A stretch of 64,000 nt of DNA from Methanococcus aeolicus Nankai-3 (GTDB taxonomy: Archaea; AGJL01; Methanococci; Methanococcales; Methanococcaceae): assembly GCF_000017185.1 (NCBI RefSeq), contig NC_009635.1:870563-934562 (forward strand). The letters are read 5' to 3'. Positions 1 to 64,000 of this stretch are shown here, in pieces. Positions within the stretch are counted from its first letter, which is position 1; each line of letters opens with the position of its first letter. Under the pieces are notes generated by a model. That model was not told where the DNA came from. It ran no database searches and saw only the letters and a list, made by a program, of their open reading frames with translations. The translations under genes were made by a program, and so were the position numbers.

Positions 1-149
1 TCGATAAATTAATTGTTGCTGATTTGAAAAAACCAGAAGTTGGAATTGATGTTGTTAGAATAATAATTCCTAAAATAGAAGTTTATTGTATGGATAGAGA
101 TAGAATTTCACCTTGGATAAGAGAAAGAATGAAAAATATTAAAAATTAA
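1..149 (+). CDS. ycaO: YcaO-type McrA-glycine thioamidation protein, C-terminal fragment
   Basis: Only the last 48 residues lie in the window, read from base 3 to the TAA at 147-149. The tail [18 protein letters not shown] is the characteristic C-terminal strand of YcaO proteins, which carry out ATP-dependent backbone phosphorylation. In methanogens the YcaO protein, with TfuA, installs thioglycine in the McrA subunit of methyl-coenzyme M reductase. Assignment to that subfamily rather than another YcaO paralogue is inference, because the ATP-binding core is upstream of the window. Confidence 0.7.
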
Positions 150-156
150 AAATTTA

Positions 157-280
157 CAAAATCTAATATTTTGAATTCAAAATCTTCGATTTTGTACAAA
201 ATCCTAAAAGGATTTTGAATTCAAAAGCTCTGCTTTTGTTCAATATCCGAAGGATATTGAGATTTTCCACCCTGTGAAAA
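157..280. repeat. Tandem array of four short hairpin cassettes
   Basis: Four consecutive inverted repeats follow the ycaO stop codon: around ACAAAATctaatATTTTG, CAAAATCttcGATTTTG, CAAAATCCtaaaAGGATTTTG, CAAAAGctctgCTTTTG and CAATATCCgaaGGATATTG (the first is imperfect). Each has a 6-9 bp stem and a 3-5 nt loop, and the stems differ while staying self-complementary. The stretch ends in a CCCTGTGAAAAA-like sequence resembling one end of the family A elements, so it may be a truncated element. It could also act as a transcription terminator for ycaO. Confidence 0.7.
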
Positions 281-323
281 AAATAAGAATAAAAATAAAA
301 TTATAAAATATTAATACGATATA

Positions 324-851
324 TTAACATCTTACTTTAAATGTCCATGTTGTATTATTATTTTCCTCATCATATTCTACTTTTTCAAATGATGCTTTAC
401 AATTCCTAATGTCATTAATTACATAAGCATATATTATACAGGGGGCTACTGTAATAGGTATATTTTCCTTATTTAACTCCAAAACACTTTCTCTCAATAC
501 TGGATTTATTACTTCCAAAACCGCCAATCCATCATTTTCCGAATAAATTAAATCATCACAAAGTCCCAAATCTTCGATGAATGCTTTTTTTAATGACTCT
601 TCGGATAAATTATTTTTATCGACTATGTTTTGAGAATGAAGATATTCTACAACATATTTTGCCGATAATCTAGAAATTGACCTAGAACTTGGTCCAACTA
701 CTTGAAATACTGCTTTATTTACCACATATATCATTCCATTTAATAACGCCCTAGATTTTATAATATCACCACTCATTTGCCATTTATTATCGATACTAGA
801 TATAATTATTTTATAATATATATGCTTTATTATATTTTTTAATAATGGCAT
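324..851 (-). CDS. Hypothetical protein
   Basis: I do not recognise the family. It is a 175-residue soluble protein with no clear signal peptide or membrane segment. The conserved-looking part begins near residue 32 (KSRALLNGMIYVVNK) and includes a PSSRSISRLSAKYVVEYL stretch, suggesting a compact alpha/beta domain. The first 25-30 residues are Ile/Lys-rich and look like untranslated leader. A perfect GGTGAT ribosome binding site (765-770) sits three bases before an ATA codon (759-761), so the real start may be that ATA, or the ATG at 774-776, rather than the ATG at 849-851. It is flanked by hairpin repeats on one side and a family B element on the other. Confidence 0.5.
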   Translation of the reverse strand: MPLLKNIIKHIYYKIIISSIDNKWQMSGDIIKSRALLNGMIYVVNKAVFQVVGPSSRSISRLSAKYVVEYLHSQNIVDKNNLSEESLKKAFIEDLGLCDDLIYSENDGLAVLEVINPVLRESVLELNKENIPITVAPCIIYAYVINDIRNCKASFEKVEYDEENNNTTWTFKVRC

Positions 852-956
852 TTAATAGATTAATAATATCAATTATATATTGTGATGCATATATTTGATA
901 AATTAATATATTTTAAAAATAATAATAAAAAATATGTAAATATTTATATATTACCA

Positions 957-1093
957 TATAGTGTATAACCTAGATTATATTCTAGAACTTTTTGCACTAA
1001 TGGGTATGTAAAATATATATTAGTTTAAATTTCCATTAAAATACTTTAAGATTTTTTTAACCCGTAATGAACATACATTCCGAACAGACTATA
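957..1093. repeat. Family B MITE-like element, copy 1
   Basis: About 137 bp bounded by TATAGTG and GACTATA. Its reverse complement begins TATAGTCTGTTCGGAA and ends near GTGCAAAAAGTTCTAGAA, closely matching the copy at 16494-16602. The right terminus overlaps the stop codon (TAG on the minus strand, 1089-1091) of the DUF354 gene. Confidence 0.65.
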
Positions 1094-2105
1094 AATACTC
1101 ACAAATTTTTTCAAAAATTAAATTAGTTGGGTCCTCTAATTTTGGCATTTTATTTTTCTTACCAATATTGTCAATTACATATTTTACTATTTTATCTATT
1201 GATTTCGTATGTATCATGAGATTTTTTTTCATAAGGTATGTATCTACGCCCAAAATATTTTGAGGGTAGCATGAAACCGTAGGAATCCCCATAACTGCGG
1301 ATTCCCTATTCATAGTTCCTCCTGCTCCAATCATAGCATCGGCATGATATATTAGAGATATTGCATCAATACTATGGGGCACTACGGCATTTAGTGATTT
1401 ATATTTTTCTTTCTGGGCATCTGTTCGCGAGAATGCTACAATATTACAATCTATTTTTTTATTTAATTTTTCAATGATTTTTGGAATAATATCTCCATTT
1501 CCATTGCAGTATGAAGAATTAGGGCAAGACCTCATTATAATTATTGGCATTTCAGGATTTAGGTTTAATTCATTAACGATATTTTTATTAATTGGAATTA
1601 TTCCATTTAATCGGGAGTTAATATTTGCAACTTCACATGTTCCATTAAAAGAAATAAAATCCCTTCCCCCCTGTTTCCTTAACATTGTTTTATTTATTCC
1701 TTCTGGAACTATTAAATCATTTACCAATGGCATAGTTAATCTATTTTGGGCTTCGGCATACTCATTATCTACTGTAAAAATTGATGGAATGCCAAGTCCA
1801 AAGGCTACCCGAGGGAGCTCCACAGAATGTTTTGCAATTGCAACTTTTGGTTTGTTGTCTTTTATTACTTTTGTTAAGCCAATAATTCGTTCTGTGGAAT
1901 TTATAAGTTTTTCTTCCGTAGTTCCTCCGTGTTTCCCTATTAAAATTGGTTTTGATGTGTAATTATATAAATTAACAATATTTTCTAAATTTTTAAAATC
2001 TCTTAGCGTAATAATATATTCAATACCTTCCTTCTCAAATTTATTTATTAATTGTGAAAAGTAATGAACATGAGGGGCATTAGTAAAGTCAATCCATGCA
2101 TCCAT
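1089..2105 (-). CDS. DUF354 family protein (glycosyltransferase-B-like fold)
   Basis: 338 residues, normal length for DUF354. The N-terminal signature DFTNAPHVHYF (about residues 6-16) and the later GAGGTMNRESAVMGIPT segment (about 255-272) are typical of the family. DUF354 proteins resemble UDP-sugar 2-epimerase/MurG-type GT-B enzymes and often sit in surface-polysaccharide loci, but no substrate is known. The start is well supported: GGTGGTTAA precedes the ATG at 2103-2105. It stands alone here, with no glycan genes nearby, and its stop codon lies inside a family B repeat. Confidence 0.8.
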   Translation of the reverse strand: MDAWIDFTNAPHVHYFSQLINKFEKEGIEYIITLRDFKNLENIVNLYNYTSKPILIGKHGGTTEEKLINSTERIIGLTKVIKDNKPKVAIAKHSVELPRVAFGLGIPSIFTVDNEYAEAQNRLTMPLVNDLIVPEGINKTMLRKQGGRDFISFNGTCEVANINSRLNGIIPINKNIVNELNLNPEMPIIIMRSCPNSSYCNGNGDIIPKIIEKLNKKIDCNIVAFSRTDAQKEKYKSLNAVVPHSIDAISLIYHADAMIGAGGTMNRESAVMGIPTVSCYPQNILGVDTYLMKKNLMIHTKSIDKIVKYVIDNIGKKNKMPKLEDPTNLIFEKICEYL

Positions 2106-2196
2106 TTAACCACCGATAATTAATAACTGTAAAAATAATAAATTAATAATAAATTAATAAAATATTTAACTCATATTTATTATATATTCGAAAACT

Positions 2197-2366
2197 ATAA
2201 TCAATCTTCGGTCTTTTTCACTAATCCCTATTAAAAGCTAAAATCTCTACCATATTACAATAAATGAAGAAATTTGTTTACAAAAGCTATGCTTTTGTAC
2301 AAAATCCTAAAAGGATTTTGTTTAATAATAAGCCGGATAAGGGATAGTTATTGAAGATTAACTATA
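2197..2366. repeat. Family A MITE-like element, copy 1 (with hairpin cassettes)
   Basis: 170 bp. The left end reads TATAATCAATCTTCGGTC and the right end GAAGATTAACTATA, imperfect terminal inverted repeats. The interior carries two hairpin cassettes at about 2279-2322 (ACAAAAGctatGCTTTTGT and CAAAATCCtaaaAGGATTTTG). It occupies most of the otherwise gene-free gap between the DUF354 gene and the duplicated leader of the next operon. The same gap has one GGAGCTCC palindrome (2465-2472) and AT-rich sequence with no other recognisable feature. Confidence 0.75.
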
Positions 2367-2563
2367 TTTGCAGTGATGATATTTCCACATACCAAATTTT
2401 ACATAATATACAATAAACTAAATATTTTTGGCTTACTAGAACTACTTTTTGAACACAAAATATGGGAGCTCCGAAGTCATCTTCACCACAATAAATAATA
2501 TATAAATAATAATAAACACTATATATATTTAGTTATTCTTATTATTCATATTATATTGTAATC

Positions 2564-2705
2564 ATCATTTATTATAAAAAAGAAGGAGAGATATTAATGT
2601 TGATTAATATTCTTACTGCTATTATTATTACCAGTATTATTACCAGTATTATTCTCATTGGTACTATCATTTATTATAAAAAAAAGAAGGAGAGATATTA
2701 ATATG
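2564..2705 (+). repeat. Duplicated leader/ribosome-binding-site segment
   Basis: A direct repeat: about 36 bases from 2564 (starting ATCATTTATTATAAAAAA, containing AAGAAGGAGAGATATTAATG) recur from 2666 with two extra A residues, ending in ATATTAATATG. Each copy carries the ribosome binding site and a start codon. The first copy opens a 34-codon ORF and the second starts the 417-residue enzyme gene. A recent local duplication is the simplest explanation. Confidence 0.75.
2597..2701 (+). CDS. Possible 34-residue hydrophobic leader peptide
   Basis: A short ORF with its own AAGGAGAGAT ribosome binding site, encoding one Ile/Thr/Ser-rich hydrophobic segment followed by a basic tail (YYKKKKERY). 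It ends one base before the ATG of the ornithine cyclodeaminase-like gene, and its last codons are formed by the second copy of the duplicated leader. It may be translated and coupled to the downstream gene, or it may be a by-product of the duplication. No family is recognised. Confidence 0.35.
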   Translation: MLINILTAIIITSIITSIILIGTIIYYKKKKERY

Positions 2706-3956
2706 TTTGTTAGAGAAATTGAATTAAAGGGCCACATTATAGACAATAGAATACTACCAAAAGCATTTGATACGATATTAGAGCTTGATGGGGATTATAC
2801 CGTATTGGAATTTGATATCGGTAAAAGAAAAACCGATATATCATATGCAAAAATGCAAGTTATAGGTAAAAATCAAGAGCACCTGGATAAAATATTGGAG
2901 GAGCTCCAAAACATAGGGGCAGAAATTCCGGAAATCGAAGAGGTAAAAGTAAAACCAGCAGAAAAAGACGGAGTATTGCCAAAAGGATTTTACTCAACAA
3001 CCAATCATCCCACACATATAAAATATAATGGGGAATGGATAGAAGTTAAAAAACCTAAAATGGACGGCATAATTATAGTTTGCCCTGAAACTAAAACAGC
3101 CGAAACTAAGGTAATGAGAGATATTAAAAAAGATGATTTAATTGTTGTTGGACATCATGGCATAAGAGTGATACCTCCAGAAAGACCACGGGCAAAAGGA
3201 GAATTATTTGAGTTTATGAATTCTGATGTATCGGCTGAAAAACCAAAACAGGCAATTGTGGAAAATATTGCAAAAGAGATGTATCAAATAAGAGAAGAAT
3301 ACAGAAAAACAGGCGAAGGAGGAATAGCAATTGTCGGAGGTCCTGCCATCATACACACAGGAGGAGGAAAAGCAATTGCAAAGCTTATTAAAATGGGATA
3401 TATTCAAGCACTACTTGCAGGAAATGCCCTTGCTACCCACGATATAGAAAGTGTTCTTTATGGAACTTCGCTTGGCGTAAATATAAAAACAGGAAAACCA
3501 GTTTTAGGAGGGCATAAGCACCACTTATATGCCATTAATGAAATAACCAAAGCAGGAGGTATAAAAGAAGCCGTAGAGCAAGGCATACTTAAAGAAGGAA
3601 TTATGTATGAATGTGTAAAAAATAATGTTCCATTTGTTCTTGCTGGAAGTATTAGGGACGACGGACCACTTCCAGATGTAATTCCAAATATAATTGAGGC
3701 CCAAAATAAAATGAGAGAGGCAATATTGGATAAAAAAATGACCATAATGATGGCTACACTATTACATTCAATAGCCACAGGAAATTTAATGCCCTCTTAT
3801 GTAAAAACCGTTTGTATTGACATTAATTCCGATGCAGTAACAAAATTAATGGATAGAGGAACTTCCCAAGTAATCGGAGTTGTTACAGATATTGGAGCAT
3901 TTATATCTTTGCTTGTTGATGAATTGGAAAGAATGGAAAATGAAAATACAAAATAA
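2703..3956 (+). CDS. ocd: Ornithine cyclodeaminase-like protein, TIGR00300/LOR-SDH family
   Basis: 417 residues from the ATG at 2703, which has AAGGAGAGAT upstream; an in-frame earlier start at 2658 would encode a basic non-family extension. The N-terminal half (from MFVREIELKG) is the LOR/SDH-type domain of TIGR00300 proteins. The C-terminal half has a Gly-rich nucleotide-binding segment (GGPAIIHTGGGKAIAKL, about residues 227-243). A member of this family from M. maripaludis has been reported as an archaeal ornithine cyclodeaminase making proline from ornithine with NAD, unrelated to the classical enzyme; that function is transferred by similarity. It lies upstream of a DUF2100-like gene. 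Confidence 0.75.
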   Translation: MFVREIELKGHIIDNRILPKAFDTILELDGDYTVLEFDIGKRKTDISYAKMQVIGKNQEHLDKILEELQNIGAEIPEIEEVKVKPAEKDGVLPKGFYSTTNHPTHIKYNGEWIEVKKPKMDGIIIVCPETKTAETKVMRDIKKDDLIVVGHHGIRVIPPERPRAKGELFEFMNSDVSAEKPKQAIVENIAKEMYQIREEYRKTGEGGIAIVGGPAIIHTGGGKAIAKLIKMGYIQALLAGNALATHDIESVLYGTSLGVNIKTGKPVLGGHKHHLYAINEITKAGGIKEAVEQGILKEGIMYECVKNNVPFVLAGSIRDDGPLPDVIPNIIEAQNKMREAILDKKMTIMMATLLHSIATGNLMPSYVKTVCIDINSDAVTKLMDRGTSQVIGVVTDIGAFISLLVDELERMENENTK

Positions 3957-4014
3957 AATAGTAATAATAATATAACAATATCAATAATTGAATAAAAAAA
4001 TATATAGTGATAAA

Positions 4015-4686
4015 ATGGACGAATTAAATAATTCAAAAATACTATTAAAAAAGGCAGTTGGTACCATATCTAAAATAGAAAAATCCAAACCTATAACTAC
4101 TGCCACTCCACAATTAATTAATGAAAAATCCTGGAAAGATGCTGAACCAGGAGTTATAAACAGTGGAGAACTTAAAAAAATGATGTATTCTGCAATTGAA
4201 GCAGATGATTATTTGGGTAAAACTGCCCCAACCCATAAATTAAATAAGGAACAGGCCGAAGAATTCTGTAAAATATTATTCCAGACTAAAAAACATATTG
4301 ATAAAATATTAAAAGAATTTGGTTTTGAAATAACTGAGGGAGCTCCCAAGCTAAACGAAAATTCATTGTATATTGTAGGAAATAAAAAAACACTGAAAAA
4401 TTTAAAGAATATCGAGCCAAATTTAAATATAATATCCACAGAAGGAGTTTTGGAACCAGAGGATATGAAAATTATAAATCCAAAAATTAATGATAAAGCC
4501 CTAATTGGAATTGAAAAAAAATGCAATATTGTTAAAAATCAAATTAATGACCTAATAAATAAAGTAAATCCTTCAACTGTTGTTGTTGTAGTGGATAAAA
4601 ATAATAATGCCGACGAATTAATATATAATAGTGCAAAAAAACATTGGAATGCTATTAAAATAGATATTGAAACTATTTTGGATTAA
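4015..4686 (+). CDS. DUF2100-like methanogen protein
   Basis: 223 residues from the ATG at 4015, chosen because AGTGAT lies just upstream; a TTG at 3988 is the alternative. It is soluble and Lys/Asn/Ile-rich, with no metal motif or signal. The pattern (N-terminal helical half, then an alpha/beta half ending near NPSTVVVVVDKNN) fits the uncharacterised archaeal DUF2100 family as I recall it. It follows the cyclodeaminase-like gene by about 60 bp on the same strand. Function unknown. Confidence 0.6.
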   Translation: MDELNNSKILLKKAVGTISKIEKSKPITTATPQLINEKSWKDAEPGVINSGELKKMMYSAIEADDYLGKTAPTHKLNKEQAEEFCKILFQTKKHIDKILKEFGFEITEGAPKLNENSLYIVGNKKTLKNLKNIEPNLNIISTEGVLEPEDMKIINPKINDKALIGIEKKCNIVKNQINDLINKVNPSTVVVVVDKNNNADELIYNSAKKHWNAIKIDIETILD

Positions 4687-4761
4687 CTATATATATTATA
4701 CAAATAAATATATAATTTACACAATATATCAATGATATAATATTAAATATAGGGTGGATAT

Positions 4762-5034
4762 ATGTCAATTAAAATTAGCGAGATGCTTGGAAAAAAAATA
4801 TATACTACAAAAGGATTGTATGTTGGAGAAGTTTATGATGCTATGATAAATCTTGAAAAATCTTCAATTGGAGGTATTGTGGTTTCTGATGTGAGTAGAG
4901 GATGTATGGGTGATACAATTAGCGAACCTACACGAAAAATAATATTGCCTTATGGAATTGTATATTCAATTGGGAATATTGTATTAATAAAACCACCTAC
5001 TACGAGAGGAGAGGCTAAAAGCCCAATTATGTAA
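4762..5034 (+). CDS. PRC-barrel domain protein
   Basis: 90 residues forming a single PRC-barrel: the opening SEMLGKKIYTTKGLYVGEV and the later KIILPYGIVYSIGNIVLIK are the two recognisable halves. PRC-barrel proteins in archaea occur next to RNA-processing and photosynthetic-type assembly functions, but this short stand-alone type has no assigned role. The start has a GGGTGGAT ribosome binding site. A GGAGCTCC palindrome at 5055-5062 lies just past the stop codon. Confidence 0.8.
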   Translation: MSIKISEMLGKKIYTTKGLYVGEVYDAMINLEKSSIGGIVVSDVSRGCMGDTISEPTRKIILPYGIVYSIGNIVLIKPPTTRGEAKSPIM

Positions 5035-5199
5035 AAATTATGGGAGTTATTATTGGAGCTCCCTGAATACATCACATATATTTATTTTATGAATGTTTTA
5101 TATTCTAAATATAATTTTTATTTTGCATAATTTGTATGGATTTTTTTTATTATATTGATAGTTTTTTATTTTATAATTTAATATTAGAGTGAATGAAAA

Positions 5200-6000
5200 A
5201 TGTTAAAAATAGGCATAATAGGGTGCGGAACAATAGCTACGATGATAGCAAAAGCCATTAACTACAAAAAAATCAACGGGACTATTGTAGCACTATATGA
5301 CAAACATAACGATAAATCACAAGATTTAAATAAATTAACTAATGCCAAAATATGCGATAGTATAGATAAGCTTGTAAAAGAAGAATTAGATATAGTAATA
5401 GAATGTGCATCAATTAAATCAGTAGAAGAAGTTGCCACCAAATCATTAAATCATAAAAAAAATGTAGTTATTATGAGTGTTGGAGCTTTGGCAGATAAAA
5501 ATTTATTTTCAAAATTATATAAAATTGCCAACGATAACGAAAAAAAGATATTTGTTCCGTCAGGAGCTATTGCAGGAGTTGATGCTATTAAAACCGCATC
5601 AATAGGACGAATAGATGAAGTGAGCTTAATCACTACAAAGCCAGTTTATGGATTGGAAGATGCCTTAAAAAATAAAGGTATAGATACTACAAATATATCA
5701 GAACCTACGGTTGTTTTTGAAGGAACTGTGTTTGATGCCATTAAAGAATTCCCTCAAAACATAAATGTATCCGTAGTGTTATCCATTGCCTCAAAAATTC
5801 CTGCAAAGGTTAAAATTGTAGCTGACCCGTCGGCAACATCAAATAAACACGAAATAATTGTAAAAGGTTCAATAGGCACAATTAAAACGGTGGTGGAAAA
5901 TAATCCCTGTAAAGACAACCCCAAAACTTCGGCGTTAGCTGCCTATTCTGTTATTAGATTGTTAAAAGATTTGTCTGAACCAATAATTGTTGGAACATAA
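5200..6000 (+). CDS. nadX: L-aspartate dehydrogenase
   Basis: 266 residues, the usual length. The N-terminus [16 protein letters not shown] is the Rossmann NAD(P)-binding motif. [12 protein letters not shown] (about residues 120-131) and the TSNKHEI segment near residue 209, containing the catalytic His, are typical of NadX. It oxidises L-aspartate to iminoaspartate, the first step of NAD synthesis in archaea lacking NadB. It is monocistronic here, with about 160 bp on each side and a GAGTGAAT ribosome binding site. Confidence 0.9.
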
Positions 6001-6160
6001 AATTTTCCAAAACACATAAAAAAATACATAAAATTATATATTATTTATTTCTATTTTTATTTACAATTAATTATTAGCTGTTAATTATTAGCGAATTTAT
6101 TTTTATTTGATTTATATATTATATTACTAATATTTACTACCCTCATAATCTGGTGAAATT

Positions 6161-7705
6161 ATGGATACATATGGCTCAACCAACGATATAATTAAAAATT
6201 CAATTAAAGACTTAAATCTACCTGAAAAAATTAAAATATTTGATACTACCCTAAGGGATGGAGAACAAACCCCAGGAGTATCTCTAACACCTGATGAAAA
6301 GGTAGAAATTGCCATTAATCTAAATAATCTTGGAGTAGATATAATAGAGGCAGGATTTCCAATATCTTCCCCTGGGGAGCAGGAGGCAATTAAAAAAATA
6401 ACTTCCTTAAATCTAAATGCTGAAATTTGCGGACTTGCAAGAGCTGTTAAAAAAGATATTGATATAGCAGTAGATTGTGGCGTGGATAGCATACATACAT
6501 TTATAGCAACATCCCCACTACATAGAAAATATAAATTAAAAATGGATAAGGAACAAATAATAAATAAAGCAGTTGAATCAATTGAATATATAAAAGAAAG
6601 AGGGCTAAAAGTAGAATTCTCAGCCGAGGACGCCACACGAACAGAATTAGATTATTTGATTGAAGTTTATAAAAATGCCGTAGATGCAGGAGCAGATAGA
6701 ATAAATGTTCCAGATACCGTTGGAGTAATGATTCCAAGGGCTATGACATATTTAATAAGCGAAATAAAAAAAGAAATAAATGTTCCAATTGCCGTTCATT
6801 GCCATAATGATTTTGGGCTTTCTGTGGCTAACTCAGTAGGGGCAGTCGAAGGAGGGGCAGAGCAAATTCACTGCACAATAAACGGATTAGGTGAAAGAGC
6901 TGGAAACGCATCTCTTGAAGAAGCCGTAATGTCTTTAAAAATGATTTATGGAATAGAAAGTAATATTAAAACTGAAAAATTAACAGAAATATCTAATTTA
7001 GTATCAAATCTTACAGGAATAAAAAACCAACCAAATAAGGCAATAGTTGGAGAAAATTCATTTGCTCATGAAAGTGGAATTCATGCCCATGGAGTTTTAG
7101 CTCATGCCCTAACCTACGAACCTATTGACCCAGAAATAGTAGGGCAAAAAAGAAAAATCATACTTGGAAAACATACTGGAACTCATGCAATATTATCCAA
7201 GTTAAAGGAACTTAATTATATTGTGGGAGAAAATATTACGGAAGAACAATTTAATGAAATCTCCAAAAGAATAAAAGATGCAGGAGATAAAGGAAAAATG
7301 ATAACTGACTTAGATGTTGTTGCAATAGTGGATGATATTACAGATAGAACCGCAGAATCAGAAAGAGCTGTTAATTTAGAACAAATAGCCGTAATGACTG
7401 GAAATAAAATAATACCTACTGCAAGTGTCTCTTTAATCATGAATAATGAGAGATATACAACTTCAAAAGTAGGAGTTGGACCTGTTGATGCAGCTTTAAA
7501 AGCCATTTGTTCCATCACTGGCGAAAAAATAAAAATAAAAGAATATCATATAAATGCCATTACAGGGGGAACTGATGCATTGGCAGAAGTTATTGTTATA
7601 TTAGAAGGGCAGGGCAGGGAAATTACTGCAAAGGCTGCAAATGAAGACATAGTTAGGGCATCAGTTGAGGCTATTATTAACGGAATAAATAAAATAATGA
7701 AATAA
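6161..7705 (+). CDS. leuA: 2-isopropylmalate synthase
   Basis: 514 residues with the full bacterial/archaeal LeuA plan: an HMGL-like TIM barrel opening with [16 protein letters not shown] (about residues 27-42), metal-binding HCHNDFG, the [11 protein letters not shown] motif, and a C-terminal LeuA dimer/allosteric domain (about 385-514) that senses leucine. The enzyme condenses 2-oxoisovalerate with acetyl-CoA. It is separated from the paralogues CimA and AksA by the GFPISSPGE segment and by its length. A GGTGAAATT ribosome binding site supports the start. Two GGAGCTCC palindromes follow the stop and may help termination. Confidence 0.88.
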
Positions 7706-7720
7706 ATTATATAATATTTG

Positions 7721-7744
7721 GGAGCTCCCAAAAATGGGAGCTCC
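7721..7744. repeat. Paired GGAGCTCC palindromes after leuA
   Basis: Two GGGAGCTCC palindromes separated by 8 bases, just after the leuA stop. Either palindrome can fold on itself, and the two can pair with each other to give a longer stem, followed by T-rich sequence, so the pair could act as a terminator. It is also simply a double instance of the genome-wide iterated palindrome. Confidence 0.5.
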
Positions 7745-7797
7745 TTTATATATTAAATATTAATAATAAAAATATTAAAAATGAAAAAGGCGATAAA

Positions 7798-8130
7798 ATG
7801 AAAATAGCAATACCTATGGAAAGCGATAAAATATGTTCCCATTTTGGGAAAAGTCCTTATTTCTTAATTGCTGAGATAGATGATGACAAAAAAGAGATAG
7901 TAAATACCCAAATTATAGATAATGTTCCCTGTGATGGTCAAGGTCATGGTAAAGCTATTAATATATTATTAAATGAAAAGCCCGATGCTATATTGTATAT
8001 AAACATGGGTAATAACAGTATAGAAAATTTATCTAAAAAAAGTATTGAATTATATAAATGTGAAACCGAAGAGATAGATAAAAATATAAAATTATATTTG
8101 GAAGGAAAATTAGAAAAAATACAAAATTAA
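7798..8130 (+). CDS. NifX/NafY-like dinitrogenase iron-molybdenum cofactor domain protein
   Basis: 110 residues with the compact Nitro_FeMo-Co fold: KIAIPMESDKICSHFGKSPYF at the N-terminus is the family signature. Family members bind Fe-S or Fe-Mo cofactor precursors, and many archaeal copies have no link to nitrogenase. No nif gene is present in the window, so a general Fe-S carrier role is as likely. It is preceded by an AAGGCGAT ribosome binding site. Confidence 0.82.
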   Translation: MKIAIPMESDKICSHFGKSPYFLIAEIDDDKKEIVNTQIIDNVPCDGQGHGKAINILLNEKPDAILYINMGNNSIENLSKKSIELYKCETEEIDKNIKLYLEGKLEKIQN

Positions 8131-8149
8131 AATAAAATTTAAAAAATAA

Positions 8150-9754
8150 TTACTCTATTTCTATTTTTGGCTTATATCCTACGGTACCCCAGGAATCTGT
8201 GGTATTTGTTAGTATTCCTATTATGGAATAATTTCCTGCTTCTGTGCCATTAACATATATATATTGTTCCGGGTCTCCGTAATATATGGTTCCTATCATT
8301 GTTTTTGGTTTTAATTCATTATATATAATGTCAGTAGTAGTTTCAGCCCCTACTGTGGCGGTAATATCATTTACATCTTTTAAAAATATCCAATCAATAG
8401 AAATTGTTGCATTACTGTTTGTAAATGTATTTATTGAAATTGGATAGTTATTGTCATTATCTCCATTATTAAATGTATTGGTATATTCCATATCCAATGT
8501 ATCATTTAGTATTGTAAAGGTTAAATTCTGTTCTGAAATCCTTTTTAAACCATATGTGTGGAATTCATTTAGATAATTGTATCCATTGGGAACATAACTC
8601 CCACCGCTTCCATTTCTCATATATAGCCAACTGTCACTCCAATTATAACAATCCCAACCAACCCCATTATAGTCAGATTTTGGTTCAAAAAATCCAACTG
8701 CCTGAGCATGAACCGGCGTAAAGTTCCCTTTAAACATTAACTCATATCCTGTCCCATATGTTTTATTAGTCCATACACTTGAACCGAGCCCTTGAACGAT
8801 TAATTTACTATTGTCAATATAATATCCACCGCTAACATTCCAGGTATTGCCATCTATTCTGGTGTTATCGAATGTATCAAATAATATAAATGTATCTTTT
8901 GGATTTTGTCTATCTATTTTTGTAGTTGAATTATATATTATTTTTATATTGGGGTTACCATTTGAACCAAATAATTCGTTTCTACTACAATTGACCCATA
9001 TTATCGATGTATTAGTAGTTCCCTGCTTCCATGTCTGAACCCAGTAAGGGAGTACAATATTATTTTTTCCCTTATTTTTTCCGATTATTCTTATTTCATT
9101 TGGCGAATCTGAATTATTCATGTGGCCATAATTAAAATTACTATTATTCAATATTATGTAAAATGTATGATATTCATTATTTGGCATATTATTTACAGTT
9201 ATTTCTTTTTCATTATTCCATTCATAGTAAAAATTGTTTTTATAAACATAAGGGTCTGGAATTTTGGACAATATAATATCTTTATTTAATTCTATATTTT
9301 TATTTGATGATATTGTTATGCCATTTACTTCTTTTGTGTAATCTAAATTAACATCACATTTTACATTAACAATAAGTGGGTCATTAGTGTGCGATATACT
9401 AACATTTCCAACCGATATTGTAATATTTTTATCATTTAATTTAGATAATGAATTATTCAATTTTTTTGAAATATTTTTTTCAATGGAGCTCCGAGCCTCC
9501 TCCGCACTGTTATAAAATTCACCATTATTCATTATGCCATATGATATATTTACAAATACATCATTTACTATTTTCTCCAAATTTCTATTTGTTGCTGTTT
9601 CTATATTGTCCGAATATAATGCAATTTTCTTAATTTCTATTGTGTTTTCGACATCCTCGGTCTTCATATTTATTGTTTGATAAAATACCGTAGAGGTCAA
9701 AAACACCAATAAAACCAGCGTTATTGAAGTTTGTGATAAATACATATAATTCAT
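8150..9754 (-). CDS. Secreted DUF2341-like surface protein with pilin-like N-terminus
   Basis: 534 residues. A single hydrophobic N-terminal segment (about 7-27, SQTSITLVLLVFLTSTVFY) is followed by a long Asn/Thr/Ser-rich extracellular part with many N-x-S/T sequons. The C-terminal half (about 300-460) looks like a jelly-roll/laminin-G-like module (FILFDTFDNTRIDGNTWNV, VGFFEPK) as found with DUF2341 proteins. It is the last of four minus-strand genes (from 12710 leftwards) and overlaps the preceding gene by 4 bases. The likely role is a minor pilin or cell-surface adhesin. The exact family is uncertain. Confidence 0.65.
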   Translation of the reverse strand: MNYMYLSQTSITLVLLVFLTSTVFYQTINMKTEDVENTIEIKKIALYSDNIETATNRNLEKIVNDVFVNISYGIMNNGEFYNSAEEARSSIEKNISKKLNNSLSKLNDKNITISVGNVSISHTNDPLIVNVKCDVNLDYTKEVNGITISSNKNIELNKDIILSKIPDPYVYKNNFYYEWNNEKEITVNNMPNNEYHTFYIILNNSNFNYGHMNNSDSPNEIRIIGKNKGKNNIVLPYWVQTWKQGTTNTSIIWVNCSRNELFGSNGNPNIKIIYNSTTKIDRQNPKDTFILFDTFDNTRIDGNTWNVSGGYYIDNSKLIVQGLGSSVWTNKTYGTGYELMFKGNFTPVHAQAVGFFEPKSDYNGVGWDCYNWSDSWLYMRNGSGGSYVPNGYNYLNEFHTYGLKRISEQNLTFTILNDTLDMEYTNTFNNGDNDNNYPISINTFTNSNATISIDWIFLKDVNDITATVGAETTTDIIYNELKPKTMIGTIYYGDPEQYIYVNGTEAGNYSIIGILTNTTDSWGTVGYKPKIEIE

Positions 9755-10284
9755 CCCCCGATATATAATTTAACTTTTGATGAAGTAGTATTTTTTGAAT
9801 AATATACTGGCATCCTTATATTTGTATTATATTTACTTATTGCATCGGAATAATCAATATATCGCTTATTTGAGATATTTATATCATTTTCATCTCCATA
9901 AATTACATACCAACCTTCACTTCTATTTAATGTCACAGTGGCAATGATATAATAAGAGGAGCTCCCATTAAAATTTTTACTTAATATTGTGTTATTATCA
10001 ATTTGTAGTTTATAATTATTTAGTCGTATTGATTCATTTAATAATTGTATTGATTTATTTTTCAGGGCTCCATTTTCCTCATCAAAATAATATAAAAGAA
10101 CGGCATCTTGCAATACTCCACTACTTGCAAGGAGCTCCATCGTAGAAATTCCTTTATCAAATTGATATTCATTCTGGACTGCACCCATATATACATCATT
10201 ATGTTCTGTTAATGATACCGTCCAATACCCCATACCAATCATAAGTATTATTGTTCCAATTAATACATCACTATCAAATATCAT
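9751..10284 (-). CDS. Membrane-anchored pilin-like protein
   Basis: 177 residues. One N-terminal hydrophobic segment (about 7-25, VLIGTIILMIGMGYWTVSL) precedes an extracytoplasmic domain with several N-x-S/T sequons. It overlaps the next gene downstream (ending at 9754) and the gene upstream (10281) by 4 bases each, so the three are almost certainly co-translated. It probably belongs to the same surface filament or complex. No named family is recognised. Confidence 0.6.
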   Translation of the reverse strand: MIFDSDVLIGTIILMIGMGYWTVSLTEHNDVYMGAVQNEYQFDKGISTMELLASSGVLQDAVLLYYFDEENGALKNKSIQLLNESIRLNNYKLQIDNNTILSKNFNGSSSYYIIATVTLNRSEGWYVIYGDENDINISNKRYIDYSDAISKYNTNIRMPVYYSKNTTSSKVKLYIGG

Positions 10285-12197
10285 TGTATCACCACCATTG
10301 AAATATTCCTTGGTGAAAATGTAATAGTTTGAAATTGACCTCCATTGCCATTTCCTAAATTAAATTCTACGGGATAATTAGAATGAATTATTCTTATTTC
10401 ATTTAATCCGTCTTTTAATTCATTATTTATATCCTCATACGAAACCCATGTAGTTTGCATATTTTTACTAAATATTTTACCATTTACCGAAAATACAACA
10501 TCATAGGCATTATTATATACTTCGGGTTCATGGCCAACATATTGTCTAACAAATACCCAGTCTATATCAATATATCCGTTTTTATCACTTTCAGGTGGTT
10601 CATATCCTCCAGTTGATGTATCATACTTTCTAGCCACAAATGAAATTGGCATATCAACATCGGATATATATACTGTTCTTTGATAAATATTATCCTCATC
10701 GTCATTAATAATTAAATTTACACTATTTGATCCATTCCTCTGAATTTCATAAGTTTCCCAATTATTATAAAGATTCATCGGAAGTATGCTATAATCCACA
10801 TTATTGTCATTATCTTTCGAAGATTCAAATCTTAAAAATTCTCCGCCCCAATGATAATTTGAAATTATTTGTCTGTCAAATATGGTAGTTCCATTGTAAA
10901 ATCCTATCCATTCCTCATATTTTTTATAAAATTTTACGCGAGATTTCATTGCATAATTACTATTATATTTAGTGTTTGAATAGATTTGTATCAAATTATC
11001 TGTTCCATTATATGCACTATAATTTAATCTTGTATAATTATATCCTATACCATTTGCATAATTATCTCCATCAAATAAATTCCATGTTCCAAAATCGTTT
11101 TCTTCATCAAAATTGGTATTCCACAATGTATTATCAATGTCCAAATTTCCATCGCCATTAATATCTTCTGAAAAATTATCAAATAATTCAAAAACATTTT
11201 TTCCATTACTTTTAGATGTTGCCATTGGATTCCCATATAACATATATATTGTAGTATACTCATTTGGAGCTAAATTCATTTTAACCCATGCTATGGTATG
11301 TGTCGTATTTATTGTCTGTGGCTCAATCCAATAATTTAATTCATTATCGTTTTTATCCAGAAATCGAATATCTTCACATAGGTTATTCATTTCTCCATCT
11401 ATTATATATGATTTAGAATCAAATACTATCTTTACAGCATAATCTGTTAAATATGAATTAACATTATTATGTACGGACATTGGAGAAGCATACTTCCAGT
11501 TGGAATAAGTCCCAAATCTATTTGTAATATCAATTAAAACACGGGCACGGAAATTCTTTTCTACCTCATCCATGTGAAAATAAATTATATCCCCATTAGA
11601 ACCATATGCTTTATAACCAATTGGATTTGGTGAATTATTATCCAAAGTAATTAATGGAATATATACAACATCATTAAATACGGTGAAATCATTGCCCAAA
11701 TTAACATTGAGATTTTTTAGTGAGTTATTAGTTTTTGTTCTATTTGCCACATTTGTATATATTGTAATATTTGATGTGTCAAATGTCGCATTAAAGGCAT
11801 AATTATTAGTTGTTATTAACTCAATGGTTGCGTTTGCTAATTTTTCATCATACTGGTTGGAATATATTCTAAAATACATTTTTTCCCGATCTTCTGAAAA
11901 ATTACTATATATATCAAAAGTTTTGATATTATTGTTTTTTAATTTATTTACTATATTATTGATAAAATTATCTCGTTCATAAAAATCCCCTGGAAACGAA
12001 TATTTTTTTAAATAATAATCCTTCAATAGTGGTGATTTATGTGCTGTATCTATGTCTTTTTTAGATTCAAGAAATGTTAAAAAGTTATGAGTATATGCCA
12101 TACTACCCACATAAAAAACTGCTAAAAATATAAAGGCCACCATAATTGCTTCATATGTAAAAATATATCCTTTTTTTGATTTAATTTTTGTTATCAT
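10281..12197 (-). CDS. DUF2341-containing surface protein with class III-like signal
   Basis: 638 residues. The N-terminus KIKSKKGYIFTYEAIMVAFIFLAVF resembles a type IV-pilin/class III signal, though the usual Gln after the cleavage Gly is absent. Around residues 230-340 is a DUF2341 segment (CEDIRFLDKNDNELNYWIEP, TIYMLYGNP), followed by a jelly-roll-like region (LFDNFSEDINGDGNLDIDN). This architecture is common among archaeal surface proteins. The start has a GGTGAAATT ribosome binding site. It is co-directional with the 148-residue pilin-like gene upstream. Confidence 0.7.
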   Translation of the reverse strand: MITKIKSKKGYIFTYEAIMVAFIFLAVFYVGSMAYTHNFLTFLESKKDIDTAHKSPLLKDYYLKKYSFPGDFYERDNFINNIVNKLKNNNIKTFDIYSNFSEDREKMYFRIYSNQYDEKLANATIELITTNNYAFNATFDTSNITIYTNVANRTKTNNSLKNLNVNLGNDFTVFNDVVYIPLITLDNNSPNPIGYKAYGSNGDIIYFHMDEVEKNFRARVLIDITNRFGTYSNWKYASPMSVHNNVNSYLTDYAVKIVFDSKSYIIDGEMNNLCEDIRFLDKNDNELNYWIEPQTINTTHTIAWVKMNLAPNEYTTIYMLYGNPMATSKSNGKNVFELFDNFSEDINGDGNLDIDNTLWNTNFDEENDFGTWNLFDGDNYANGIGYNYTRLNYSAYNGTDNLIQIYSNTKYNSNYAMKSRVKFYKKYEEWIGFYNGTTIFDRQIISNYHWGGEFLRFESSKDNDNNVDYSILPMNLYNNWETYEIQRNGSNSVNLIINDDEDNIYQRTVYISDVDMPISFVARKYDTSTGGYEPPESDKNGYIDIDWVFVRQYVGHEPEVYNNAYDVVFSVNGKIFSKNMQTTWVSYEDINNELKDGLNEIRIIHSNYPVEFNLGNGNGGQFQTITFSPRNISMVVIQ

Positions 12198-12263
12198 AAT
12201 TTCACCAATTTAGGAGCTCAACATAATCCCCCTAAATTTATTTATTAAATTATCAATATTGCA

Positions 12264-12710
12264 TCAGTTGATAGTTAATGAGGTGTTTTTAACCACATAA
12301 AAATCCCCATAGCTTATATTTATGACATTATTTGGCATATTTTTACCGCTGTTCTTTACATCATCCCCTGAAATATTGACCCCGTTGTTTGTGGGATTAA
12401 ATGTTATATTTTTTTTGCTATTTACTACGATGCTTTTATTTCCAAAATAAATAGTATAATTGTTAACACCTATGGGTTTTAATTCTATTGTTACTATCAT
12501 ATCTTTTGAATAACTAATTAAAGCATAATTTTCAAAACTATCGGCAATTGAATAAACTCTATCAGCTATTTCGGCCTCTTTAAAACTTTCAGTTGTATTG
12601 AATACATTATGATATACTAGCGTAGATACCAGCAATAAAAACATAATTGCAAGAATTGCATCTATTGAAATTTGGGCTTTTTTGGAATTTAGATTTTTTA
12701 ACATAAACAT
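12264..12710 (-). CDS. Class III signal peptide (pilin-like) protein
   Basis: 148 residues. The N-terminus NSKKAQISIDAILAIMFLL matches the archaeal prepilin pattern (basic stretch, then Q-x-S-x-D/E before a hydrophobic helix), as cleaved by EppA-type peptidases in Methanococcus. The rest is an extracytoplasmic Asn-rich domain. It is the first gene of the minus-strand surface cluster (12710 to 8150). AGGGAT lies upstream of the start. The 198-bp gap to the divergent tusA-like gene must hold both promoters. Confidence 0.72.
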   Translation of the reverse strand: MFMLKNLNSKKAQISIDAILAIMFLLLVSTLVYHNVFNTTESFKEAEIADRVYSIADSFENYALISYSKDMIVTIELKPIGVNNYTIYFGNKSIVVNSKKNITFNPTNNGVNISGDDVKNSGKNMPNNVINISYGDFYVVKNTSLTIN

Positions 12711-12908
12711 ATATATCCCTGTAATTTTATAATAAAACTGTATTATTAAACTTATAAATATATTCCCCCAATAAATTAATTAATAAATTATTTTTTATTA
12801 ATTTTTTTAATAGATATATTTATATAATTATTTAATAAATAAAAAGATATAACAATGATAATAAACATATTAATAAATCTAATGCAAAAAAATAAATATG
12901 GTGAAAAT

Positions 12909-13121
12909 ATGGAGCTCCAAGTAAGTGGAACAGTTTGTCCAATACCAGTATTAAAAACAAAAAAAGCACTTGATTCGATGTCAGAAGGAGAAGAATTAAT
13001 TGTAATCGGAGACTATAAACCAGCTCTTGAAAACATTACAAGATTTGCAGAAGAACATGGTCATACAGTTGTATCTGCCGAAGAAACTGAAAATGGATTT
13101 AAAATAATAATAAAAAAGTAA
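12909..13121 (+). CDS. TusA-family sulfur carrier protein
   Basis: 70 residues from the ATG at 12909, set by GGTGAAAAT directly upstream; an earlier in-frame ATG gives a Lys/Asn leader outside the family. The CPIPVLKTKKAL motif contains the CPxP persulfide Cys of the TusA/SirA family. It probably carries sulfane sulfur for tRNA thiolation, Fe-S or cofactor synthesis. It is paired with the DsrE-like gene 30 bp downstream, an arrangement also known in other Methanococcales (as I recall, MJ0990/MJ0989). Confidence 0.85.
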   Translation: MELQVSGTVCPIPVLKTKKALDSMSEGEELIVIGDYKPALENITRFAEEHGHTVVSAEETENGFKIIIKK

Positions 13122-13151
13122 AAAATAATAATATAAAAATAAGGTGATATT

Positions 13152-13496
13152 TTGAAATTCACTGTAATAATTACATTGGCACCATATGGACAGGAGAAAG
13201 CATATTCTGCCCTTAGATTTGCACTTACCTCAATATTGGAAGGTATAGATATAAATATATTTCTTCTCGAAGATGGAATTTATGTTGCAAAAACTAACCA
13301 AAATCCAGCAGGAGCTCCCAATTATTTAGAATATTTACAAAATTGCATTGAAGCGGGAGCAGTTGTAAAAGTATGTGGTCCATGCTGTAAAGCCAGAGGA
13401 TTAGAAGAAAAAGATTTAATTGATGGAGTTAAATTAGCTACAATGCACGATTTAGTGGCATTTACAAAAGAAAGCGATAAAGTAATTACATTTTAA
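13152..13496 (+). CDS. DsrE/TusD-family sulfur-relay protein
   Basis: 114 residues starting at TTG, with AAGGTGAT four bases upstream. DsrE fold: an N-terminal strand, YGQEKAYSALRFALT, then the Cys-bearing VCGPCCKARGLEEKDL (about residues 75-90), the likely persulfide site. It is predicted to receive or pass sulfur with the adjacent TusA-like protein. A GGAGCTCCC palindrome is embedded in the coding sequence and encodes Gly-Ala-Pro. Confidence 0.82.
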   Translation: MKFTVIITLAPYGQEKAYSALRFALTSILEGIDINIFLLEDGIYVAKTNQNPAGAPNYLEYLQNCIEAGAVVKVCGPCCKARGLEEKDLIDGVKLATMHDLVAFTKESDKVITF

Positions 13497-13567
13497 AAAA
13501 TATTAAAAATTGTAAAAATCAAAGATTTTTACTATTATTTCTTTTTTTGTTATTTATTCTATTTTTA

Positions 13568-14713
13568 TTATCGAACAGCAAAAAATAGACATTTTAAATA
13601 TTCTAAATTTTTATTTGCCATTGTAATTATATGATCAGGAGATTGTGTCCTATAATCTCCAATTTGCATAATTTCTTTTTTTGCCCTAAGGGAGGACGAA
13701 ACCACCATATTTTTAAAAGATTCTCTATCGATATGATGGGAACAGGAACAGGATATAAATAATCTTTTTGATAATTTTAATCCTATCGTATTCATTGTGC
13801 TGTATGCTTTTAAAGCTGTTTTTATATCTTTTTTAGATTTTGTGAATGTTGGAGGATCTAAAATTACAACATCAAATTTTTCATTGTTGCCAATCATATC
13901 TCTCATTACATCAAAGGCATTTCCATTTATAAACTCATAATTTTGTATGTTGTTGAGCTCCATATTTTCCCCTGCTACTTCAATTGCCTTATCGGAAATA
14001 TCTACACCTACAACGCTTGCCCCTTTTATACCACAATGGACTGAAAAACCACCAGTATAACAACAAATATCTAAAACTTTATCTCCTTTTTTAATATATT
14101 TTTCTAAATTTATTCTGTTTTCTCTTTGGTCTAAGAAAAAACCTGTTTTATGCCCCTTTAAATTTACCTTAAATTTTGCATTTCCTTCATTTATTATTGT
14201 TTCAATGTTGGATTTATCCCCATATATTTTTGAATTAATTTCTTTACTTCCTTTTTTTGCACTTTGGACATGTAGCGTATTAATATTAGCTATCTCATTT
14301 AGGCACTCAAAAATAATGGGAGCATAATTTTCCATAACTGTTGAGGATAATTGCATAGAAGCTAAATCGTTATATTTATCCAATATAATTGAAGGCATTA
14401 AATCAGCTTCGGCATATATCATTCTATATGTATCTTTATAATTTAATATGGTTTTACGGTAATTATTGGCTTCTTTTATACGATTATAAAAGAAATCTTT
14501 GTCTATTTCCTCATCATTTAGAGTTAGTATTTTAATTGTAGGAGCTCCCGGATTATATAATGCCTTTGCTACAAAATTATTATTATAATTAATTGTTATT
14601 ATTTGTTCTTTTTCTGGAAAATCCTCTTTATTTATTACAGCATTTTTATAAATAATCCGTGAAAAATTCTTAATTGAAGTATATGCCCTTTTATCTATTT
14701 CTATTTTTATCAA
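13568..14713 (-). CDS. Class I SAM-dependent rRNA methyltransferase, RlmI-like
   Basis: 381 residues. An N-terminal PUA-like part precedes a Rossmann methyltransferase: motif I VLDICCYTGGFSVHC (about 216-230), the acidic loop VVGVDIS, and motif IV ILDPPTFTKSK (about 287-297), with a later FISCSCSHH. This is the RlmI/COG1092 pattern (23S rRNA m5C), but archaeal substrates are not established. It is followed 26 bp upstream on the same strand by atwA. The start has GGTGATTTT. Confidence 0.8.
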   Translation of the reverse strand: MIKIEIDKRAYTSIKNFSRIIYKNAVINKEDFPEKEQIITINYNNNFVAKALYNPGAPTIKILTLNDEEIDKDFFYNRIKEANNYRKTILNYKDTYRMIYAEADLMPSIILDKYNDLASMQLSSTVMENYAPIIFECLNEIANINTLHVQSAKKGSKEINSKIYGDKSNIETIINEGNAKFKVNLKGHKTGFFLDQRENRINLEKYIKKGDKVLDICCYTGGFSVHCGIKGASVVGVDISDKAIEVAGENMELNNIQNYEFINGNAFDVMRDMIGNNEKFDVVILDPPTFTKSKKDIKTALKAYSTMNTIGLKLSKRLFISCSCSHHIDRESFKNMVVSSSLRAKKEIMQIGDYRTQSPDHIITMANKNLEYLKCLFFAVR

Positions 14714-14739
14714 AAAATCACCATATTATAATATATAAA

Positions 14740-16389
14740 TTATTGCCCCAAAAATTTAGAGCAACTTCTTTCTATAAATTCATTACAAATTTTTTCGGGA
14801 GCTCCATCGCCGATTAATTTATTTTCATCAATTAATATTGCCCTATGACTTATTTCTTTTATAAGTTCTATATGGTGGCTTATTACAACTATGGTAGTTC
14901 CAAATTTATTATTTATTTTCTTTAAGTAATTAGAAACCTCCCGCAATGTAATCGGGTCTAAATCTCCAAATGGTTCATCAAGTAATAATATTTTTGGCTT
15001 TGATATAATTTGTAAAGCTAATGCCACCCTTACCCGTTCTCCTCCGCTTAATTCCATTGGTGTCTTTTTTAATATTTCTTCATCTAAATCAAGAGCACTT
15101 AAAACTTCTTTGGGATGGAAATCATCGACAACAGCAGGGAATAATAGTTTTACAATATCCTCTGATATTCCTAATTTTTCAAGTTTATTTTTCATCTCTG
15201 CTTCTGGTAAATCTATAAGCTGATAAATAGCATCTACTGTTTTAGGAGATATATTTAACTCCGCAGATTTTAATTTTGCATTTGATATGGCACCTTCTCC
15301 CTTAATTCCTTGCCTGTATTTTAACAGCTGTTCTACTGTTAAGTAATGGGTTAATGAGAATTCTTGGTGCATAATTCCTATTTTTCTTCTTAATTGCACT
15401 CTCTCCCAACCATAATCCGTTAAATCAACGCCATCAATGGTAATTGTTCCATTATCGGGGACTTCCAAACCTGCCAGTAATCTTAACAATACAGATTTAC
15501 CTGTTCCACTTGGACCAATAATTGATAAGATTTCTTGTTCTTTTACGCTAAATGATATATCCTTTAAATTTAGTGTTTCTCCCCCATTAACTACAAAATA
15601 TCTTTTTGATATGTTATTTACTTCTATTTCGTTGTTATCTTTGGGTGCTCCCATATTTTGCTCTGGTTCAGGCATATCTTTTAAAAACTCATTTATTATT
15701 TGGTTGGGAGCTCCCTCCATTTTCACCCTACCATTTTCTAATAATATACATCTATCACATAGATATTCATGTATTTCTGGAAGATGGGAAGTAATAATAA
15801 TTGTAATATTTAATTTATCATTGATATTTTTTAAAACTTCTAATAAAGCCTGTTTTGAAGCAGGGCATGACATTGTAGCAGGTTCATCAAGTAATAAAAC
15901 CCCCTCTCCTTTTTCGTATATTTTTGCTATTTGTCTTCCCATTATAAGCCGTTGCTTTTCTCCTCCACTTAATATATTTGAATAGGCATTTTTTTTATGC
16001 TCCAATCCAACAAGTTTTAATATTTCTGTTGCAGTTTTTTCGTATTCTTCCCACTCCTCTTCCATAGGGAGCTCCTCATTATATGAGTTAGTTCTTATGG
16101 CATATAATTTCCTAATTATATTGTATATGGCAGGTTCGGCCCATAGTGCAAAATTCCTTTGTATGTGTATTGCAGTAATCTCTCGTAAATTTTCTTTTTT
16201 ACCGCATATTTCAATTTCCCCTTCGTATTCTTTGTCTGTTCCTCTCAATATTTTAATTATTGTAGATTTTCCAGCCCCTGATTTTCCAATTATTCCAACA
16301 ATTTCTCCTTTTTTAGCTTCAAAACTTATGTTATCGAGCACCTTTTTTTTACCATAATATTTAGATAAATTATTTACTTTAACTGTCAT
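14740..16389 (-). CDS. atwA: Methyl-coenzyme M reductase activation component A2
   Basis: 549 residues, two fused ABC ATPase domains without membrane segments. The first has Walker A GKSGAGKST (about 36-44), signature LSGGEKQR and LLLDEPATMSCPASKQ. The second has GPSGTGKSV (about 293-301), LSGGERVR and LLLDEPFGDLDPI. The second-domain DHPKEV-type insertion and overall plan match component A2, which with ATP helps reductively activate the Ni(I) F430 of methyl-CoM reductase. Several GGAGCTCC palindromes encode Gly-Ala-Pro or Glu-Leu inside it. The start has AAGGTGCGAT. Confidence 0.9.
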   Translation of the reverse strand: MTVKVNNLSKYYGKKKVLDNISFEAKKGEIVGIIGKSGAGKSTIIKILRGTDKEYEGEIEICGKKENLREITAIHIQRNFALWAEPAIYNIIRKLYAIRTNSYNEELPMEEEWEEYEKTATEILKLVGLEHKKNAYSNILSGGEKQRLIMGRQIAKIYEKGEGVLLLDEPATMSCPASKQALLEVLKNINDKLNITIIITSHLPEIHEYLCDRCILLENGRVKMEGAPNQIINEFLKDMPEPEQNMGAPKDNNEIEVNNISKRYFVVNGGETLNLKDISFSVKEQEILSIIGPSGTGKSVLLRLLAGLEVPDNGTITIDGVDLTDYGWERVQLRRKIGIMHQEFSLTHYLTVEQLLKYRQGIKGEGAISNAKLKSAELNISPKTVDAIYQLIDLPEAEMKNKLEKLGISEDIVKLLFPAVVDDFHPKEVLSALDLDEEILKKTPMELSGGERVRVALALQIISKPKILLLDEPFGDLDPITLREVSNYLKKINNKFGTTIVVISHHIELIKEISHRAILIDENKLIGDGAPEKICNEFIERSCSKFLGQ

Positions 16390-16493
16390 AATCGCACCTT
16401 AATTACATATTTAGAAAATATTATTATATATTTAGATAATAATGATAAATGATAATGGTTATAATAATAATGATAATCTTTTTATATATAATT

Positions 16494-16602
16494 TATAGTC
16501 TGTTTGGAGAGTAGGTTCATTAATTAGTCAATATATATCCAAGTATATTAATAAATATTTAATATATACATATCGGTGCAAAAAGTTCTCGAATAGACTA
16601 TA
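16494..16602. repeat. Family B MITE-like element, copy 2
   Basis: 109 bp bounded by TATAGTCTGTTTGG and GAATAGACTATA, with AAAAAGTTCTCGAA next to the right end. It matches the reverse complement of the copy at 957-1093. It fills the leader of the AGOG glycosylase gene and ends about 60 bp before its start codon, so it may carry or disturb that promoter. Confidence 0.7.
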
Positions 16603-16662
16603 TGGTGTATAGTGAAAATATATAGGGGAGCTCCCAAAAAGCATAACCCATTGTGTGATAAA

Positions 16663-17436
16663 ATGGATAAATTAAACAATTTAAAAACTACATTAAAAGA
16701 GTTAGGTATAGAATCTGCAAAAACGATTGAAGAAACCGTAGATTTACAATATCATTATTTAGAAAATCTGCAAAAATCATTAAATAATGACGAATTATTT
16801 TTAAAATTAGTAATAATTAATGCCCTTACGAGCTATCAACTTTCAACAACTGGCGAAAACTGGTGGAAGGAATTTTCAGAATATAACTGGGACAATACCA
16901 TTAAAAATAAAGAGAAAGATAATGGCGATTTATTTGAAAATTATATATTATTTTTAAGTAATTCAAATGGAAATAGACGCATTAACAATGTAAAAATAAA
17001 AAGAATTAATAAAATAAAACCATTTTTAAATAATTTACCCATTGCAGATTTGGAAAATTATTATTTAAATATGAATTCATTCAGGGATAATCTGGCAAAG
17101 CAATTAAACACAAAAAAGGATTCAAAAACCGTAGTATTTGCTATTAAAATGTTTGGATATGCTTCAAGGATAGTTTTTAAAAGATTTATTCCTTATCCTT
17201 TTGAGATTGAGATACCAAAAGACAGCAGGATAGAAAAATACACCAAAAAATTTACAGAACAAAATCCAATTGAATTTTGGAACAATATTTCAAAAGAAAC
17301 GGAAATTCCTCCTCTTCATATAGATTCTATATTGTGGTCAGCTTTGGGAAATTCAAAAACTGTAAAAATTCGTTTAAAATCGTTGGAAAATAAAGAAATA
17401 AGTAAAAAAATAGATAATTTAATAAATATTCAATAA
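16663..17436 (+). CDS. N-glycosylase/DNA lyase, archaeal 8-oxoguanine glycosylase (AGOG)
   Basis: 257 residues from the ATG at 16663, preceded by TGTGAT; an upstream GTG (16612) would add an unlikely basic extension. The segment ALTSYQLSTTGENWWKEF (about residues 55-72) is typical of AGOG glycosylases, a helix-hairpin-helix subgroup that removes 8-oxoguanine. MFGYASRIVF and the conserved late helices fit as well. It is monocistronic and convergent with the FmdE-like gene, with only one base between them. Confidence 0.82.
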   Translation: MDKLNNLKTTLKELGIESAKTIEETVDLQYHYLENLQKSLNNDELFLKLVIINALTSYQLSTTGENWWKEFSEYNWDNTIKNKEKDNGDLFENYILFLSNSNGNRRINNVKIKRINKIKPFLNNLPIADLENYYLNMNSFRDNLAKQLNTKKDSKTVVFAIKMFGYASRIVFKRFIPYPFEIEIPKDSRIEKYTKKFTEQNPIEFWNNISKETEIPPLHIDSILWSALGNSKTVKIRLKSLENKEISKKIDNLINIQ

Positions 17437-17437
17437 T

Positions 17438-18016
17438 TTATTTATTCATTAATTTCTCAAAGCATTCCATGCATACAACCTTTCCGTCGATTAATCTCCC
17501 CTTAATTTCCATAAAATACTCCCCACACTCATCACATTTAAGTGAAGGATATATTTTAGCTTTTTCAGGTTCTGGAATATCCACTTCCTCAATATTTAGG
17601 AGCTCCCCATCAAATAAGTTTAATATTTTTTCAGCGCATTTGCCTTTTAATTCATCCATAAGCTTTATTCTTTCTTTGTCTGAAACCTTGCTTAATTTAT
17701 CCCACATATTATTCATTTCATTAGTTATTTCATCTTTAAATGAAACTCTAATACCTTTTTTATGCTCTCTTGAATAAAATACATAAACGGGCTTTCCATA
17801 GTCTTTAAATATTAAATTTCCCTTCCCAAAGGTGCATCCAAGTAAATATTGAATTGCATCAACACTACATGAATTATTATATACAATAGCTACAAGCTCC
17901 TCGTCCTCCGATTTTTTATAGTGATTTTGAACATATTTTGCCACCCTATACCCCATAGCTAAACCAGGGCAAAAATGACCATGAAATTCTATTGTATTCT
18001 TTAAATCCTCTTTCAT
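17438..18016 (-). CDS. FmdE-family protein with C-terminal zinc ribbon
   Basis: 192 residues. The start HGHFCPGLAMGYRVA (about 12-26) is the FmdE signature, with a conserved Cys and His. NNSCSVDAIQYLLGCTFGKGNL follows, and a CxxC...CxxC zinc finger closes the protein (CDECGEYF...CMECFEKL). FmdE is co-transcribed with molybdenum formylmethanofuran dehydrogenase in some methanogens and binds metal, but its role is unclear. No fmd gene is adjacent here. The start has GTGAATAT upstream. Confidence 0.85.
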   Translation of the reverse strand: MKEDLKNTIEFHGHFCPGLAMGYRVAKYVQNHYKKSEDEELVAIVYNNSCSVDAIQYLLGCTFGKGNLIFKDYGKPVYVFYSREHKKGIRVSFKDEITNEMNNMWDKLSKVSDKERIKLMDELKGKCAEKILNLFDGELLNIEEVDIPEPEKAKIYPSLKCDECGEYFMEIKGRLIDGKVVCMECFEKLMNK

Positions 18017-18105
18017 ATATTCACCATTTTCTTTTTGTTTAGTAAATCGATAGATAGGTTGTTATATACCCCATAATCTCATATTGCCCTTATTTATATG
18101 AATTA

Positions 18106-18840
18106 TTATTCTAAAACATTAACAACATCCCCTACCACAATAATTCCAGGCGGTGCAATGTTGTTTTCCTTTGCAATATTTACAATATTTCCAAGATTTC
18201 CTTTTATAATTTTCTGGTCTGGTCGTGTTCCATTCATTATTATGGCAACAGGCGTATCAACGGTTCTATTTTGATTTTTTAGGAGCTCCATTACATGATT
18301 TTCTAAATTAGTTATTCCCATAAGAATTACAATTGTGTTGGCATTTAACTCACTTAATTTAACCTGTTTTTCGTTTTCCTTTTTATCCTCTGCTTCATGT
18401 CCTGTTACAACAGTAAATGAAGTGGCAACTTTTCTATGTGTAAGTGGTATGTCTGAAACCTCCGGAACAGCTATTGAAGAGGTAATTCCAGGAACCATTT
18501 CATAATCTATATTGTGTTTTTTTAATTCCAATACCTCTTCACCGCCTCTACCAAATATAAAGGAATCACCGCCTTTTAACCTAACAACAATTTTATTGTT
18601 GGCAATGGCATCTTTTGCCTTTTCAACCAATATATTGTTTATTTCTTCTTGTTTGTGGGAGTGTTTTCCCTTTCTTTTTCCAACATAAATTAATTCTGCA
18701 TCTTCTTTACTGTATTTTAATAAATTTTTACCAACTAAATCATCATATATTATTATATCTGCTTTCTTTATTAAATCCAGTCCTTTTACAGTAATTAGCC
18801 CTTCATCTCCGGGACCTGCGCCTACTAAAAATACATTCAT
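18106..18840 (-). CDS. cobA: Uroporphyrinogen-III C-methyltransferase
   Basis: 244 residues from the ATG at 18840, set by GGTGATATA; an ATG five codons earlier overlaps that site. Tetrapyrrole methylase fold: VFLVGAGPGDEGLIT at the N-terminus, RLKGGDSFIFGRGGEE (about 85-100), and VPGITSSIAVPEVSDIPLTHR. It makes precorrin-2, the branch point to siroheme, cobamides and coenzyme F430. A second corrinoid enzyme, CbiE, is encoded at 29.9 kb. Confidence 0.92.
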   Translation of the reverse strand: MNVFLVGAGPGDEGLITVKGLDLIKKADIIIYDDLVGKNLLKYSKEDAELIYVGKRKGKHSHKQEEINNILVEKAKDAIANNKIVVRLKGGDSFIFGRGGEEVLELKKHNIDYEMVPGITSSIAVPEVSDIPLTHRKVATSFTVVTGHEAEDKKENEKQVKLSELNANTIVILMGITNLENHVMELLKNQNRTVDTPVAIIMNGTRPDQKIIKGNLGNIVNIAKENNIAPPGIIVVGDVVNVLE

Positions 18841-19063
18841 TATATCACCAGTCAAATAATAGTAATAATAATATTAATAATAACATATACAATTTATAAT
18901 ATAATCCATATAATATATTATATAAACTACTACATTAAAACCACTGCCAAATTATATTATATATAATATCATATAGTTATCATACAACATACGGTATCAT
19001 ATATTATTACACACCATTAATTATTTAATATTATTATATCTTTTTTATATTTACGGCGAAAAC

Positions 19064-19513
19064 ATGATAATAAAAGGAATCGAAAATGCAAAAATTACAC
19101 AAAACATATTTAATCTAAATTTACCATTTCAAATATTAAATGCCGATTGTATTGCATCAAAAAAACATATAATTCATGCTATTAATCAGGCGACTTCAAA
19201 ATCCCCGATTACAAATAATATTTGGATGGAAATATTAGTTAGAGCTTCTGCACAACGCCAAATATCCAACGCCATTAAAACCATCGGAACAAAAGGCGAA
19301 AATGCCAATATTTGTGTAGTTTGCGATAGTGAGGAAACATTTAATAAAATATTAGAAGTCGTGGGAGGCATACCCAATGATAATATATTGGAGCTCCTAG
19401 ATTCAAAAATAAATAATATAAAAAAAATATATCACATAAAAGAAAACGAAAACGACAAAGAATATATAATTAAAAGAGTTTGCGAAAAAATAAGTATTAT
19501 TGAAGTGTCATAA
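19064..19513 (+). CDS. cgi121: KEOPS complex subunit Cgi121
   Basis: 149 residues. The core WMEILVRASAQRQISNAIKTIG (about residues 54-75) is the conserved Cgi121 motif. It is the KEOPS subunit that recruits tRNA for N6-threonylcarbamoyl adenosine synthesis with Kae1, Bud32 and Pcc1. The start ATG follows GGCGAAAAC. hisD begins 34 bp downstream on the same strand, so they may share a transcript although their functions are unrelated. Confidence 0.85.
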   Translation: MIIKGIENAKITQNIFNLNLPFQILNADCIASKKHIIHAINQATSKSPITNNIWMEILVRASAQRQISNAIKTIGTKGENANICVVCDSEETFNKILEVVGGIPNDNILELLDSKINNIKKIYHIKENENDKEYIIKRVCEKISIIEVS

Positions 19514-19547
19514 TCAAAAATAAAAAAATAAAAAATAGGGCGAAAAA

Positions 19548-20828
19548 ATGATTATTAAAAATATCAATAATTTAACAGAATCTGACCAAAACATAATATT
19601 TAACAGAAATAAAACAAATATAGAGGAAGTTTATCCAATCGTTAAAGAAATATTGGACAATGTGAAAAATAACGGAGATAGTGCTTTAAAATACTACACT
19701 GAAAAGTTTGATAAAGCAAATATTGATAATTTTAGAATAAGTAACGAGGAAATCGAAGAGGCATACAATTCAATAGATTATAAGATAATAGAGGCATTAG
19801 AAAAAGCAAACGAAAGAATAATAGAATTCCACAAAATTCAATTAGATAACTTAAAAGAATGGGATATTGAAAACAACGGCATAAAAACGGGGCAAATAAT
19901 AAGGCCAATAGAAAAAGCTGGTTGTTATGTCCCAGGAGGTAGGGCTTTTTATCCTTCTACGGTTTTAATGACCGTAACACCTGCAAAAGTGGCAGGAGTG
20001 GAGAAAGTAGTTGTAGTCTCACCACCAGATGGAACAAAGGGAGCTCCTGCTACATTGGTGGCATCAGATATAGCCAAAGCTGACGAAATATATAAAGTTG
20101 GAGGGGCCCATGCAATAGGAGCTTTGGCTTATGGAACAGAAACAATACCAAAAGTAGATATTATCGTTGGTCCAGGAAATGTATTTGTAACTACGGCCAA
20201 AATGATGGTTTATGGAAATACTTCAATAGATTTTCCAGCAGGACCTTCTGAGGTTTTAATTTTATGCGATAATACGGCAAATAGTAAATTTGTGGCTTTG
20301 GATTTCATAGCTCAGGCGGAACATGACCCCAACGCATCATGCATAATTACCACCACATCTAAGGAACATGCTGAAAAAATTAAAAATAACATTGTAGAAA
20401 TCATAAATAATAAAGCTACAAAAAGAACGGAAATAATAAATAAAGCACTAAATAATTGTGCAATAATCTATGGAAGTATGGAAGATTGTATAAACCTATC
20501 AAATGAATATGCACCAGAACATTTGGAAATAATTACGGAAAATCCAAGGGAAACACTAAAATATATTAAAAATGCGGGAAGCATCTTTTTGGGAAGTTAT
20601 GCTCCTGTTCCTGTTGGAGATTATGCAAGTGGAACAAATCATGTTTTACCAACTAGTGGTTGTGCTAAAATGTATTCTGGTTTAAGTGTAGATACATTTA
20701 TAAAAAAGCCAACGGTGCAAGAATTTACAAAAGAAGGACTAAAAAATATATCCGATATAGCCATAACCATAGCAGAGGCAGAAGGGCTTTACAATCATGC
20801 TGAATCCATTAAAAAGAGATTAATTTAA
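19548..20828 (+). CDS. hisD: Histidinol dehydrogenase
   Basis: 426 residues, standard length. Motifs: RPIEKAGCYVPGGRAFYPST (about 121-140), VGPGNVFVTTAK, GPSEVLILCD, AQAEHDPNASC with zinc ligands, and EYAPEHLEI (about 323-331) containing the catalytic His. It performs the last two oxidation steps of histidine synthesis, NAD- and Zn-dependent. The start has GGGCGAAAAA. A GGAGCTCC inside the gene encodes Gly-Ala-Pro. Confidence 0.95.
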   Translation: MIIKNINNLTESDQNIIFNRNKTNIEEVYPIVKEILDNVKNNGDSALKYYTEKFDKANIDNFRISNEEIEEAYNSIDYKIIEALEKANERIIEFHKIQLDNLKEWDIENNGIKTGQIIRPIEKAGCYVPGGRAFYPSTVLMTVTPAKVAGVEKVVVVSPPDGTKGAPATLVASDIAKADEIYKVGGAHAIGALAYGTETIPKVDIIVGPGNVFVTTAKMMVYGNTSIDFPAGPSEVLILCDNTANSKFVALDFIAQAEHDPNASCIITTTSKEHAEKIKNNIVEIINNKATKRTEIINKALNNCAIIYGSMEDCINLSNEYAPEHLEIITENPRETLKYIKNAGSIFLGSYAPVPVGDYASGTNHVLPTSGCAKMYSGLSVDTFIKKPTVQEFTKEGLKNISDIAITIAEAEGLYNHAESIKKRLI

Positions 20829-20898
20829 TAATTTATTAATAATTTATTATTTTTTCTTTTTTTATATTCTAAATATTTTAAATATTAATATTTATTTA

Positions 20899-21031
20899 AT
20901 AATTTCTCAAAACTCCGAAGGAGTTTTTACGATATGCAATAATCAGAGATTATTGAATCCCAGGGGGACCTCAAAATTCCAGAGGAATTTTTACAATAGG
21001 ACGAATAAGGACGGTTATTGAACTTACTATA
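20899..21031. repeat. Truncated family A element with hairpin cassettes
   Basis: The right end reads GGACGGTTATTGAACTTACTATA, matching the family A terminus, and the left terminus is missing. The interior has three cassettes: AAAACTCCgaaGGAGTTTT, CAATAATCagaGATTATTG and AAATTCCagaGGAATTT. It lies directly upstream of the DNA ligase gene, whose ribosome binding site follows within 20 bp. The start TTCTCAAAACTCCGAAGG is shared with the copy at 49162-49389. Confidence 0.65.
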
Positions 21032-21050
21032 TTTTAAAAGCGGTGAGTAA

Positions 21051-22739
21051 ATGGCAATATTGTTTAAAGAAGTATGTGATATATTTTATAAAATAGAAAG
21101 CACAACAAAAAGATTGGAAAAAATGGAGTATTTTATAGAATTAATTAAAATGGTGGAAAATAAAAAAGCTCCACAAGATTTAAAAAAAATATGTCAAATT
21201 GCAGTTGGGAGAGTGTTTGCAGAGCATGAAAATAAAGAATTAGGAATTGGACCCAACATATTAATCGATGCCATAATATCCACGGGAATAAATAAAAAAA
21301 CGATACAAAACACCATAAACCAGACAGGAGATATAGGAACGGCCCTAGAACAGTTGGGGCATAATATAAAACAGACCTCTTTATTTCAAACACCCCCTAC
21401 GCTGGAAGAAGTATATACTACATTGAAAAAATTATCGACTATCGAAGGCGGACAATCTCAAAAAAAGAAAATAAGGCATATTTCAAGTATTCTTATAAAA
21501 TCGTCCCCAATAGAACAAAGATATTTGGCAAGATTAATTTTAGAGGATATGAGAATAGGAATGAGTATTCCAACAATATTGGGGGCTTTTTCAAAATATT
21601 ACAACCAACCCAAAGAAAATTTGGAAAAAATATATGCCGTAGTTAATGATATTGGGCTATTGGCGGAAAAATTGGCACAACGATGCGATATTTATAATGA
21701 TGAAGAACTACAATTAAAAATATTTAGGCCAATTAAACCGATGTTAGCTCAACTCATTGGCTCCATAAATGATGCAATTATTGAAATGGGAGCTCCCCAA
21801 TTTGAAACCAAATACGATGGTGCAAGAGTTCAAATTCATAAAAAAGATAATATAGTAAAAATATACAGCAGGAAATTAGAAGACATAACAAACTCCATAC
21901 CCGAAATAGTAGAAGAAGTAAAAAATATTGAAGCTCAAAACCTAATTATTGAAGGAGAATGTGTAGCAATGGATAAAAACGGGAGACCTAGACCCTTCCA
22001 AGACATACTGCGGAGATTTAGAAGAAAATATAATATAGATTCCATACAAAGTGAAATAAATTTAAAGGTTTATGTATTTGATATTCTTTATTATAACAAT
22101 AAATCATTGATAGAGTTACCATTAATCGAAAGAAGAAGCATATTAGAGAAAATACTAACCAACAAACATAATAAATTAAATATATCCCACAAACTAACCA
22201 CCGACAACGAACAGAAAGCCAGAGAATTCTATGAATGGAGTTTAAGCATAGGGCATGAAGGCGTAATGATTAAAAACCCAAATGCAATATATACTCCCGG
22301 AAGCAGAGTAAGAACTATGTATAAATTTAAACCAACTTTGGAAAGTTTAGATGTGGTAATTACAAAGGCCAAAATGGGAATGGGAAAAAGAAAAGAATGG
22401 TATGGTTCCTTTGAAATTGCCGTAAAAGATTATGAAAATAATTTATACACCATTGGGCATGTTGGAAGTGGATTAACCGAGGAGGAGCTCCACAACCTGA
22501 CAGAGCAAATAAAAAATATAACAATTGAAGTAATTAATGACGAGGCCATTGTAGAGCCTAAAATAGTTTTAGAAATATCCTATGAGGAAATTCAAGAATC
22601 GGATAAATACAAATGTGGTTATGCTCTTAGATTTCCACGAGTGGCAAGAATTAGGACAGATAAATCCATTGAGGACATAAATTCCATTGAGGATATTGAA
22701 AGAATATTTGATATTCAAAAAGGAAAAGGAAATTTATAA
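21051..22739 (+). CDS. lig: ATP-dependent DNA ligase
   Basis: 562 residues, the usual archaeal LigI size. It has an N-terminal helical DNA-binding domain (1-230), the nucleotidyltransferase core with active-site Lys in ETKYDGARVQIHK (about 251-263), EGECVAMD, EGVMIKNP, and a C-terminal OB fold with the motif V/VI region (MYKFKP, ALRFPRVARIR). It seals Okazaki fragments. The start is preceded by GCGGTGAGTAA. The TAA stop lies within the first bases of a family A element, so the final codons abut the insertion. Confidence 0.95.
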   Translation: MAILFKEVCDIFYKIESTTKRLEKMEYFIELIKMVENKKAPQDLKKICQIAVGRVFAEHENKELGIGPNILIDAIISTGINKKTIQNTINQTGDIGTALEQLGHNIKQTSLFQTPPTLEEVYTTLKKLSTIEGGQSQKKKIRHISSILIKSSPIEQRYLARLILEDMRIGMSIPTILGAFSKYYNQPKENLEKIYAVVNDIGLLAEKLAQRCDIYNDEELQLKIFRPIKPMLAQLIGSINDAIIEMGAPQFETKYDGARVQIHKKDNIVKIYSRKLEDITNSIPEIVEEVKNIEAQNLIIEGECVAMDKNGRPRPFQDILRRFRRKYNIDSIQSEINLKVYVFDILYYNNKSLIELPLIERRSILEKILTNKHNKLNISHKLTTDNEQKAREFYEWSLSIGHEGVMIKNPNAIYTPGSRVRTMYKFKPTLESLDVVITKAKMGMGKRKEWYGSFEIAVKDYENNLYTIGHVGSGLTEEELHNLTEQIKNITIEVINDEAIVEPKIVLEISYEEIQESDKYKCGYALRFPRVARIRTDKSIEDINSIEDIERIFDIQKGKGNL

Positions 22740-22796
22740 TTAATCTTCAATAATTATATTAGATAAATTCATGAAAAAGACCGAAGATTGACTAAA
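22735..22796. repeat. Short family A element, copy 3
   Basis: About 60 bp: TATAATTAATCTTCAATA at the left, TGAAAAAGACCGAAGATTGACTA at positions 22771-22794 on the right, with only about 18 bases between. It is the minimal form of the family and overlaps the ligase stop codon. The element could fold as a near-complete hairpin and serve as terminator for the ligase gene. Confidence 0.7.
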
Positions 22797-22827
22797 TAAT
22801 TTTTGGGAGCTCCCATCATATATTTTA

Positions 22828-23250
22828 TTATTTCATTTGCTCCAATATTATGGCAGGACATACTTTTTTTATACCCTCAATTCTTCCAATTTTATTAAAT
22901 ATTATTTCGGACAATTCTCTTCCATCCTTTGCCCATATTTCAGTCATTATCATATGGTCTCCTGTGGTAGTATATACTTTTTTAACTTCTTCATATTTAC
23001 ATAATTCATTTGCCACATGTAAAAAATCCTCGGGAATAGTGTCGAAACCAGTTAATGCAACTACACCATATCCAATTTTATTTGGTTCAACTATCACATT
23101 ATATCCTTTGATAATTCCACAAGATTCCATTTTTTTTATTCTTTTTCTTATGGAGCTCTCACTAGTATTCAATTCTTTGGCTATTTCCGTAAATGGCTTT
23201 CTACCTTCTTCCATTAATATTTTTAATATTTTTGTATCTTTTTCGTCCAT
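22828..23250 (-). CDS. ptr2: Lrp/AsnC-family transcriptional regulator, Ptr2-like
   Basis: 140 residues: an N-terminal winged helix ([20 protein letters not shown]... [19 protein letters not shown]) and a C-terminal RAM/AsnC ligand domain (about 60-138). It is divergent from a ferredoxin gene across an 86-bp gap. In M. jannaschii the Lrp-type activator Ptr2 sits beside and activates a ferredoxin gene by recruiting TBP, so this pair looks orthologous by context. The start has GTGATATT. Confidence 0.78.
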
Positions 23251-23336
23251 AATATCACAATTATTCGTAAATTATATATATGTTATTCGTAGGTATTATA
23301 ATATCTAATATATAATATATAAATATGGGTGTTAAA
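23251..23336. promoter_or_regulatory. Divergent regulator/ferredoxin promoter region
   Basis: Two direct copies of TTATTCGTA lie at 23261-23269 and 23283-23291, 22 bp apart (two helical turns). A TATA-like ATATATAATATATAAAT stretch precedes the ferredoxin start. The repeats are candidate Lrp/Ptr2-type operator half-sites; they do not form the full published Ptr2 palindrome as I recall it, so this is inference. Confidence 0.4.
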
Positions 23337-23579
23337 ATGACAATAGAAGTAATTGTGGATAGGGATAAATGCACAGGTTGCGGTAAATGCTATGCCGTAT
23401 GCCCAAAAGCTGGAAAAATATTTAAAAAAGACAAAAACGGTAAATATTATGCCTATGACACAAAATTTTGTTTTAAATGCTATGCATGTACTGGAAGATG
23501 TCCAGTAAATGCTATAATTGTTAGAAGTAAAGAAGAAGAAAAAAATGAAAATAAAAACAAAGAAAAAATAAAACTATAA
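23337..23579 (+). CDS. fdxA: 2[4Fe-4S] ferredoxin
   Basis: 80 residues from the ATG at 23337, with GGTGTTAAA upstream; the ATG at 23325 would place the ribosome binding site inside the gene. Two cluster motifs are visible: CTGCGKCYAVCP and CFKCYACTGRCP. The tail is charged (KEEEKNENKNK). It is probably an electron carrier for oxidoreductases such as pyruvate or formylmethanofuran enzymes. Its last codons overlap the 3' end of the convergent gene by 6 bases. Confidence 0.88.
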   Translation: MTIEVIVDRDKCTGCGKCYAVCPKAGKIFKKDKNGKYYAYDTKFCFKCYACTGRCPVNAIIVRSKEEEKNENKNKEKIKL

Positions 23580-24746
23580 TTTAGTATTATTTTCTAAGGT
23601 TTTTAATAATTCAATTGTATTAAACGAATTGTTAAATGCAAAATCAATAAAATCTTCAACAGAATTAAATAAATTATTATTATCTTTTATTATTTCATTG
23701 ATTTTATTATATTGTTCTTCTTTTATCATTATATTTCGATATGAAGGATTATTATCCATAATTTCATTTAATATTTTTTTATCTTCCTCAGATTCTTCTA
23801 TTGTTTTTGATATTATTATTTCTCTATCCAATGAAGAATTTATATTTATTTCACTGGTTATAGAGTCTATTTCATACAATTTATTAATTTTAAGTTGTTC
23901 TTCATTTAAAACATCTTTGTAATATATTGGATTTATATATTCATATTCGTTGTTTGTATTATGTGGCATCACATTTTGAGACTCCCTAAAATATACCACT
24001 GGTGCTATATATTTTATGTCCATTTTATTCCTCAATAGCCATTCTACAATATATTTTGAGTGCAAATAAATTTGTTCTAAAAAATGAGGCAAATCTGTTT
24101 TATTTTTATTTTTTATTTCAAATATGCACAATATACCATCAACTACCCCTACACCATCAAATTCACATTTTATATTGTGCCCTTTTTTATTTACTTCCAT
24201 AATTACAAAATTTTTATGTAATTTATGCCCCCTCCATATTTTAGATAGATTATTTATCATAGGTTCTTCATAAAGATGCCTTGTATTTATTGGATAATCT
24301 CTTAATAATATTATTCTTTTATCATTGCTTGCAAAATCGATTAATCTAACCCCTTTCAAGGGGGGAACTGGAATTTTATTATTTTTGGAATTATTATTCA
24401 GTTTAGCATGTTCTTTATGGGGTTTAATTTTATCTTTAAGCTCCTCCAAAGCCCCCACATATTTAAAGGATTCATTGCATACACAACCACTAAGTAATAT
24501 TTCAAAAGATTCAATTATTTCGTCAATAGAATCAATTTTATAAAATACAGAGTTTTTGGATTTTAAATTATTAAATTCATTATTATCAATATATTTATTT
24601 TCTATGTATATATACTCCTTACTTTCTTCATTAATTTTAACAATTAATCCATCATTAGCCTTATATAATATAATTTTATTTTTATTTAACAAATACAATA
24701 ATATATTTGAAAATAAATTAATTATTTCATTATCATTTACATTCAT
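23574..24746 (-). CDS. Hypothetical protein with PD-(D/E)XK nuclease-like core
   Basis: 390 residues, family not recognised. Residues about 190-230 read CEFDGVGVVDGILCIFEIKNKNK, with a following FLEQIYLHSKYIVEW helix: D...(E)xK plus Gln is the PD-(D/E)XK nuclease layout. The flanks are Asn/Ile/Lys/Glu-rich, with a low-complexity run near residue 110-125. It is convergent with the ferredoxin and preceded by about 120 bp of AT-rich DNA. A restriction- or repair-type nuclease, or an inactivated fold, are both possible. There is no methylase neighbour. Confidence 0.5.
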   Translation of the reverse strand: MNVNDNEIINLFSNILLYLLNKNKIILYKANDGLIVKINEESKEYIYIENKYIDNNEFNNLKSKNSVFYKIDSIDEIIESFEILLSGCVCNESFKYVGALEELKDKIKPHKEHAKLNNNSKNNKIPVPPLKGVRLIDFASNDKRIILLRDYPINTRHLYEEPMINNLSKIWRGHKLHKNFVIMEVNKKGHNIKCEFDGVGVVDGILCIFEIKNKNKTDLPHFLEQIYLHSKYIVEWLLRNKMDIKYIAPVVYFRESQNVMPHNTNNEYEYINPIYYKDVLNEEQLKINKLYEIDSITSEININSSLDREIIISKTIEESEEDKKILNEIMDNNPSYRNIMIKEEQYNKINEIIKDNNNLFNSVEDFIDFAFNNSFNTIELLKTLENNTKL

Positions 24747-24868
24747 ATATCCTCACCATATGCCCCATATTTAAAAATTTATTATATATTTTAAGTATTA
24801 TATTTTTTATATACTTATAAAAATCTTTTTAATTTATTTTATTTATACCGATATAATTTGGAGATAAT

Positions 24869-25441
24869 ATGAAGTATGAAGTCGTAATAACCTCAAAAAA
24901 TAGTAAAACTAATGAAAATAACGGAGCTCCCATAGGAGTATATTATAAAAATGATAAAACCGTAGTTGCTCATCTTTATGAAGGTTCTCACACCTACGAA
25001 AATTTAAAAAATAACGATTATTTTGTAATAAATATAACTGCCCCATATGAAATAGCAAAATTTGTTTTAGACGATGGAATTAAAGAAGATTATGGACATA
25101 TAAAAGGAGCTCCCTATTTATTAAATAGCCATAAAATACAGCTTGTAAAAATAGAAAATTACAAAATTACAAAATTAAATGATAAATATGGGGACTCCCA
25201 TCTTATGATAATTAACGGAAATATTGAATTAGAAAAAGAACTAAATCCTCCAAAAATTGGGCCATACAATCGTGCCAATGGATTAATTGTAGAAATGGCA
25301 GTATTATATTCTCGATTAAATATCGTAGATAATGAAACAAAATTAAAACTTAAAAATGAAATGAATTATTATTTTAAAACCATTAAAAAAGTAGGCAGTG
25401 AAAAACATATTGAATTAGCCGAAAAAATGTTAAAAGAATAA
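24869..25441 (+). CDS. DUF447 family protein (flavin-reductase-like split barrel)
   Basis: 190 residues. The opening YEVVITSKNSKTNENNGAPIG and the HLYEGSHTYENLKNNDYFVIN stretch match the archaeal DUF447 family, whose structures show an FMN-binding split barrel. It ends with a helical part (about 140-188) containing the GPYNRANGLIVEMAVLYSRL motif. Its function is not established. It is often found in methanogens near cofactor genes. Two GGAGCTCCC sites encode Gly-Ala-Pro. GGAGAT lies upstream of the start. Confidence 0.75.
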   Translation: MKYEVVITSKNSKTNENNGAPIGVYYKNDKTVVAHLYEGSHTYENLKNNDYFVINITAPYEIAKFVLDDGIKEDYGHIKGAPYLLNSHKIQLVKIENYKITKLNDKYGDSHLMIINGNIELEKELNPPKIGPYNRANGLIVEMAVLYSRLNIVDNETKLKLKNEMNYYFKTIKKVGSEKHIELAEKMLKE

Positions 25442-25461
25442 AAGATAATATGGCATATATA

Positions 25462-26028
25462 TTATTCCCCCAATAATCCACAAACTTTACAGAAATTTTT
25501 TAATATTTCTGCCCCATTTTCCGTATGAGATACTTCTGGATGGAATTGAACCCCATAAATTGGTTTTTCTTTGTGTTTCATTGCCTCAACTTCGCAAATA
25601 TTAGAATAAGCCAATATTTCAAAATTAAGGGGAGCTCCTACAACTTCATCTTTATGAGACGCCCAAGCTGTAAATTCTTTTGGAACATTTTTAAATAAAT
25701 CATTTTCTTCTTTTACAAATATTTTGGAATGGGCATATTCCTCAGATTCTGCCCTACCTATTTCTCCGCCGTATGCTTTTGCTATTATCTGATGTCCCAA
25801 ACATATCCCCAATATTGGGAGTTTTGAGTTTAAAGCTATGTCCAAACAATTACTTGCTTTTTCGATATCTGGACCCCCGCTTAATATAATTCCTTTTATT
25901 TCTTTATTTTCTTCAATTTCCGCCAATGGTGTGCTGTTTGGAATTATTTTTGAAGGTATTTTTAAATATCTTAAACTTCTGTGAATTCTATGGACATATT
26001 GACCGCCATTGTTAAGAATTACAATCAT
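25462..26028 (-). CDS. guaAA: GMP synthase, glutamine amidotransferase subunit
   Basis: 188 residues, the stand-alone class I amidotransferase subunit found in archaea. The catalytic Cys is in LGICLGHQ (about residues 73-80), and His/Glu in GVQFHPEVSHTENG (about 164-177). It supplies ammonia to the separate PPi synthetase subunit (GuaAB, not in the window) converting XMP to GMP. The start has GGTGATTATATG. Confidence 0.93.
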   Translation of the reverse strand: MIVILNNGGQYVHRIHRSLRYLKIPSKIIPNSTPLAEIEENKEIKGIILSGGPDIEKASNCLDIALNSKLPILGICLGHQIIAKAYGGEIGRAESEEYAHSKIFVKEENDLFKNVPKEFTAWASHKDEVVGAPLNFEILAYSNICEVEAMKHKEKPIYGVQFHPEVSHTENGAEILKNFCKVCGLLGE

Positions 26029-26083
26029 ATAATCACCAACTTATATTTGTATTATATTCTGCATATATTCTTATATATTCCTT

Positions 26084-26971
26084 TTATTTTGTAATTATTT
26101 CTATTTTATCTTCTCCAATATAAATTGTGTGCTCTGCCTGACTTACCATTCCGCCACCTCTGTCAATAAGTGTAGGATAACCATAAATACAGCCTGAATT
26201 CATAAGGGTTCTAAGTGCCATGGTATGTTTTGGAATTTTTGAAAACCATCTTTCTGCAAATGGCAAATATGCATGATTTTTTTCAATAATTCCCAACAAT
26301 TTTCGAGCAGATGGAAGCCTAACAGGTCGCGGAGCTATGTATTTGTATATATATTTTTCTTTTCCATCTATTACCTGACCATGCCCATCTGTGGCAAATG
26401 GCTCGATTGCTACAATATCCCCAACATCAATTGTATATTTTGTATTTTCTGGCACATTTGGAACGCATATTCCAGAATGTAAATCATATTGCCCCATAAC
26501 ATGCCCTGAAAGGTTGGATATTGGTTTATACCCATAGCTGTTAATTACTTCTTTTATTATTTTTCCCATTTCCCCCACATTCATCGGTGGTTCTACCTCA
26601 TTTATTACAGTTTTTAAGGCATCTTCCGACGCCTTTACTAAATCCTTGTATGAGTTGGATAAATCAACAGTTTTAGCACCATCTGCAATATATCCATCTA
26701 CATGAACTCCAACATCAAGCTTTATGATGTCATTTTCAGAAAATACGGATTTATCCCCATAATATGGAGTATAATGTGCTGCAATATCGTTTATAGAAAT
26801 ATTGCATGGAAATGCTATTTCTCCACCTAATTCCTTTGTTCTATTTTCAACATGCTCCGCAACATCATATAATTTGGCATCTTTTTTTATTAATTTAATA
26901 CCTTCCTCCATAACGATTTTATGAATTTCTCCAGCTTTTTTTAATTTATTATATATTTCTTCATTGGTCAT
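26084..26971 (-). CDS. map: Methionine aminopeptidase, type II
   Basis: 295 residues. Metal-binding residues are in KLDVGVHVDGYIADGAKTVD (Asp pair, about 84-97), LSGHVMGQYDLHSG (His), AIEPFATDG and the final SQAEHTIYIG (Glu). The roughly 60-residue insertion typical of type II enzymes is present. It removes initiator Met from nascent proteins. A pair of GGAGCTCC palindromes 10 bp apart (26994, 27004) lies immediately upstream, between this gene and the GTPase. The ribosome binding site is weak. Confidence 0.93.
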   Translation of the reverse strand: MTNEEIYNKLKKAGEIHKIVMEEGIKLIKKDAKLYDVAEHVENRTKELGGEIAFPCNISINDIAAHYTPYYGDKSVFSENDIIKLDVGVHVDGYIADGAKTVDLSNSYKDLVKASEDALKTVINEVEPPMNVGEMGKIIKEVINSYGYKPISNLSGHVMGQYDLHSGICVPNVPENTKYTIDVGDIVAIEPFATDGHGQVIDGKEKYIYKYIAPRPVRLPSARKLLGIIEKNHAYLPFAERWFSKIPKHTMALRTLMNSGCIYGYPTLIDRGGGMVSQAEHTIYIGEDKIEIITK

Positions 26972-27030
26972 TTTATCATCATTAAAATTAATTGGAGCTC
27001 CAAGGAGCTCCTATATTTTTATTTATTATT

Positions 27031-28134
27031 TTAATTAGTTCTTTTAATAACAATTGTTAGTATATCTTCATCTTCCAACACATGATTAAGTCCCACTCTT
27101 TGCCCGGGGTGTTTTGCCGATTTTCCCCAAATTTGAGCATATCTGAAATTCTTTACAAAATCCCGATGCAATCTATTACATACATCTTCTACGGTGGAGT
27201 TCTTTAAAACTATTAACGGGTCTTTCATATCAGCCTTTCCACCTTGGGGCCTCAAATAAAGCTTCATAAATCCAAGAGTATTAAAAATCTGGTCTTTTAA
27301 TTCTTCAATATTAATATTTTTATAACCTGATACTAAAATATGTGCCCTATCTTTTAAAACTTCTTCAATTTTTTCTATATGTTCGGGCTCTGCCAAATCT
27401 ATTTTATTTACTATCACAAGTGATGGAATATATTCTCTATTTCCACTAACTACATCAATAAACTGGTCTGCTGTGATGTCATCCCTTATTACAAGGTCTG
27501 CATTGTGTATTTTGTGTTCGTTAAGTATGGCTTTAATTGTATCTTCGTCTATTTTGGTAAGTGGAATTGTTGTATTGATATTAACTCCGCCCCTGTCCTT
27601 TTTTACAATTTTTACATCGGGTGGATTTTGGTCTAATCTTATACCTACATTATATAATTCTCTCTCGATTACCGGAATATGTTCCGGAGAAAATACATCA
27701 ACAACAATCATGGCCAAATCTACGCTCCTAATTGCTGCTAAAACCTCGCTACCTCTTCCCCTACCAAAAGATGCCCCCGTAATAATTCCCGGTGCATCCA
27801 ATACTTGAATTTTTGCCCCTTTATATTCCAATAATCCCGGGATAATTGTAAGTGTGGTAAAGGCATAAGCTCCAACTTCTGAATTAGCATTTGTAATGGT
27901 ATTTAACAGCGTAGATTTTCCCACAGATGGAAATCCAACAAATGCCACTGTGGCATCTCCTGTTTTTCTCACAGCATAAGAGGGCCCGGAGCTCCCTGAT
28001 TTTGGAGCACTTTGAGCATCTCTTAATTTTGCAAGTTTCGCCTTCAATATCCCAACATGCTTTTGAGTTGCCTTGTTATATTGTGTTTTCTTTAATTCTT
28101 CCTCTATATGCCTAATATCTTCCTGAATTCCCAT
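27031..28134 (-). CDS. DRG/Obg-type GTP-binding protein with TGS domain
   Basis: 367 residues. G1 GFPSVGKST (about 68-76), G3 DAPG, G4 NKID and a C-terminal TGS domain (about 290-366) match the archaeal/eukaryotic DRG family, ribosome-associated GTPases. An N-terminal coiled helix (1-45, QEDIRHIEEELKKTQYNKATQKH) is the DRG helix-turn-helix region. The start has GGTGAAATT. map follows 60 bp downstream on the same strand. Confidence 0.92.
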   Translation of the reverse strand: MGIQEDIRHIEEELKKTQYNKATQKHVGILKAKLAKLRDAQSAPKSGSSGPSYAVRKTGDATVAFVGFPSVGKSTLLNTITNANSEVGAYAFTTLTIIPGLLEYKGAKIQVLDAPGIITGASFGRGRGSEVLAAIRSVDLAMIVVDVFSPEHIPVIERELYNVGIRLDQNPPDVKIVKKDRGGVNINTTIPLTKIDEDTIKAILNEHKIHNADLVIRDDITADQFIDVVSGNREYIPSLVIVNKIDLAEPEHIEKIEEVLKDRAHILVSGYKNINIEELKDQIFNTLGFMKLYLRPQGGKADMKDPLIVLKNSTVEDVCNRLHRDFVKNFRYAQIWGKSAKHPGQRVGLNHVLEDEDILTIVIKRTN

Positions 28135-28199
28135 TTAATTTCACCAAATAAATAATTATGTAAATTTTGTATGATTATAATATATAATAATATATACGC

Positions 28200-28280
28200 A
28201 CAATATAAAAATTAGATTTATCGGAGTGAGCGAAGCGAACGAAGAGCTACAAAAACCGTTAGGTTTTTGTTCAAATAATG
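28200..28280. repeat. Hairpin cassette in GTPase leader
   Basis: ACAAAAACCgttAGGTTTTTGT forms a 9-bp stem with a 3-nt loop, preceded by a second imperfect repeat GAGTGAGCGAAGCGAACGAAG. It is the same style as the cassettes at 157-280, 2279 and 20905. It sits between arsR and the GTPase gene on the minus strand. The rest of this 240-bp gap is AT-rich. Confidence 0.5.
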
Positions 28281-28378
28281 CAATTATATTATGATTAAAA
28301 ATTGAAAAAAAAGAAATTTTATGAAATTTATATATTATTATATCATTATATGCCACATTATATAAATTATATAATAAA

Positions 28379-28666
28379 TTATTTAGCCATTTCATCCATA
28401 GTATCTATTATATCTCCAACTTTTGGATTTACTATAAAATAATGATTCCAAGTTCCTTCCTTCCGCGCCTTAATTATACCCGACTTTTTCAAAATGTTTA
28501 AGTGATGAGATATTGTTGGTTGCGGTTTTTTTAACTCATCTATAATGTTACACACACACATACTCTCGTTTTCACTTAATAATTTTAAAATCATTAATCT
28601 AGTTGGGTCTGAGAATGCCTTGAACATTTCTGCCATATTTTCGAATTTTGTTTCATTTGCAATCAT
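28379..28666 (-). CDS. ArsR/SmtB-family metalloregulator
   Basis: 95 residues, a compact winged helix: KAFSDPTRLMILKLLSE, then the CVC metal-binding element (ESMCVCNIIDEL, about 35-46) in the recognition-helix region, QPTISHHLNILKKSGIIKARKEG. The CxC pair is the alpha-3 thiolate site of ArsR/CadC-type sensors for soft metals or arsenite. The start has AAGGAGAT. A perfect palindrome at 28706-28724 upstream suggests autorepression. Confidence 0.85.
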   Translation of the reverse strand: MIANETKFENMAEMFKAFSDPTRLMILKLLSENESMCVCNIIDELKKPQPTISHHLNILKKSGIIKARKEGTWNHYFIVNPKVGDIIDTMDEMAK

Positions 28667-28705
28667 TTTTATCTCCTTAATTTATTTAATTATTTAATAG
28701 TTGTC

Positions 28706-28724
28706 ACAATATGTTATATATTGT
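28706..28724. promoter_or_regulatory. Candidate ArsR operator palindrome
   Basis: Perfect inverted repeat ACAATAT-gttat-ATATTGT, 40 bp upstream of the arsR start codon. This is the expected position for an autoregulatory site, and the architecture (7-bp arms, 5-bp spacer) fits a dimeric winged-helix repressor. Confidence 0.5.
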
Positions 28725-28814
28725 CTGAGCTTTTGGAATTCATACCTATATATTATGTTATATTTATAATTAATGTATATCTTAATTAGTATATATAATT
28801 ATCATCATGCATAA

Positions 28815-29525
28815 TTATTTAACTTTATCAATATCTGCAATGGATATTGATATGTTTTTGGGAGCTCCCGTATCTTTTAAAGATTCGACCACTCCTTTTA
28901 GAACATTTTTAATTATGTTGGCCACAAATGGATTCATCGGTATAGTTTTTCCATTGACATTTAATTTAACTCCGCTTTGCATAACACAGGCATTCCATTT
29001 TATATTATTTTTAATTACTTCCTCTACAAATAATTTACAGTTAAATCCACAGTGCCCACAATTTAAATTATATGATGGAATAATGCTTTTTTCGGCCACC
29101 AATTGCATAATTTCGTCAATATCATATTGATAATCATTTATAGCAAGAATTGTATGGGAATCCACCAATTCTAAACCTTCATCATCTTTTATCATGGCTA
29201 TTTTTGGGATATTTAGTTCCTTTAATTGTTCTTTAAATCCTTCAATTATAACATATTCGTATTCTAACTCCAATTTAGATAATATCTCGTGAAGACTCAT
29301 TCCATTATAATAAAATGCAGTTTTATCATCTGTCGATAGAACGGAAACTTCGGCATATTCTTTAAATAAATAAGAATCGGTATCTTTTTTATCTATTTCG
29401 GCATTTTCAAAACTATGTTTTATTGTGGCCACCTTAACATTTTTATCCATTAATTTTTTTAGTATTTCGCGGATAATGGTAGTTTTTCCAGATTTTTTAA
29501 AACCGATTACACCAATAGCTCTCAT
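28815..29525 (-). CDS. mobB: MobB-type molybdopterin-guanine dinucleotide protein with Cys-rich C-terminus
   Basis: 236 residues from the ATG at 29525, set by TGTGATGTT; longer starts add non-family sequence. The N-terminal MobB GTPase has the P-loop VIGFKKSGKTTI (about 5-16) and EGFKEQLKELNIPKI. After about residue 160 there is an unusual C-terminal extension with NCGHCGFNC (CxxCxxxC spacing) and a downstream Cys (WNACVMQSG), suggesting an Fe-S or zinc site. Likely role: delivery of MGD for tungsten/molybdenum enzymes. Its start is about 80 bp from a family B element. Confidence 0.8.
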   Translation of the reverse strand: MRAIGVIGFKKSGKTTIIREILKKLMDKNVKVATIKHSFENAEIDKKDTDSYLFKEYAEVSVLSTDDKTAFYYNGMSLHEILSKLELEYEYVIIEGFKEQLKELNIPKIAMIKDDEGLELVDSHTILAINDYQYDIDEIMQLVAEKSIIPSYNLNCGHCGFNCKLFVEEVIKNNIKWNACVMQSGVKLNVNGKTIPMNPFVANIIKNVLKGVVESLKDTGAPKNISISIADIDKVK

Positions 29526-29605
29526 AACATCACAGTTTAAATTATAATATAATAATTTGTAGTATTTACAAACCACATTTTAAAAATATTTATTTAATAA
29601 AAAAA

Positions 29606-29731
29606 TATAGTATGGTATGTTCAGGGACTTTTACAATGGGATAGAACCCACAATAAATATCCTTTAAATTACATTGAAATTACTATTATTTTTGGATATT
29701 TAAAAAACACATATTTTTAGAACATACTATA
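29606..29731. repeat. Family B MITE-like element, copy 3
   Basis: 126 bp from TATAGTATGGTATGTTC to GAACATACTATA, a clear 12-bp terminal inverted repeat. It occupies the centre of the 398-bp gap between divergently transcribed mobB and cbiE. The rest of the gap (29732-29923) is AT-rich with a TATA-like AATATATAAAG at about 29758-29769 and ACATACAT microrepeats, and no gene. Confidence 0.72.
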
Positions 29732-29923
29732 ATTACATAATATTCATTTAATTATTTTAATATATAAAGTTTTTTAATTATATGAAAATAAATGCAAATG
29801 CACACATACATAAATAGATGAATACATACATACATTTCACATAAGTGGCTAAATATATAGATATAAATGTAGGTTCGTAGGTATTAATATATGGCAATAG
29901 CAAAAAACTAAAAAGGTGTGATT

Positions 29924-30544
29924 ATGATATATATTGTAGGAGTTGGCCCAGGAAGCGAGGATTACCTAACATTAAAGGCGATAAAAACAGTGAAAAATGC
30001 TGACATAATTGCTGGAAGCAAAAGGTTATTAAATTTATTTGATATAGCAGATAGTTCAAAATTCGTTTTAACAGTAAATTTAAAAGAAGAATTAAAAGAA
30101 CTACTTGATAAAAAGGAAAATTATTCTAATATTGTAATATTATCGTCAGGAGACCCCTGTTTTAGTGGATTATTAAAAACTGCACTAAATTATGTGGATA
30201 AAAAAGATATAGAGGTAATTTCAGGAATATCCTCAATACAAATTGCAGCATCAAAAATAAAAATATCATGGGAAGATTACACCATATTAACACTTCACGG
30301 TAAAGAGGAAAATAGGGAAAATCTGTTAAATCTAATAAAAAATAATAAAAAAGTAATATTTTTACCAAGTAATGTTAAAAAAGATATAAAATATTTATTG
30401 GATAATGGAGTAAATCCAAATAAAAAAATATGGATTTGTGAAAGTTTGACCTATCCTAACGAAAAAATAATATATGATAGTTTTGATAATATATTGAATG
30501 GTAAAAATGACATATCTTATTTCTCAGTATGCATAGTTGATTAA
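29924..30544 (+). CDS. cbiE: Cobalt-precorrin-7 (C5)-methyltransferase
   Basis: 206 residues from the ATG at 29924; AGGTGTGAT directly upstream excludes the GTG at 29918. Tetrapyrrole methylase fold: IYIVGVGPGSEDYLT at the N-terminus, ILSSGDPCFSGLL (about 75-87), VISGISSIQIAASK. CbiE methylates C5 of precorrin-7 in anaerobic corrinoid synthesis; its usual partner CbiT is not seen here. It overlaps possible upstream starts of the next gene but not its likely TTG start. Confidence 0.87.
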   Translation: MIYIVGVGPGSEDYLTLKAIKTVKNADIIAGSKRLLNLFDIADSSKFVLTVNLKEELKELLDKKENYSNIVILSSGDPCFSGLLKTALNYVDKKDIEVISGISSIQIAASKIKISWEDYTILTLHGKEENRENLLNLIKNNKKVIFLPSNVKKDIKYLLDNGVNPNKKIWICESLTYPNEKIIYDSFDNILNGKNDISYFSVCIVD

Positions 30545-30623
30545 AAATTTATATCCTGTCATTTTTATTAGAAAAATCCCCTTCTTAATTAATAATAACC
30601 ATAGTATAACTCAGGTGAAAATA

Positions 30624-31235
30624 TTGAATCCCTGGAAAGTAATATTATATATAATAATTATTGGAGCAATTTCATATACTATGTTTAATCATGGTATGGA
30701 TAGCCCACAAGAAATTGTTGAAAATAGTCCATATCCTGAATTTATGTTTGTAGATAGTAATGCCACATCAATTGTTATTAGCCACAATTCCGGGAAACAT
30801 TTTTCCCCATATATATTCTATGGCATAGATGGGATATATTCCAACATACATTCTCCAAATGAAATTGCAATAAAAACCCCGTTCTGGTTTTTAGCATATC
30901 TTACACCATATCAGATGAATATGACTACGGGAAATGGATGCATATATATAAATTCGGGATATGTAGGAAAACCAGATACAAAATGGGTAGAATATATGTC
31001 CGATAGTAATGCCATTGCATATACTAATGATAGGGTGATATGTATGAGTTCAGAAGGAAAATATACAAAAATGGACATAATATTTCAAAATTACGGCGAT
31101 ATAAATATTGATGCCAATACATTAAATCTTAAAGATGTTAAAGTAATACAATCCAATATTGAAAATAAAGGAGATGTTGCAATTGTGCATTTAACATTAG
31201 ATGCCCCATTGGAAAAATTTATTTCTAAAAATTAG
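30624..31235 (+). CDS. Hypothetical membrane-anchored protein
   Basis: About 203 residues from a TTG at 30624 with CAGGTGAAA upstream; a longer ATG start (30537) lacks a ribosome binding site and overlaps cbiE. There is one N-terminal transmembrane segment (about 5-23, VILYIIIIGAISYTMF), then an extracytoplasmic domain with aromatic/Asn-rich strands. Family not recognised. It is followed by the FUN14 gene in the same direction. Confidence 0.6.
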   Translation: MNPWKVILYIIIIGAISYTMFNHGMDSPQEIVENSPYPEFMFVDSNATSIVISHNSGKHFSPYIFYGIDGIYSNIHSPNEIAIKTPFWFLAYLTPYQMNMTTGNGCIYINSGYVGKPDTKWVEYMSDSNAIAYTNDRVICMSSEGKYTKMDIIFQNYGDINIDANTLNLKDVKVIQSNIENKGDVAIVHLTLDAPLEKFISKN

Positions 31236-31290
31236 GCGTGTTTGCATATCAACCATATTAATTATTTATATTTATAATTCGGGTGAAAAA

Positions 31291-31593
31291 ATGGATATTA
31301 TGCAGTTTGTTCCCGATTTAGGAACTGGTGCAATAGCTGGTGTAGTTATTGGTTGGGGACTAAAAAAAGCCATAAAATTAGTAATAGCCCTTATAAGTCT
31401 ATATTTTTTAAGTTTGGCATATCTTGCTAACTTGGGTGTCATATCTATTAACAAAGATGCATTACTTGGCATGGTGGGCAATATGGGGAGCTCCGTAATA
31501 ACTTATGGTAATCAAATGGTAGGTTTGATTCATTCATTATCACTTGGAGCCGGATTTGCTGGTGGACTTGCAATAGGCTTTAAAAAAGGATAA
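31291..31593 (+). CDS. FUN14 family small membrane protein
   Basis: 100 residues from the ATG at 31291 (GGGTGAAAA upstream). Two or three membrane segments, Gly-rich helices and the ending GAGFAGGLAIGFKKG are typical of the FUN14 family. In eukaryotes FUNDC1 is a mitophagy receptor; the prokaryotic function is unknown. Positioned 55 bp after the membrane-anchored hypothetical gene. Confidence 0.78.
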   Translation: MDIMQFVPDLGTGAIAGVVIGWGLKKAIKLVIALISLYFLSLAYLANLGVISINKDALLGMVGNMGSSVITYGNQMVGLIHSLSLGAGFAGGLAIGFKKG

Positions 31594-31702
31594 TTATTTT
31601 TTATTTTTATAATATATTTTATAATATATTAAATATCAAATTTAAATTCCAATTTTAATATTTTTTTATTTTTAGTATGTTAAATATGTCGGTGAATAAA
31701 CA

Positions 31703-32851
31703 ATGAATGTTAGATTAAGAGATTTTGTAGAAACAGAAATCGGATTTTTTGCAGTGAATACCTATGAGCATCCCAAAGATAGGATATTTGCTTTTTTAAG
31801 ATATTTAAATTTAAATGCCGTGGATAATGCAATGGAGATAATAAATAAATATGATTTAAATAGGCAGGACATACGAAATAACCAATATATAAAAATAACA
31901 GACACCTCAAAAACGCACGATATTTTAAAAGACAATTTTCCAGAATATTTATTTCACGATAAAACAAAAGATATAACACTTCATGCGATTCCAAAAAGCA
32001 AAATAATAAAAATACGGACCCCCCAAAATAGACTAAAAGAAATAATCAATAATCCAACAAATGAATTTGAAATAAAATGTAAAAAGATTGCCGAAATTCT
32101 AAATAAAAATGGATTGGATTATGGATGTATGGGAGTCTCTGGTTCAACAGTTATAAAATTGAACAATATTAATTCAGATATTGATTTTGTGATATATGGA
32201 ATGGAAAATCATAAAAAAGCGAGAGGAATTTTAAAATCTATTTTCGATGAGAAACTTAACAAATATTGTGCAAATAATGATAAGGATAACAATAGTGGTA
32301 GTAGGAGTAGTAGTGGTAGTAGTAGTATTAAATATAATATTAAACCGCTTTCAGATGAATTTTGGAAAAAGGCATACAATAAAAGGATAAAAGATGGTAC
32401 CCTATCTTATGAAGAATTTGTATGGCATGAAAAAAGAAAATACAATAGGGGAGCAATAAATGGAACAATGTTTGATTTACTTGCCACGCGGGAATGGAAT
32501 GAGATTAATATTAATTATGGAGATTATATTTATAAAAATATGGGATTTATTGAGATAGAAGGCACAATAACCAATGATAAATATATGTTGGACAATCCTG
32601 CAATATATAATATTGAAAATGTAAAAATAACCAATTTGGAATTAAATAAAAAAATAAATAAAAAAATAAATCCAAATAGCATAAAAGAAATAGCTTCTTT
32701 TACCCACACCTACGCAGGTCAGGCATTTGAGGGGGAAACCGTAGTAGTAAGGGGAAAATTGGAAACCGTCAGTAGCAAAAACGAAAATTATAATAGAATT
32801 GTTGTAGGGACATCAAGAGAGGCGCTTAACGAATATATTAAATTACTTTAA
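31703..32851 (+). CDS. Predicted nucleotidyltransferase (Pol-beta-like) with Ser/Gly linker
   Basis: 382 residues. GVSGSTVIKLNNINSDIDFVIYG (about 148-170) has the GS...DxD signature of Pol-beta-type nucleotidyltransferases, though the Asp pair is spaced as DIDF. A low-complexity NSGSRSSSGSSS run (about 197-208), encoded by an AGT/GGT trinucleotide repeat at 32293-32335, splits the domain from the C-terminal part. The C-terminus (about 310-375) looks like a small beta domain. The substrate is unknown. The start follows GGTGAATAAAC. Confidence 0.6.
   Translation: MNVRLRDFVETEIGFFAVNTYEHPKDRIFAFLRYLNLNAVDNAMEIINKYDLNRQDIRNNQYIKITDTSKTHDILKDNFPEYLFHDKTKDITLHAIPKSKIIKIRTPQNRLKEIINNPTNEFEIKCKKIAEILNKNGLDYGCMGVSGSTVIKLNNINSDIDFVIYGMENHKKARGILKSIFDEKLNKYCANNDKDNNSGSRSSSGSSSIKYNIKPLSDEFWKKAYNKRIKDGTLSYEEFVWHEKRKYNRGAINGTMFDLLATREWNEININYGDYIYKNMGFIEIEGTITNDKYMLDNPAIYNIENVKITNLELNKKINKKINPNSIKEIASFTHTYAGQAFEGETVVVRGKLETVSSKNENYNRIVVGTSREALNEYIKLL
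32293..32335 (+). repeat. Trinucleotide microsatellite (AGT/GGT) in coding sequence
   Basis: About 43 bases of AGTGGT/AGTAGG/AGTAGT units encoding Ser/Gly/Arg. The period of three keeps the reading frame, so unit-number changes would alter only linker length. Confidence 0.75.
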
Positions 32852-33152
32852 TATGGTTAAATTTTTAGGAGCTCCTTACATTCGATATATCAACTATATT
32901 ATGTAAAAAGTTCTCGAACACATCATAATTTTTTTAGATTGGACAAACATACAAATTAATATATAAAGTGCCATATTATTAACATATTAAACCAATTAGA
33001 GGTAAAAATTAGGTTTTTACCGCCCCTTCGGAATTTGACTTTTAAAATCTCAAAAAATCCATTCAAGATTTTTATATGGGGTCATGGGCAGTAGCAAAAT
33101 CTAATTTTATAATTCCACTAAAAACATACCATATATAAAAAACGGTGAAATA
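32852..33152. other. 301-bp leader region of tgtA
   Basis: It contains a GGAGCTCC palindrome (32868), a family B-like right end (GTAAAAAGTTCTCGAACA, 32903-32920) without a recognisable left partner, a TATA-like TTAATATATAAAG (about 32956-32968), and a roughly 150-nt leader with inverted segments (GGTAAAAATTAGGTTTTTACC, AAATTCC-type). No riboswitch class is recognised. Confidence 0.4.
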
Positions 33153-35111
33153 ATGTTTGAAATAAAACACAGAGATGCCATGGGCAGAATCGGAAAATTA
33201 AAAATAAATGGAAAAATAATAGAAACTCCAACAATTATGCCTGTTGTTCATCCAAATCCAAAAAAACAGACTGTTTCAATAGAAAAAATTGAAAAATTAG
33301 CATCCGTAATTATAACCAATTCATATATTATTAATACCAATCCAGAATTAAAAAAAATAGCAGAAGAAAAAGGAATTCATAATTTAATAGGATTTGATAA
33401 GGTAATAGTTACAGATAGTGGTTCATTCCAATTAAGTGTATATGGAGAAATTACCGTTGAACCAGAAGAAATAATTGAATTTCAAGAAAAAATCGGCGTA
33501 GATGTTGGAACAATATTGGACATTCCAACAGCACCATATGTACAGAGAGAACAGGCCGAAGAAGAATTAAAAGAAACTCTTAGAAGAGCAGAATTATCTG
33601 TAAAGTTAAGAGATGAAAAAAATTATAAATTATTATTAAATGGAACTATTCAAGGTTCTACCTACATGGATTTAAGGCAGGAAAGTGCTAAAAAAATGAA
33701 GGAATTGGATTTTGATATATATCCAATTGGGGCTGTTGTTCCATTAATGGAAAATTATGATTATGCTCAAGTTATTGAAATAATATTAAATTCTAAAAAG
33801 GAGCTCCCTACAAATAAACCTGTGCATTTGTTTGGTTGCGGACATCCTATGATGTTTGCCCTATCTGTGGCATTAGGATGCGATTTATTTGACAGTGCTG
33901 CTTATGCATTATATGCAAAAGATGGACGATATTTAACAGAATCAGGCACCCTTCATTTAGAGGATTTAAAAGATTTAGAAAAATTCCCATGTTCATGTCC
34001 TGTATGTATTGAATATACTCCAAAGGAATTGGCAAAAATGGAAAAACGCAAAAGAACTGAATTATTAGCCGAACACAATTTATACATTACATTTGAGGAA
34101 ATTAACAGAATTAAACAGGCAATTAAAGACGGTAATTTATGGGAGCTTGTAGAGGAAAGATGTAGGGCACATCCAAAATTATTGGAGGCATATAGAAAAG
34201 CATTAGAATATAATGAATTTATCGAAGAATTCGACCCCATTACAAAAAAATCTGCCTTCTTTTACGGAGGATATGAAAGTTTATATCGTCCAGAAATTAT
34301 AAGGCATAAAAAACGATTAGAAAGAATAAAATCAGACAATATATATATTACAACAATATCGAACGATATTAATAGACCATACAGCGAAAATACAAATATG
34401 ATGGATAGCGATGCACTGGTCCTTATTAAAGATGATTTATTTGGATTAGTGCCTTTATCAATTGATACAGTTTATCCACTGTCCCAATGCGATAATCCAA
34501 AGTTATATTGTTATGAAAAAATACATAACAATGAGTTTGTTGAGGAATTTAAACAAAATAACAAAGATAAAATAATGGATATAACTTCATATAATTACTA
34601 TATAAATCATTATACTTCCAACGCCAACAAAAATAAAGTAGGTAGTGACGCCATCAGAATAAACAATATGATTCAATATCAATATGGATTTAAATTAAAT
34701 GATGAGGAATTAAAAAAATTAATAATAAAAAGAAGTAAAAAAACAAATAGAATTAGAAATGTCCTTATACCAACAGATGGAAACAACAAAGAAGTATTAT
34801 TTACACTTCGTTCAAATGATAATTTATTAATTCCTGCAAAAGAGGGGGCAAAATTAATTCATGAAAAATTACCATTTCCAAAATATAGGGTTGTAATTGA
34901 TAGCGAAGTTGAGGAATTTGCAAGAGATGGAAAATCCGTATTTTCTAAATTTGTAATAAACTGCGATAAGGAATTAAGGCCTTATGAGGAAGTAATTATT
35001 GTAAATGAAAATGATGAATTACTTGCCTATGGAACAACATTATTAAATGGTAAAGAATTAGGGGAATTTAATTATGGTGCTGCTGTTAGTGTAAGAAGTG
35101 GATTTAAATGA
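33153..35111 (+). CDS. tgtA: tRNA-guanine(15) transglycosylase, archaeosine synthesis
   Basis: 652 residues. The N-terminal TIM-barrel Tgt domain holds ITNSYIINTNPE, VTDSGSFQLS (catalytic Asp, about 89-98) and DIPTAPY. The zinc site CSCPVCIEY...H lies at about 285-315. The C-terminal PUA region (about 575-650, VVIDSEVEEFARDGKSVFSKFV) distinguishes archaeal TgtA from bacterial Tgt. It exchanges guanine-15 of tRNA for preQ0, later converted to archaeosine. The start has CGGTGAAATA. Confidence 0.94.
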   Translation: MFEIKHRDAMGRIGKLKINGKIIETPTIMPVVHPNPKKQTVSIEKIEKLASVIITNSYIINTNPELKKIAEEKGIHNLIGFDKVIVTDSGSFQLSVYGEITVEPEEIIEFQEKIGVDVGTILDIPTAPYVQREQAEEELKETLRRAELSVKLRDEKNYKLLLNGTIQGSTYMDLRQESAKKMKELDFDIYPIGAVVPLMENYDYAQVIEIILNSKKELPTNKPVHLFGCGHPMMFALSVALGCDLFDSAAYALYAKDGRYLTESGTLHLEDLKDLEKFPCSCPVCIEYTPKELAKMEKRKRTELLAEHNLYITFEEINRIKQAIKDGNLWELVEERCRAHPKLLEAYRKALEYNEFIEEFDPITKKSAFFYGGYESLYRPEIIRHKKRLERIKSDNIYITTISNDINRPYSENTNMMDSDALVLIKDDLFGLVPLSIDTVYPLSQCDNPKLYCYEKIHNNEFVEEFKQNNKDKIMDITSYNYYINHYTSNANKNKVGSDAIRINNMIQYQYGFKLNDEELKKLIIKRSKKTNRIRNVLIPTDGNNKEVLFTLRSNDNLLIPAKEGAKLIHEKLPFPKYRVVIDSEVEEFARDGKSVFSKFVINCDKELRPYEEVIIVNENDELLAYGTTLLNGKELGEFNYGAAVSVRSGFK

Positions 35112-35205
35112 TGCAACCGTATATAATATATATCATATAAATCTAATATTACATATTTAATTTTTGTTAATTTTTTGAACTATTGATGCATATTGGCGGG
35201 AGATT

Positions 35206-35589
35206 ATGAATCTACTAAAAAATAAAAAAGGTCAAACATCCCTTGAATTTTCAATGGTATTGCTTGTCATAGTATTACTTTCAGTGGTATCCATATATAA
35301 CTTTTTAAATGATAATTTTGACGAAGAAGATAAAACAATAAATAAAATAGAAGTTGGAGTGACGAAAGCCGTTAGTTTTGTAAATTCAAGAGTTAATGGC
35401 ACATATGTAAAATATCCAATATCCTATTTAGGTATGTCATATAATGAAAATAAAACCAACATTAGCATATATATAAGAAATGGTAGTTCCGTAAATCTAT
35501 ATACTAAAAATTTTATAAATTCCACAATATATAATGACCAAAATATAAATTATTCAAAATATAAAATAAATATATATTATGTAGATTAA
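35206..35589 (+). CDS. Class III signal peptide (type IV pilin-like) protein
   Basis: 127 residues. LLKNKKGQTSLEFSMVLLVI is a textbook Methanococcus prepilin start: KKG|QxSxExxxL with cleavage after Gly by EppA. The remainder is an Asn/Tyr/Ile-rich domain with N-x-S/T sequons. It is isolated from the 8-12.7 kb surface cluster and could be a minor pilin exported by the same machinery. The start has GGGAGATT. Confidence 0.82.
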   Translation: MNLLKNKKGQTSLEFSMVLLVIVLLSVVSIYNFLNDNFDEEDKTINKIEVGVTKAVSFVNSRVNGTYVKYPISYLGMSYNENKTNISIYIRNGSSVNLYTKNFINSTIYNDQNINYSKYKINIYYVD

Positions 35590-35619
35590 TTTTTAAGATT
35601 ATTTAAATTAGGGGATAAT

Positions 35620-35961
35620 ATGGCGTGTATCGACAATTACAGTTATAATATAATATTAAAAGGCTCGTTTAAAGAATGTGCAAAATATATTAAAGATAAC
35701 TATAAAAGTATCAGGGAGCTCCAAGCAGGCGATGAAGTGATAGAAGGAGTAATGCTAATAGGAAAGCCACCAATACCTGTGGCGTATGAAGAAGACTACA
35801 TAATATTCCCATATACAAAACCTTGTCATGGTAGCTATGTTTTAAAGGTGCCGTTGGAGGAATATATTGAAAGCGAAACAAAAAATAAAAAAAATAAAAA
35901 AGAAGAAGAAAATTCCGATAGCAAAAATAAAAGTATGATATCTAAATTAAAATTTTGGTAG
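35620..35961 (+). CDS. DUF1894 family methanogen protein
   Basis: 113 residues. ECAKYIKDNYKSIRELQAGDEVIEGVMLIGKPPIPVAYEE follows the DUF1894 pattern; the C-terminal 25 residues are Lys/Glu-rich low complexity. DUF1894 is confined to methanogens and regularly precedes DUF1890, as here (8-base gap). Function unknown. The start has GGGGATAAT. Confidence 0.8.
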   Translation: MACIDNYSYNIILKGSFKECAKYIKDNYKSIRELQAGDEVIEGVMLIGKPPIPVAYEEDYIIFPYTKPCHGSYVLKVPLEEYIESETKNKKNKKEEENSDSKNKSMISKLKFW

Positions 35962-35969
35962 GTGGTATT

Positions 35970-36416
35970 TTGAGAGTTATGATATTATTGGGCTGTCCTG
36001 AGCCCCCCGTATTAATTCCTTCCTGTATTTCCCTTATTAATATGTTAAAAGAGAAAGGTTGCGAAGTTGTAATTTCCGCAAATCCTGCGGCTTTAAAATT
36101 GATTGAATCGGCTGATCCTGAAAAATATTATTTAAAGGATGTAGGGGCCCAAAGCATAGATGGAGGATTAAAAAATAAGTTTCCAGTAGATTTAATAATT
36201 GGAATGGCACATAATGATGCTGCTGTTAATTATATAATCACATATAAATCAGTATATGATGCAAAAACTGTTGCAATGGTATTTGGAAAAAATATTAACA
36301 ATGAATTAATAGAGGATTTAATGGATGAAGAAATACCATGTCAAACTGCCAAAGCATTCCACAACCCAACCCCAGTAATTGTAAAATTAAAAAAGATTGT
36401 TGAGGAATATGTTTAA
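35970..36416 (+). CDS. DUF1890 family methanogen protein
   Basis: 148 residues from a TTG at 35970, four bases after AGGTGGT (an ATG at 35979 is the alternative). VMILLGCPEPPVLIPSCISL near the N-terminus with two Cys, and FPVDLIIGMAHNDAAVNYI, mark DUF1890. It is a Rossmann-like small protein of unknown role, in a methanogen-specific pair with DUF1894. Its stop overlaps the primase start (ATG within GTTTAATG), indicating coupling. Confidence 0.8.
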   Translation: MRVMILLGCPEPPVLIPSCISLINMLKEKGCEVVISANPAALKLIESADPEKYYLKDVGAQSIDGGLKNKFPVDLIIGMAHNDAAVNYIITYKSVYDAKTVAMVFGKNINNELIEDLMDEEIPCQTAKAFHNPTPVIVKLKKIVEEYV

Positions 36417-37503
36417 TGAAAATATAAACATAGAAGAGATAAATCCATTATTTAATGAAATAAAAAAATTATATCGTCAATATTTTGAATATTCCATTAA
36501 AAGAAAATGGTTAGAAGTTCCAGCAGATATACAATATAGAGAAATTGGATATGGATATTTAAAAAAAGTAGATGATAGAAATATTGTTTTTAATAATGAA
36601 ATGGACTATAAAAAATGGGTTTTAAAAAAATCCCCATTTCATTTATATAAATCTTTAACATACACGGAGCTCCCTGAAAAAAAAGGAGGGGCGTCTCAAA
36701 AAAGATTGATAAAAAGAGAAATAGCCTTTGATATTGATGTCCATATGACAAAACGATGCACCCACAAAGATGAAGGTTGGATATGTGAGCACTGTTTAGA
36801 GGAGGCAAAAAACCAAACCCATATATTAATTGACGAGTTTTTAATACCTGATTTTGGTTTGTCTCCAAAAGATTTAAGAATTGTTTTCTCTGGAAATAGG
36901 GGGTACCATATATATCTTAATCCAACAGATGAAGAAATAAAAAACACAATAGAGCATTGGAGTAGATATCAAAGAAGATATTTTATAGAATATATACTCG
37001 GAAAAAATTTAAATTTAAATATCGTAGGTAGTGGTTGGAGAAGAAGAATATTAAAACAATTTAAAGAGAAAACCCCCAAATTGGGAACAAAACAATTTGA
37101 AAAAAATCCTAATTGGAAGGCCATTATTGATAAAAAAAGTAATGCCAATAAAATAATGGATAGGATAAATTATACTAAAAATAGGTTGGAATTAGATGAA
37201 AAAGTAATGGAAGATGATATTAGATTATTGAGAACTATTGGGTCATTGCATGGTTATACTGGTTTTATGGTTAAAGAAATAAAATATCATTCTTTGGAAG
37301 TTTTTAATCCATTAAATCATGCGGTTTTTTCTAAATTCCATAAAAAATATGAAAAATATTATGTCGTAAAAATAAATCAAAAATTAGACGATTTAACCAT
37401 AAATGGGGAAACCTACAACCATAAAAATACAGAAATACCGCCAAGTTATTTATTATTTTTATTTGGGCATAATATAGATATGGAAGTTAAAAATATACAA
37501 TAA
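36409..37503 (+). CDS. priS: DNA primase small (catalytic) subunit
   Basis: 364 residues from the ATG at 36409. Catalytic DxD in EIAFDIDVHMTKRC (about 103-116), a zinc-binding CTHK...CEHCLEEAK, FSGNRGYHIY (about 162-171) and the conserved LRTIGSLHGYTGF near residue 270 identify archaeal PriS. It makes RNA/DNA primers with PriL, which is not in the window. It overlaps the DUF1890 gene by 8 bases. Confidence 0.93.
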   Translation: MFNENINIEEINPLFNEIKKLYRQYFEYSIKRKWLEVPADIQYREIGYGYLKKVDDRNIVFNNEMDYKKWVLKKSPFHLYKSLTYTELPEKKGGASQKRLIKREIAFDIDVHMTKRCTHKDEGWICEHCLEEAKNQTHILIDEFLIPDFGLSPKDLRIVFSGNRGYHIYLNPTDEEIKNTIEHWSRYQRRYFIEYILGKNLNLNIVGSGWRRRILKQFKEKTPKLGTKQFEKNPNWKAIIDKKSNANKIMDRINYTKNRLELDEKVMEDDIRLLRTIGSLHGYTGFMVKEIKYHSLEVFNPLNHAVFSKFHKKYEKYYVVKINQKLDDLTINGETYNHKNTEIPPSYLLFLFGHNIDMEVKNIQ

Positions 37504-37518
37504 ATATAATGTGATAAA

Positions 37519-38157
37519 ATGATATTTATAACGGGAACTGACACAGGAGTAGGAAAAACCTTTGTTTCTAAAATAATCGGAAAACACTTAAAATACAAAG
37601 AAAATATAAACACAGGATATTTAAAACCAATAGAATCGGGAGGTATCGAGGATACGGCAACCTTAAAAGAGGCTTTAAATTTAGATGAGAATTTAAATAT
37701 ATTAAATCCAGTGAATTTAAAAAACCCATTATCTCCGAATATTGCCGCTGAAATAGAAAATAAACCAATAGATTTAGTAGAAATAAAAAAATCTTTTGAT
37801 TTATTAAAAAATAAATATGATTTTTTGATTATTGAAGGTGCTGGGGGGGTGGCAGTTCCAATAAAATACAATAGCTTTTTGATGTCTGATTTGATTGTTT
37901 ATTTGGGAGCTCCTGCCATAATAGTATCAAGACCTGATTTAGGGACTATAAACCATACCCTTTTAACAATTGAACATTTAAGAAATAAAGGAATATTGGT
38001 AAAAGGAGTTATAATAAACTGTATTAATGAGCTGGATACTGTTTTACATTACGAAAAAACTTTTGAAACGATAAATAGATGCGGAAATGTGGAAATTATT
38101 GGAATTGTTAAAAATGAAAATGAATATAACATTAATTTTGATAAAATAATTGGATAG
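37519..38157 (+). CDS. bioD: Dethiobiotin synthase
   Basis: 212 residues. P-loop FITGTDTGVGKTFVSK (about 3-18), GYLKPIESGG, and VEGAGGV-type IIEGAGGVAVP (about 108-118) are BioD motifs. It carboxylates 7,8-diaminopelargonate with ATP. Biotin is needed for archaeal pyruvate carboxylase. No other bio gene is nearby; it follows priS by 15 bp, suggesting one transcript. GTGATAAA precedes the ATG. Confidence 0.92.
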   Translation: MIFITGTDTGVGKTFVSKIIGKHLKYKENINTGYLKPIESGGIEDTATLKEALNLDENLNILNPVNLKNPLSPNIAAEIENKPIDLVEIKKSFDLLKNKYDFLIIEGAGGVAVPIKYNSFLMSDLIVYLGAPAIIVSRPDLGTINHTLLTIEHLRNKGILVKGVIINCINELDTVLHYEKTFETINRCGNVEIIGIVKNENEYNINFDKIIG

Positions 38158-38192
38158 AATTTTTTTAGGGAATGTCCTCAATATGTTTGTTA

Positions 38193-39563
38193 TTAGAGCA
38201 ATAAAAAATATCCTGCAATAATAATAGATGATACCAACGACAATATAAAACCTACTTTTATCATATCCTTTTCACTTAAATGCCCCTCTGCAAAAACTAT
38301 GGCATTTGGAGGAGTTCCTACTGGGAGCATATATGCACAGGATACGGCAATACCCACAGGTAATGCAATTAATTCTGGACTTATATTCAGTTCCATTGCG
38401 GCGGCTACTAAAACAGGCATTAAAACGCTTGCAACTCCCGTATTGCTCATAACATTAGTTAATAGCATGGAAAATACAATTATTCCAAATATAAACATTG
38501 AAAGTGGAATGGCATTCATAAAACTTATTAAAATATTTGCAATAAATTCTCCCGTTCCAGTTGTGGATATTATACTACTTAAAGATAGAGCTCCTCCAAA
38601 AAGCATCAACACACCCCAATCAGTAGAGTCATCCAAATCCTTCCAATCAATTAGTTTTAAGGAAAACAATAGAATTATACCAATTACGGCAATTATGGAA
38701 TCCATATAGCTACCTACGCCAATTAAATTTGCAATTTTTCCGCTAATCATCCATAATATGGCAATTGATAAAAATACAATAAATGTTAAAATTGTTTTAT
38801 TTGTATATTTAAAATCATTATTTAACTTAATCTTATGATTCTTTACATTTGGCTTAAAGTAAAGATATAATATGGCATAAATTACAGGCATTAGGATTAA
38901 GCTCACCGGAAATCCCACCTTAAACCACTCCGAAAAACCCATATTTAAAGAACTGCTTGTTATGGCATTGGGGGGGCTACCAATTATGGTTGCAATCCCT
39001 CCAATGTTTGCAGAGTATGCAACACCCAAAAGAAGAAATGAATAAATGTTTTTAATCTTGTTTCGTTCATCTTTATCTTTATCATTTAAATCCATACCTT
39101 CATAAGATAGTAAACCAAGTGCGAGAGGCAGTATTATCAATGTTGCCGAAGTGTTGCTTATCCACATTGAGAGAACATAGGCCGTTAGCATAATTAAAAA
39201 GCTTGCGATTTTAAAATCTCCATTTCCCAATTTAACAATCTTGTAGGCAATTATTTTGTCTATATCGTGCTTTTTTAATGAAGATGCCAAGGCAAATCCT
39301 CCCAAAAATAAAAATATAATAGGATGTGCAAATGATTTGAAGGCATCTTTTACATCAAAGATTCCAAAAATAACTGCAAATACTGGAATAAATAATGCCG
39401 ATACGGACAGTGGAAACGCCTCGGATATCCACAGAATAGATATAAACAATAATATGGATAATCCCTTTTTTACTCCTTCATCTGCGGGGAAGAACATCAA
39501 TATTAACATCATAAGTAATAAACTGAAAAATAAAACTATGATATTATCTATTTTCTTTAACAC
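38193..39563 (-). CDS. SLC13/DASS-family sodium:anion symporter
   Basis: 456 residues with about 11-12 hydrophobic segments. The SNT motifs WISNTSATLIILP (about 134-146) and MSNTGVASVLMP (about 371-382) are the repeated Na/carboxylate sites of the DASS family, and the PVGTPPNAIVFAEGH signature follows near residue 415. Likely substrate: sulfate, phosphate or C4-dicarboxylate, not determinable. The start is GTG at 39563 with GGGGTGCA upstream. Confidence 0.88.
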   Translation of the reverse strand: MLKKIDNIIVLFFSLLLMMLILMFFPADEGVKKGLSILLFISILWISEAFPLSVSALFIPVFAVIFGIFDVKDAFKSFAHPIIFLFLGGFALASSLKKHDIDKIIAYKIVKLGNGDFKIASFLIMLTAYVLSMWISNTSATLIILPLALGLLSYEGMDLNDKDKDERNKIKNIYSFLLLGVAYSANIGGIATIIGSPPNAITSSSLNMGFSEWFKVGFPVSLILMPVIYAILYLYFKPNVKNHKIKLNNDFKYTNKTILTFIVFLSIAILWMISGKIANLIGVGSYMDSIIAVIGIILLFSLKLIDWKDLDDSTDWGVLMLFGGALSLSSIISTTGTGEFIANILISFMNAIPLSMFIFGIIVFSMLLTNVMSNTGVASVLMPVLVAAAMELNISPELIALPVGIAVSCAYMLPVGTPPNAIVFAEGHLSEKDMIKVGFILSLVSSIIIAGYFLLL

Positions 39564-39605
39564 TCTGCACCCCTTGTATCAATTATGGTAATTTATGGCG
39601 TATAG

Positions 39606-39780
39606 AATTATAAATCCCCTAAAACTATTTTTGCATACTTCAACATATGATTTATATCTTCCTTATTATTGTATTTAAAAAGTATTTGTTTAGATTTGGC
39701 TTCATTATATATTATACTAAAATTTGTTTTTCTAAATTCAATATACTTTTTAAAATAATTTTTAATTAAATAATCTCCTT
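39606..39780 (-). other. Coding-like frame downstream of the DUF362 gene
   Basis: An open frame of about 55 codons runs directly on from the DUF362 stop in another frame (GDYLIKNYFKKYIEF... KYAKIVLGDL). It has no ATG, GTG or TTG near its beginning. The switch falls at a run of five A residues (CTAAAAAGGAG). It may be a frameshifted C-terminal extension of the DUF362 protein or a decayed small gene. Confidence 0.3.
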
Positions 39781-40877
39781 TTTAGAATAATTGCATCAAA
39801 ACCACACATTTCGTGGCAACAATAACAATTTATACATTTTTTGGCATCAACTTTAAAATTAGATATTGTTATGGCATTTACCGGGCATACCATTTCACAA
39901 ATTTTGCATTTTCTACATCTTCTTTTATGTATTTTTGGTTTTTGAACCATAATTGAAAATATTAATTTTATAACTTTTGGTGGCAATATTGACATCATAA
40001 AATAAGTATCTGGCTTTTTGAATTTCATTTTAGGTATTTCGTTTATATCTATTGGATTGTCGTTATTGCTGTCGTTGTCATTATTATCCACACATAATAT
40101 GTTTAATTTAGCACCATTTTTTAAAATATTATTTGTAATTATGTCATTTTCATTATATCCCATATATTGAGAAGCCAATATATCAACTGCAATGGCACTA
40201 TTTGAGGCAATTACTATCTTTGAGTTTATACTTTTACCGTTGCTTGGTCCATTTCCTTCCATTCCATTAATGCCGTCCATTATAGATATTGTTTTTTTAT
40301 TTTTTGTTATGACATTGTGGAGCTCCCCGACAAATTTTGCAAAATCATTTTCTTTACTATATATTCCATGTAATTTTGGTTTCATTCCCCCCGGGATACA
40401 ACCATATAAATTTTTAACTGCTCCTGTGTATTTCATAAGTATATGTGTTTTTAATTTTGGTAAATTTATTATTAAATCACTATCTACTAATGATTTTGGG
40501 AGGTGCAATTCATTTCCCATAACTTCTATTTCAACTGTTTCATCACCTTCAAAAGGTAGCCATTTTATATTATGTTTTTCGCAAATTTCTTTTATCCTCG
40601 ATACTTCAAATGAGTTTTTTGTATTATATCCCGAAGAATCTCCCACAATTATTTTATTTTTATCCACTTCATTATTTAAAAGATATAATATAACCCATTC
40701 CAAAAATAGCGGATGTGTAGTTGCATTTCGTTCTGGTGGATAAGGCCCCAACACATTTGGTTTTATTAATATTTTATTATATTCCTTTAAATTTAAATTA
40801 TTAAAAACTTTATCCAATATTTTATTTTTATTATTTAGTGAACCATAATTTTCTATTTTTGAATAATAAACTTCCAT
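39762..40877 (-). CDS. DUF362 protein with C-terminal 2[4Fe-4S] domain
   Basis: 371 residues. The DUF362 domain (1-295) has VLGPYPPERNATTHP and the IINLPKLKTHILMKYTGAVKNLYGCIPG block (about 137-164). The C-terminal ferredoxin module has CRKCKICEMVCPVNAI and CINCYCCHEMCGFDAI; in the second motif the expected CP is CG, so the last proline is missing but all cysteines are present. The function is unknown; it is probably redox-linked. The short C-terminus (KRRLFN) may reflect a frameshift. Confidence 0.82.
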   Translation of the reverse strand: MEVYYSKIENYGSLNNKNKILDKVFNNLNLKEYNKILIKPNVLGPYPPERNATTHPLFLEWVILYLLNNEVDKNKIIVGDSSGYNTKNSFEVSRIKEICEKHNIKWLPFEGDETVEIEVMGNELHLPKSLVDSDLIINLPKLKTHILMKYTGAVKNLYGCIPGGMKPKLHGIYSKENDFAKFVGELHNVITKNKKTISIMDGINGMEGNGPSNGKSINSKIVIASNSAIAVDILASQYMGYNENDIITNNILKNGAKLNILCVDNNDNDSNNDNPIDINEIPKMKFKKPDTYFMMSILPPKVIKLIFSIMVQKPKIHKRRCRKCKICEMVCPVNAITISNFKVDAKKCINCYCCHEMCGFDAIILKRRLFN

Positions 40878-41172
40878 TCTATCCCCGTAAAAAATATTTG
40901 TAGTACATTCAAGAACTATTTACGCCTAAATATATGGTATGTTCCAATATTTTTTTTATTATCATTATTATTGCAAATACCATATAGGTACAATAGGATA
41001 TAAAAGAACATATATTTTGAATACGCCATATTATAGATTTTTATATATTATAGATTTTTATATATTATAGATTTTTATATATTATAGATTATATTATTGA
41101 ATATTAATTTAATACATTTATCTTTATTTTATTTATTATTTTATCATTTTTTATATTATACCGTGTGATATT
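40878..41172. other. Repeat-rich intergenic region
   Basis: It has a degenerate family B-like start (TAGTACATTCAAGAAC, about 40901), TATGGTATGTTCC, and the 17-bp tandem repeat listed separately. No gene is seen. The promoter for the frameshifted DUF483 gene must lie in its right part; ATTTATTATTTTATC at about 41128-41144 is AT-rich. Confidence 0.4.
41028..41090. repeat. 17-bp tandem repeat, about 3.7 copies
   Basis: Unit ATATTATAGATTTTTAT repeated head to tail without spacers. Confidence 0.85.
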
Positions 41173-41777
41173 ATGAAAATCATGAATGGAGTTAATTCTA
41201 TCGAGGAAATATTAAATAAAATAACAAATGCGAAAAAAGGAAAATCTGGCATAAAACGAATAGATACAATAATACAGAAAATGGATGACCAAAAATACGA
41301 ATATTAGTATATAGACTTAATAAACAGCTCGAAATAGTAAAAAAATACAATCCATCAGTTAGGCCTGCGATAGATCCGTATGTTTCTTCCGAATTAGGAG
41401 TATATAGCGGACTTAACAATATCGAAGACTATGGGGCCCTTATGAATTATCCGGATTGTTGTGTTAAATCATTTGAAACTGCGAGATTTGGAATAGATGC
41501 TGAACATCTAAAAGAGGCCGAATTGATAAAAAAAGAAATAAAAAACGAAGTTATAAACGGTAAAATTAATGTAAAGGATAAATGTGCAATAATAATGCCA
41601 TCAGGATTTATACCATGTAGTTTAAACTGTAAAAATGCCATTGAAAGAAATTTGATTAATATTGTTTCTTATGATGAACAGATCAATATAATTGAATTGG
41701 AAAATAAGTTAAGCCAGGAGCTCCCCCACTATCATGGAGCATATGGTGAATATTATGAAAAAATTATATTATTATAA
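41173..41777 (+). pseudogene. DUF483-like gene disrupted by a one-base frameshift
   Basis: The ATG at 41173 (GTGATATT upstream) opens a frame that stops at 41305-41307 after 44 codons. Reading continues without stop in the next frame from about 41289 (PKIRILVYRLNKQLEIVKKY...) to 41777. One extra base near GATGACC (41284-41290) would fuse the two into a 201-residue protein. The second part has NYPDCCVKSF, MPSGFIPCSLNCKNAI and HYHGAYGEYY, with conserved Cys as in the archaeal DUF483 family. Either a true pseudogene, a programmed frameshift or a sequencing error. Confidence 0.7.
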
Positions 41778-41818
41778 GTAATAATTATTATTATTATTAC
41801 TATATCTATATCTATTAT

Positions 41819-42541
41819 TTACCGTTTAAAAAATGGTTTAAAATCAATTGCATCTTTTTTACAGCTTGAAACACATTCAAAACATCTTATACATTCCGTT
41901 TGGTCTATGTTTTTGGTTAGATTTATCTGAACTGGACATTTTCTTTCGCATAATTTACAATTAACACATTTATTATTTAATTTTAGTTTAAATAATGGTT
42001 TTATAGAAAATATCCCAAGTAATGCCCCTATTGGACAGAGATATCTGCAAAATGCCATTGGATATATAAATCCAAGTAATATAACTCCAATAAGGATAAT
42101 AAACGAAAGCAATGTCCCAGATAAATTTGTTAGAGCTCCGATAGGACATACCGAACAATAAGTATATGTTGCCAAATAGTATGTCAATATGATGAATAAT
42201 ATTAAAATTACATACTTTAAATATATTAATTTATTATGGATATTTTTGGGAACTTCGGGAAGTTTTTTTAACCTGGATAATTTAACTCTCAATTTATAAG
42301 TTAAATCAAAAATAAAACCCAATGGACACATCCAACCGCAGAATAGTCTCCCAAAAATTAGTGTAAGTAATGATATTACTATCACCACTGGAACGAAATA
42401 AATACTTCCCAGTAATATGAATTGTTCAATGTATCCAAAAATGCACAGACAAAAGAAGCTTGAAAGAAAGACCGATAAAATTACAAATTTTATAAAAAAT
42501 GCCGACTGAACTATTTTTCTAATAGTTTGTAGTTTATCCAT
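41819..42541 (-). CDS. NapH-like membrane polyferredoxin
   Basis: 240 residues from the ATG at 42541 (AAGTGATATT upstream; an in-frame ATG at 42562 is less likely). Four to five transmembrane segments carry the NapH/NosR-type motifs CGWMCPLG, CSVCPIGA and CRYLCPIGA, followed by two 4Fe-4S motifs (CVNCKLCERKCP, about 200-211; CIRCFECVSSC, about 222-232). Family members pass electrons across or along the membrane. It is the last gene of the minus-strand cluster beginning near 47.3 kb, separated by 4 bases from the regulator gene. Confidence 0.82.
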   Translation of the reverse strand: MDKLQTIRKIVQSAFFIKFVILSVFLSSFFCLCIFGYIEQFILLGSIYFVPVVIVISLLTLIFGRLFCGWMCPLGFIFDLTYKLRVKLSRLKKLPEVPKNIHNKLIYLKYVILILFIILTYYLATYTYCSVCPIGALTNLSGTLLSFIILIGVILLGFIYPMAFCRYLCPIGALLGIFSIKPLFKLKLNNKCVNCKLCERKCPVQINLTKNIDQTECIRCFECVSSCKKDAIDFKPFFKR

Positions 42542-42545
42542 AATA

Positions 42546-42857
42546 TCACTTGAAAAATTCATCTATTTTATCATTGTCAATGTAAAATTTAAATTCCTTT
42601 GATTTATATATTCTTTTAGCCCTAGCTTCTTCCAATATTAAATCACTTTCTACCAAATCAGCTTCTTCCAATTTTTTTAAATGGGTATATATCACTGGTC
42701 TTGATAGATTTAGTGTTTTTGCCATTTCATAAATATTCATGGGGTTTTTATTCAAAAGATGAATTATTTTAATTCTTGTAATATTAGATAATGCATCTCC
42801 CATTTTAACAGTTTTTTCCAAATTCATAAAATCACTAAATTCCTCACTAAATTTCAT
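42546..42857 (-). CDS. Winged-helix (ArsR-like) transcriptional regulator
   Basis: 103 residues. ALSNITRIKIIHLLNKNPMNIYEMAKTLNLSRPVIYTHLKKLEEADLV is a winged-helix DNA-binding domain. No CxC metal site is seen; the C-terminal part (YKSKEFKFYIDNDKIDEF) may dimerise. It overlaps the small membrane gene upstream by 11 bases and nearly touches the NapH-like gene, so it is probably the regulator of this cluster. Confidence 0.78.
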   Translation of the reverse strand: MKFSEEFSDFMNLEKTVKMGDALSNITRIKIIHLLNKNPMNIYEMAKTLNLSRPVIYTHLKKLEEADLVESDLILEEARAKRIYKSKEFKFYIDNDKIDEFFK

Positions 42858-43086
42858 CCCATTTTTTCTTCAACTCCTTAACTGTTTCCTTTATTTCCAC
42901 AGTATCCTTTTCTATTTTTGCCAATTCTATATCACTACTTGGTTTTTTAAATATCAAATACGCCAACATTATTATAATAATTACCAAAAGTATTATTACG
43001 ATATCCCATTCATATCCGAAGAAATGTCCTGTTGCAGTTTGCATAATATCTCCTCCCATGTTATTACTTCCAACACCATAAGGCAT
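42847..43086 (-). CDS. Small single-span membrane protein
   Basis: 79 residues with one transmembrane helix (about 29-46, IVIILLVIIIIMLAYLIF) and a charged, coiled-coil-like tail (ELAKIEKDTVEIKETVKELKKKW). Two in-frame starts each have a strong site: GGTGGAGATATT before residue 1 and GGAGGAGATATT before Met15. Family unknown. It resembles the small accessory membrane subunits next to NapH/CcoG proteins only in general form. Confidence 0.65.
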   Translation of the reverse strand: MPYGVGSNNMGGDIMQTATGHFFGYEWDIVIILLVIIIIMLAYLIFKKPSSDIELAKIEKDTVEIKETVKELKKKWDEI

Positions 43087-43127
43087 AATATCTCCACCTC
43101 AATTAAAAACTAAAATTGATATATTAA

Positions 43128-44078
43128 TTAAAAGTTAAATAAATTTCTTAAATTTATTTCTGTGAGTAAGAATCTTATTATTTTATCAATTATGGATTCG
43201 GAAGTATTTAAATTATCACTATTGGCGGAGACATTTGTGCTATTTATACTAACAATTCCTTCATCAATCATGCAGTTAATTATTGCCTCTTTAAGGTCTG
43301 TTGGAGATAATCCATAAACTTCTTTAATTTCGCCTAATGTGGTATTTTCACTTAATTCATTAATTAATTTTTCTTTTAATTCGTTATTTTTGTAAATTGA
43401 ATTTTGAACCTCACTATTATTTAAAACCACAGTTCCTTTATCAATTAAGCATTTAAGTATTGCCTCTTTGGACTTTGATGGAGATATACCATAAGTTTTT
43501 TTAATGATATCAAATGTGGTATCATCATCTACGGATACCCCCAAATTTCTCTTTAAATCCTCTGGGTTTATATTATACATTTCGCAAATTTGTTTTATGG
43601 TGTAGCTCTTTAACCCACTTCCAGATATGTTTATATATTTATCGATTATTTCTTCTGTAATTTGTATATCGCCAGTTAATGTGTTTTCACTATTGATAAC
43701 TTCGTTTATTTTTAATTTTAAAGAATTAATTAAACAATCCTGACTTATATTATATTCTTCGCATACCTGTTTTAGGGTATAATTTTTCAGCTCACTACTT
43801 GGTGTTGGAACATATTTATCAATAACATCCTCGGACATCACTCCTTCACTTGTTGTTAATGTTGGCGGTATGTTTGACGGAGCTCCGCTCATAGTAGGAG
43901 CTGGTTCACTGTGGTCACAAATACCATTATTGTTTGTGTCAATGTATTTCCCACACTCTCCTGGAAATGTGCATGATGAATCGGTAATTCCATAAGGGCA
44001 GTCATCCCATGCGTAAATTGTACTTAAAGACGACAATATCAAAAACACACTAAAAAAAATAAAAAATAGTTTTTTCAT
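43128..44078 (-). CDS. Secreted CPYG-module protein with two-type tandem repeats
   Basis: 316 residues. Signal peptide (1-23, KKLFFIFFSVFLILSSLSTIYA), then a Cys-rich module DDCPYGITDSSCTFPGECG with a Ca-binding-like DTNNNGICDHSE (about 48-59), a module I have seen attached to NapH-type proteins. Four helical repeats follow: type 1 (IDKYVPTPSSELKNYTLKQV; IDKYINISGSGLKSYTIKQI) and type 2 (TTFDIIKKTYGISPSKSKEAI; TTLGEIKEVYGLSPTDLKEAI). It starts with GGTGAGATT formed over the stop of the DUF2202 gene, so it is translationally coupled. Confidence 0.65.
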   Translation of the reverse strand: MKKLFFIFFSVFLILSSLSTIYAWDDCPYGITDSSCTFPGECGKYIDTNNNGICDHSEPAPTMSGAPSNIPPTLTTSEGVMSEDVIDKYVPTPSSELKNYTLKQVCEEYNISQDCLINSLKLKINEVINSENTLTGDIQITEEIIDKYINISGSGLKSYTIKQICEMYNINPEDLKRNLGVSVDDDTTFDIIKKTYGISPSKSKEAILKCLIDKGTVVLNNSEVQNSIYKNNELKEKLINELSENTTLGEIKEVYGLSPTDLKEAIINCMIDEGIVSINSTNVSANSDNLNTSESIIDKIIRFLLTEINLRNLFNF

Positions 44079-44082
44079 AATC

Positions 44083-44847
44083 TCACCTGTTAGGGCCTCC
44101 TCCCCTCTCCATTGAGCTGCTTAGTATTTGTTCATATTCTTCACTGCTTATGTATTGTGGGGTGTAATTTGCTCCGTAACTATCTAACATTCTAACAAAA
44201 GCTCTCATATGGTTTCTTGAACCTTTCATTAGATTCTCATAAACCAATTTTATGTCTTCGTTATCGGTTTTGCTTATCCAATTTTCTAAATCGGCAATAT
44301 CTAAATCCTCAATAGTTGCCCCAACTATCAACGCATCAACAGCTGACTGACTACCCTTTTCAACTAAATTATTATATAATTCCTCAAATTTTGGATTTGA
44401 GAACTTTCCAACTTCTTCACTTTCAACTGGGTCTGGGATATTGTATTTTTCTAATAGATATTTTACTGAATCAGTATGGGTTTGTTCGCTATTAGCAATA
44501 TTTTTGAATATCTGTAATTTCCACTTATCATATAATGTTAAATAAACATCTCTTGCCAATTTCTCTTCTTCTCTCATTTCAATTAATCCTTCCTTTTCTT
44601 CTTCACTTATTGACTGTTGCGGGAGTGCATCAATATTCTCACACATTAAGCTAACATTTACATCCCCATTATTATTTACAATTCCTCCTTGTCCCATGCC
44701 CATTTGATTTTGATGGTAATCAACTTGATTATTATTTTGTATTTGATTATCTGGCATCTGAGTATCTGTATTTTGAGATATGCATCCTGCCAAAAGAACT
44801 GCGGAAGCAACTAATGATATAACTATTAATTTTAAGATATATTTCAT
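44083..44847 (-). CDS. DUF2202 ferritin-like lipoprotein
   Basis: 254 residues. Lipoprotein signal with lipobox LLAGC (about residues 18-22), an Asn/Gln/Met-rich spacer, then the DUF2202 domain (about 85-230) with EEEKLARDVYLTLYDKW and NSEQTHTDSVKYLLEKY; the EEK...D...E..H pattern fits a ferritin-like diiron helical bundle. Substrate unknown; metal storage or peroxide defence is plausible. Located between the second CWB2-like gene (40-bp gap) and the CPYG protein gene. The start has GGTGATATT. Confidence 0.8.
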   Translation of the reverse strand: MKYILKLIVISLVASAVLLAGCISQNTDTQMPDNQIQNNNQVDYHQNQMGMGQGGIVNNNGDVNVSLMCENIDALPQQSISEEEKEGLIEMREEEKLARDVYLTLYDKWKLQIFKNIANSEQTHTDSVKYLLEKYNIPDPVESEEVGKFSNPKFEELYNNLVEKGSQSAVDALIVGATIEDLDIADLENWISKTDNEDIKLVYENLMKGSRNHMRAFVRMLDSYGANYTPQYISSEEYEQILSSSMERGGGPNR

Positions 44848-44887
44848 AATATCACCATTAAAATTTAAAAAATAAAAAAGAAATCCG

Positions 44888-45943
44888 TCAGTGTTGTGCA
44901 GTTGTCATGCCCCCGTCCTTCATGTTTTGATGATTGATGTGTGGAGCTCCTGCATTTCCTACTGTGGTATTTTCATATTGATGGTTCATAGGTGCGTTGG
45001 TGTTTGCAGGAGTTCCTGCATTTCCAATATTTTGGTGGCTCATAGGAGCTCCCATGTTGCCCATATTATTCATGTTTGCATTCCCCATCATTTTACCATG
45101 GCCGCCAGCATGTAATTGCAACCTAATCGTTGCCATCTGTTCTCCTTCTAACTGTAAAACTATTCTGTATGCATCTTGGTATTTATTTTGATTCATTAAT
45201 TCATTAACTTCATTTAATTTTTCTTCTAATTCAGTGGTGTTTATTCCCTGTTCTTTTAACATTTCAATTTTCATTTCCATGTGTCTTATTCTATTTTGTA
45301 TTGTCAATTTTACTCTGTCTTCTGGAATGTTCTGAACAGCCACATTAAGCCCCTTATTTCTCAATCTATTTACCACTGCTGAATGATTGTAAGAGTAAAC
45401 TGGATTTTCGATTACTTCCACTTTGTTAGTTCTTAAATGTAATCTTTCAGGTTCTACTGATAAGTTTGTGCCGTTTGATAATAATACCAAATAATGACCG
45501 TCTCTTACTCTTGCCATTGTTTCGTTCAGTGATATATCATCCATTCCATGAGCAACGCAGATTGTTGCATTCCCATAGGCATGAGCAAACTCATTTTGGA
45601 ATCTCATCGTAATATTTGCGTTTGTGTCGTATCTTGTTTGACCGCCTATTCTTTCAACTGTTAAACTCGCATTTTCCAATGCGACAATATAATCATCAAC
45701 AACTGCTAAATTTCCACCGATTACTACTACTTTGTCGGGATTAAGTGATTTTATTTCGTCAATTACGCTTTCGTTGTATATTCCCCATGTTGTAGTAACT
45801 ACTGTTGCATTTAATACATTTGCAACTCCCAAAGCTGCTGTTTGGTCTGCATAATTATCACTTACCAATACGACATCTGTTGCATATACTGCTGATGCCG
45901 ATAGTGCTATTAGCGATAAAAGCACCATTAATTTTTTTAGCAT
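44888..45943 (-). CDS. Secreted CWB2-like protein with Met/His/Asn-rich tail
   Basis: 351 residues from the ATG at 45943 (AGGTGATGAAT upstream). Signal peptide (1-20) ending VYA, then a cell-wall-binding-repeat-2-like region (DVVLVSDNYADQTAALGVANVLNA, VVVIGGNLAVV, RIGGQTRYDTNANI), a helical stretch (about 205-280), and a C-terminal 70-residue tail rich in Met, His, Asn and Gly (GHGKMMGNANMNNMGNMG, SHQNIG). The tail looks metal-binding, especially for copper. Paralogue of the next gene upstream. Confidence 0.72.
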   Translation of the reverse strand: MLKKLMVLLSLIALSASAVYATDVVLVSDNYADQTAALGVANVLNATVVTTTWGIYNESVIDEIKSLNPDKVVVIGGNLAVVDDYIVALENASLTVERIGGQTRYDTNANITMRFQNEFAHAYGNATICVAHGMDDISLNETMARVRDGHYLVLLSNGTNLSVEPERLHLRTNKVEVIENPVYSYNHSAVVNRLRNKGLNVAVQNIPEDRVKLTIQNRIRHMEMKIEMLKEQGINTTELEEKLNEVNELMNQNKYQDAYRIVLQLEGEQMATIRLQLHAGGHGKMMGNANMNNMGNMGAPMSHQNIGNAGTPANTNAPMNHQYENTTVGNAGAPHINHQNMKDGGMTTAQH

Positions 45944-46242
45944 ATTCATCACCTCATAGATTGTAACATTAACATATAATATATTATTGGATATAATTGT
46001 TATTATATATACAGTTCTAAGCTCCATGTCTGTACCCTAAACCATAATCTGTGAGCTATCCACAACATCCATCTTCTCAGGTGTCATTACCACAATAACA
46101 TGATTCAATTGTGCATTTTAAATAATGCTTCCTTGGTCATTAGTGGGATATGCAAAAACTAAGGTAATAACTCCTCATTGCGTCACCATATTGTCACCAA
46201 TTTACACAACTGATAGTAAAAATAAAAATAATTTAAAATTAA
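45944..46242. other. Gap between the two CWB2-like genes
   Basis: It likely contains the promoter of the downstream CWB2-like gene (AT-rich TTATATATACAG at about 46001-46012 on the plus strand). There are two near-repeats of TCACCATATTGTCACCAATT character at about 46182-46201 and a CTGATAG-like tail. No ORF is supported. Confidence 0.35.
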
Positions 46243-47334
46243 TTATTCATTGTCATTATCCTTCCCATCATGCTCCATGCCCTCGCGCTCATTGTGCATT
46301 TCATTGTGTATCTCTTGATGGTTATCTTCAGTATCGTTAATTTCTGAGTGTATTTCGGTGTGTATCTCTTGATGCATTTCCTGGTTATCATGGTTTCTAT
46401 CCATGATTTCATCGCCAATCTCTTTGTGTATCTCTTGATGGTTATCTTCGGTGTCATTGAGCTCATTGTGTGTTTCCTTATGCATTTCATGGTGGTCATC
46501 GTCCATCTCGTGAGCTCTAACAACCATTGCCATCTGTTCTCCTTGAAGTTCTACCATTAATTTATAGGCCTCTTCGTATTTGTCCCCATCCATTGCTTCT
46601 TCAGTTTCATTCAATATGCTTTCTAACTCTTCTAACTTATCTTCCAGTTCTGATGCATCTATTCCTTGACTTTTCAATAGATCGATTTTCATTTTAAGTG
46701 CGGTGATTTTATTTTCCATCATAACTTCTATTTTGTCTTGTGGAACAGCATTAATTTTTACATTAGCTCCTTTCATTTTAAATTTTTCTGCTACTAATGA
46801 ACCGTTATATAGTGGACTGTCCATCACTTCAACTTCCTCAATTTCAAGGTCTAAATCTTCAGGATCTACCGTTAAATTAACCCCATTTGTAAGTAATACC
46901 AAGAGTGGTTTATCCATTCCTTGAAATGTTCCATTCAATGCTATATCGTCTCCATGGTAAACATATACGGTAGTTCCATTTCCAAACATATGCTTAAATT
47001 TCAATACAAGGTTTGCATTGGTTTCGTATCTATTTTCCCCAGCAATTCTCTCAACTTCAATTCCTATATTTTCTAATTCTTTTGTGTAGTTTTCAACAAC
47101 TGCCATCGGACCCCCTACAACAATAACATCATTAGGATTCAATGATCTTATTTCATCTAAAACGCTTTCGTTGAAAATGCCCCACGGTGTCTTTATTACC
47201 GTTGCATTAACTGCCTTAGCTACACCTTCCACAGCCACATAATCTGCATGATTGTCACTTACTAAAATAACATCCGTCGCAGATACCATTGGCACTACAA
47301 TCAGAGTTAGCAATAATATCAGTTTTTTTAGCAT
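46243..47334 (-). CDS. Secreted CWB2-like protein with His/Glu/Asp-rich repeat tail
   Basis: 363 residues from the ATG at 47334 (TTGGTGAAATAT upstream). Signal peptide (1-19, ending VSA), CWB2-like domain (DVILVSDNHADYVAVEGVAKAV, VIVVGGPMAVV, RIAGENRYETNANLV), an amphipathic helical part (about 205-270), then a tail of imperfect repeats such as NDTEDNHQEIHKEI and EMHQEIHTEIHSEI that would bind metal ions through His clusters. The tail is coded by degenerate tandem DNA repeats (about 46290-46480). Likely surface-attached. Confidence 0.72.
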   Translation of the reverse strand: MLKKLILLLTLIVVPMVSATDVILVSDNHADYVAVEGVAKAVNATVIKTPWGIFNESVLDEIRSLNPNDVIVVGGPMAVVENYTKELENIGIEVERIAGENRYETNANLVLKFKHMFGNGTTVYVYHGDDIALNGTFQGMDKPLLVLLTNGVNLTVDPEDLDLEIEEVEVMDSPLYNGSLVAEKFKMKGANVKINAVPQDKIEVMMENKITALKMKIDLLKSQGIDASELEDKLEELESILNETEEAMDGDKYEEAYKLMVELQGEQMAMVVRAHEMDDDHHEMHKETHNELNDTEDNHQEIHKEIGDEIMDRNHDNQEMHQEIHTEIHSEINDTEDNHQEIHNEMHNEREGMEHDGKDNDNE

Positions 47335-47680
47335 ATATTTCACCAAGCTTCTTTTACATTCTATTTCTTTAGATTTCCATATATTTAATTCTTTGTTTTA
47401 TAATTCGTTTATATGTAGTATTTTTACTACACATTACTATATTATGAAACAGGTATATATAGATTATTGAGTTATGTAAAAAATATACACAATTATAAAA
47501 ATATAATTGTAAAAATAAAGATATGGGCAATCGTAGGACGCACCATATAAATGACTATTGTCAAATGGGCAGAAATTGTAGTTATTTGCAACCATACAGT
47601 TAATATTATTTCATATTGTTCCATATGTTTTGACTAAATATGTCCAATATACGATTGACTAAATTAAAATAAAAAATTAA
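47335..47680. other. 346-bp region upstream of the CWB2-like operon
   Basis: It contains the palindrome at 47414-47431 (separate entry) and a degenerate family A-like pair: CAATCGTAGGAC (about 47529) and GTCCAATATACGATTGACTA (about 47643-47662), inverted to one another. No ORF is supported. The AIR-synthase-related gene lies beyond it on the same strand. Confidence 0.4.
47414..47431. promoter_or_regulatory. Palindrome TGTAGTA-tttt-TACTACA
   Basis: Perfect inverted repeat (7-bp arms, 4-nt spacer) 80 bp upstream of the CWB2-like gene start (47334). It is a good candidate operator for the winged-helix regulator encoded at 42546-42857. Confidence 0.45.
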
Positions 47681-49033
47681 TTAAATGTTTTTATTCAATA
47701 ATTCCTTTACAAGTTCTTTCTTTTTAATGGCGTCATCGCATGATTTTTTAACCTTTTCCTTCATAATCTCAAATTCTTCTGTGCTTGGTTTCATTTTTTC
47801 GACTACTTTTTTAACTGGGGTGTATGCAGCCTCCCTAAATTCTGGAATAAGCGGTATTTTTTTACCATCCTCAATTACGAAACTAATATTTCCTTCTTTT
47901 ACTTCCCCGATTATTTTTGCCCCTGTTTTTTCCATAATTATATCTGCATGTTCCTTTGGTGCAATAATTAATAAACTATCAATAGAAACGCCCAATGGGT
48001 CAATATTCAATTTATTCAGCATATCCAAAACCTTTGGATTTATTAAATTATATATTTTATCCTTATCTACTTCCAATGAAACGGTTGCAGTTTTTGAAAT
48101 TTCGTAGGCATCCCCCCTAAGCCCCCCGTTTGTCACATCAGTCATTACATGGATATATTTTAATAAATTGTTATCAATTAGACTTTTACATGCCTTTAAG
48201 AAATCCACATTGAGTGTTTCATAAATTACATCAAACATTCCATAATATAATGCCGTTGTGGATATTGTTCCTCCACCACTTCCTTCGGTCATTAAAATTA
48301 CATCTCCAACTTCTGCTCTAACTCGCGAGGTTGGTAGATTATCATTTATAACACCGATTGCACCAACTGCACTCACCATTCTATCTCCCAATACCATATC
48401 TCCCCCAACTCTTAGTGTACTTCCTGCAACCAATGGAACACCTATTGCCTCAGATACTGCACAAATACCGCCTGTAAAATCAAATATCTTTGACACATCC
48501 CCATCATCTGCCAAATGGATATCACTTATAAGTGCAACAGGGTCTGCACCCATTACAAAAACATCTCTAAGGCATGCCCTACAAACATGAAAACCTGCTA
48601 AAAAAGGAAAATCGCTTAATCGTGAGTGAGTCCCATCAATTGCCACAACGGTATATTTTGAATCTGCCCTTACAACTCCTCCGTCGTCTTGTTCCCTACT
48701 ATCTACTATTGTATTTTGGTTTGTGCTCTCTATTATTCTGGCTATTTGCTTGTGTATGAAAAAATCCCCTTCTCCTCGGCTACCTCCGCCCATTTCCCCC
48801 ATTTTTACATCGGATTCAATGCAATCCAATAAATATTTTAATTTACTATCTTTAATAGATTTATATGAATTTATAGTTTTTACTTCCGATATAACTGCAT
48901 TTACAAATTCTTTTGCAATATCTTCGCTTATATCTGTTTTTATCTCAGTGATTCTTTTGAATCCATCTTCGATTATTTTATTTTCGGGAATTTTATTATT
49001 TAGGCATCTTTTTACATAGCCTTCTATATCCAT
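47681..49033 (-). CDS. AIR synthase-related protein (PurM/HypE/SelD superfamily)
   Basis: 450 residues. An N-terminal helical extension (1-75) precedes the AIRS domains: GGGSRGEGDFFIHKQIARI (Gly-rich ATP-binding loop), VVAIDGTHSRLSDFPF, CLRDVFVMGADPVALISDIH, and VLGDRMVSAVGAIGV in the first, TDVTNGGLRGDAYEIS in the second. The enzymes in the superfamily use ATP to activate amide or carboxamide oxygens. Substrate unknown; some methanogen paralogues are methanogenesis markers. The start has TGGTGTAATT. Confidence 0.8.
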   Translation of the reverse strand: MDIEGYVKRCLNNKIPENKIIEDGFKRITEIKTDISEDIAKEFVNAVISEVKTINSYKSIKDSKLKYLLDCIESDVKMGEMGGGSRGEGDFFIHKQIARIIESTNQNTIVDSREQDDGGVVRADSKYTVVAIDGTHSRLSDFPFLAGFHVCRACLRDVFVMGADPVALISDIHLADDGDVSKIFDFTGGICAVSEAIGVPLVAGSTLRVGGDMVLGDRMVSAVGAIGVINDNLPTSRVRAEVGDVILMTEGSGGGTISTTALYYGMFDVIYETLNVDFLKACKSLIDNNLLKYIHVMTDVTNGGLRGDAYEISKTATVSLEVDKDKIYNLINPKVLDMLNKLNIDPLGVSIDSLLIIAPKEHADIIMEKTGAKIIGEVKEGNISFVIEDGKKIPLIPEFREAAYTPVKKVVEKMKPSTEEFEIMKEKVKKSCDDAIKKKELVKELLNKNI

Positions 49034-49161
49034 AATTACACCAAATTGATTAATATATTAATTATTTATATGGTTATATAATTATATATTCATTTATAAA
49101 AATAGAATAATGATAAAAATAAAAATATGATATATTGGGAGCTCCTGCTAAAAATCCCAAT

Positions 49162-49389
49162 TATAGTCAATCTTCGGTCGTTTTCATAAATATACCCTAA
49201 TTAAAAAGGGCAAAATCCGTATTATATTACTAAAAAACGAAGTAAATATGCGTCCTAATTTCTCAAAACTCCGAAGGAATTTTTACGGCAGTATAAATTT
49301 TCCATTGGAAAATTTAGAGACTGTAAATCGTTTCCAAAGGAAACGATTGAAATAGGACGAATAAGGACAGTTATTGAAGATTAACTATA
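49162..49389. repeat. Family A MITE-like element, copy 4 (with three hairpin cassettes)
   Basis: 228 bp, the longest copy: TATAGTCAATCTTCGGTC at the left and TATTGAAGATTAACTATA at the right. The interior has cassettes AAAACTCCgaaGGAATTTT, AATTTTCCattGGAAAATT and AATCGTTTCCaaAGGAAACGATT (about 49263-49350). It fills most of the 392-bp gap between the AIR-synthase relative and NAC; a GGAGCTCC (49137) lies outside its left end. Confidence 0.8.
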
Positions 49390-49425
49390 AAAGGACATTA
49401 TAAAAATTGATTTAAACCTATATAT

Positions 49426-49818
49426 TTATTGACTTAATTTTAAAATTGCTTCGGCTATGTCTCCATTACATTCTTCCAATACTTTTTTAGCCTCTTCTTC
49501 GGAAACTTCGCACTGATTTACCACCATTTCGATATCTTCCTTAGTAATATCCAATTTAACTTCCTCGTCTTTTATTTGTTCTTTCTGCTCAGCTTTTATG
49601 TCGTCTTTTTTGATATTTTTAGCTCTTCCTGTTATGGTATATGTTTTATTTCCCATTACATCCATTACTTGAACTTTTGGTTTTTCAAATACCATTATTT
49701 TATCTTCTAATTCCATGGTTATTTTTAATACCTTAATATCTTTGGAATCCATTCCCATATCGCTCATCATTTTTTGCATTTGTCTCATCATTTTTGGATT
49801 CATTCTTCCCGGAAACAT
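49426..49818 (-). CDS. nac: Nascent polypeptide-associated complex protein
   Basis: 130 residues. The NAC domain (about 32-75, MEFEKPKVQVMDVMGNKTYTITG-like region) and a C-terminal UBA domain (about 95-130, VVNQCEVSEEEAKKVLEECNGDIAEAILKL) match the archaeal homodimeric NAC, which binds ribosomes and emerging chains. The basic Met-rich N-terminus (MNPKMMRQMQKMMSDMG) is the usual archaeal form. The start has AAGGTGAAAAT. Confidence 0.93.
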   Translation of the reverse strand: MFPGRMNPKMMRQMQKMMSDMGMDSKDIKVLKITMELEDKIMVFEKPKVQVMDVMGNKTYTITGRAKNIKKDDIKAEQKEQIKDEEVKLDITKEDIEMVVNQCEVSEEEAKKVLEECNGDIAEAILKLSQ

Positions 49819-49847
49819 ATTTTCACCTTTTTATTATTTACATAATT

Positions 49848-49962
49848 TATAGTATGTTCGGGAACAACTTACACTCATTATATTTGCTCCCCTATTTTGT
49901 ATTTTGTTAGTTAATATAATAAAATACCATAGAATATTTAGAGAATAGACTTGAACATACTA
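49848..49962. repeat. Family B MITE-like element, copy 4
   Basis: 115 bp: TATAGTATGTTCGGGAAC at the left and TTGAACATACTA at the right, a near-perfect inverted repeat of 10-12 bases. It lies between the divergent nac and hypD genes. The rest of that 361-bp gap (49963-50179) is very AT-rich with promoter-like ATATTATATTG sequence and no ORF. Confidence 0.72.
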
Positions 49963-50179
49963 ATACCGTAATGAGATATATTATAATTATAATGATTTTA
50001 ATATAATATGATACATATTATATCAAATATATTAAATTGTATGTATAACATATATGATATATTATATTGAATGATTATTAATTTAATACATACCTATTTA
50101 TCTTTTATATATTTTATTAATGTCCAAATGTTTATAATATTTTAATATTTATAATAATAAGTTTATTAATGTGATAATT

Positions 50180-51301
50180 ATGCTCCAAAATGTTAATGAC
50201 AAAACATTAATTAAAAAATCAATATTGGGAATTAAAAAATTAGCAGATGAATTAAACAAAGATGTAAAAATAATGCATGTATGCGGTTCTCATGAACATA
50301 CAATATGCAAATATGGAATAAGAGATGTATTGCCAAATAATATAACTGTTATACCGGGTCCGGGCTGTCCTGTATGTGTTACAACCCAAAAAGAAATTGA
50401 TAAGGCCATATATTTAGCAGAAAAAGGATATACTGTTGCCACACTCGGGGACATGTATAGAGTTCCAGGAAGTGAAAAATCATTGATGCAACTTCAATCA
50501 GAGGGGGCCGATGTAAAAATAGTATATGGTATAGGGGATGCCGTTAAATTTGCAAAGGAAAATCCAGATAAAAAGGTTGTATTTGTGGCAATAGGATTTG
50601 AAACCACTGCACCAACTACGGCTTCGGAGCTCCTTAGTTTAAATAATTACAACAATAATGAAGACAATATAAAAAATAATAAAACCATAGATAATTTCCA
50701 TATATTGAACTGCCATAGGCAAACTCCACCAGTTATGGACTTCTTATTAAGAGAGGGAACTGTAAATATGGACGGATTTATATGTCCCGGGCATGTTTCA
50801 GTTATTACTGGATTAAAACCATATTATGCACCTTGTGAAAAATATAAAGCTCCAATGGTGGTTGCAGGATTTGAACCAATTGATGTTTTAATGTCTATAT
50901 TTTTAATATTAAAACAGATGATAAATGAGGAGGCAAAAGTAGAAAATGCCTATAAAAGAGGGGTTAGGGAGGAAGGAAATATTGTAGCTCAAAAAATTAT
51001 AAATAAAGTATTCGAACCTTGCGATGTAGCTTGGAGGGGTTTTCCAGTAATTACCGATGGAGGATTAAAATTAAGAGAAGAATATGAAAAATATGATATA
51101 CACAATATAGAGGAGCTCCCTGTAATTGAAGAAAAAATAAACAAAGCCTGTATATGTAGTAAAATATTGAGGGGAGAAAAATTACCAACTGACTGTAAAT
51201 TGTTCGGAGCTCCCTGCAATCCAATGAATCCAATAGGTAGTTGTATGGTTTCAGACGAGGGAACATGCAGAATATTTTATAAATACCATAATAAATTATA
51301 A
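50180..51301 (+). CDS. hypD: Hydrogenase formation protein HypD
   Basis: 373 residues from the ATG at 50180 (TGTGATAA upstream). All HypD hallmarks are visible: MHVCGSHEHTICKYG (about 32-46), PGPGCPVCVT (about 63-72), GFETTAPTT, the CHRQTPPVMDFLL block, GFICPGHVSVI, and the C-terminal CKLFGAPCNPMNPIGSCMVS binding a 4Fe-4S cluster. With HypC it builds the Fe(CN)2CO moiety of [NiFe]-hydrogenases. It stands alone apart from the downstream P-type ATPase. Confidence 0.95.
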   Translation: MLQNVNDKTLIKKSILGIKKLADELNKDVKIMHVCGSHEHTICKYGIRDVLPNNITVIPGPGCPVCVTTQKEIDKAIYLAEKGYTVATLGDMYRVPGSEKSLMQLQSEGADVKIVYGIGDAVKFAKENPDKKVVFVAIGFETTAPTTASELLSLNNYNNNEDNIKNNKTIDNFHILNCHRQTPPVMDFLLREGTVNMDGFICPGHVSVITGLKPYYAPCEKYKAPMVVAGFEPIDVLMSIFLILKQMINEEAKVENAYKRGVREEGNIVAQKIINKVFEPCDVAWRGFPVITDGGLKLREEYEKYDIHNIEELPVIEEKINKACICSKILRGEKLPTDCKLFGAPCNPMNPIGSCMVSDEGTCRIFYKYHNKL

Positions 51302-51333
51302 TTAATATTGTGATATTTTGTGGTGTGATATTT

Positions 51334-54003
51334 ATGGGATATCTGGGTTTAACCGCACAGGAAGCCGAAGAAAGATTAAAGAAATATGGCTACAATGAAT
51401 TAGAGGTAAAAAAGAAAATAACATGGTTTAATATATTAGTTAGACAATTTGTTAGTAATTTTTTAGTGTGGGTTCTTATTGTAGCTATGGCCATATCGGC
51501 TTATATCGGCGAGATGCTTAATTTTTGGATGATATTATTTTTAATAATTTTTGTTATTATGATGGGATTTGTTCAAGAATATAAGGCTGAAAAGGCCATG
51601 GAATCTTTAAAAAAATTCATTCAATATAAAACCCAAGTTATAAGGGACGGTTGGGCATGTGAGATATTTAGTAAAGAAGTAGTTCCGGGGGATATTTTAG
51701 TTTTAAAAATGGGCGATAAAATTCCTGCTGATGCAAAAATTATAACAACTTCAGGAGAATTTAAAGTTGATGAGTCAATTTTAACTGGCGAAAGTAATGT
51801 TGTAAAAAAATCTAAGGAGGATTTAATTTTTGCTGGAACTCAGGTCGTGCATGGAGCATGTAAATCCACCGTAATTAATACGGGCATGAAAACAGAACTT
51901 GGAAAAATTGCGGAGATGGTTGAAAAAGAAGAAGAAAAAACCCCACTTCAAATAAAAATACATAATTTAGGAAAAACTTTATCATTTGTTGCCCTATTGG
52001 CCTGTATTCTCATTTTTAGTTTTGGTATTTTTATGGGAGCTCCCATTTATAGTATGTTAATGGTTGCATTGGCTCTTGCAGTGGCTGCTGTTCCTGAGGG
52101 ACTTCCCCTTGCCCTTACTCTTACATTATCTCTTGGTATGCATAATATGGCAAAGCATAATGCAGTTGTAAGAAAGATGCTTGCAGTTGAAACCCTTGGT
52201 TCAGTTACTGTGATTTGCACAGATAAAACAGGAACATTAACAAAAAATGAAATGACTGTTGAGAAAATTTATGTAAATGGCGAATTTTATGACATTGGGA
52301 CAATTGACAGCGAATCAAAAGAATATATTTTAAAAGAAGGTAAAAAAATAGAGCCCGATGAAGAAAAAAATCTAATTTTATTATTAAAGGCTGTTTCGTT
52401 ATGCAATAATGCCCAAATAACCAGTCCAATATCTCCTGAAACCATCGAAACTGATATGTTGGGAGACCCTACGGAAGTGGCACTTGCCGTTGTAGGAACA
52501 AAAATAGGGTTGTGGAAGCATAATTTAGATGCAGAATATCTGAAAATACATGAAATACCATTTACATCTAAAAGAAAATTAATGACAACCGTTCATCGCA
52601 TAAATGATAATGAATCAATAGTATTCACAAAGGGAGCTCCCGAAGTAATATTAAATACCTGTAAATTTATTGAAAAAAATAATGAAATTGAAGAGATTGA
52701 TGGGAGTACTATTGAAGAGATATTAATGACAAACAGCGATTTGGCAGGTTCTTCTTATCGAGTTATTGGAGTAGCATATAAAAAAATTTCTAATTATGAT
52801 ATAGATAATTTAAATGACAATATTATAGAGAAAGATTTAACTTTTTTAGGACTCATAGGAATGATAGACCCCCCCAAAAAAGGAGTATATGAAGCAGTTA
52901 AATCATGCAAAAAAGCAGGCATAGAAATTATAATGATAACCGGCGATGGTGAAGAAACTGCAAAAGCAATAGGGGAAAAAATTGGCATATATACTAAAGA
53001 TGAAGATGAAAATAAAATAAATGATTCAGATATAGTAAAAAATATAATTAAAAAGGGAACTATTGTAGGAACTGAATTGGATAGTTTAAGCGAAGATGAA
53101 TTTGACATTATTGTTGATGCTGTTAGCATATATGCAAGAGTTGTGCCCGAACAGAAGCTTAAAATTGTAAAGTCATTGAAAAAGAAAGGACATATCGTAG
53201 CTATGACCGGCGATGGTGTTAATGATGCTCCTGCTTTAAAGATAGCGGATATAGGCATAGCAATGGGCAAAAAGGGAACAGATGTTGCAAAAGAATCAAG
53301 TGATATGATACTTCAAGATGATAATTTTGCCACGATAGTGGAGGCCATTAAGATAGGTAGAAATATTTATGAAAATATAGAAAAATTCACCTGTTATTTA
53401 GTATCCCATAATTTTATGCAGGTTATCCTTATAGCCATTGGAATATTTATATTTGGATTTGATTATCTGCCGTTATTGCCATTACATATTTTATTTATAA
53501 ATGCAGTTGGTGAAGAACTACCTGCCATATCACTTGGAATGAGCCCCGTTAGAAAAGAAATTATGGATAAACCCCCAAGAAAGACACAAAACATACTTAA
53601 TAAAATGAATTTATATTTAGTTTCCAGTTTAGCCATATTTATGACGGTTGTAGTTTTTGGAGTATTTATTTTCTCCAATCCATTGGAAAATATAGAATAT
53701 GCAAGAACCATGGCATTTAGTGTAGTGGTTGGAATGATAATATTTAACACATTTAACTTTATATCGCTCGATAAATCCATATTTAAAATAGATTATCCAT
53801 TAAATAAAATGCTAATTATAGCCATATCATTTATCGCAATAATAACAATAGGTATCTTAAATATTTCTTATTTAAAAGAAATTTTTAAATTTGCATCACT
53901 CAATTTAAAAGATTGGATTATATGCATAATAGCATCATTTTCAACAGTTATATTTATGGAATTCATTAAAATACATAACAAATTTAAAAATAGCAATAAA
54001 TAA
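51334..54003 (+). CDS. P-type cation-transporting ATPase, Ca2+-type (P2)
   Basis: 889 residues from the ATG at 51334 (GGTGTGATATTT upstream). About ten membrane spans; cation-site PEGLPLALTLTLSLG in M4, phosphorylation site CTDKTGTLTKNE (about 293-304), KGAPEVIL, TGDGVNDAPALK, and a cation ATPase C-terminal domain. It has an N-terminal cation-ATPase domain (LTAQEAEERLKKYGYNEL). It resembles SERCA/PMCA-type pumps and is most likely a Ca2+ (or Mn2+) exporter. The gene starts 32 bp after hypD. Confidence 0.92.
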   Translation: MGYLGLTAQEAEERLKKYGYNELEVKKKITWFNILVRQFVSNFLVWVLIVAMAISAYIGEMLNFWMILFLIIFVIMMGFVQEYKAEKAMESLKKFIQYKTQVIRDGWACEIFSKEVVPGDILVLKMGDKIPADAKIITTSGEFKVDESILTGESNVVKKSKEDLIFAGTQVVHGACKSTVINTGMKTELGKIAEMVEKEEEKTPLQIKIHNLGKTLSFVALLACILIFSFGIFMGAPIYSMLMVALALAVAAVPEGLPLALTLTLSLGMHNMAKHNAVVRKMLAVETLGSVTVICTDKTGTLTKNEMTVEKIYVNGEFYDIGTIDSESKEYILKEGKKIEPDEEKNLILLLKAVSLCNNAQITSPISPETIETDMLGDPTEVALAVVGTKIGLWKHNLDAEYLKIHEIPFTSKRKLMTTVHRINDNESIVFTKGAPEVILNTCKFIEKNNEIEEIDGSTIEEILMTNSDLAGSSYRVIGVAYKKISNYDIDNLNDNIIEKDLTFLGLIGMIDPPKKGVYEAVKSCKKAGIEIIMITGDGEETAKAIGEKIGIYTKDEDENKINDSDIVKNIIKKGTIVGTELDSLSEDEFDIIVDAVSIYARVVPEQKLKIVKSLKKKGHIVAMTGDGVNDAPALKIADIGIAMGKKGTDVAKESSDMILQDDNFATIVEAIKIGRNIYENIEKFTCYLVSHNFMQVILIAIGIFIFGFDYLPLLPLHILFINAVGEELPAISLGMSPVRKEIMDKPPRKTQNILNKMNLYLVSSLAIFMTVVVFGVFIFSNPLENIEYARTMAFSVVVGMIIFNTFNFISLDKSIFKIDYPLNKMLIIAISFIAIITIGILNISYLKEIFKFASLNLKDWIICIIASFSTVIFMEFIKIHNKFKNSNK

Positions 54004-54036
54004 TGATAGAAGATAAATAATAAATTAAAAGAAAAA

Positions 54037-54837
54037 TTATCTTTGGTGTTCCAACTTAGAATTCAATTTATAAATATCCGATGAATCATTTTTATCTTCA
54101 TCGATTACTTTAACATCTTTTAAACTTTTCAAACCTTGTTTTTCAGCTGTTTTTTCTATCCCTAATTTATTATTGGTATCCACCATAATCACATAGGCAT
54201 TTAGTGTAGGGATATTAGACATATAACATGCCACCGACCTATGATGTCCATCAATTAATATATATTTATCTTTTGTTGCCTTTGTTTTAATGACAATTAT
54301 TGGTTCTGCAAGCCCCATCTTCAACTCATACTCTCGCCCACATAATTCATCAGCATATATCTTTGACTGTGTTGGTTTAAGTTTATCTATTGGTATTATT
54401 CCCTCATCCACCCTAATTTTATAACCTAAATTTTCGTAGGTTTTTACTATTTTATTTAATTTTAAAGGGGTGGTTTTCTCGATTTGAGACCTAATTACAT
54501 CTGTATTAGTGATTATCCCTACCAATTCATTATTATCATTCACAACAGGGAGCTTTGAAAAACCCGTCCTAAACATTATCCTACCAACATCTCGAACTGG
54601 TGCATCAGGTCTTGTAATAATCATTTTTTCTCTTTTAGTCATTAGATTTTCTATTTTTTCAGATTTTTCTACATCAAATATATCATGAACTGAAATAATT
54701 CCAATCAATTTATTATCTTCGATTACCGGAAAAGTATCATGTGTAGTTTTTTTTATTAAGTCTATTACTTCCCCTGCTGTGTTATTAGGTGTAACAACAT
54801 CTACGGTTTTTGTCATATATTCTTTTACCTTCACCAT
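54037..54837 (-). CDS. CBS-domain / ParB-like nuclease fusion protein
   Basis: 266 residues. Two CBS domains (about 1-125; KVKEYMTKTVDVVTP, NLMTKREKMIITRPDAPVRDV) followed by a ParB/Srx-like domain (about 140-225) with the ILIDGHHRSVACY box. ParB-fold relatives in archaea include an ADP-dependent serine kinase, so this may be a CBS-regulated kinase rather than a partition protein. Unresolved. The start codon lies near a GGAGCTCC; AAGGTGAAA is inside the gene start. Confidence 0.75.
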   Translation of the reverse strand: MVKVKEYMTKTVDVVTPNNTAGEVIDLIKKTTHDTFPVIEDNKLIGIISVHDIFDVEKSEKIENLMTKREKMIITRPDAPVRDVGRIMFRTGFSKLPVVNDNNELVGIITNTDVIRSQIEKTTPLKLNKIVKTYENLGYKIRVDEGIIPIDKLKPTQSKIYADELCGREYELKMGLAEPIIVIKTKATKDKYILIDGHHRSVACYMSNIPTLNAYVIMVDTNNKLGIEKTAEKQGLKSLKDVKVIDEDKNDSSDIYKLNSKLEHQR

Positions 54838-54878
54838 GGAGCTCCCCTTAATGATTTATTTGATATATTTTTTATTTT

Positions 54879-55151
54879 TTATTTTATGGTTTTTTCATAT
54901 AATATTTCCTTAGTTTTCTTATTTCTAATTTTCAAAATCCTATGAAATGGGATATGTCTTGTTATAGGTCCCTCTTCGTAAATTATGAAAGAATCATTTA
55001 TTAACATATTCTCCATAGATATAGATTTAGTTAAAGAAATTGATTTGTCTCCCTTTTCTTTATCTCCTGCCCTATGCAGATAGGTTATTTCATAATCCTT
55101 TGCGTCATAATCAGGATGCCATAATATTTTATTTATTAGCTCTTTAAGCAT
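54879..55151 (-). CDS. DUF504 family protein
   Basis: 90 residues. ELINKILWHPDYDAKDYEITYLHRAGDKE and ITRHIPFHRILKIRNK match DUF504, a widespread archaeal single-domain family thought to be RNA/phosphate binding. The start is the ATG at 55151, with AAGGTGGATG upstream, rather than the GTG inside that site. Downstream of the RCK-DHH gene by 24 bases, likely co-transcribed. Confidence 0.78.
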   Translation of the reverse strand: MLKELINKILWHPDYDAKDYEITYLHRAGDKEKGDKSISLTKSISMENMLINDSFIIYEEGPITRHIPFHRILKIRNKKTKEILYEKTIK

Positions 55152-55187
55152 AATATCATCCACCTTAACCCCCTAATGCATATGTGT

Positions 55188-56723
55188 TTATTCCTCATAT
55201 TTTTTAGTGGAATCCGTCTCATCAATACCCATGGCCTCCAATATTCTTGTTTTAATTGCTTCTTCAACCAAATTTTTAAGTGATTTTTTATCTGAGACTG
55301 ATTCAAATATTCCGAGGTCTATACTTGTAGCAGCTGATGATTGATGCCCTCCCCCACCAAATGCTGTCCTCATTATTTCACCGATATCTATTCTTAAATC
55401 TTTGGTTCTTGCACTAATATGTATCTTATTTTCAGATATTCCAAATACATAAGTTGTAGTTATGCCTTCCATTTTAAGCAAAAAATCCGCAGCTTTTGGT
55501 AAAGCATCACGGTTTTTAATATGTCCCACATAAGACAAAGCTATATTATTTTTAATTATATTCCTATTAGTTATTGCTCTTGCAAGAGCCTCCATACTTT
55601 CTGTATCCATGTCGGGGTTCTCAATTAAGTCTAGCGTTTTCGGGTCCATCAAATCTTGTAAATATCCCGCAGCATCAAAATCTTTTTTAGATGTTTTTCT
55701 TTTAAAATAGTTAGTATCTGTACATATTGCATAATATAATGCAGTTGCCAATTTCTGTTTTGGCACTATGTTCAAATGACTTAAATATTCTGTTAAAATA
55801 GTAGCAGTTGCGCCAATATCTGGCCTTATGTCCATATAATTTGCAGTTAAATCTCCATTATTGTGGTGGTCCAATAAAATATCAATTTTATAAGTTGTAT
55901 CAATAGGTATTATTTTCGAAGAAGATGTATCTACAACGGCAACACCTTCGTAATTACTTATATCAATATTGTCAATAGGCGTTAATTTTACACCCAACAA
56001 ATTAACCATTGCCTTATTTTCATCAAAACCTATTTTTCCACCATAGGCTATATCTGAACTCACACCCCATTTCATCATTATTGTTTTTAAAGCCATTGCA
56101 CTAGCTATTGAATCTGGGTCTGGGTTGTTGTGCATAATTATTAAACAGGGGGCTAACTTATTATCATCGGATTTACTGGCATCAATTCCATTGATGACAT
56201 TATTATCCTTAGAACCAGTACTGTACTTTTCCCCCTTACTTTTGGAGGGGACGATATTGGAAGTTTTAGAATTATATCTCTTTTTAATGTCTTTAACAAT
56301 TTCTTCTAAATCTATTAATTTTCTTCTTAATTTTGATTTTTCAATTTCCAATAATATCTCATGAGCCGCACAATCCACAGGGTAAATTATTTTATGGACT
56401 TCAATACCACTGTATAAATCAGGATATTGCACAATATTTCTGACTATCAAATATGCCTTTGGATTTAGCTTAGAAACTAATTTCGCGATTTTTTTATTTG
56501 TTTCTCTTTCATTTGTTAATACTATAACAGTGTCGGCATCTTTAATACCTGCCTTATTTAATATGGTTTCGTCGGTAGCATCGCCCACAATAAAATTAAA
56601 TTCAGCCTCTTCAACAGATTCAAATACAACTGCATTACTGTCAATTACTGAAATTTTATCTATGGCTTTAGTATTATTCACTACTTTACGACCAAATGTC
56701 CCATATCCTATAACAATTATCAT
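55188..56723 (-). CDS. RCK (TrkA-N) / DHH-DHHA1 phosphoesterase fusion
   Basis: 511 residues from the ATG at 56723 (GAGGGAAC upstream). Domain 1 (1-115) is a TrkA-type Rossmann NAD sensor: IVIGYGTFGRKVV and the DATDETILNKAGI pattern. Domain 2 (about 190-340) is DHH: IMHNNPDPDSIASAMALK, VVDTSSS, LLDHHNNGD. Domain 3 (about 400-490) is DHHA1 with GGGGHQSSAAT. The enzyme is likely a cyclic dinucleotide or nanoRNA phosphodiesterase; a potassium/redox link is inferred only from the RCK domain. Confidence 0.82.
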   Translation of the reverse strand: MIIVIGYGTFGRKVVNNTKAIDKISVIDSNAVVFESVEEAEFNFIVGDATDETILNKAGIKDADTVIVLTNERETNKKIAKLVSKLNPKAYLIVRNIVQYPDLYSGIEVHKIIYPVDCAAHEILLEIEKSKLRRKLIDLEEIVKDIKKRYNSKTSNIVPSKSKGEKYSTGSKDNNVINGIDASKSDDNKLAPCLIIMHNNPDPDSIASAMALKTIMMKWGVSSDIAYGGKIGFDENKAMVNLLGVKLTPIDNIDISNYEGVAVVDTSSSKIIPIDTTYKIDILLDHHNNGDLTANYMDIRPDIGATATILTEYLSHLNIVPKQKLATALYYAICTDTNYFKRKTSKKDFDAAGYLQDLMDPKTLDLIENPDMDTESMEALARAITNRNIIKNNIALSYVGHIKNRDALPKAADFLLKMEGITTTYVFGISENKIHISARTKDLRIDIGEIMRTAFGGGGHQSSAATSIDLGIFESVSDKKSLKNLVEEAIKTRILEAMGIDETDSTKKYEE

Positions 56724-57213
56724 AAGTTCCCTCATAGGAATTATTAATATTTATAAATAATTAAGGTATATAGTATGTTCAGAAAGTTTGTTATCTATTA
56801 GTTAAAAAGATTAAGATGCATTACAGTATATTCGGAAAGAAGGTTATTTAACTGTCCCAGCATATATAAAATATGTCTGTATTATGGTAAAATATAGTTA
56901 ATCTTCAATGGCCGTCCTTATCTGTCCCAAACTATTTATTAATCTAATTCAATAACCTAATAATTTGAGTTTATTGTATATCGCCTGAAAAAGACCGAAG
57001 ATTTACTATAATAATATTTAAATTTATTATATAAACCAGTTATACAAAAAGTTCCCGAACGAACCATATATAATATCAACTTAATATCCATACACAGTAG
57101 GATTTGTTAATATAATAAGTTCTTGAACATATATATTATTAACATATATGTATATTATTAATATTGACATCATATTTGAAATATAAATATAAGGAAATTG
57201 AATTAAAAATTAA
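56724..57213. other. 490-bp repeat-filled gap (nested family A in family B)
   Basis: TATAGTATGTTCAG starts a family B-like half at 56769; a matching right half AAAAAGTTCCCGAACGAACC lies at about 57047-57066. A complete family A element (56893-57010) sits between them. A further AAGTTCTTGAACA is at about 57120. No ORF is supported. Transcription of aIF5B starts on the other side of the CDS. Confidence 0.6.
56893..57010. repeat. Family A MITE-like element, copy 5
   Basis: 118 bp: TATAGTTAATCTTCAATGG at the left and GACCGAAGATTTACTATA at the right. No hairpin cassettes are obvious. It lies inside a possible family B copy. Confidence 0.78.
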
Positions 57214-59010
57214 TTAAATTCCCCAGAATGGATTGTTCTCTAACTTTCTTTTTAATTCCACATATCTTTCAAATGCCTCTCTTTCGTCCCCCCTTAACTC
57301 GCCCATATAATTATGAGATAATATTCTTACCTCTGGTTCAGGGAGCTCCACATACATAATATCATCTTCCCCGATATGTCTCCCAAGAATTACAGTTCCA
57401 TCAATAGAAATTGGAACCTCCATTCCAACTTTTGCCTCTTTTATATTTTCCTGTTTTTTATCTTTAATTTCTTTAACAGTCCCTAATCTTTTACCCTGTT
57501 CATCTACAACAGAACAGCCAACTCTCAGCGTTCCATATACTACCTCCACGCCACAAATGGCGGGTTTTGTTTTATTAAAAATACATCCGGGAATTATTCT
57601 CAATATGGCGGGTTTTGTTAATCTATTAAACTCATCTGATTTTAATAATTCTTTCATTTCTTTTGTCCATTCTTCATAATCTTCAACAAGTTTATAAATA
57701 ATGTCTCCTTCGAATGTTTTTATCTCATATTTTTCTACTTCACTTTTTGCATCTGCCAATAGTTTTGAGTTAAATAATATAATTGCCCCATTTAATGGAT
57801 TAGTTTGAGCATAAGATGAAGCTTCGATTACATCTTTTTTTGAAACATCTCCAACTTCTGCCTTTTTGATTTTTGCACCTACCTTTCTTAATTCTGTTGC
57901 AAGTGCCTCCAATGAACCAAGAGTATCTGCCTTTATAATTATACCTTCTTCGTCTAGTTGTATGGCTGTTTCCTCTATCTCTTCCACAATTTCGGCTTTT
58001 GCCTGTTCCACCATATTTTTTGGCACAATTCTTAAAGGGCTACCTGCTATAATATTGTCTAAATCAGGGGCAGATATTTTAAGACCAGTTGCAGCACTAA
58101 TTTCATTCATTGTTTTAAATTTATCCCTCGGGTCCCTCATTTCATCTAGTGCCTTTGGCTTTAAAAGAGCCTTTATTCTAGAAACCACAATTCCGTCGGG
58201 ATTTCCTATTACAATGTAGTCCCCCCTTTTTGCCACGCCATCATAAATTATGGCATCCATGGTTTTTCCAAGCCCTCTTTCTTCTTTAACTTCAAGAACT
58301 GTTCCTTTGGCATATCCTTCTACATTTAATTTTAAATTTTGTTCCATAAATCTTTGAGCAAGACCGGAAATCATAACAAGTAAATCAGGGATTCCCTCCC
58401 CCGTCATTGCAGATATTGGCACAATATTTATGGTTTTTGAAACATCTTTTACTCTGGAAAAAAGGTCGGCTTCAAATCCCCTTTCTGCCAGAGGTGCTAT
58501 CACATTTTCATACAACTTAATTTCAAATTCTGTTAAAGCATTTGGGTGCTGTTTCTGTTCGTTAAAGTTTGTAATGAATGCCCCATCTACGGAGCTCCAC
58601 CCCGGCAACCTATCAATTTTATTTGCTGCAACTACAAATGGAGTTTTATTTTGTTTTAATATATTTAGTGCCTCTATTGTTTGGGGCATGAATCCTTCAT
58701 TTATATCTACAATCAATACTGCAATATCTGCCAGAGCTCCCCCTCTTTTTCTGAGTGAAGTAAATGCTGCATGCCCCGGTGTATCTATAACTAATATTCC
58801 GGGAATGGTTAAATTTGCACCCAACATTTTAATTAAATCCTTTGATATTTTCTTTATAATATCTATTGGAATTTCACTTGCCCCGATGTGTTGAGTAATT
58901 CCCCCTGCCTCTCTCTGTGTAACCCTCGTTTTTCTAATTTTATCGAGCAAACTTGTTTTTCCATGATCTACATGACCAAGAACACTAACTATTGGACATC
59001 TTAATGCCAT
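57214..59010 (-). CDS. infB: Translation initiation factor aIF5B (IF-2)
   Basis: 598 residues from the ATG at 59010 (CGGTGATAGAT upstream). GTPase G1 GHVDHGKTSLL (about 14-24), G2 GGITQHIGA, G3 DTPGHAAF, G4 NKIDR, then domain II and C-terminal EF-P/IF2 domains. It lacks the intein found in the M. jannaschii protein: the P-loop runs straight through. It promotes subunit joining and initiator tRNA placement. Confidence 0.95.
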   Translation of the reverse strand: MALRCPIVSVLGHVDHGKTSLLDKIRKTRVTQREAGGITQHIGASEIPIDIIKKISKDLIKMLGANLTIPGILVIDTPGHAAFTSLRKRGGALADIAVLIVDINEGFMPQTIEALNILKQNKTPFVVAANKIDRLPGWSSVDGAFITNFNEQKQHPNALTEFEIKLYENVIAPLAERGFEADLFSRVKDVSKTINIVPISAMTGEGIPDLLVMISGLAQRFMEQNLKLNVEGYAKGTVLEVKEERGLGKTMDAIIYDGVAKRGDYIVIGNPDGIVVSRIKALLKPKALDEMRDPRDKFKTMNEISAATGLKISAPDLDNIIAGSPLRIVPKNMVEQAKAEIVEEIEETAIQLDEEGIIIKADTLGSLEALATELRKVGAKIKKAEVGDVSKKDVIEASSYAQTNPLNGAIILFNSKLLADAKSEVEKYEIKTFEGDIIYKLVEDYEEWTKEMKELLKSDEFNRLTKPAILRIIPGCIFNKTKPAICGVEVVYGTLRVGCSVVDEQGKRLGTVKEIKDKKQENIKEAKVGMEVPISIDGTVILGRHIGEDDIMYVELPEPEVRILSHNYMGELRGDEREAFERYVELKRKLENNPFWGI

Positions 59011-59158
59011 ATCTATCACCGTTTAAAAATAAAAATAAAATAATATCACTATAATCACATAATAACCGTTAAAAATAAAAATAAAATAATATGTTGTTAT
59101 CTAATAATATATCTAAAATAATATGAGATTTATATTATATATATTTATTTATATCACA

Positions 59159-59242
59159 TTAGAAACTCATTAAAAATATAGGAATTGCTGAAAAAACCAT
59201 CGCCAATGCAACAATTATCGCAAAAAACTTTTTTTTATCCAT
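59159..59242 (-). CDS. Possible 27-residue hydrophobic peptide
   Basis: ATG at 59240-59242 with AGGGATAAC upstream; it overlaps the end of the CYTH gene by 8 bases. Sequence: MDKKKFFAIIVALAMVFSA, then IPIFLMSF. Positive N-terminus plus one hydrophobic stretch suggests a tiny membrane or secreted peptide. Too short to support by coding statistics. The rest of the 148-bp gap before aIF5B is AT-rich. Confidence 0.4.
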   Translation of the reverse strand: MDKKKFFAIIVALAMVFSAIPIFLMSF

Positions 59243-59798
59243 TGTTATCCCTCAATCCTAAATAAGATGTTTTGACTAGTTTGTCTTTACTAATATTTAA
59301 ACTTTTCAGTATCTCAAATAATTCATTAATGGCCTGTTCTTTTTCAGATAAATCATTGACAACCTTTTCAAATTCAACATAGGTTCCAACATTTTCAACT
59401 TCGTCGATGGTTATTATTATATCCTGTTCTTCTTTTTGATATATTTCTCTTATTTTAGTTATGGGCTTCACTGGTTTAAATCCAAGTCTTTCAAATATTT
59501 TTCGTGCTGTTTCCCCGTCATCTATTTTTATCTCTAATTCTTCCCTTGTTTTTGATATACTATCTATTTTAGCTCCCTTATAAGTAATATTATAATAAGT
59601 TTCTTGGCTGTCAAGATTTATTGACTGCCTAATTCTAACGGCTTCATCGGTTTCTTTAAAATCCCTATCTATTCCATTAAAATATGTATCAATTTCTTTC
59701 TTTTTTGCGATTTTTTTAAATCCCATTTCAATTATATTATTTATAAAATTTGGAATTTCCATTTTTTCCATTTTTGCCTTTAACTCTACCTCTATCAT
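59235..59798 (-). CDS. cyaB: CYTH-domain protein, class IV adenylate cyclase-like
   Basis: 187 residues. IEVELKAKM at the N-terminus is the ExExK motif of CYTH domains, and RIRQS, EELEIKIDD and EIYQKEEQDIIITIDEVENVGTYVEFEK complete the tunnel fold. CyaB relatives bind triphosphates with Mg2+; most archaeal members are probably inorganic or thiamine triphosphatases and not true cyclases. It overlaps the HTH-ACT gene by 4 bases, indicating coupling. Confidence 0.82.
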   Translation of the reverse strand: MIEVELKAKMEKMEIPNFINNIIEMGFKKIAKKKEIDTYFNGIDRDFKETDEAVRIRQSINLDSQETYYNITYKGAKIDSISKTREELEIKIDDGETARKIFERLGFKPVKPITKIREIYQKEEQDIIITIDEVENVGTYVEFEKVVNDLSEKEQAINELFEILKSLNISKDKLVKTSYLGLRDNNG

Positions 59799-60241
59799 AC
59801 TACCACCAATTTTTTAATATCTTCCTTTAAAATATTTTTTAATTCTATTATTTCATTAATTGCAATATTTTCAACTGTAAGCCATATTATTACAATATTA
59901 TCCCCTTCTTTTTCAAGTGTGGTGGATAATATATTGCCACCCAGATTTGAGATATTTAAAGATATATCTGCCAAAAGCCCAATTCTATCTTTTGCTATTA
60001 TTTGAACTTTTGTAGTAATTAAACTTATTTTATTTTTTTCAACCAAATATATTCCTTCTTTTGTTAAATATGCTCCGCCAGACCTGCCTTTTTTCGTAGT
60101 TAATAACCCCAAATCCCTTAAAACTCGAATATATCTATCTACATTTTTTGGGTGAAGGTTTAATTGTTGAGCTATATCTTTTGTAGTATTGTATTTTAAT
60201 AATTGTTCCATTATATTTTTAGTAGTTCCTTGGAGCTCCAT
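59795..60241 (-). CDS. Winged-helix plus ACT-domain regulator
   Basis: 148 residues. An N-terminal helix-turn-helix (LLKYNTTKDIAQQLNLHPKNVDRYIRVLRDLGLL) and a C-terminal ACT domain (about 75-148, TKVQIIAKDRIGLLADISLNISNLGGNI) that normally binds an amino acid. It is likely an amino-acid-sensing transcription factor. The promoter region is shared with the divergent moaC. No target is identified. Confidence 0.78.
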   Translation of the reverse strand: MELQGTTKNIMEQLLKYNTTKDIAQQLNLHPKNVDRYIRVLRDLGLLTTKKGRSGGAYLTKEGIYLVEKNKISLITTKVQIIAKDRIGLLADISLNISNLGGNILSTTLEKEGDNIVIIWLTVENIAINEIIELKNILKEDIKKLVVV

Positions 60242-60332
60242 GTTATCACATATATAATAATATTATAATATATATAATATTATTATCTATTATTTATTAT
60301 TGAGTATTATTATATTATTTCGTGGTGATAAA

Positions 60333-60794
60333 TTGCTAACTCATGTAGATGAAAACGGCGTAAAAATGGTAGATGTATCCAATAAAAAAGATGTTGGAAG
60401 AATATGCACTGCAAAAGGATATATAAAATTAAAACCTTCTACAATAGAAAAAATAAAAGAAAAAGAAGTAATAAAAGGAGATGTATTGACAACGGCACAG
60501 GTTGCGGGAGTAATGGCAGTAAAAAATACATCAAATACCATTCCAATGTGCCACCCCTTACCAATTACTTCAATAAAAGTTAATTTTGAATTATATGATG
60601 ACAAAATTGAGGCAATTGTAACGGTAAAAACAACATATAAAACAGGCATAGAAATGGAAGCTTTATGTGGTGTTAGCACAGCACTATTGACCATCTGGGA
60701 CATGGTAAAGGCCATAGAAAAAGATGAAGCCGGGCAATATCCTGAAACTGAAATATATGGAATAAAAGTAGTTGAAAAAATTAAAAATGAATAA
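60333..60794 (+). CDS. moaC: Cyclic pyranopterin monophosphate synthase
   Basis: 153 residues from a TTG at 60333 with GGTGATAAA upstream; upstream in-frame ATG/GTG codons give a nonconserved hydrophobic start. Motifs [20 protein letters not shown] (about 73-84) and [13 protein letters not shown] (about 108-120) identify MoaC, which converts the GTP-derived cyclic intermediate to cPMP for molybdopterin. With mobB (28.8 kb) it shows a molybdopterin pathway, needed for formylmethanofuran and formate dehydrogenases. Confidence 0.93.
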
Positions 60795-60795
60795 T

Positions 60796-60915
60796 TATAG
60801 TAAGTTCAAGAACTGTCCCTTGTTTGTCCAAATTATTATGAATGGGTATTTTAGTAATAATAATGAGTTAGCTTTATTAATATACCCAACTGAAAAAGAC
60901 CGAAGATTGACTATA
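60796..60915. repeat. Family A/B hybrid element
   Basis: 120 bp. The left end TATAGTAAGTTCAAGAACTG looks like family B; the right end GACCGAAGATTGACTATA is family A. It lies between moaC and dph2, leaving about 35 bp before the dph2 start. Confidence 0.65.
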
Positions 60916-60950
60916 CTCCATTATTAAAATACAGATCGAGTAGGATATTT

Positions 60951-61946
60951 ATGTGGAATTTAGAAACCGACAGAGTAATAAAAGAAATAGAAAAATCAAA
61001 TGGGAAAAATATAGTATTTCATGCACCAGAAGGTTTAAAATTAGCCGTTGAAAAAGAAATAGAAAAAATAAATGATTATTTTAACAGCACTAAAAATTTA
61101 ATAATGTGGGGAGCTCCATGCTATGGTGCATGTGATTTATGCGACCATGAATTAAAATATAATAATATTGATTTAATAATTCACTATGGGCATGAGGAGC
61201 TCCCATATGCAAAACCAGACATACCAACAATTTTCATACATTGCTACTATATTTATGATGAAATTGAACAAAACAATATATTAAATAAAATAGATGAATA
61301 TTTACAAAATAATCCAAACACCATAATTACAACCACAATACAATTTAAAGAATTGTTAAAAAAATATAATCCAAATATAATTCTTGGTTGTAGGGCAAAT
61401 ATATCCAATAAACCAAAATCAGAATTAGAACAGGGAACAGAGAAAGAAACAGAAAACAGCAAAATATTATATATTGGAACGGGGCGATTTCACCCATTAA
61501 TGTTATGTTATAAATTTAAAAAATCTGTGAATTTATTTAATCCGACATCCAAAGAGTTTTCTGCCATATCAGAAGAGGAAGTAAATAAATTTATTAAAAA
61601 AAGAATTGGGGCCATTTCAAAATTATTAATAAATCCACCTAAAAAAATTGGAGTTGTTTTATCCACTAAAAAAGGGCAAAATAGAATAAATGTATACAAT
61701 AAAATAATAAATTTATTAAAAGACAATAATATTGAATATATGCCGATTATATTAAATAATGCCTCACCAGATAATTTATTTTATGATGTGTCTGCATATA
61801 TTATATGTGCCTGTCCTAGAATTGTGTTAGATGATTATTTAAATTACAATAAAACATTATTAACCCCTAAAGAGTTTGAAATGTATATTAAAAAAGATTT
61901 TGAATATGTTTTTGACGAAATATTATTTGATGATTTCGAACCCTAG
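60951..61946 (+). CDS. dph2: 2-(3-amino-3-carboxypropyl)histidine synthase (diphthamide)
   Basis: 331 residues. Three Cys blocks typical of archaeal Dph2 are visible: WGAPCYGACDLC (about 53-64), LGCRANIS and ICACPRIVLDDY (about 285-296), which bind a noncanonical 4Fe-4S cluster for radical SAM chemistry on aEF2 histidine. HYGHEELPY and YIGTGRFHPL are also conserved. Two GGAGCTCC palindromes are embedded. AGGATATTT precedes the start. Confidence 0.93.
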   Translation: MWNLETDRVIKEIEKSNGKNIVFHAPEGLKLAVEKEIEKINDYFNSTKNLIMWGAPCYGACDLCDHELKYNNIDLIIHYGHEELPYAKPDIPTIFIHCYYIYDEIEQNNILNKIDEYLQNNPNTIITTTIQFKELLKKYNPNIILGCRANISNKPKSELEQGTEKETENSKILYIGTGRFHPLMLCYKFKKSVNLFNPTSKEFSAISEEEVNKFIKKRIGAISKLLINPPKKIGVVLSTKKGQNRINVYNKIINLLKDNNIEYMPIILNNASPDNLFYDVSAYIICACPRIVLDDYLNYNKTLLTPKEFEMYIKKDFEYVFDEILFDDFEP

Positions 61947-61983
61947 GTTCAATTAACAAAATTATAAAATAATTTTGTCCAAT

Positions 61984-62119
61984 TATAGTCAATCTTCAAA
62001 AACTGTCCTATGATAGTCCAAAATAATTAAATAATTATAGGTTTAATATTGTATGTATTATGCATAATACAGTCTTATCTGCGTATCCCCTGTATGAAAA
62101 AGTTCGAAGATTGGCTATA
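61984..62119. repeat. Family A MITE-like element, copy 6
   Basis: 136 bp: TATAGTCAATCTTCAAAAAC at the left and GTTCGAAGATTGGCTATA at the right. It lies just after dph2 on its 3' side; no hairpin cassettes. Confidence 0.75.
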
Positions 62120-62187
62120 TATAATAATGATAAAAATAGCAAATTGTAATAAAAATATAAAATCAAAAAATAGTAAAATTAATTTAA

Positions 62188-62289
62188 TTAGTTATTTCTT
62201 TTATCTCTTTTCATTCTTCTAATTCTCTTTTTATAGTGGCTCCATCTCATTTGACCTTTCTTTTTCCATCTTCTTGAACTTCTTTTTAT
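62188..62289 (-). CDS. rpl41e: Ribosomal protein eL41, apparently starting at ATA
   Basis: A 33-residue highly basic peptide beginning xKRSSRRWKKKGQMRW and continuing RIRRMKRDKR, a clear match to the tiny archaeal/eukaryotic protein eL41, which is one short helix bridging the ribosomal subunits. No ATG or GTG start is available at its family N-terminus. An excellent ribosome binding site (GTGTGAT) is followed by ACT and then ATA (62287-62289), exactly where an ATG usually sits in this genome; a TTG further upstream (62214-62216 on the plus strand is the wrong location; the nearest in-frame TTG is at about 62314-62316) would add nine residues without a site. Confidence 0.8.
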   Translation of the reverse strand: MKRSSRRWKKKGQMRWSHYKKRIRRMKRDKRNN

Positions 62290-62364
62290 AGTATCACACT
62301 CGATTAATTTTATCAAATTTATAATATTTTATCATATAATCAATATTAATTATAATCATATAAA

Positions 62365-62604
62365 TTAATTGCTCCATTTACTTTTTTCCACGACAATATA
62401 GTCGTCTTTAGTTTTGGGGGCAATTTTTAAGGCATCGTGTTTAAATGAAGTATCCAACTTAGAAATATCATCTTCCCTTAAAACATTTTTAGTGTCAAGA
62501 ATATAATATTCTTCCTCACTATCAATTTCAAAGCTTTCAAGAACTGTTGAAAACTGTTCAACAATTTCTTCTGCCTGTTTTTGTATTTTTTCAATATCTA
62601 TCAT
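62365..62604 (-). CDS. gatC: Asp/Glu-tRNA amidotransferase subunit C
   Basis: 79 residues from the ATG at 62604 (GTGGTTTTT upstream). The DIEKIQKQAEEIVEQFSTVLESFE helix and the late NVLREDDIS and DALKIAPKTKDDYIVV stretch are the archaeal GatC pattern. It wraps around GatA in the GatCAB complex that converts Asp-tRNAAsn or Glu-tRNAGln; GatA and GatB are not in the window. It is placed between eL41 and dapA. Confidence 0.85.
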   Translation of the reverse strand: MIDIEKIQKQAEEIVEQFSTVLESFEIDSEEEYYILDTKNVLREDDISKLDTSFKHDALKIAPKTKDDYIVVEKSKWSN

Positions 62605-62679
62605 AAAAACCACATAAATAAATTATAATATACCATAATATATTTATAACTATTTATAATTTTTGTATGGCCGTATTAT

Positions 62680-63546
62680 TTATAACAACCCATACTCTTT
62701 TAGTGCTGTTTCTAATTTAAATTTATTTTCTTCTTCCATTTTACATAATGGAAGTCGTAAATCACCAGCAGGCATATTTAATAAATTCATTGCGGTTTTT
62801 ATTGGCACAGGATTAGTTTCAATAAATAAGGACTTCATAAGATTAAATAATTTATAATGTATTTCACGAGCCTCTTTAAATTTGCCTTCATTAGCATAAT
62901 TTACCATTTGGACAAATTCATTTGGAACTATGTTGGCAACAACACTAATAACCCCATTACCTCCGAGAGATATTACGGGCAAGGTTAATTCATCATTTCC
63001 AGAAAGCACAGATATATCACATGAATTTATAACATCCGATATATGGGATAAATCTGGATTTGCTTCTTTAACAGTTGTAATGTTGCTGTATTCCTCATAT
63101 AGATATTTTATAGTTTCAGGTTGGAGATTTACAGCTGTTCTAGAAGGAACATTATATAATACTATCGGAATATTTATTGATTCCGCTATTTTAGAGAAAT
63201 GCTGTTTTAATCCTTCCTGGGTGGGTTTATTATAGTAAGGAGTTATTAATAGCACAGAATCAGCACCAACATCTTCCGCAAATTGAGAAAGTGCAATCGC
63301 CTCTTCTGTTGAGTTTGAACCAGCACCAGCTATAACATCCACCTTTCCATCACATACACTAACGGATTTTTCAATAATCTTTTTGTGTTCATCATGGGAT
63401 AAAGTAGGAGATTCGCCAGTTGTTCCAACTGATACTATGCCATTAACTCCATTATCGATTAAAAAGTTTATGTTTTGTTCTAAACCTTCGTAATCTACTC
63501 CCCCATTTTTAAATGGAGTAATAATTGCAGGAAACACTCCTTGCAT
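62680..63546 (-). CDS. dapA: 4-hydroxy-tetrahydrodipicolinate synthase
   Basis: 288 residues, standard length. GTTGESPTLSHDEH (about 42-55), PYYNKPTQEGLKQHF (about 103-117), catalytic Tyr in VLYNVPSRTAVNL (about 131-143), and Lys in TVKEANPDLSHI (about 158-169). First committed step of lysine synthesis. It is followed upstream on the minus strand by eS17 and chorismate mutase, an order also recalled from M. jannaschii. The start has GGTGATTTT. Confidence 0.94.
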   Translation of the reverse strand: MQGVFPAIITPFKNGGVDYEGLEQNINFLIDNGVNGIVSVGTTGESPTLSHDEHKKIIEKSVSVCDGKVDVIAGAGSNSTEEAIALSQFAEDVGADSVLLITPYYNKPTQEGLKQHFSKIAESINIPIVLYNVPSRTAVNLQPETIKYLYEEYSNITTVKEANPDLSHISDVINSCDISVLSGNDELTLPVISLGGNGVISVVANIVPNEFVQMVNYANEGKFKEAREIHYKLFNLMKSLFIETNPVPIKTAMNLLNMPAGDLRLPLCKMEEENKFKLETALKEYGLL

Positions 63547-63582
63547 AAAATCACCAATTAAGACATATACCTACCATACTGA

Positions 63583-63774
63583 TTATGCATCGACTTTTTT
63601 CATTTTTTTAGTTACATATCCTGCAACCCTATTTCTAAGTCTTTTGGTAGCTATCTCTGCAACCTCATCTATAACTTTTTTGTTTGTTTCAAAATCTGTG
63701 GTTAATCTGTCTTCATATTTTTCTACAAGGTCTTCCCCTGCTCTTTTAATAAATGTTTGTCTAATTCTTCCCAA
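63583..63774 (-). CDS. rps17e: Ribosomal protein eS17
   Basis: 63 residues starting GRIRQTFIKRAGEDLVEKYEDRLTTDFETNK, the eS17 family pattern, and ending in a basic NRVAGYVTKKMKK stretch. The small-subunit protein is found in archaea and eukaryotes. The start has AGGTGATAACTT. A GGAGCTCC lies 15 bp upstream. Confidence 0.95.
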   Translation of the reverse strand: MGRIRQTFIKRAGEDLVEKYEDRLTTDFETNKKVIDEVAEIATKRLRNRVAGYVTKKMKKVDA

Positions 63775-63886
63775 GTTATCACCTGTATAGGAGCTCCTAT
63801 TTATTTATTATATAATATATTTACATATTTGTGTTTTATTCAATTTACCGAAAATATATTAACCAACCATATATTGCAATCATTAT

Positions 63887-64000
63887 TTAAATATTTTTCT
63901 TTTCACATGCCTTTTTTTGAAGTTCTTTGCTATGCTCCATCAATAAAGTCAATATTTCCAAAGACAAATTTGAGTCAAAATCATATTTATTGCATAATGA
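63887..64000 (-). CDS. aroQ: Chorismate mutase, C-terminal fragment
   Basis: The last 37 residues (SLCNKYDFDSNLSLEILTLL, then MEHSKELQKK...) resemble the C-terminal helix of the AroQ-type chorismate mutase adjacent to eS17 in M. jannaschii. It converts chorismate to prephenate for Phe/Tyr synthesis. The rest lies beyond the window's end. The match is from memory of a short tail, so moderate confidence. Confidence 0.6.
   Translation of the reverse strand, partial: SLCNKYDFDSNLSLEILTLLMEHSKELQKKACEKKNI

Follow-up and report, generated by a model that had tools for sequence, protein, structure and literature searches.

A highly iterated palindrome with a GAGCTC core in the genome of Methanococcus aeolicus Nankai-3

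The 64,000-nucleotide stretch of the Methanococcus aeolicus Nankai-3 genome analysed here (the window) contains 55 exact copies of GGAGCTCC, a perfect palindrome of eight letters; the initial annotation had reported about 54, and all of the coordinates it gave are correct. Nine copies are extended to GGGAGCTCCC, at window positions (given without strand) 4339-4346, 7721-7728, 15707-15714, 16627-16634, 21789-21796, 22806-22813, 28861-28868, 52036-52043 and 52633-52640. The others begin with the first site in the window, at 1814-1821, and continue at 2465-2472, 2900-2907, 5055-5062, 7737-7744, 9485-9492, 9958-9965, 10131-10138, 12911-12918, 13311-13318, 14541-14548, 14798-14805, 16068-16075, 17599-17606, 18282-18289, 19390-19397, 20040-20047, 22484-22491, 24923-24930, 25106-25113, 25631-25638, a pair 10 bp apart at 26994-27001 and 27004-27011, 27988-27995, 31487-31494, 32868-32875, 33800-33807, 35715-35722, 36666-36673, 37906-37913, 40319-40326, 41717-41724, 43879-43886, 44943-44950, 45045-45052, 49138-49145, 50626-50633, 51112-51119, 51206-51213, 54838-54845, 57342-57349, 58591-58598, 60232-60239, 61110-61117, 61196-61203 and 63790-63797. 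A further eight sites carry the GAGCTC core only (12214-12219, 13955-13960, 23153-23158, 38588-38593, 42133-42138, 46459-46464, 46512-46517 and 58734-58739).

Against expectations for the window of 0.14 (order-1 Markov) or 0.33 (order-2), this is an excess with log10 P of about -100, and of the most frequent 8-mers in the window only GGAGCTCC is not made of A and T. The whole genome (1,569,500 bp) holds 1,259 sites where about 6 are expected (3.6-11.4 under masked Markov models of orders 1-4), and a control word, the palindrome written backwards, does not occur at all. The genome-wide comparison thus places the count far above expectation. The GGGAGCTCCC extension, which had been described as frequent, is indeed common, but is confined to a minority of sites (215 of 1,259 in the genome). 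Near-misses had also been claimed, and most variants do occur at 3-11 times expectation, most frequently with the change at an outer position. By its pattern, then, GGAGCTCC belongs, genome-wide, with the HIP1-type highly iterated palindromes; in agreement with the initial annotation, we found no earlier description of it in the open-access literature searched.

The sites, about one per kb overall, fall in intergenic DNA and in all three codon frames; most are inside genes, where they decode as Glu-Leu (most frequently), Gly-Ala-Pro or Ser-Ser, as first supposed, and they contain 30% of all CTC codons. The prevalence of Glu-Leu might suggest that codon-pair or compositional bias alone has generated the excess, but this is contradicted by the data and we give it practically no credence: enrichment over codon-usage expectation is 7- to 45-fold in each of the three frames, every frame is enriched in three of the genomes that carry the signal, intergenic density exceeds coding density in Nankai-3, and the backwards word is missing.

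Spacing along the Nankai-3 genome is near random (CV 0.985; variance/mean of 0.83 in 5-kb bins), and any evenness is only mild. Long palindromic or terminator hairpins were considered and rejected, most sites being single unextended copies. Sites are in excess within the first 60 bp after stop codons, with a peak of 3.3 per kb between 20 and 40 bp, and gaps between convergent genes contain 2.35 sites per kb; no such 3' excess is present in the M. okinawensis sample. The pattern in Nankai-3 is what might be expected of a selected binding site for a protein acting in the nucleoid, in segregation or at transcription ends, with every site having a use at its own location. We nevertheless regard such a binding site as improbable, given the location of most sites within genes and in every frame, the near-random spacing, the lack of a 3' excess in M. 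okinawensis, and the enrichment of a plasmid and a provirus described below.

Comparison with relatives modifies the definition of the unit. GAGCTC is hyperabundant in four of 36 Methanococcales genomes (1,315-2,070 copies), these being Nankai-3, M. okinawensis and two others, and ordinary or rare in the remaining 32 (4-229 copies); the four carriers do not form a single clade on an EF-2 tree. The flanks of GAGCTC are looser in the relatives than in Nankai-3 and differ between genomes as 'dialects'. Hence the enrichment first noted for GGAGCTCC is real, but what is conserved across relatives is GAGCTC, and GGAGCTCC is the narrowed version belonging to Nankai-3. Two islands in the Nankai-3 genome (354-362 kb and 433-447 kb) have GAGCTC flank preferences that match M. 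okinawensis (at -2, A 0.33, C 0.32 and T 0.17 in the islands, compared with 0.37, 0.31 and 0.14), and a third is borderline; to judge from these flanks, the islands point to DNA exchange between dialects.

At orthologous positions GAGCTC is retained in M. okinawensis in 64 of 154 cases (42%), compared with 19 of 183 (10%) for control words differing by one letter, and in non-carriers it is found at none of 141. Amino-acid identity falls to 0.53 at the sites from about 0.69 nearby, and gaps occur at only 6 of 191 sites, which together indicate an origin by substitution rather than insertion and dispose of small inserted elements as a source. Sites therefore originate in point substitutions, some of which alter the protein, at some cost to it. 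Specific mismatch conversion of the Vsr type can also be set aside: Vsr (PF03852) was found in none of the 36 genomes, and the transition neighbours of the palindrome are near expectation. The only strongly depleted neighbour contains GATC, a word that the genome avoids everywhere.

The signal extends to mobile elements. The M. okinawensis plasmid NC_015632.1 has 13 copies of GAGCTC where 0.8 are expected, and a provirus in the Nankai-3 genome, for which no relatives were found among IMG/VR viruses, has 9 where about 0.7 are expected; elements from non-carrier hosts have one and none.

The palindrome resembles HIP1 (GCGATCGC) and the alternate HIPs of cyanobacteria. These too are GC-rich octameric palindromes found about once per kb in and between genes, spread by substitution, with deviations chiefly at the outer positions, switched on or off among related genomes and occurring in loose and strict forms of one core. 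The Methanococcus palindrome differs in sequence and in domain of life, in having neither a cognate methyltransferase nor MutS that we could find, and in that enrichment is documented for a plasmid and for a provirus. In Elhai's model an orphan DNA methyltransferase marks the word (here GAGCTC), and the sites owe both their origin and their maintenance to methyl-directed mismatch repair. The octameric form, density, core with flanks and outer-position deviations are those described for HIP1 (PMC4390886), so the parallel drawn initially stands as regards pattern; as regards mechanism it does not. A GAGCTC methyltransferase was sought, and the sole DNA methyltransferase recognised in Nankai-3 adjoins a restriction enzyme of the MjaI (CTAG) family, RE_MjaI, and is missing from M. 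okinawensis and G019. This SNase-fused protein was rejected as the GAGCTC enzyme on account of its neighbour and its absence from two carriers. Within the recognised families searched, no DNA methyltransferase is common to the carriers, and no C5-methyltransferase scored above the cut-off in Nankai-3, M. okinawensis or G015. The methylome of another M. aeolicus strain, PL15/Hp, obtained with a method blind to 5mC, lists CTAG, GTNAC, GCACY and CGAG and no GAGCTC motif (PMC10113651). MutS (PF00488) was detected in none of the four carriers, the control genomes being positive, and NucS, which might have replaced it, was likewise not detected in any of the four. We consider this model to be about as improbable as a local binding site. 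SacI-type restriction-modification systems recognise the identical hexamer, but here the sites are enriched, not avoided, and no methyltransferase or cognate enzyme was found (in a search that did not include the SacI endonuclease family).

Similarities with the DNA uptake sequences of Neisseria (DUS) and Haemophilus (USS) include density, dialects around a common core, a gradient of one-off variants and a position in weakly constrained codons. GAGCTC could have accumulated by transformation in the same way if the competence machinery preferred DNA that contains it. Besides the enrichment of one-off variants, a density of about one per kb at near-random positions, dialects between relatives with signs of exchange between them, and the excess just 3' of genes in Nankai-3 all agree with this, and M. 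maripaludis is naturally transformable (PMC10133366). Known uptake sequences are non-palindromic (PMC1939737), whereas this word is a perfect palindrome; enrichment is missing from every genome of the genus-level group g2, presumed from size and kinship to hold the transformable M. maripaludis; a long locus for surface glycans (398-412 kb), nearly devoid of GAGCTC, has been acquired or kept regardless; it is not obvious why the provirus should carry uptake signals; and the M. okinawensis sample shows no 3' excess. An uptake role is therefore hypothetical and, in our view, unlikely, if less so than methyl-directed repair.

Our preferred explanation, offered tentatively and with a little less than even confidence, is that a sequence-specific drive or selection is directed at GAGCTC and acts in trans, through a putative host factor in recombination or transfer, on whatever DNA resides in the carriers among the Methanococcaceae. 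It is built on the observed enrichment, on/off distribution, origin by substitution, retention, dialects and presence on plasmid and provirus; the coupling to recombination or DNA transfer is probable. A host-encoded palindrome-binding factor, probably dimeric, would favour site-bearing DNA during these processes. This factor is hypothetical and we have identified no such protein or gene. Within a polyploid cell, with its many genome copies, the site might be a signal of the Chi kind or one for biased gene conversion; alternatively, it might be a signal used when cells exchange DNA. In either case a new site would spread to other copies or cells, a lost site would be restored, and Nankai-3 would have narrowed the preferred site to GGAGCTCC. 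Chi sites are similarly short, over-represented words on the host genome, but they are oriented and tied to RecBCD-type enzymes, while the Methanococcus word is palindromic and any enzyme reading it is hypothetical. A role in self-recognition or recombination would explain the presence of sites on mobile elements. M. maripaludis is polyploid, with up to about 55 genome copies (PMC9430280). The evidence for polyploidy, as for competence, comes from this member of the same family, whose own group lacks the trait; since non-carriers are presumably polyploid too, ploidy alone is no explanation. Many of the marks on which the preferred explanation is built would also be left by positive selection of individual sites for another function.

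Why HIP1 exists has been an unanswered question since 1995; the leading model combines methylation with MutS. The HIP pattern is separated from that mechanism by an archaeal example for which no cognate methyltransferase and no MutS were found. It is possible, although we would not bet on it, that the palindrome represents a new class of archaeal genome signal, spreading by recombination or DNA transfer independently of methylation and mismatch repair and serving as a self-mark common, in dialects, to hosts, plasmids and viruses; if so, the same principle might underlie cyanobacterial HIP1. Imported DNA in these genomes also bears a label of its origin in its dialect, and since carriers and close non-carriers occur in one family with genetically tractable, transformable species, roles in recombination, uptake and binding are directly testable.

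The eight-letter palindrome GGAGCTCC occurs 55 times in the window, against 0.14-0.33 expected, and an exact scan matched every site coordinate listed in the initial annotation, which had described a highly iterated palindrome like cyanobacterial HIP1. The genome-wide Markov count that it proposed bears this out: the single contig of 1,569,500 bp contains 1,259 copies of GGAGCTCC and none of the backwards control word, while models of orders 1-4, with the sites masked, predict 3.6-11.4. The core, GAGCTC, is found 1,645 times, 77% of them as GGAGCTCC. On mechanical ORF calls, 1,020 sites are coding (0.75 per kb) and 238 intergenic (1.10 per kb), and the coding sites are read in all frames, as Glu-Leu (482), Gly-Ala-Pro (360) and Ser-Ser (178). 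Density reaches 2.35 per kb in convergent gaps and 3.3 per kb at 20-40 bp past stop codons. Spacing is near random (CV 0.985 vs 0.997 simulated) and slightly even in 5-kb bins, with a mild excess of pairs 8-10 bp apart (12 vs about 3 expected at random); such close pairs are able to fold into hairpins. The longest stretch lacking sites is a surface-glycan locus at 398-412 kb of the genome, and the rRNA operon region is also devoid of them. The surplus of near-misses over the Markov prediction is greatest at the outer positions. Beyond the core there is a weak preference for T at -5 and little T at -2, common to all three genomes sampled; the former stems in part from coding, given that some control words have it as well.

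GAGCTC counts divide the 36 Methanococcales genomes cleanly, with 1,645, 2,070, 1,315 and 1,515 copies in four carriers and 4-229 in the other 32. In an EF-2 tree, which omits the carrier G015, the carriers do not form one clade and at least two changes are needed. Sequence was compared across 260 kb of the chromosome of M. okinawensis IH1 (G009), 140 kb of another carrier, G019, and small parts of others; in the stretches sampled, both M. okinawensis and G019 have loose flanks around GAGCTC, and all reading frames are again enriched. One non-carrier, G014, has 14 copies of GAGCTC and 83 of CTCGAG, so that GAGCTC is rare and CTCGAG is not, which may reflect specific avoidance of the same word.

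Between Nankai-3 and M. okinawensis, 64 of 154 aligned GAGCTC sites are kept, compared with 19 of 183 one-off control words (Fisher P = 3e-11) and with none of 141 in non-carriers (P = 3e-22). In G019, a more distant carrier, retention (12/99) is little above that of its controls (7/87). Amino-acid identity falls to 0.53 at the site from about 0.69 in its surroundings, and in the comparison with non-carriers to 0.40 from about 0.62, while alignment gaps at sites are rare; it follows that sites arise through substitutions, which fall where constraint is weak and come partly at the expense of the protein sequence.

The initial annotation had also suggested looking for a methyltransferase that recognises GAGCTC, and here the search led elsewhere. 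Scanning every predicted ORF for motifs, together with Pfam searches, brought up a single DNA methyltransferase (genome 207,511-208,851), which combines an N6_N4_Mtase domain with a C-terminal staphylococcal-nuclease-like (SNase-like) domain, and its gene overlaps an RE_MjaI gene in an MjaI-family restriction system (206,895-208,851). The specificity of MjaI is CTAG. Neither M. okinawensis nor G019 has this methyltransferase. Contig C76 of G015 carries a 97% identical copy with one internal TAA, where G015 proteins are otherwise about 70% identical, and this copy is either a recent transfer or a mis-binned contig. No C5-methyltransferase scored above cut-off in Nankai-3, M. okinawensis or G015; HsdM was not found in the Nankai-3 genome, the weak hits resembling, on inspection, RNA- or protein-type methyltransferases. 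MutS, NucS and Vsr were undetected in all four carriers, in searches whose positive controls worked. The Nankai-3 genome strongly avoids ACGT (0.04 of expected), GATC (0.11), GTAC (0.27) and CTAG (0.32), which are footprints of present or past restriction. In M. aeolicus strain PL15/Hp, GAGCTC is not among the m6A and m4C motifs of the methylome (PMC10113651). By pattern, GAGCTC/GGAGCTCC is a highly iterated palindrome; as to mechanism, the two requirements of the published HIP1 model that could be checked both fail (PMC4390886).

Enrichment extends to mobile DNA. The M. okinawensis plasmid NC_015632.1 has 13 GAGCTC sites against 0.8 expected. In Nankai-3 a provirus of 15 kb, situated next to a cluster of tRNA genes (genome 1,294,105-1,309,327), has nine against about 0.7, only three of them GGAGCTCC; it encodes an integrase beside tRNA-His, a packaging ATPase and an MCM-like helicase 45% identical to that of Methanocaldococcus fervens tailed virus 1, the last 20 bp of tRNA-His are repeated at 1,309,308, so that this repeat bounds the element, and no relatives were found in IMG/VR. 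Elements of non-carrier Methanocaldococcus contain one site (a 22-kb virus) and none (a 16.5-kb plasmid). Chromosomal islands at 354-362 kb and 433-447 kb, the latter a surface-glycan locus, and a borderline third with nitrogenase-like genes at 526-533 kb likewise have a high density of GAGCTC, most copies lacking the GG/CC flank; they share their flank preferences with M. okinawensis, which suggests import from a relative.

That plasmid and provirus are enriched too speaks for a force working in trans on whatever DNA is resident, and tells against a role confined to the chromosome. Uptake proper, the closest rival explanation for the sites, seems to us unlikely. The reading that we favour, tentatively, is a drive coupled to recombination or transfer, in which a putative GAGCTC-binding factor, suggested by the pattern of the sites, would promote their spread.

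Follow-up and report, generated by a model that had tools for sequence, protein, structure and literature searches.

The window analysed here, a stretch of 64,000 nucleotides from Methanococcus aeolicus Nankai-3 (NC_009635.1, positions 870,563 to 934,562), contains a run of seven co-oriented minus-strand open reading frames that fills about 41819–47334, in agreement with the original prediction from the sequence. The family labels given there to the two CWB2 proteins, the DUF2202 protein, the winged helix and the NapH-like protein are backed by Pfam, which returns no credible match for the 79-residue protein or for the CPYG protein. The features are as follows.

46243–47334, minus strand: CWB2b, a cell-wall-binding-2-like secreted protein whose C-terminal tail is rich in His, Glu and Asp and has HxEIH repeats (ORF, PF04122)
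46026–46115, minus strand: small secreted gene rich in Cys and His, probably decayed to a remnant (position and residual motif)
44888–45943, minus strand: CWB2a, a CWB2-like secreted protein whose Met/His-rich tail has APHxxHQN-type motifs (PF04122)
44083–44847, minus strand: DUF2202 ferritin-like lipoprotein with an LAGC lipobox (PF09968)
43128–44078, minus strand: CPYG, a secreted protein with a four-Cys DCPYG..C..PGEC..YIDTNNNGICDHSEP module and small helical repeats (ORF)
42847–43086, minus strand: 79-residue membrane protein with one TM-like segment and a charged, coiled-coil-like C-terminus, partner of the winged helix
42546–42857, minus strand: ArsR-type winged-helix regulator without Cys (PF01022)
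41819–42541, minus strand: NapH-like membrane polyferredoxin with four TM-like segments, CxxxCP/CxxCP motifs and a Fer4 domain (Fer4_5)
41840–47467, no strand assigned: block shared with genome G033, an apparent horizontally transferred unit (single collinear blastn alignment)

The genes are closely packed. The predicted 4-bp gap between DUF2202 and CPYG lies at 44079–44082, and the ribosome-binding site expected over the preceding stop is found as a GGTGA that overlaps the TGA stop at 44083. The proposed 11-nt overlap at 42847–42857 is less secure, hinging on an uncertain winged-helix start, with most relatives starting a few codons later. The NapH-like gene most likely starts at 42541, where the alignment with its relatives begins, rather than at 42562; this puts 4 bp between it and the winged-helix gene. 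The most likely start of CWB2b is the ATG at 47334, the end coordinate previously given for the cluster, and that of CWB2a is at about 45943, compared with 46027 in the ORF call. CWB2b and CWB2a are spaced by about 300 bp, so a single promoter for all seven genes does not follow.

Both CWB2 proteins exceed the PF04122 (CW_binding_2) gathering cut-off of 24.9 bits, CWB2a at 27.7 bits and CWB2b at 26.1 bits, each with one partial repeat above threshold. Among the 620 ORFs of the compared neighbourhoods, CWB2b has the highest His plus Met density and the CWB2 family occupies the top ranks by that measure, while the small secreted neighbours of CWB2 occupy the top ranks for His plus Cys density; the metal-ligand tails are thus not a product of chance. 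The CWB2 tails of the G015–G017 group, whose genomes carry CWB2-CWB2-CPYG-NapH, lack His/Met enrichment, some of them being acidic. Most DUF2202-containing clusters include, at their head, a small secreted gene rich in Cys and His; in G034, G005, G006, G010 and G009 such an ORF is intact and sits immediately upstream of CWB2. The corresponding frame of the window, at 46026–46115, is riddled with stops (CTIESCYCGN..EDGCCG..LTD..YRHG), its G033 counterpart being similar and also decayed, and of this head gene only a degraded vestige seems to survive in the window.

The DUF2202 protein matches PF09968 with 216 bits, against a gathering cut-off of 22, and its invariant residues are E93–E95, E121, H124, E180 and H213. 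An E121xxH124 motif is present, and the second ExxH is replaced by SRNH in the fourth helix; the invariant acids and histidines would fit a two-metal four-helix site. The predicted model (pLDDT 83) aligns with the solved M. jannaschii protein MJ0754 (PDB entries 3Q4N and 3Q4R), reaching a TM-score of 0.99 by target length against 3q4r, which gives a four-helix bundle fold. The two proteins are 84% identical in the structural alignment, and the 3q4r entry contains Zn2+. After MJ0754, the fold search returns ferritins and diiron enzymes with probability near 1 and weak E-values. A literature search found no publications on DUF2202 or MJ0754.

The CPYG protein has no significant Pfam or NCBIfam model. 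Its cysteines C27, C42 and C54 are invariant in an alignment of 17 sequences, and a fold search against the PDB gave nothing significant, the Cys module being modelled at low confidence. An Excalibur-type calcium module, suggested by the DxNxNGxC loop, was rejected, as Pfam reports no such match.

The NapH-like protein carries three CxxxCP/CxxCP motifs and a two-cluster C-terminal Fer4 domain by motif and hydropathy analysis, with a Fer4_5 match of 70 bits against a cut-off of 22. It falls below the cut-offs of the named families, scoring 87.1 bits against 213 for TIGR02163 (NapH), 86.4 against 234 for NF007013 and 39.1 against 316.7 for TIGR02745 (CcoG cupric reductase), and the annotated cluster neighbours include no nitrate reductase, N2O reductase or cbb3 oxidase genes. 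A second NapH-like gene of the same genome (L138) sits with F420H2-oxidase-family and rubrerythrin-family genes.

The winged-helix protein matches PF01022 (HTH_5) with 50.9 bits, against a cut-off of 22, and reaches 44.2 bits with the ArsR/SmtB metalloregulator model NF033788, below its cut-off of 55. It contains two His and no Cys, so a Cys-based metal site of the ArsR/SmtB kind is absent; upstream regions viewed by eye gave no clear motif for a shared operator. The 79-residue gene is present in 16 of 36 genomes, always beside the winged-helix gene, and the pair adjoins cluster genes in seven of these 16 and is also found on its own. The two make up a separate module, which has joined the cluster in some genomes.

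Positions 41840–47467 align with G033, a genome of another genus, in one 5.7-kb collinear blastn alignment at 90% nucleotide identity. Within it, CWB2a and its G033 copy are 95% identical, and the G033 copy of CWB2b is frame-broken. Other window homologues in G033 are 64–85% identical, almost all of them 64–76%, and the cluster flanks in the two genomes are unrelated. A transfer of the whole cluster between genera, as a single unit, is therefore probable. A plasmid search returned two places with DUF2202, both without cluster genes, and no CPYG.

Conservation was assessed across 36 Methanococcales genomes, and a phylum-wide survey for DUF2202 yielded only those same 36. CPYG lies by NapH in every genome that has it (24 of 24), within 0.7 kb in 23. 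Of the 17 genomes with DUF2202, 12 have CPYG close to it and 10 have CWB2 close to it. Two of these ten, G009 and G010, encode the CWB2 relative and DUF2202 as one fused protein with a Met-rich linker, which in G009 also contains His. For comparison, the chance of a random gene pair lying within 2 kb is about 0.0025. Half of the CPYG genomes (12 of 24) have CPYG-NapH without an adjacent DUF2202, so the partner of this pair need not be DUF2202. CPYG-NapH forms the core of the cluster, to which DUF2202 and CWB2 are often added. The scattering in other methanogens that the original prediction had named as counter-evidence is seen in part: G003, G005, G006, G010 and G015–G017 split the set, but the pieces keep recurrent combinations. 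Its central claim, a single co-inherited surface metal/redox cluster, is well supported by the apparent block transfer, adjacency and fusion, although the seven genes are not an invariant set. No publication that describes the combination, names it or gives it a function was found.

In three Methanocaldococcus genomes (G004, G007 and G014), the set adjoins genes for F420H2 oxidase, hemerythrin, rubrerythrin and V4R proteins; desulfoferrodoxin follows after a few more genes. A literature search for the M. jannaschii region MJ0748–MJ0755 as a system gave only an fprA genetics paper; fprA is reported there as monocistronic (PMC6616113), so neighbourhood is not co-transcription.

For the cassette's metal identity, electron flow, physiological role and regulation, we infer the following scheme. 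The CWB2 proteins would reside in the cell envelope, their His/Met/Glu-rich tails holding transition metal, and the small Cys/His-rich secreted protein of most relatives would do the same job. The DUF2202 lipoprotein would act as a ferritin-like two-metal protein on the membrane's outer face. It is plausible that the NapH-like protein supplies electrons to this surface metal protein, drawing them from ferredoxin in the cytosol and conducting them outward by way of its Fer4 domain and CxxxCP motifs. At the outer face CPYG may serve as its extracytoplasmic partner, docking or handing electrons to DUF2202 or to bound metal. The 79-residue membrane protein and the winged helix would probably form a membrane-coupled regulator. 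The envelope would thereby be spared damage from redox-active metal and O2 or peroxide, and the surface cassette would complement the cytosolic F420H2 oxidase, rubrerythrin and desulfoferrodoxin encoded nearby in relatives. We give slightly less than even credence to this reading of a mobile cell-surface cassette for metal and redox stress, in which a ferritin-like protein is fed by a membrane route for cytosolic electrons. A broader proposition is possible but doubtful. In it, the cluster would be an undescribed, horizontally mobile archaeal system in which electrons leave the cytosol by way of the CPYG-NapH membrane pair and reach a ferritin-like protein and the metal-binding tails at the surface; the CPYG module, shared with ultrasmall bacteria, would be an adaptor of general use in moving electrons outward.

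Defence against copper or soft metals, with Met/His/Cys-rich secreted proteins sequestering Cu and the NapH-like protein reducing Cu(II) to Cu(I) in the manner of CcoG, is an unlikely alternative. The repeated placement of Cys/His/Met-rich proteins at the cluster head favours it, as does the membership of NapH in a broad superfamily including CcoG (TIGR02745 match), a cupric reductase, the loss of which makes bacteria more sensitive to Cu (review PMC7558416). At 39 bits against 316.7, however, the window protein is not a CcoG, the annotated neighbours include no Cu ATPase or chaperone, Zn2+ rather than Cu is named in the solved DUF2202 entry, and the winged helix lacks the Cys of a classical metal site.

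Iron and sulphur acquisition, in which exported electrons would reduce Fe(III) or FeS2 at a surface iron/iron-sulphide device and DUF2202 would buffer iron, appears similarly improbable. In favour, the gene order at locus L207 is the same, and the Mvol_0771 position is taken there by a member of the CWB2 family whose best match in the compared set is 37% identical. Against it, the equation of the CWB2 relative with Mvol_0771 comes from gene order only, the CWB2 relative of voltae-like genomes lacks an adjacent DUF2202 or CPYG, and the FeS2 study itself suggests that growth on FeS2 may challenge the cell. That surface proteins, a regulator and an electron carrier are unrelated and lie together by chance is strongly disfavoured and retains very little probability: the genomes that split the set and the solitary occurrences of the 79-residue/winged-helix pair would fit it, whereas the G033 block similarity, the CWB2-DUF2202 fusion and repeated adjacency set against the low random-pair expectation oppose it.

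To our knowledge, few routes for redox chemistry outside the membrane are known in Methanococcales methanogens. A conserved, transferable cassette combining a membrane iron-sulphur protein with a surface ferritin-like one would be a testable candidate for metal/oxygen defence or iron-mineral chemistry. It also hints at what DUF2202 may do, its structurally solved member MJ0754 still carrying the label hypothetical, and at a role for the unnamed Cys module of archaea and ultrasmall bacteria.

Among known systems, NapH, NosR and CcoG share four TM-like segments, CxxxCP motifs and a C-terminal two-cluster ferredoxin domain with the window protein, which nevertheless lies far under their cut-offs (87 of 213, 68 of 1000 and 39 of 317 bits, respectively). 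Rubrerythrin, bacterioferritin and other ferritin-like proteins have the four-helix fold and ligand-like residues in common with DUF2202, which weakly matches Rubrerythrin and MiaE in Pfam and, by fold, bacterioferritin and diiron oxygenases; unlike rubrerythrin and bacterioferritin, DUF2202 is a secreted lipoprotein in which no rubredoxin domain was found and SRNH stands for ExxH. The M. jannaschii region around MJ0748–MJ0755, probably that of G004, carries NapH, CPYG, DUF2202 and CWB2 in the same order beside F420H2 oxidase, but has two NapH copies against one in the window, and its winged-helix pair is located elsewhere. Its DUF2202 has the lipoprotein signal in a different frame, which fits the solved 185-residue protein without a signal.

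DUF4405-like membrane proteins of Patescibacteria and other prokaryotes share a WDDCPYG..DTNxDGICDHS module with CPYG, some of them having a signal peptide followed by a helical segment similar to that of CPYG; one CPYG-headed protein passes the DUF4405 model and one matches it weakly. Outside archaea, one Moranbacteria genome has such a CPYG-headed protein next to DUF2202, and another bacterium has one next to a ferritin. Pairing of DUF2202 with CPYG as a rule in Patescibacteria was rejected, CPYG being adjacent in one of five with a strong DUF2202 match in the inspected flanks of about 1 kb. The DUF4405-like proteins carry the module and a His-containing membrane domain in one chain, whereas in archaea CPYG stands beside the NapH-like protein.

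The window carries seven minus-strand open reading frames (ORFs) in a common orientation between about 41819 and 47334, of which Pfam and curated profile searches assign all but CPYG and the 79-aa protein:

CWB2b, cell-wall-binding-2 family (minus)
CWB2a, cell-wall-binding-2 family (minus)
DUF2202 lipoprotein (minus)
CPYG, secreted four-Cys-module protein (minus)
79-aa membrane protein (minus)
ArsR-type winged helix (minus)
NapH-like membrane polyferredoxin (minus)

The tight coupling of DUF2202 and CPYG described in the original prediction is upheld, with a 4 bp gap and a ribosome site that overlaps the stop codon. The 79-aa gene and the winged-helix gene either overlap, as proposed, or abut, and 4 bp separate the winged helix from NapH, given the conserved NapH start at 42541. 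Because about 300 bp lie between CWB2b and CWB2a and a T-rich stretch follows 3′ of CWB2a, transcription as several transcripts is possible. Adjoining the cluster, a frameshift near 41306 interrupts a DUF483 gene (41182–41777, plus strand), leaving its first 41 residues in one frame and the remainder in another.

Across 36 Methanococcales genomes, DUF2202 occurs in 17, CPYG in 24 and the 79-aa protein in 16. CPYG adjoins NapH in all 24 of its genomes (within 0.7 kb in 23) and lies within 1.5 kb of DUF2202 in 12 of the 17 DUF2202 genomes, while in 10 of those 17 a CWB2 gene lies no more than 0.4 kb from DUF2202, the two being fused in two of the ten. The 79-aa and winged-helix genes are adjacent in 16/16 genomes; the pair adjoins cluster genes, in varying arrangements, in seven (G000, the window's own genome, G033, G003, G005, G006, G009 and G010), and elsewhere sits beside apparent housekeeping genes. 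The most fitting interpretation of this pair is a regulatory module able to join the cluster.

Window positions 41840–47467 align to G033, a genome of another genus, in one 5.7-kb block with 90% of nucleotides identical; on neither side does the flanking sequence align at the G033 cluster, which shares flanking gene families with the G034 cluster. Other window homologues in G033 show 64–85% identity, almost all 64–76% (HypD, 77% protein and 73% DNA). Within the block, identity is ~95% for DUF2202, CWB2a and CWB2b, 91–92% for the 79-aa and winged-helix genes, and 82–86% for CPYG and NapH. Additionally, in G023, of the window's genus, a CWB2 gene adjoins SelD as in the window, and the 36-genome search finds no match there to CPYG, DUF2202 or the 79-aa protein. 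Judged from these alignments, the simplest reading is horizontal transfer of the cluster genes as one block. NapH and CWB2b, intact in the window, are frame-broken in the G033 copy (L176), reflecting either real decay or sequencing error. Separately, AT-rich intergenic stretches at 41030–41180 and 49054–49138 give ~75% matches to many places in G023, and are perhaps dispersed repeats or just low complexity.

In several relatives, a small secreted Cys/His-rich protein is encoded directly upstream of CWB2 (of CPYG in G003). Among 620 ORFs ranked by His+Cys density, such proteins of G009, G003 and G034 come first, second and third. Three metallothionein-like examples at the cluster head are dissimilar in sequence:

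L167:6016-6285, small secreted Cys/His-rich protein
L160:7249-7575, small secreted Cys/His-rich protein
L177:6018-6302, small secreted Cys/His-rich protein

In G001, G004, G007 and G014, the gene a short gap upstream encodes a secreted protein whose tail is rich in Cys and His. In the window and in G033, this position is occupied by stop-riddled sequence that retains a similar motif, which suggests that the gene has decayed in both.

The DUF2202 model (pLDDT 83) superposes on entries of MJ0754, a solved relative, with a TM-score of 0.99 by target length, one entry containing Zn2+; ferritin-like proteins follow in the fold search at weak E-values. Its conserved Glu/His residues are compatible with a two-metal site in which the fourth helix is non-standard. 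Because the lipoprotein signal and the remainder of the G004 DUF2202 (L161:10250-10600) lie in different frames, MJ0754 was probably crystallised without its natural N-terminus. The CPYG protein combines a signal peptide, a four-Cys module modelled at low confidence and helical repeats, and has no match in the fold search. The NapH-like protein contains four TM-like segments, three CxxxCP/CxxCP motifs and a two-cluster Fer4 domain; it does not reach the curated cut-offs for true NapH or CcoG.

Outside Methanococcales, a scatter of bacteria and archaea encode the CPYG module, often at the head of DUF4405-like membrane proteins. One Moranbacteria genome places a DUF2202 gene, 58% identical to the window's, immediately upstream of CPYG, and another bacterium a ferritin immediately downstream; outside the order, such pairing of CPYG with DUF2202 is the less common arrangement. 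The gene at L198:6538-6942 encodes a His-rich protein (HEEHEEHMEEEHEHDH) with a helical segment resembling that of CPYG proteins and immediately precedes the gene of a CPYG membrane protein. In one Patescibacteria genome (L213:213-1349), a DUF2202 gene diverges from a small regulator gene, CsoR-like by eye.

Collectively, the predicted seven-gene unit stands as a real unit, modular in composition and apparently spread by horizontal transfer; the literature yielded no name for it. The best-supported proposal for its function is a putative metal and redox stress cassette. In G004, G007 and G014, the set is part of a larger island in which NapH is followed by genes for F420H2 oxidase, hemerythrin, rubrerythrin and V4R, with a member of the desulfoferrodoxin family a few genes beyond; in the stretch of G001 covered, the set is present without these neighbours. 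A second gene of the NapH-like type in the window's genome is accompanied by genes of the F420H2-oxidase and rubrerythrin families (L138). The purified M. jannaschii F420H2 oxidase, mj_0748, is considered an O2 detoxification enzyme and is reported to be transcribed alone (PMC6616113). At L207, a CWB2-family gene stands in a gene order matching the published locus of Mvol_0771, to which it presumably corresponds; a response of these surface proteins to iron-sulphur or redox stress is therefore possible.
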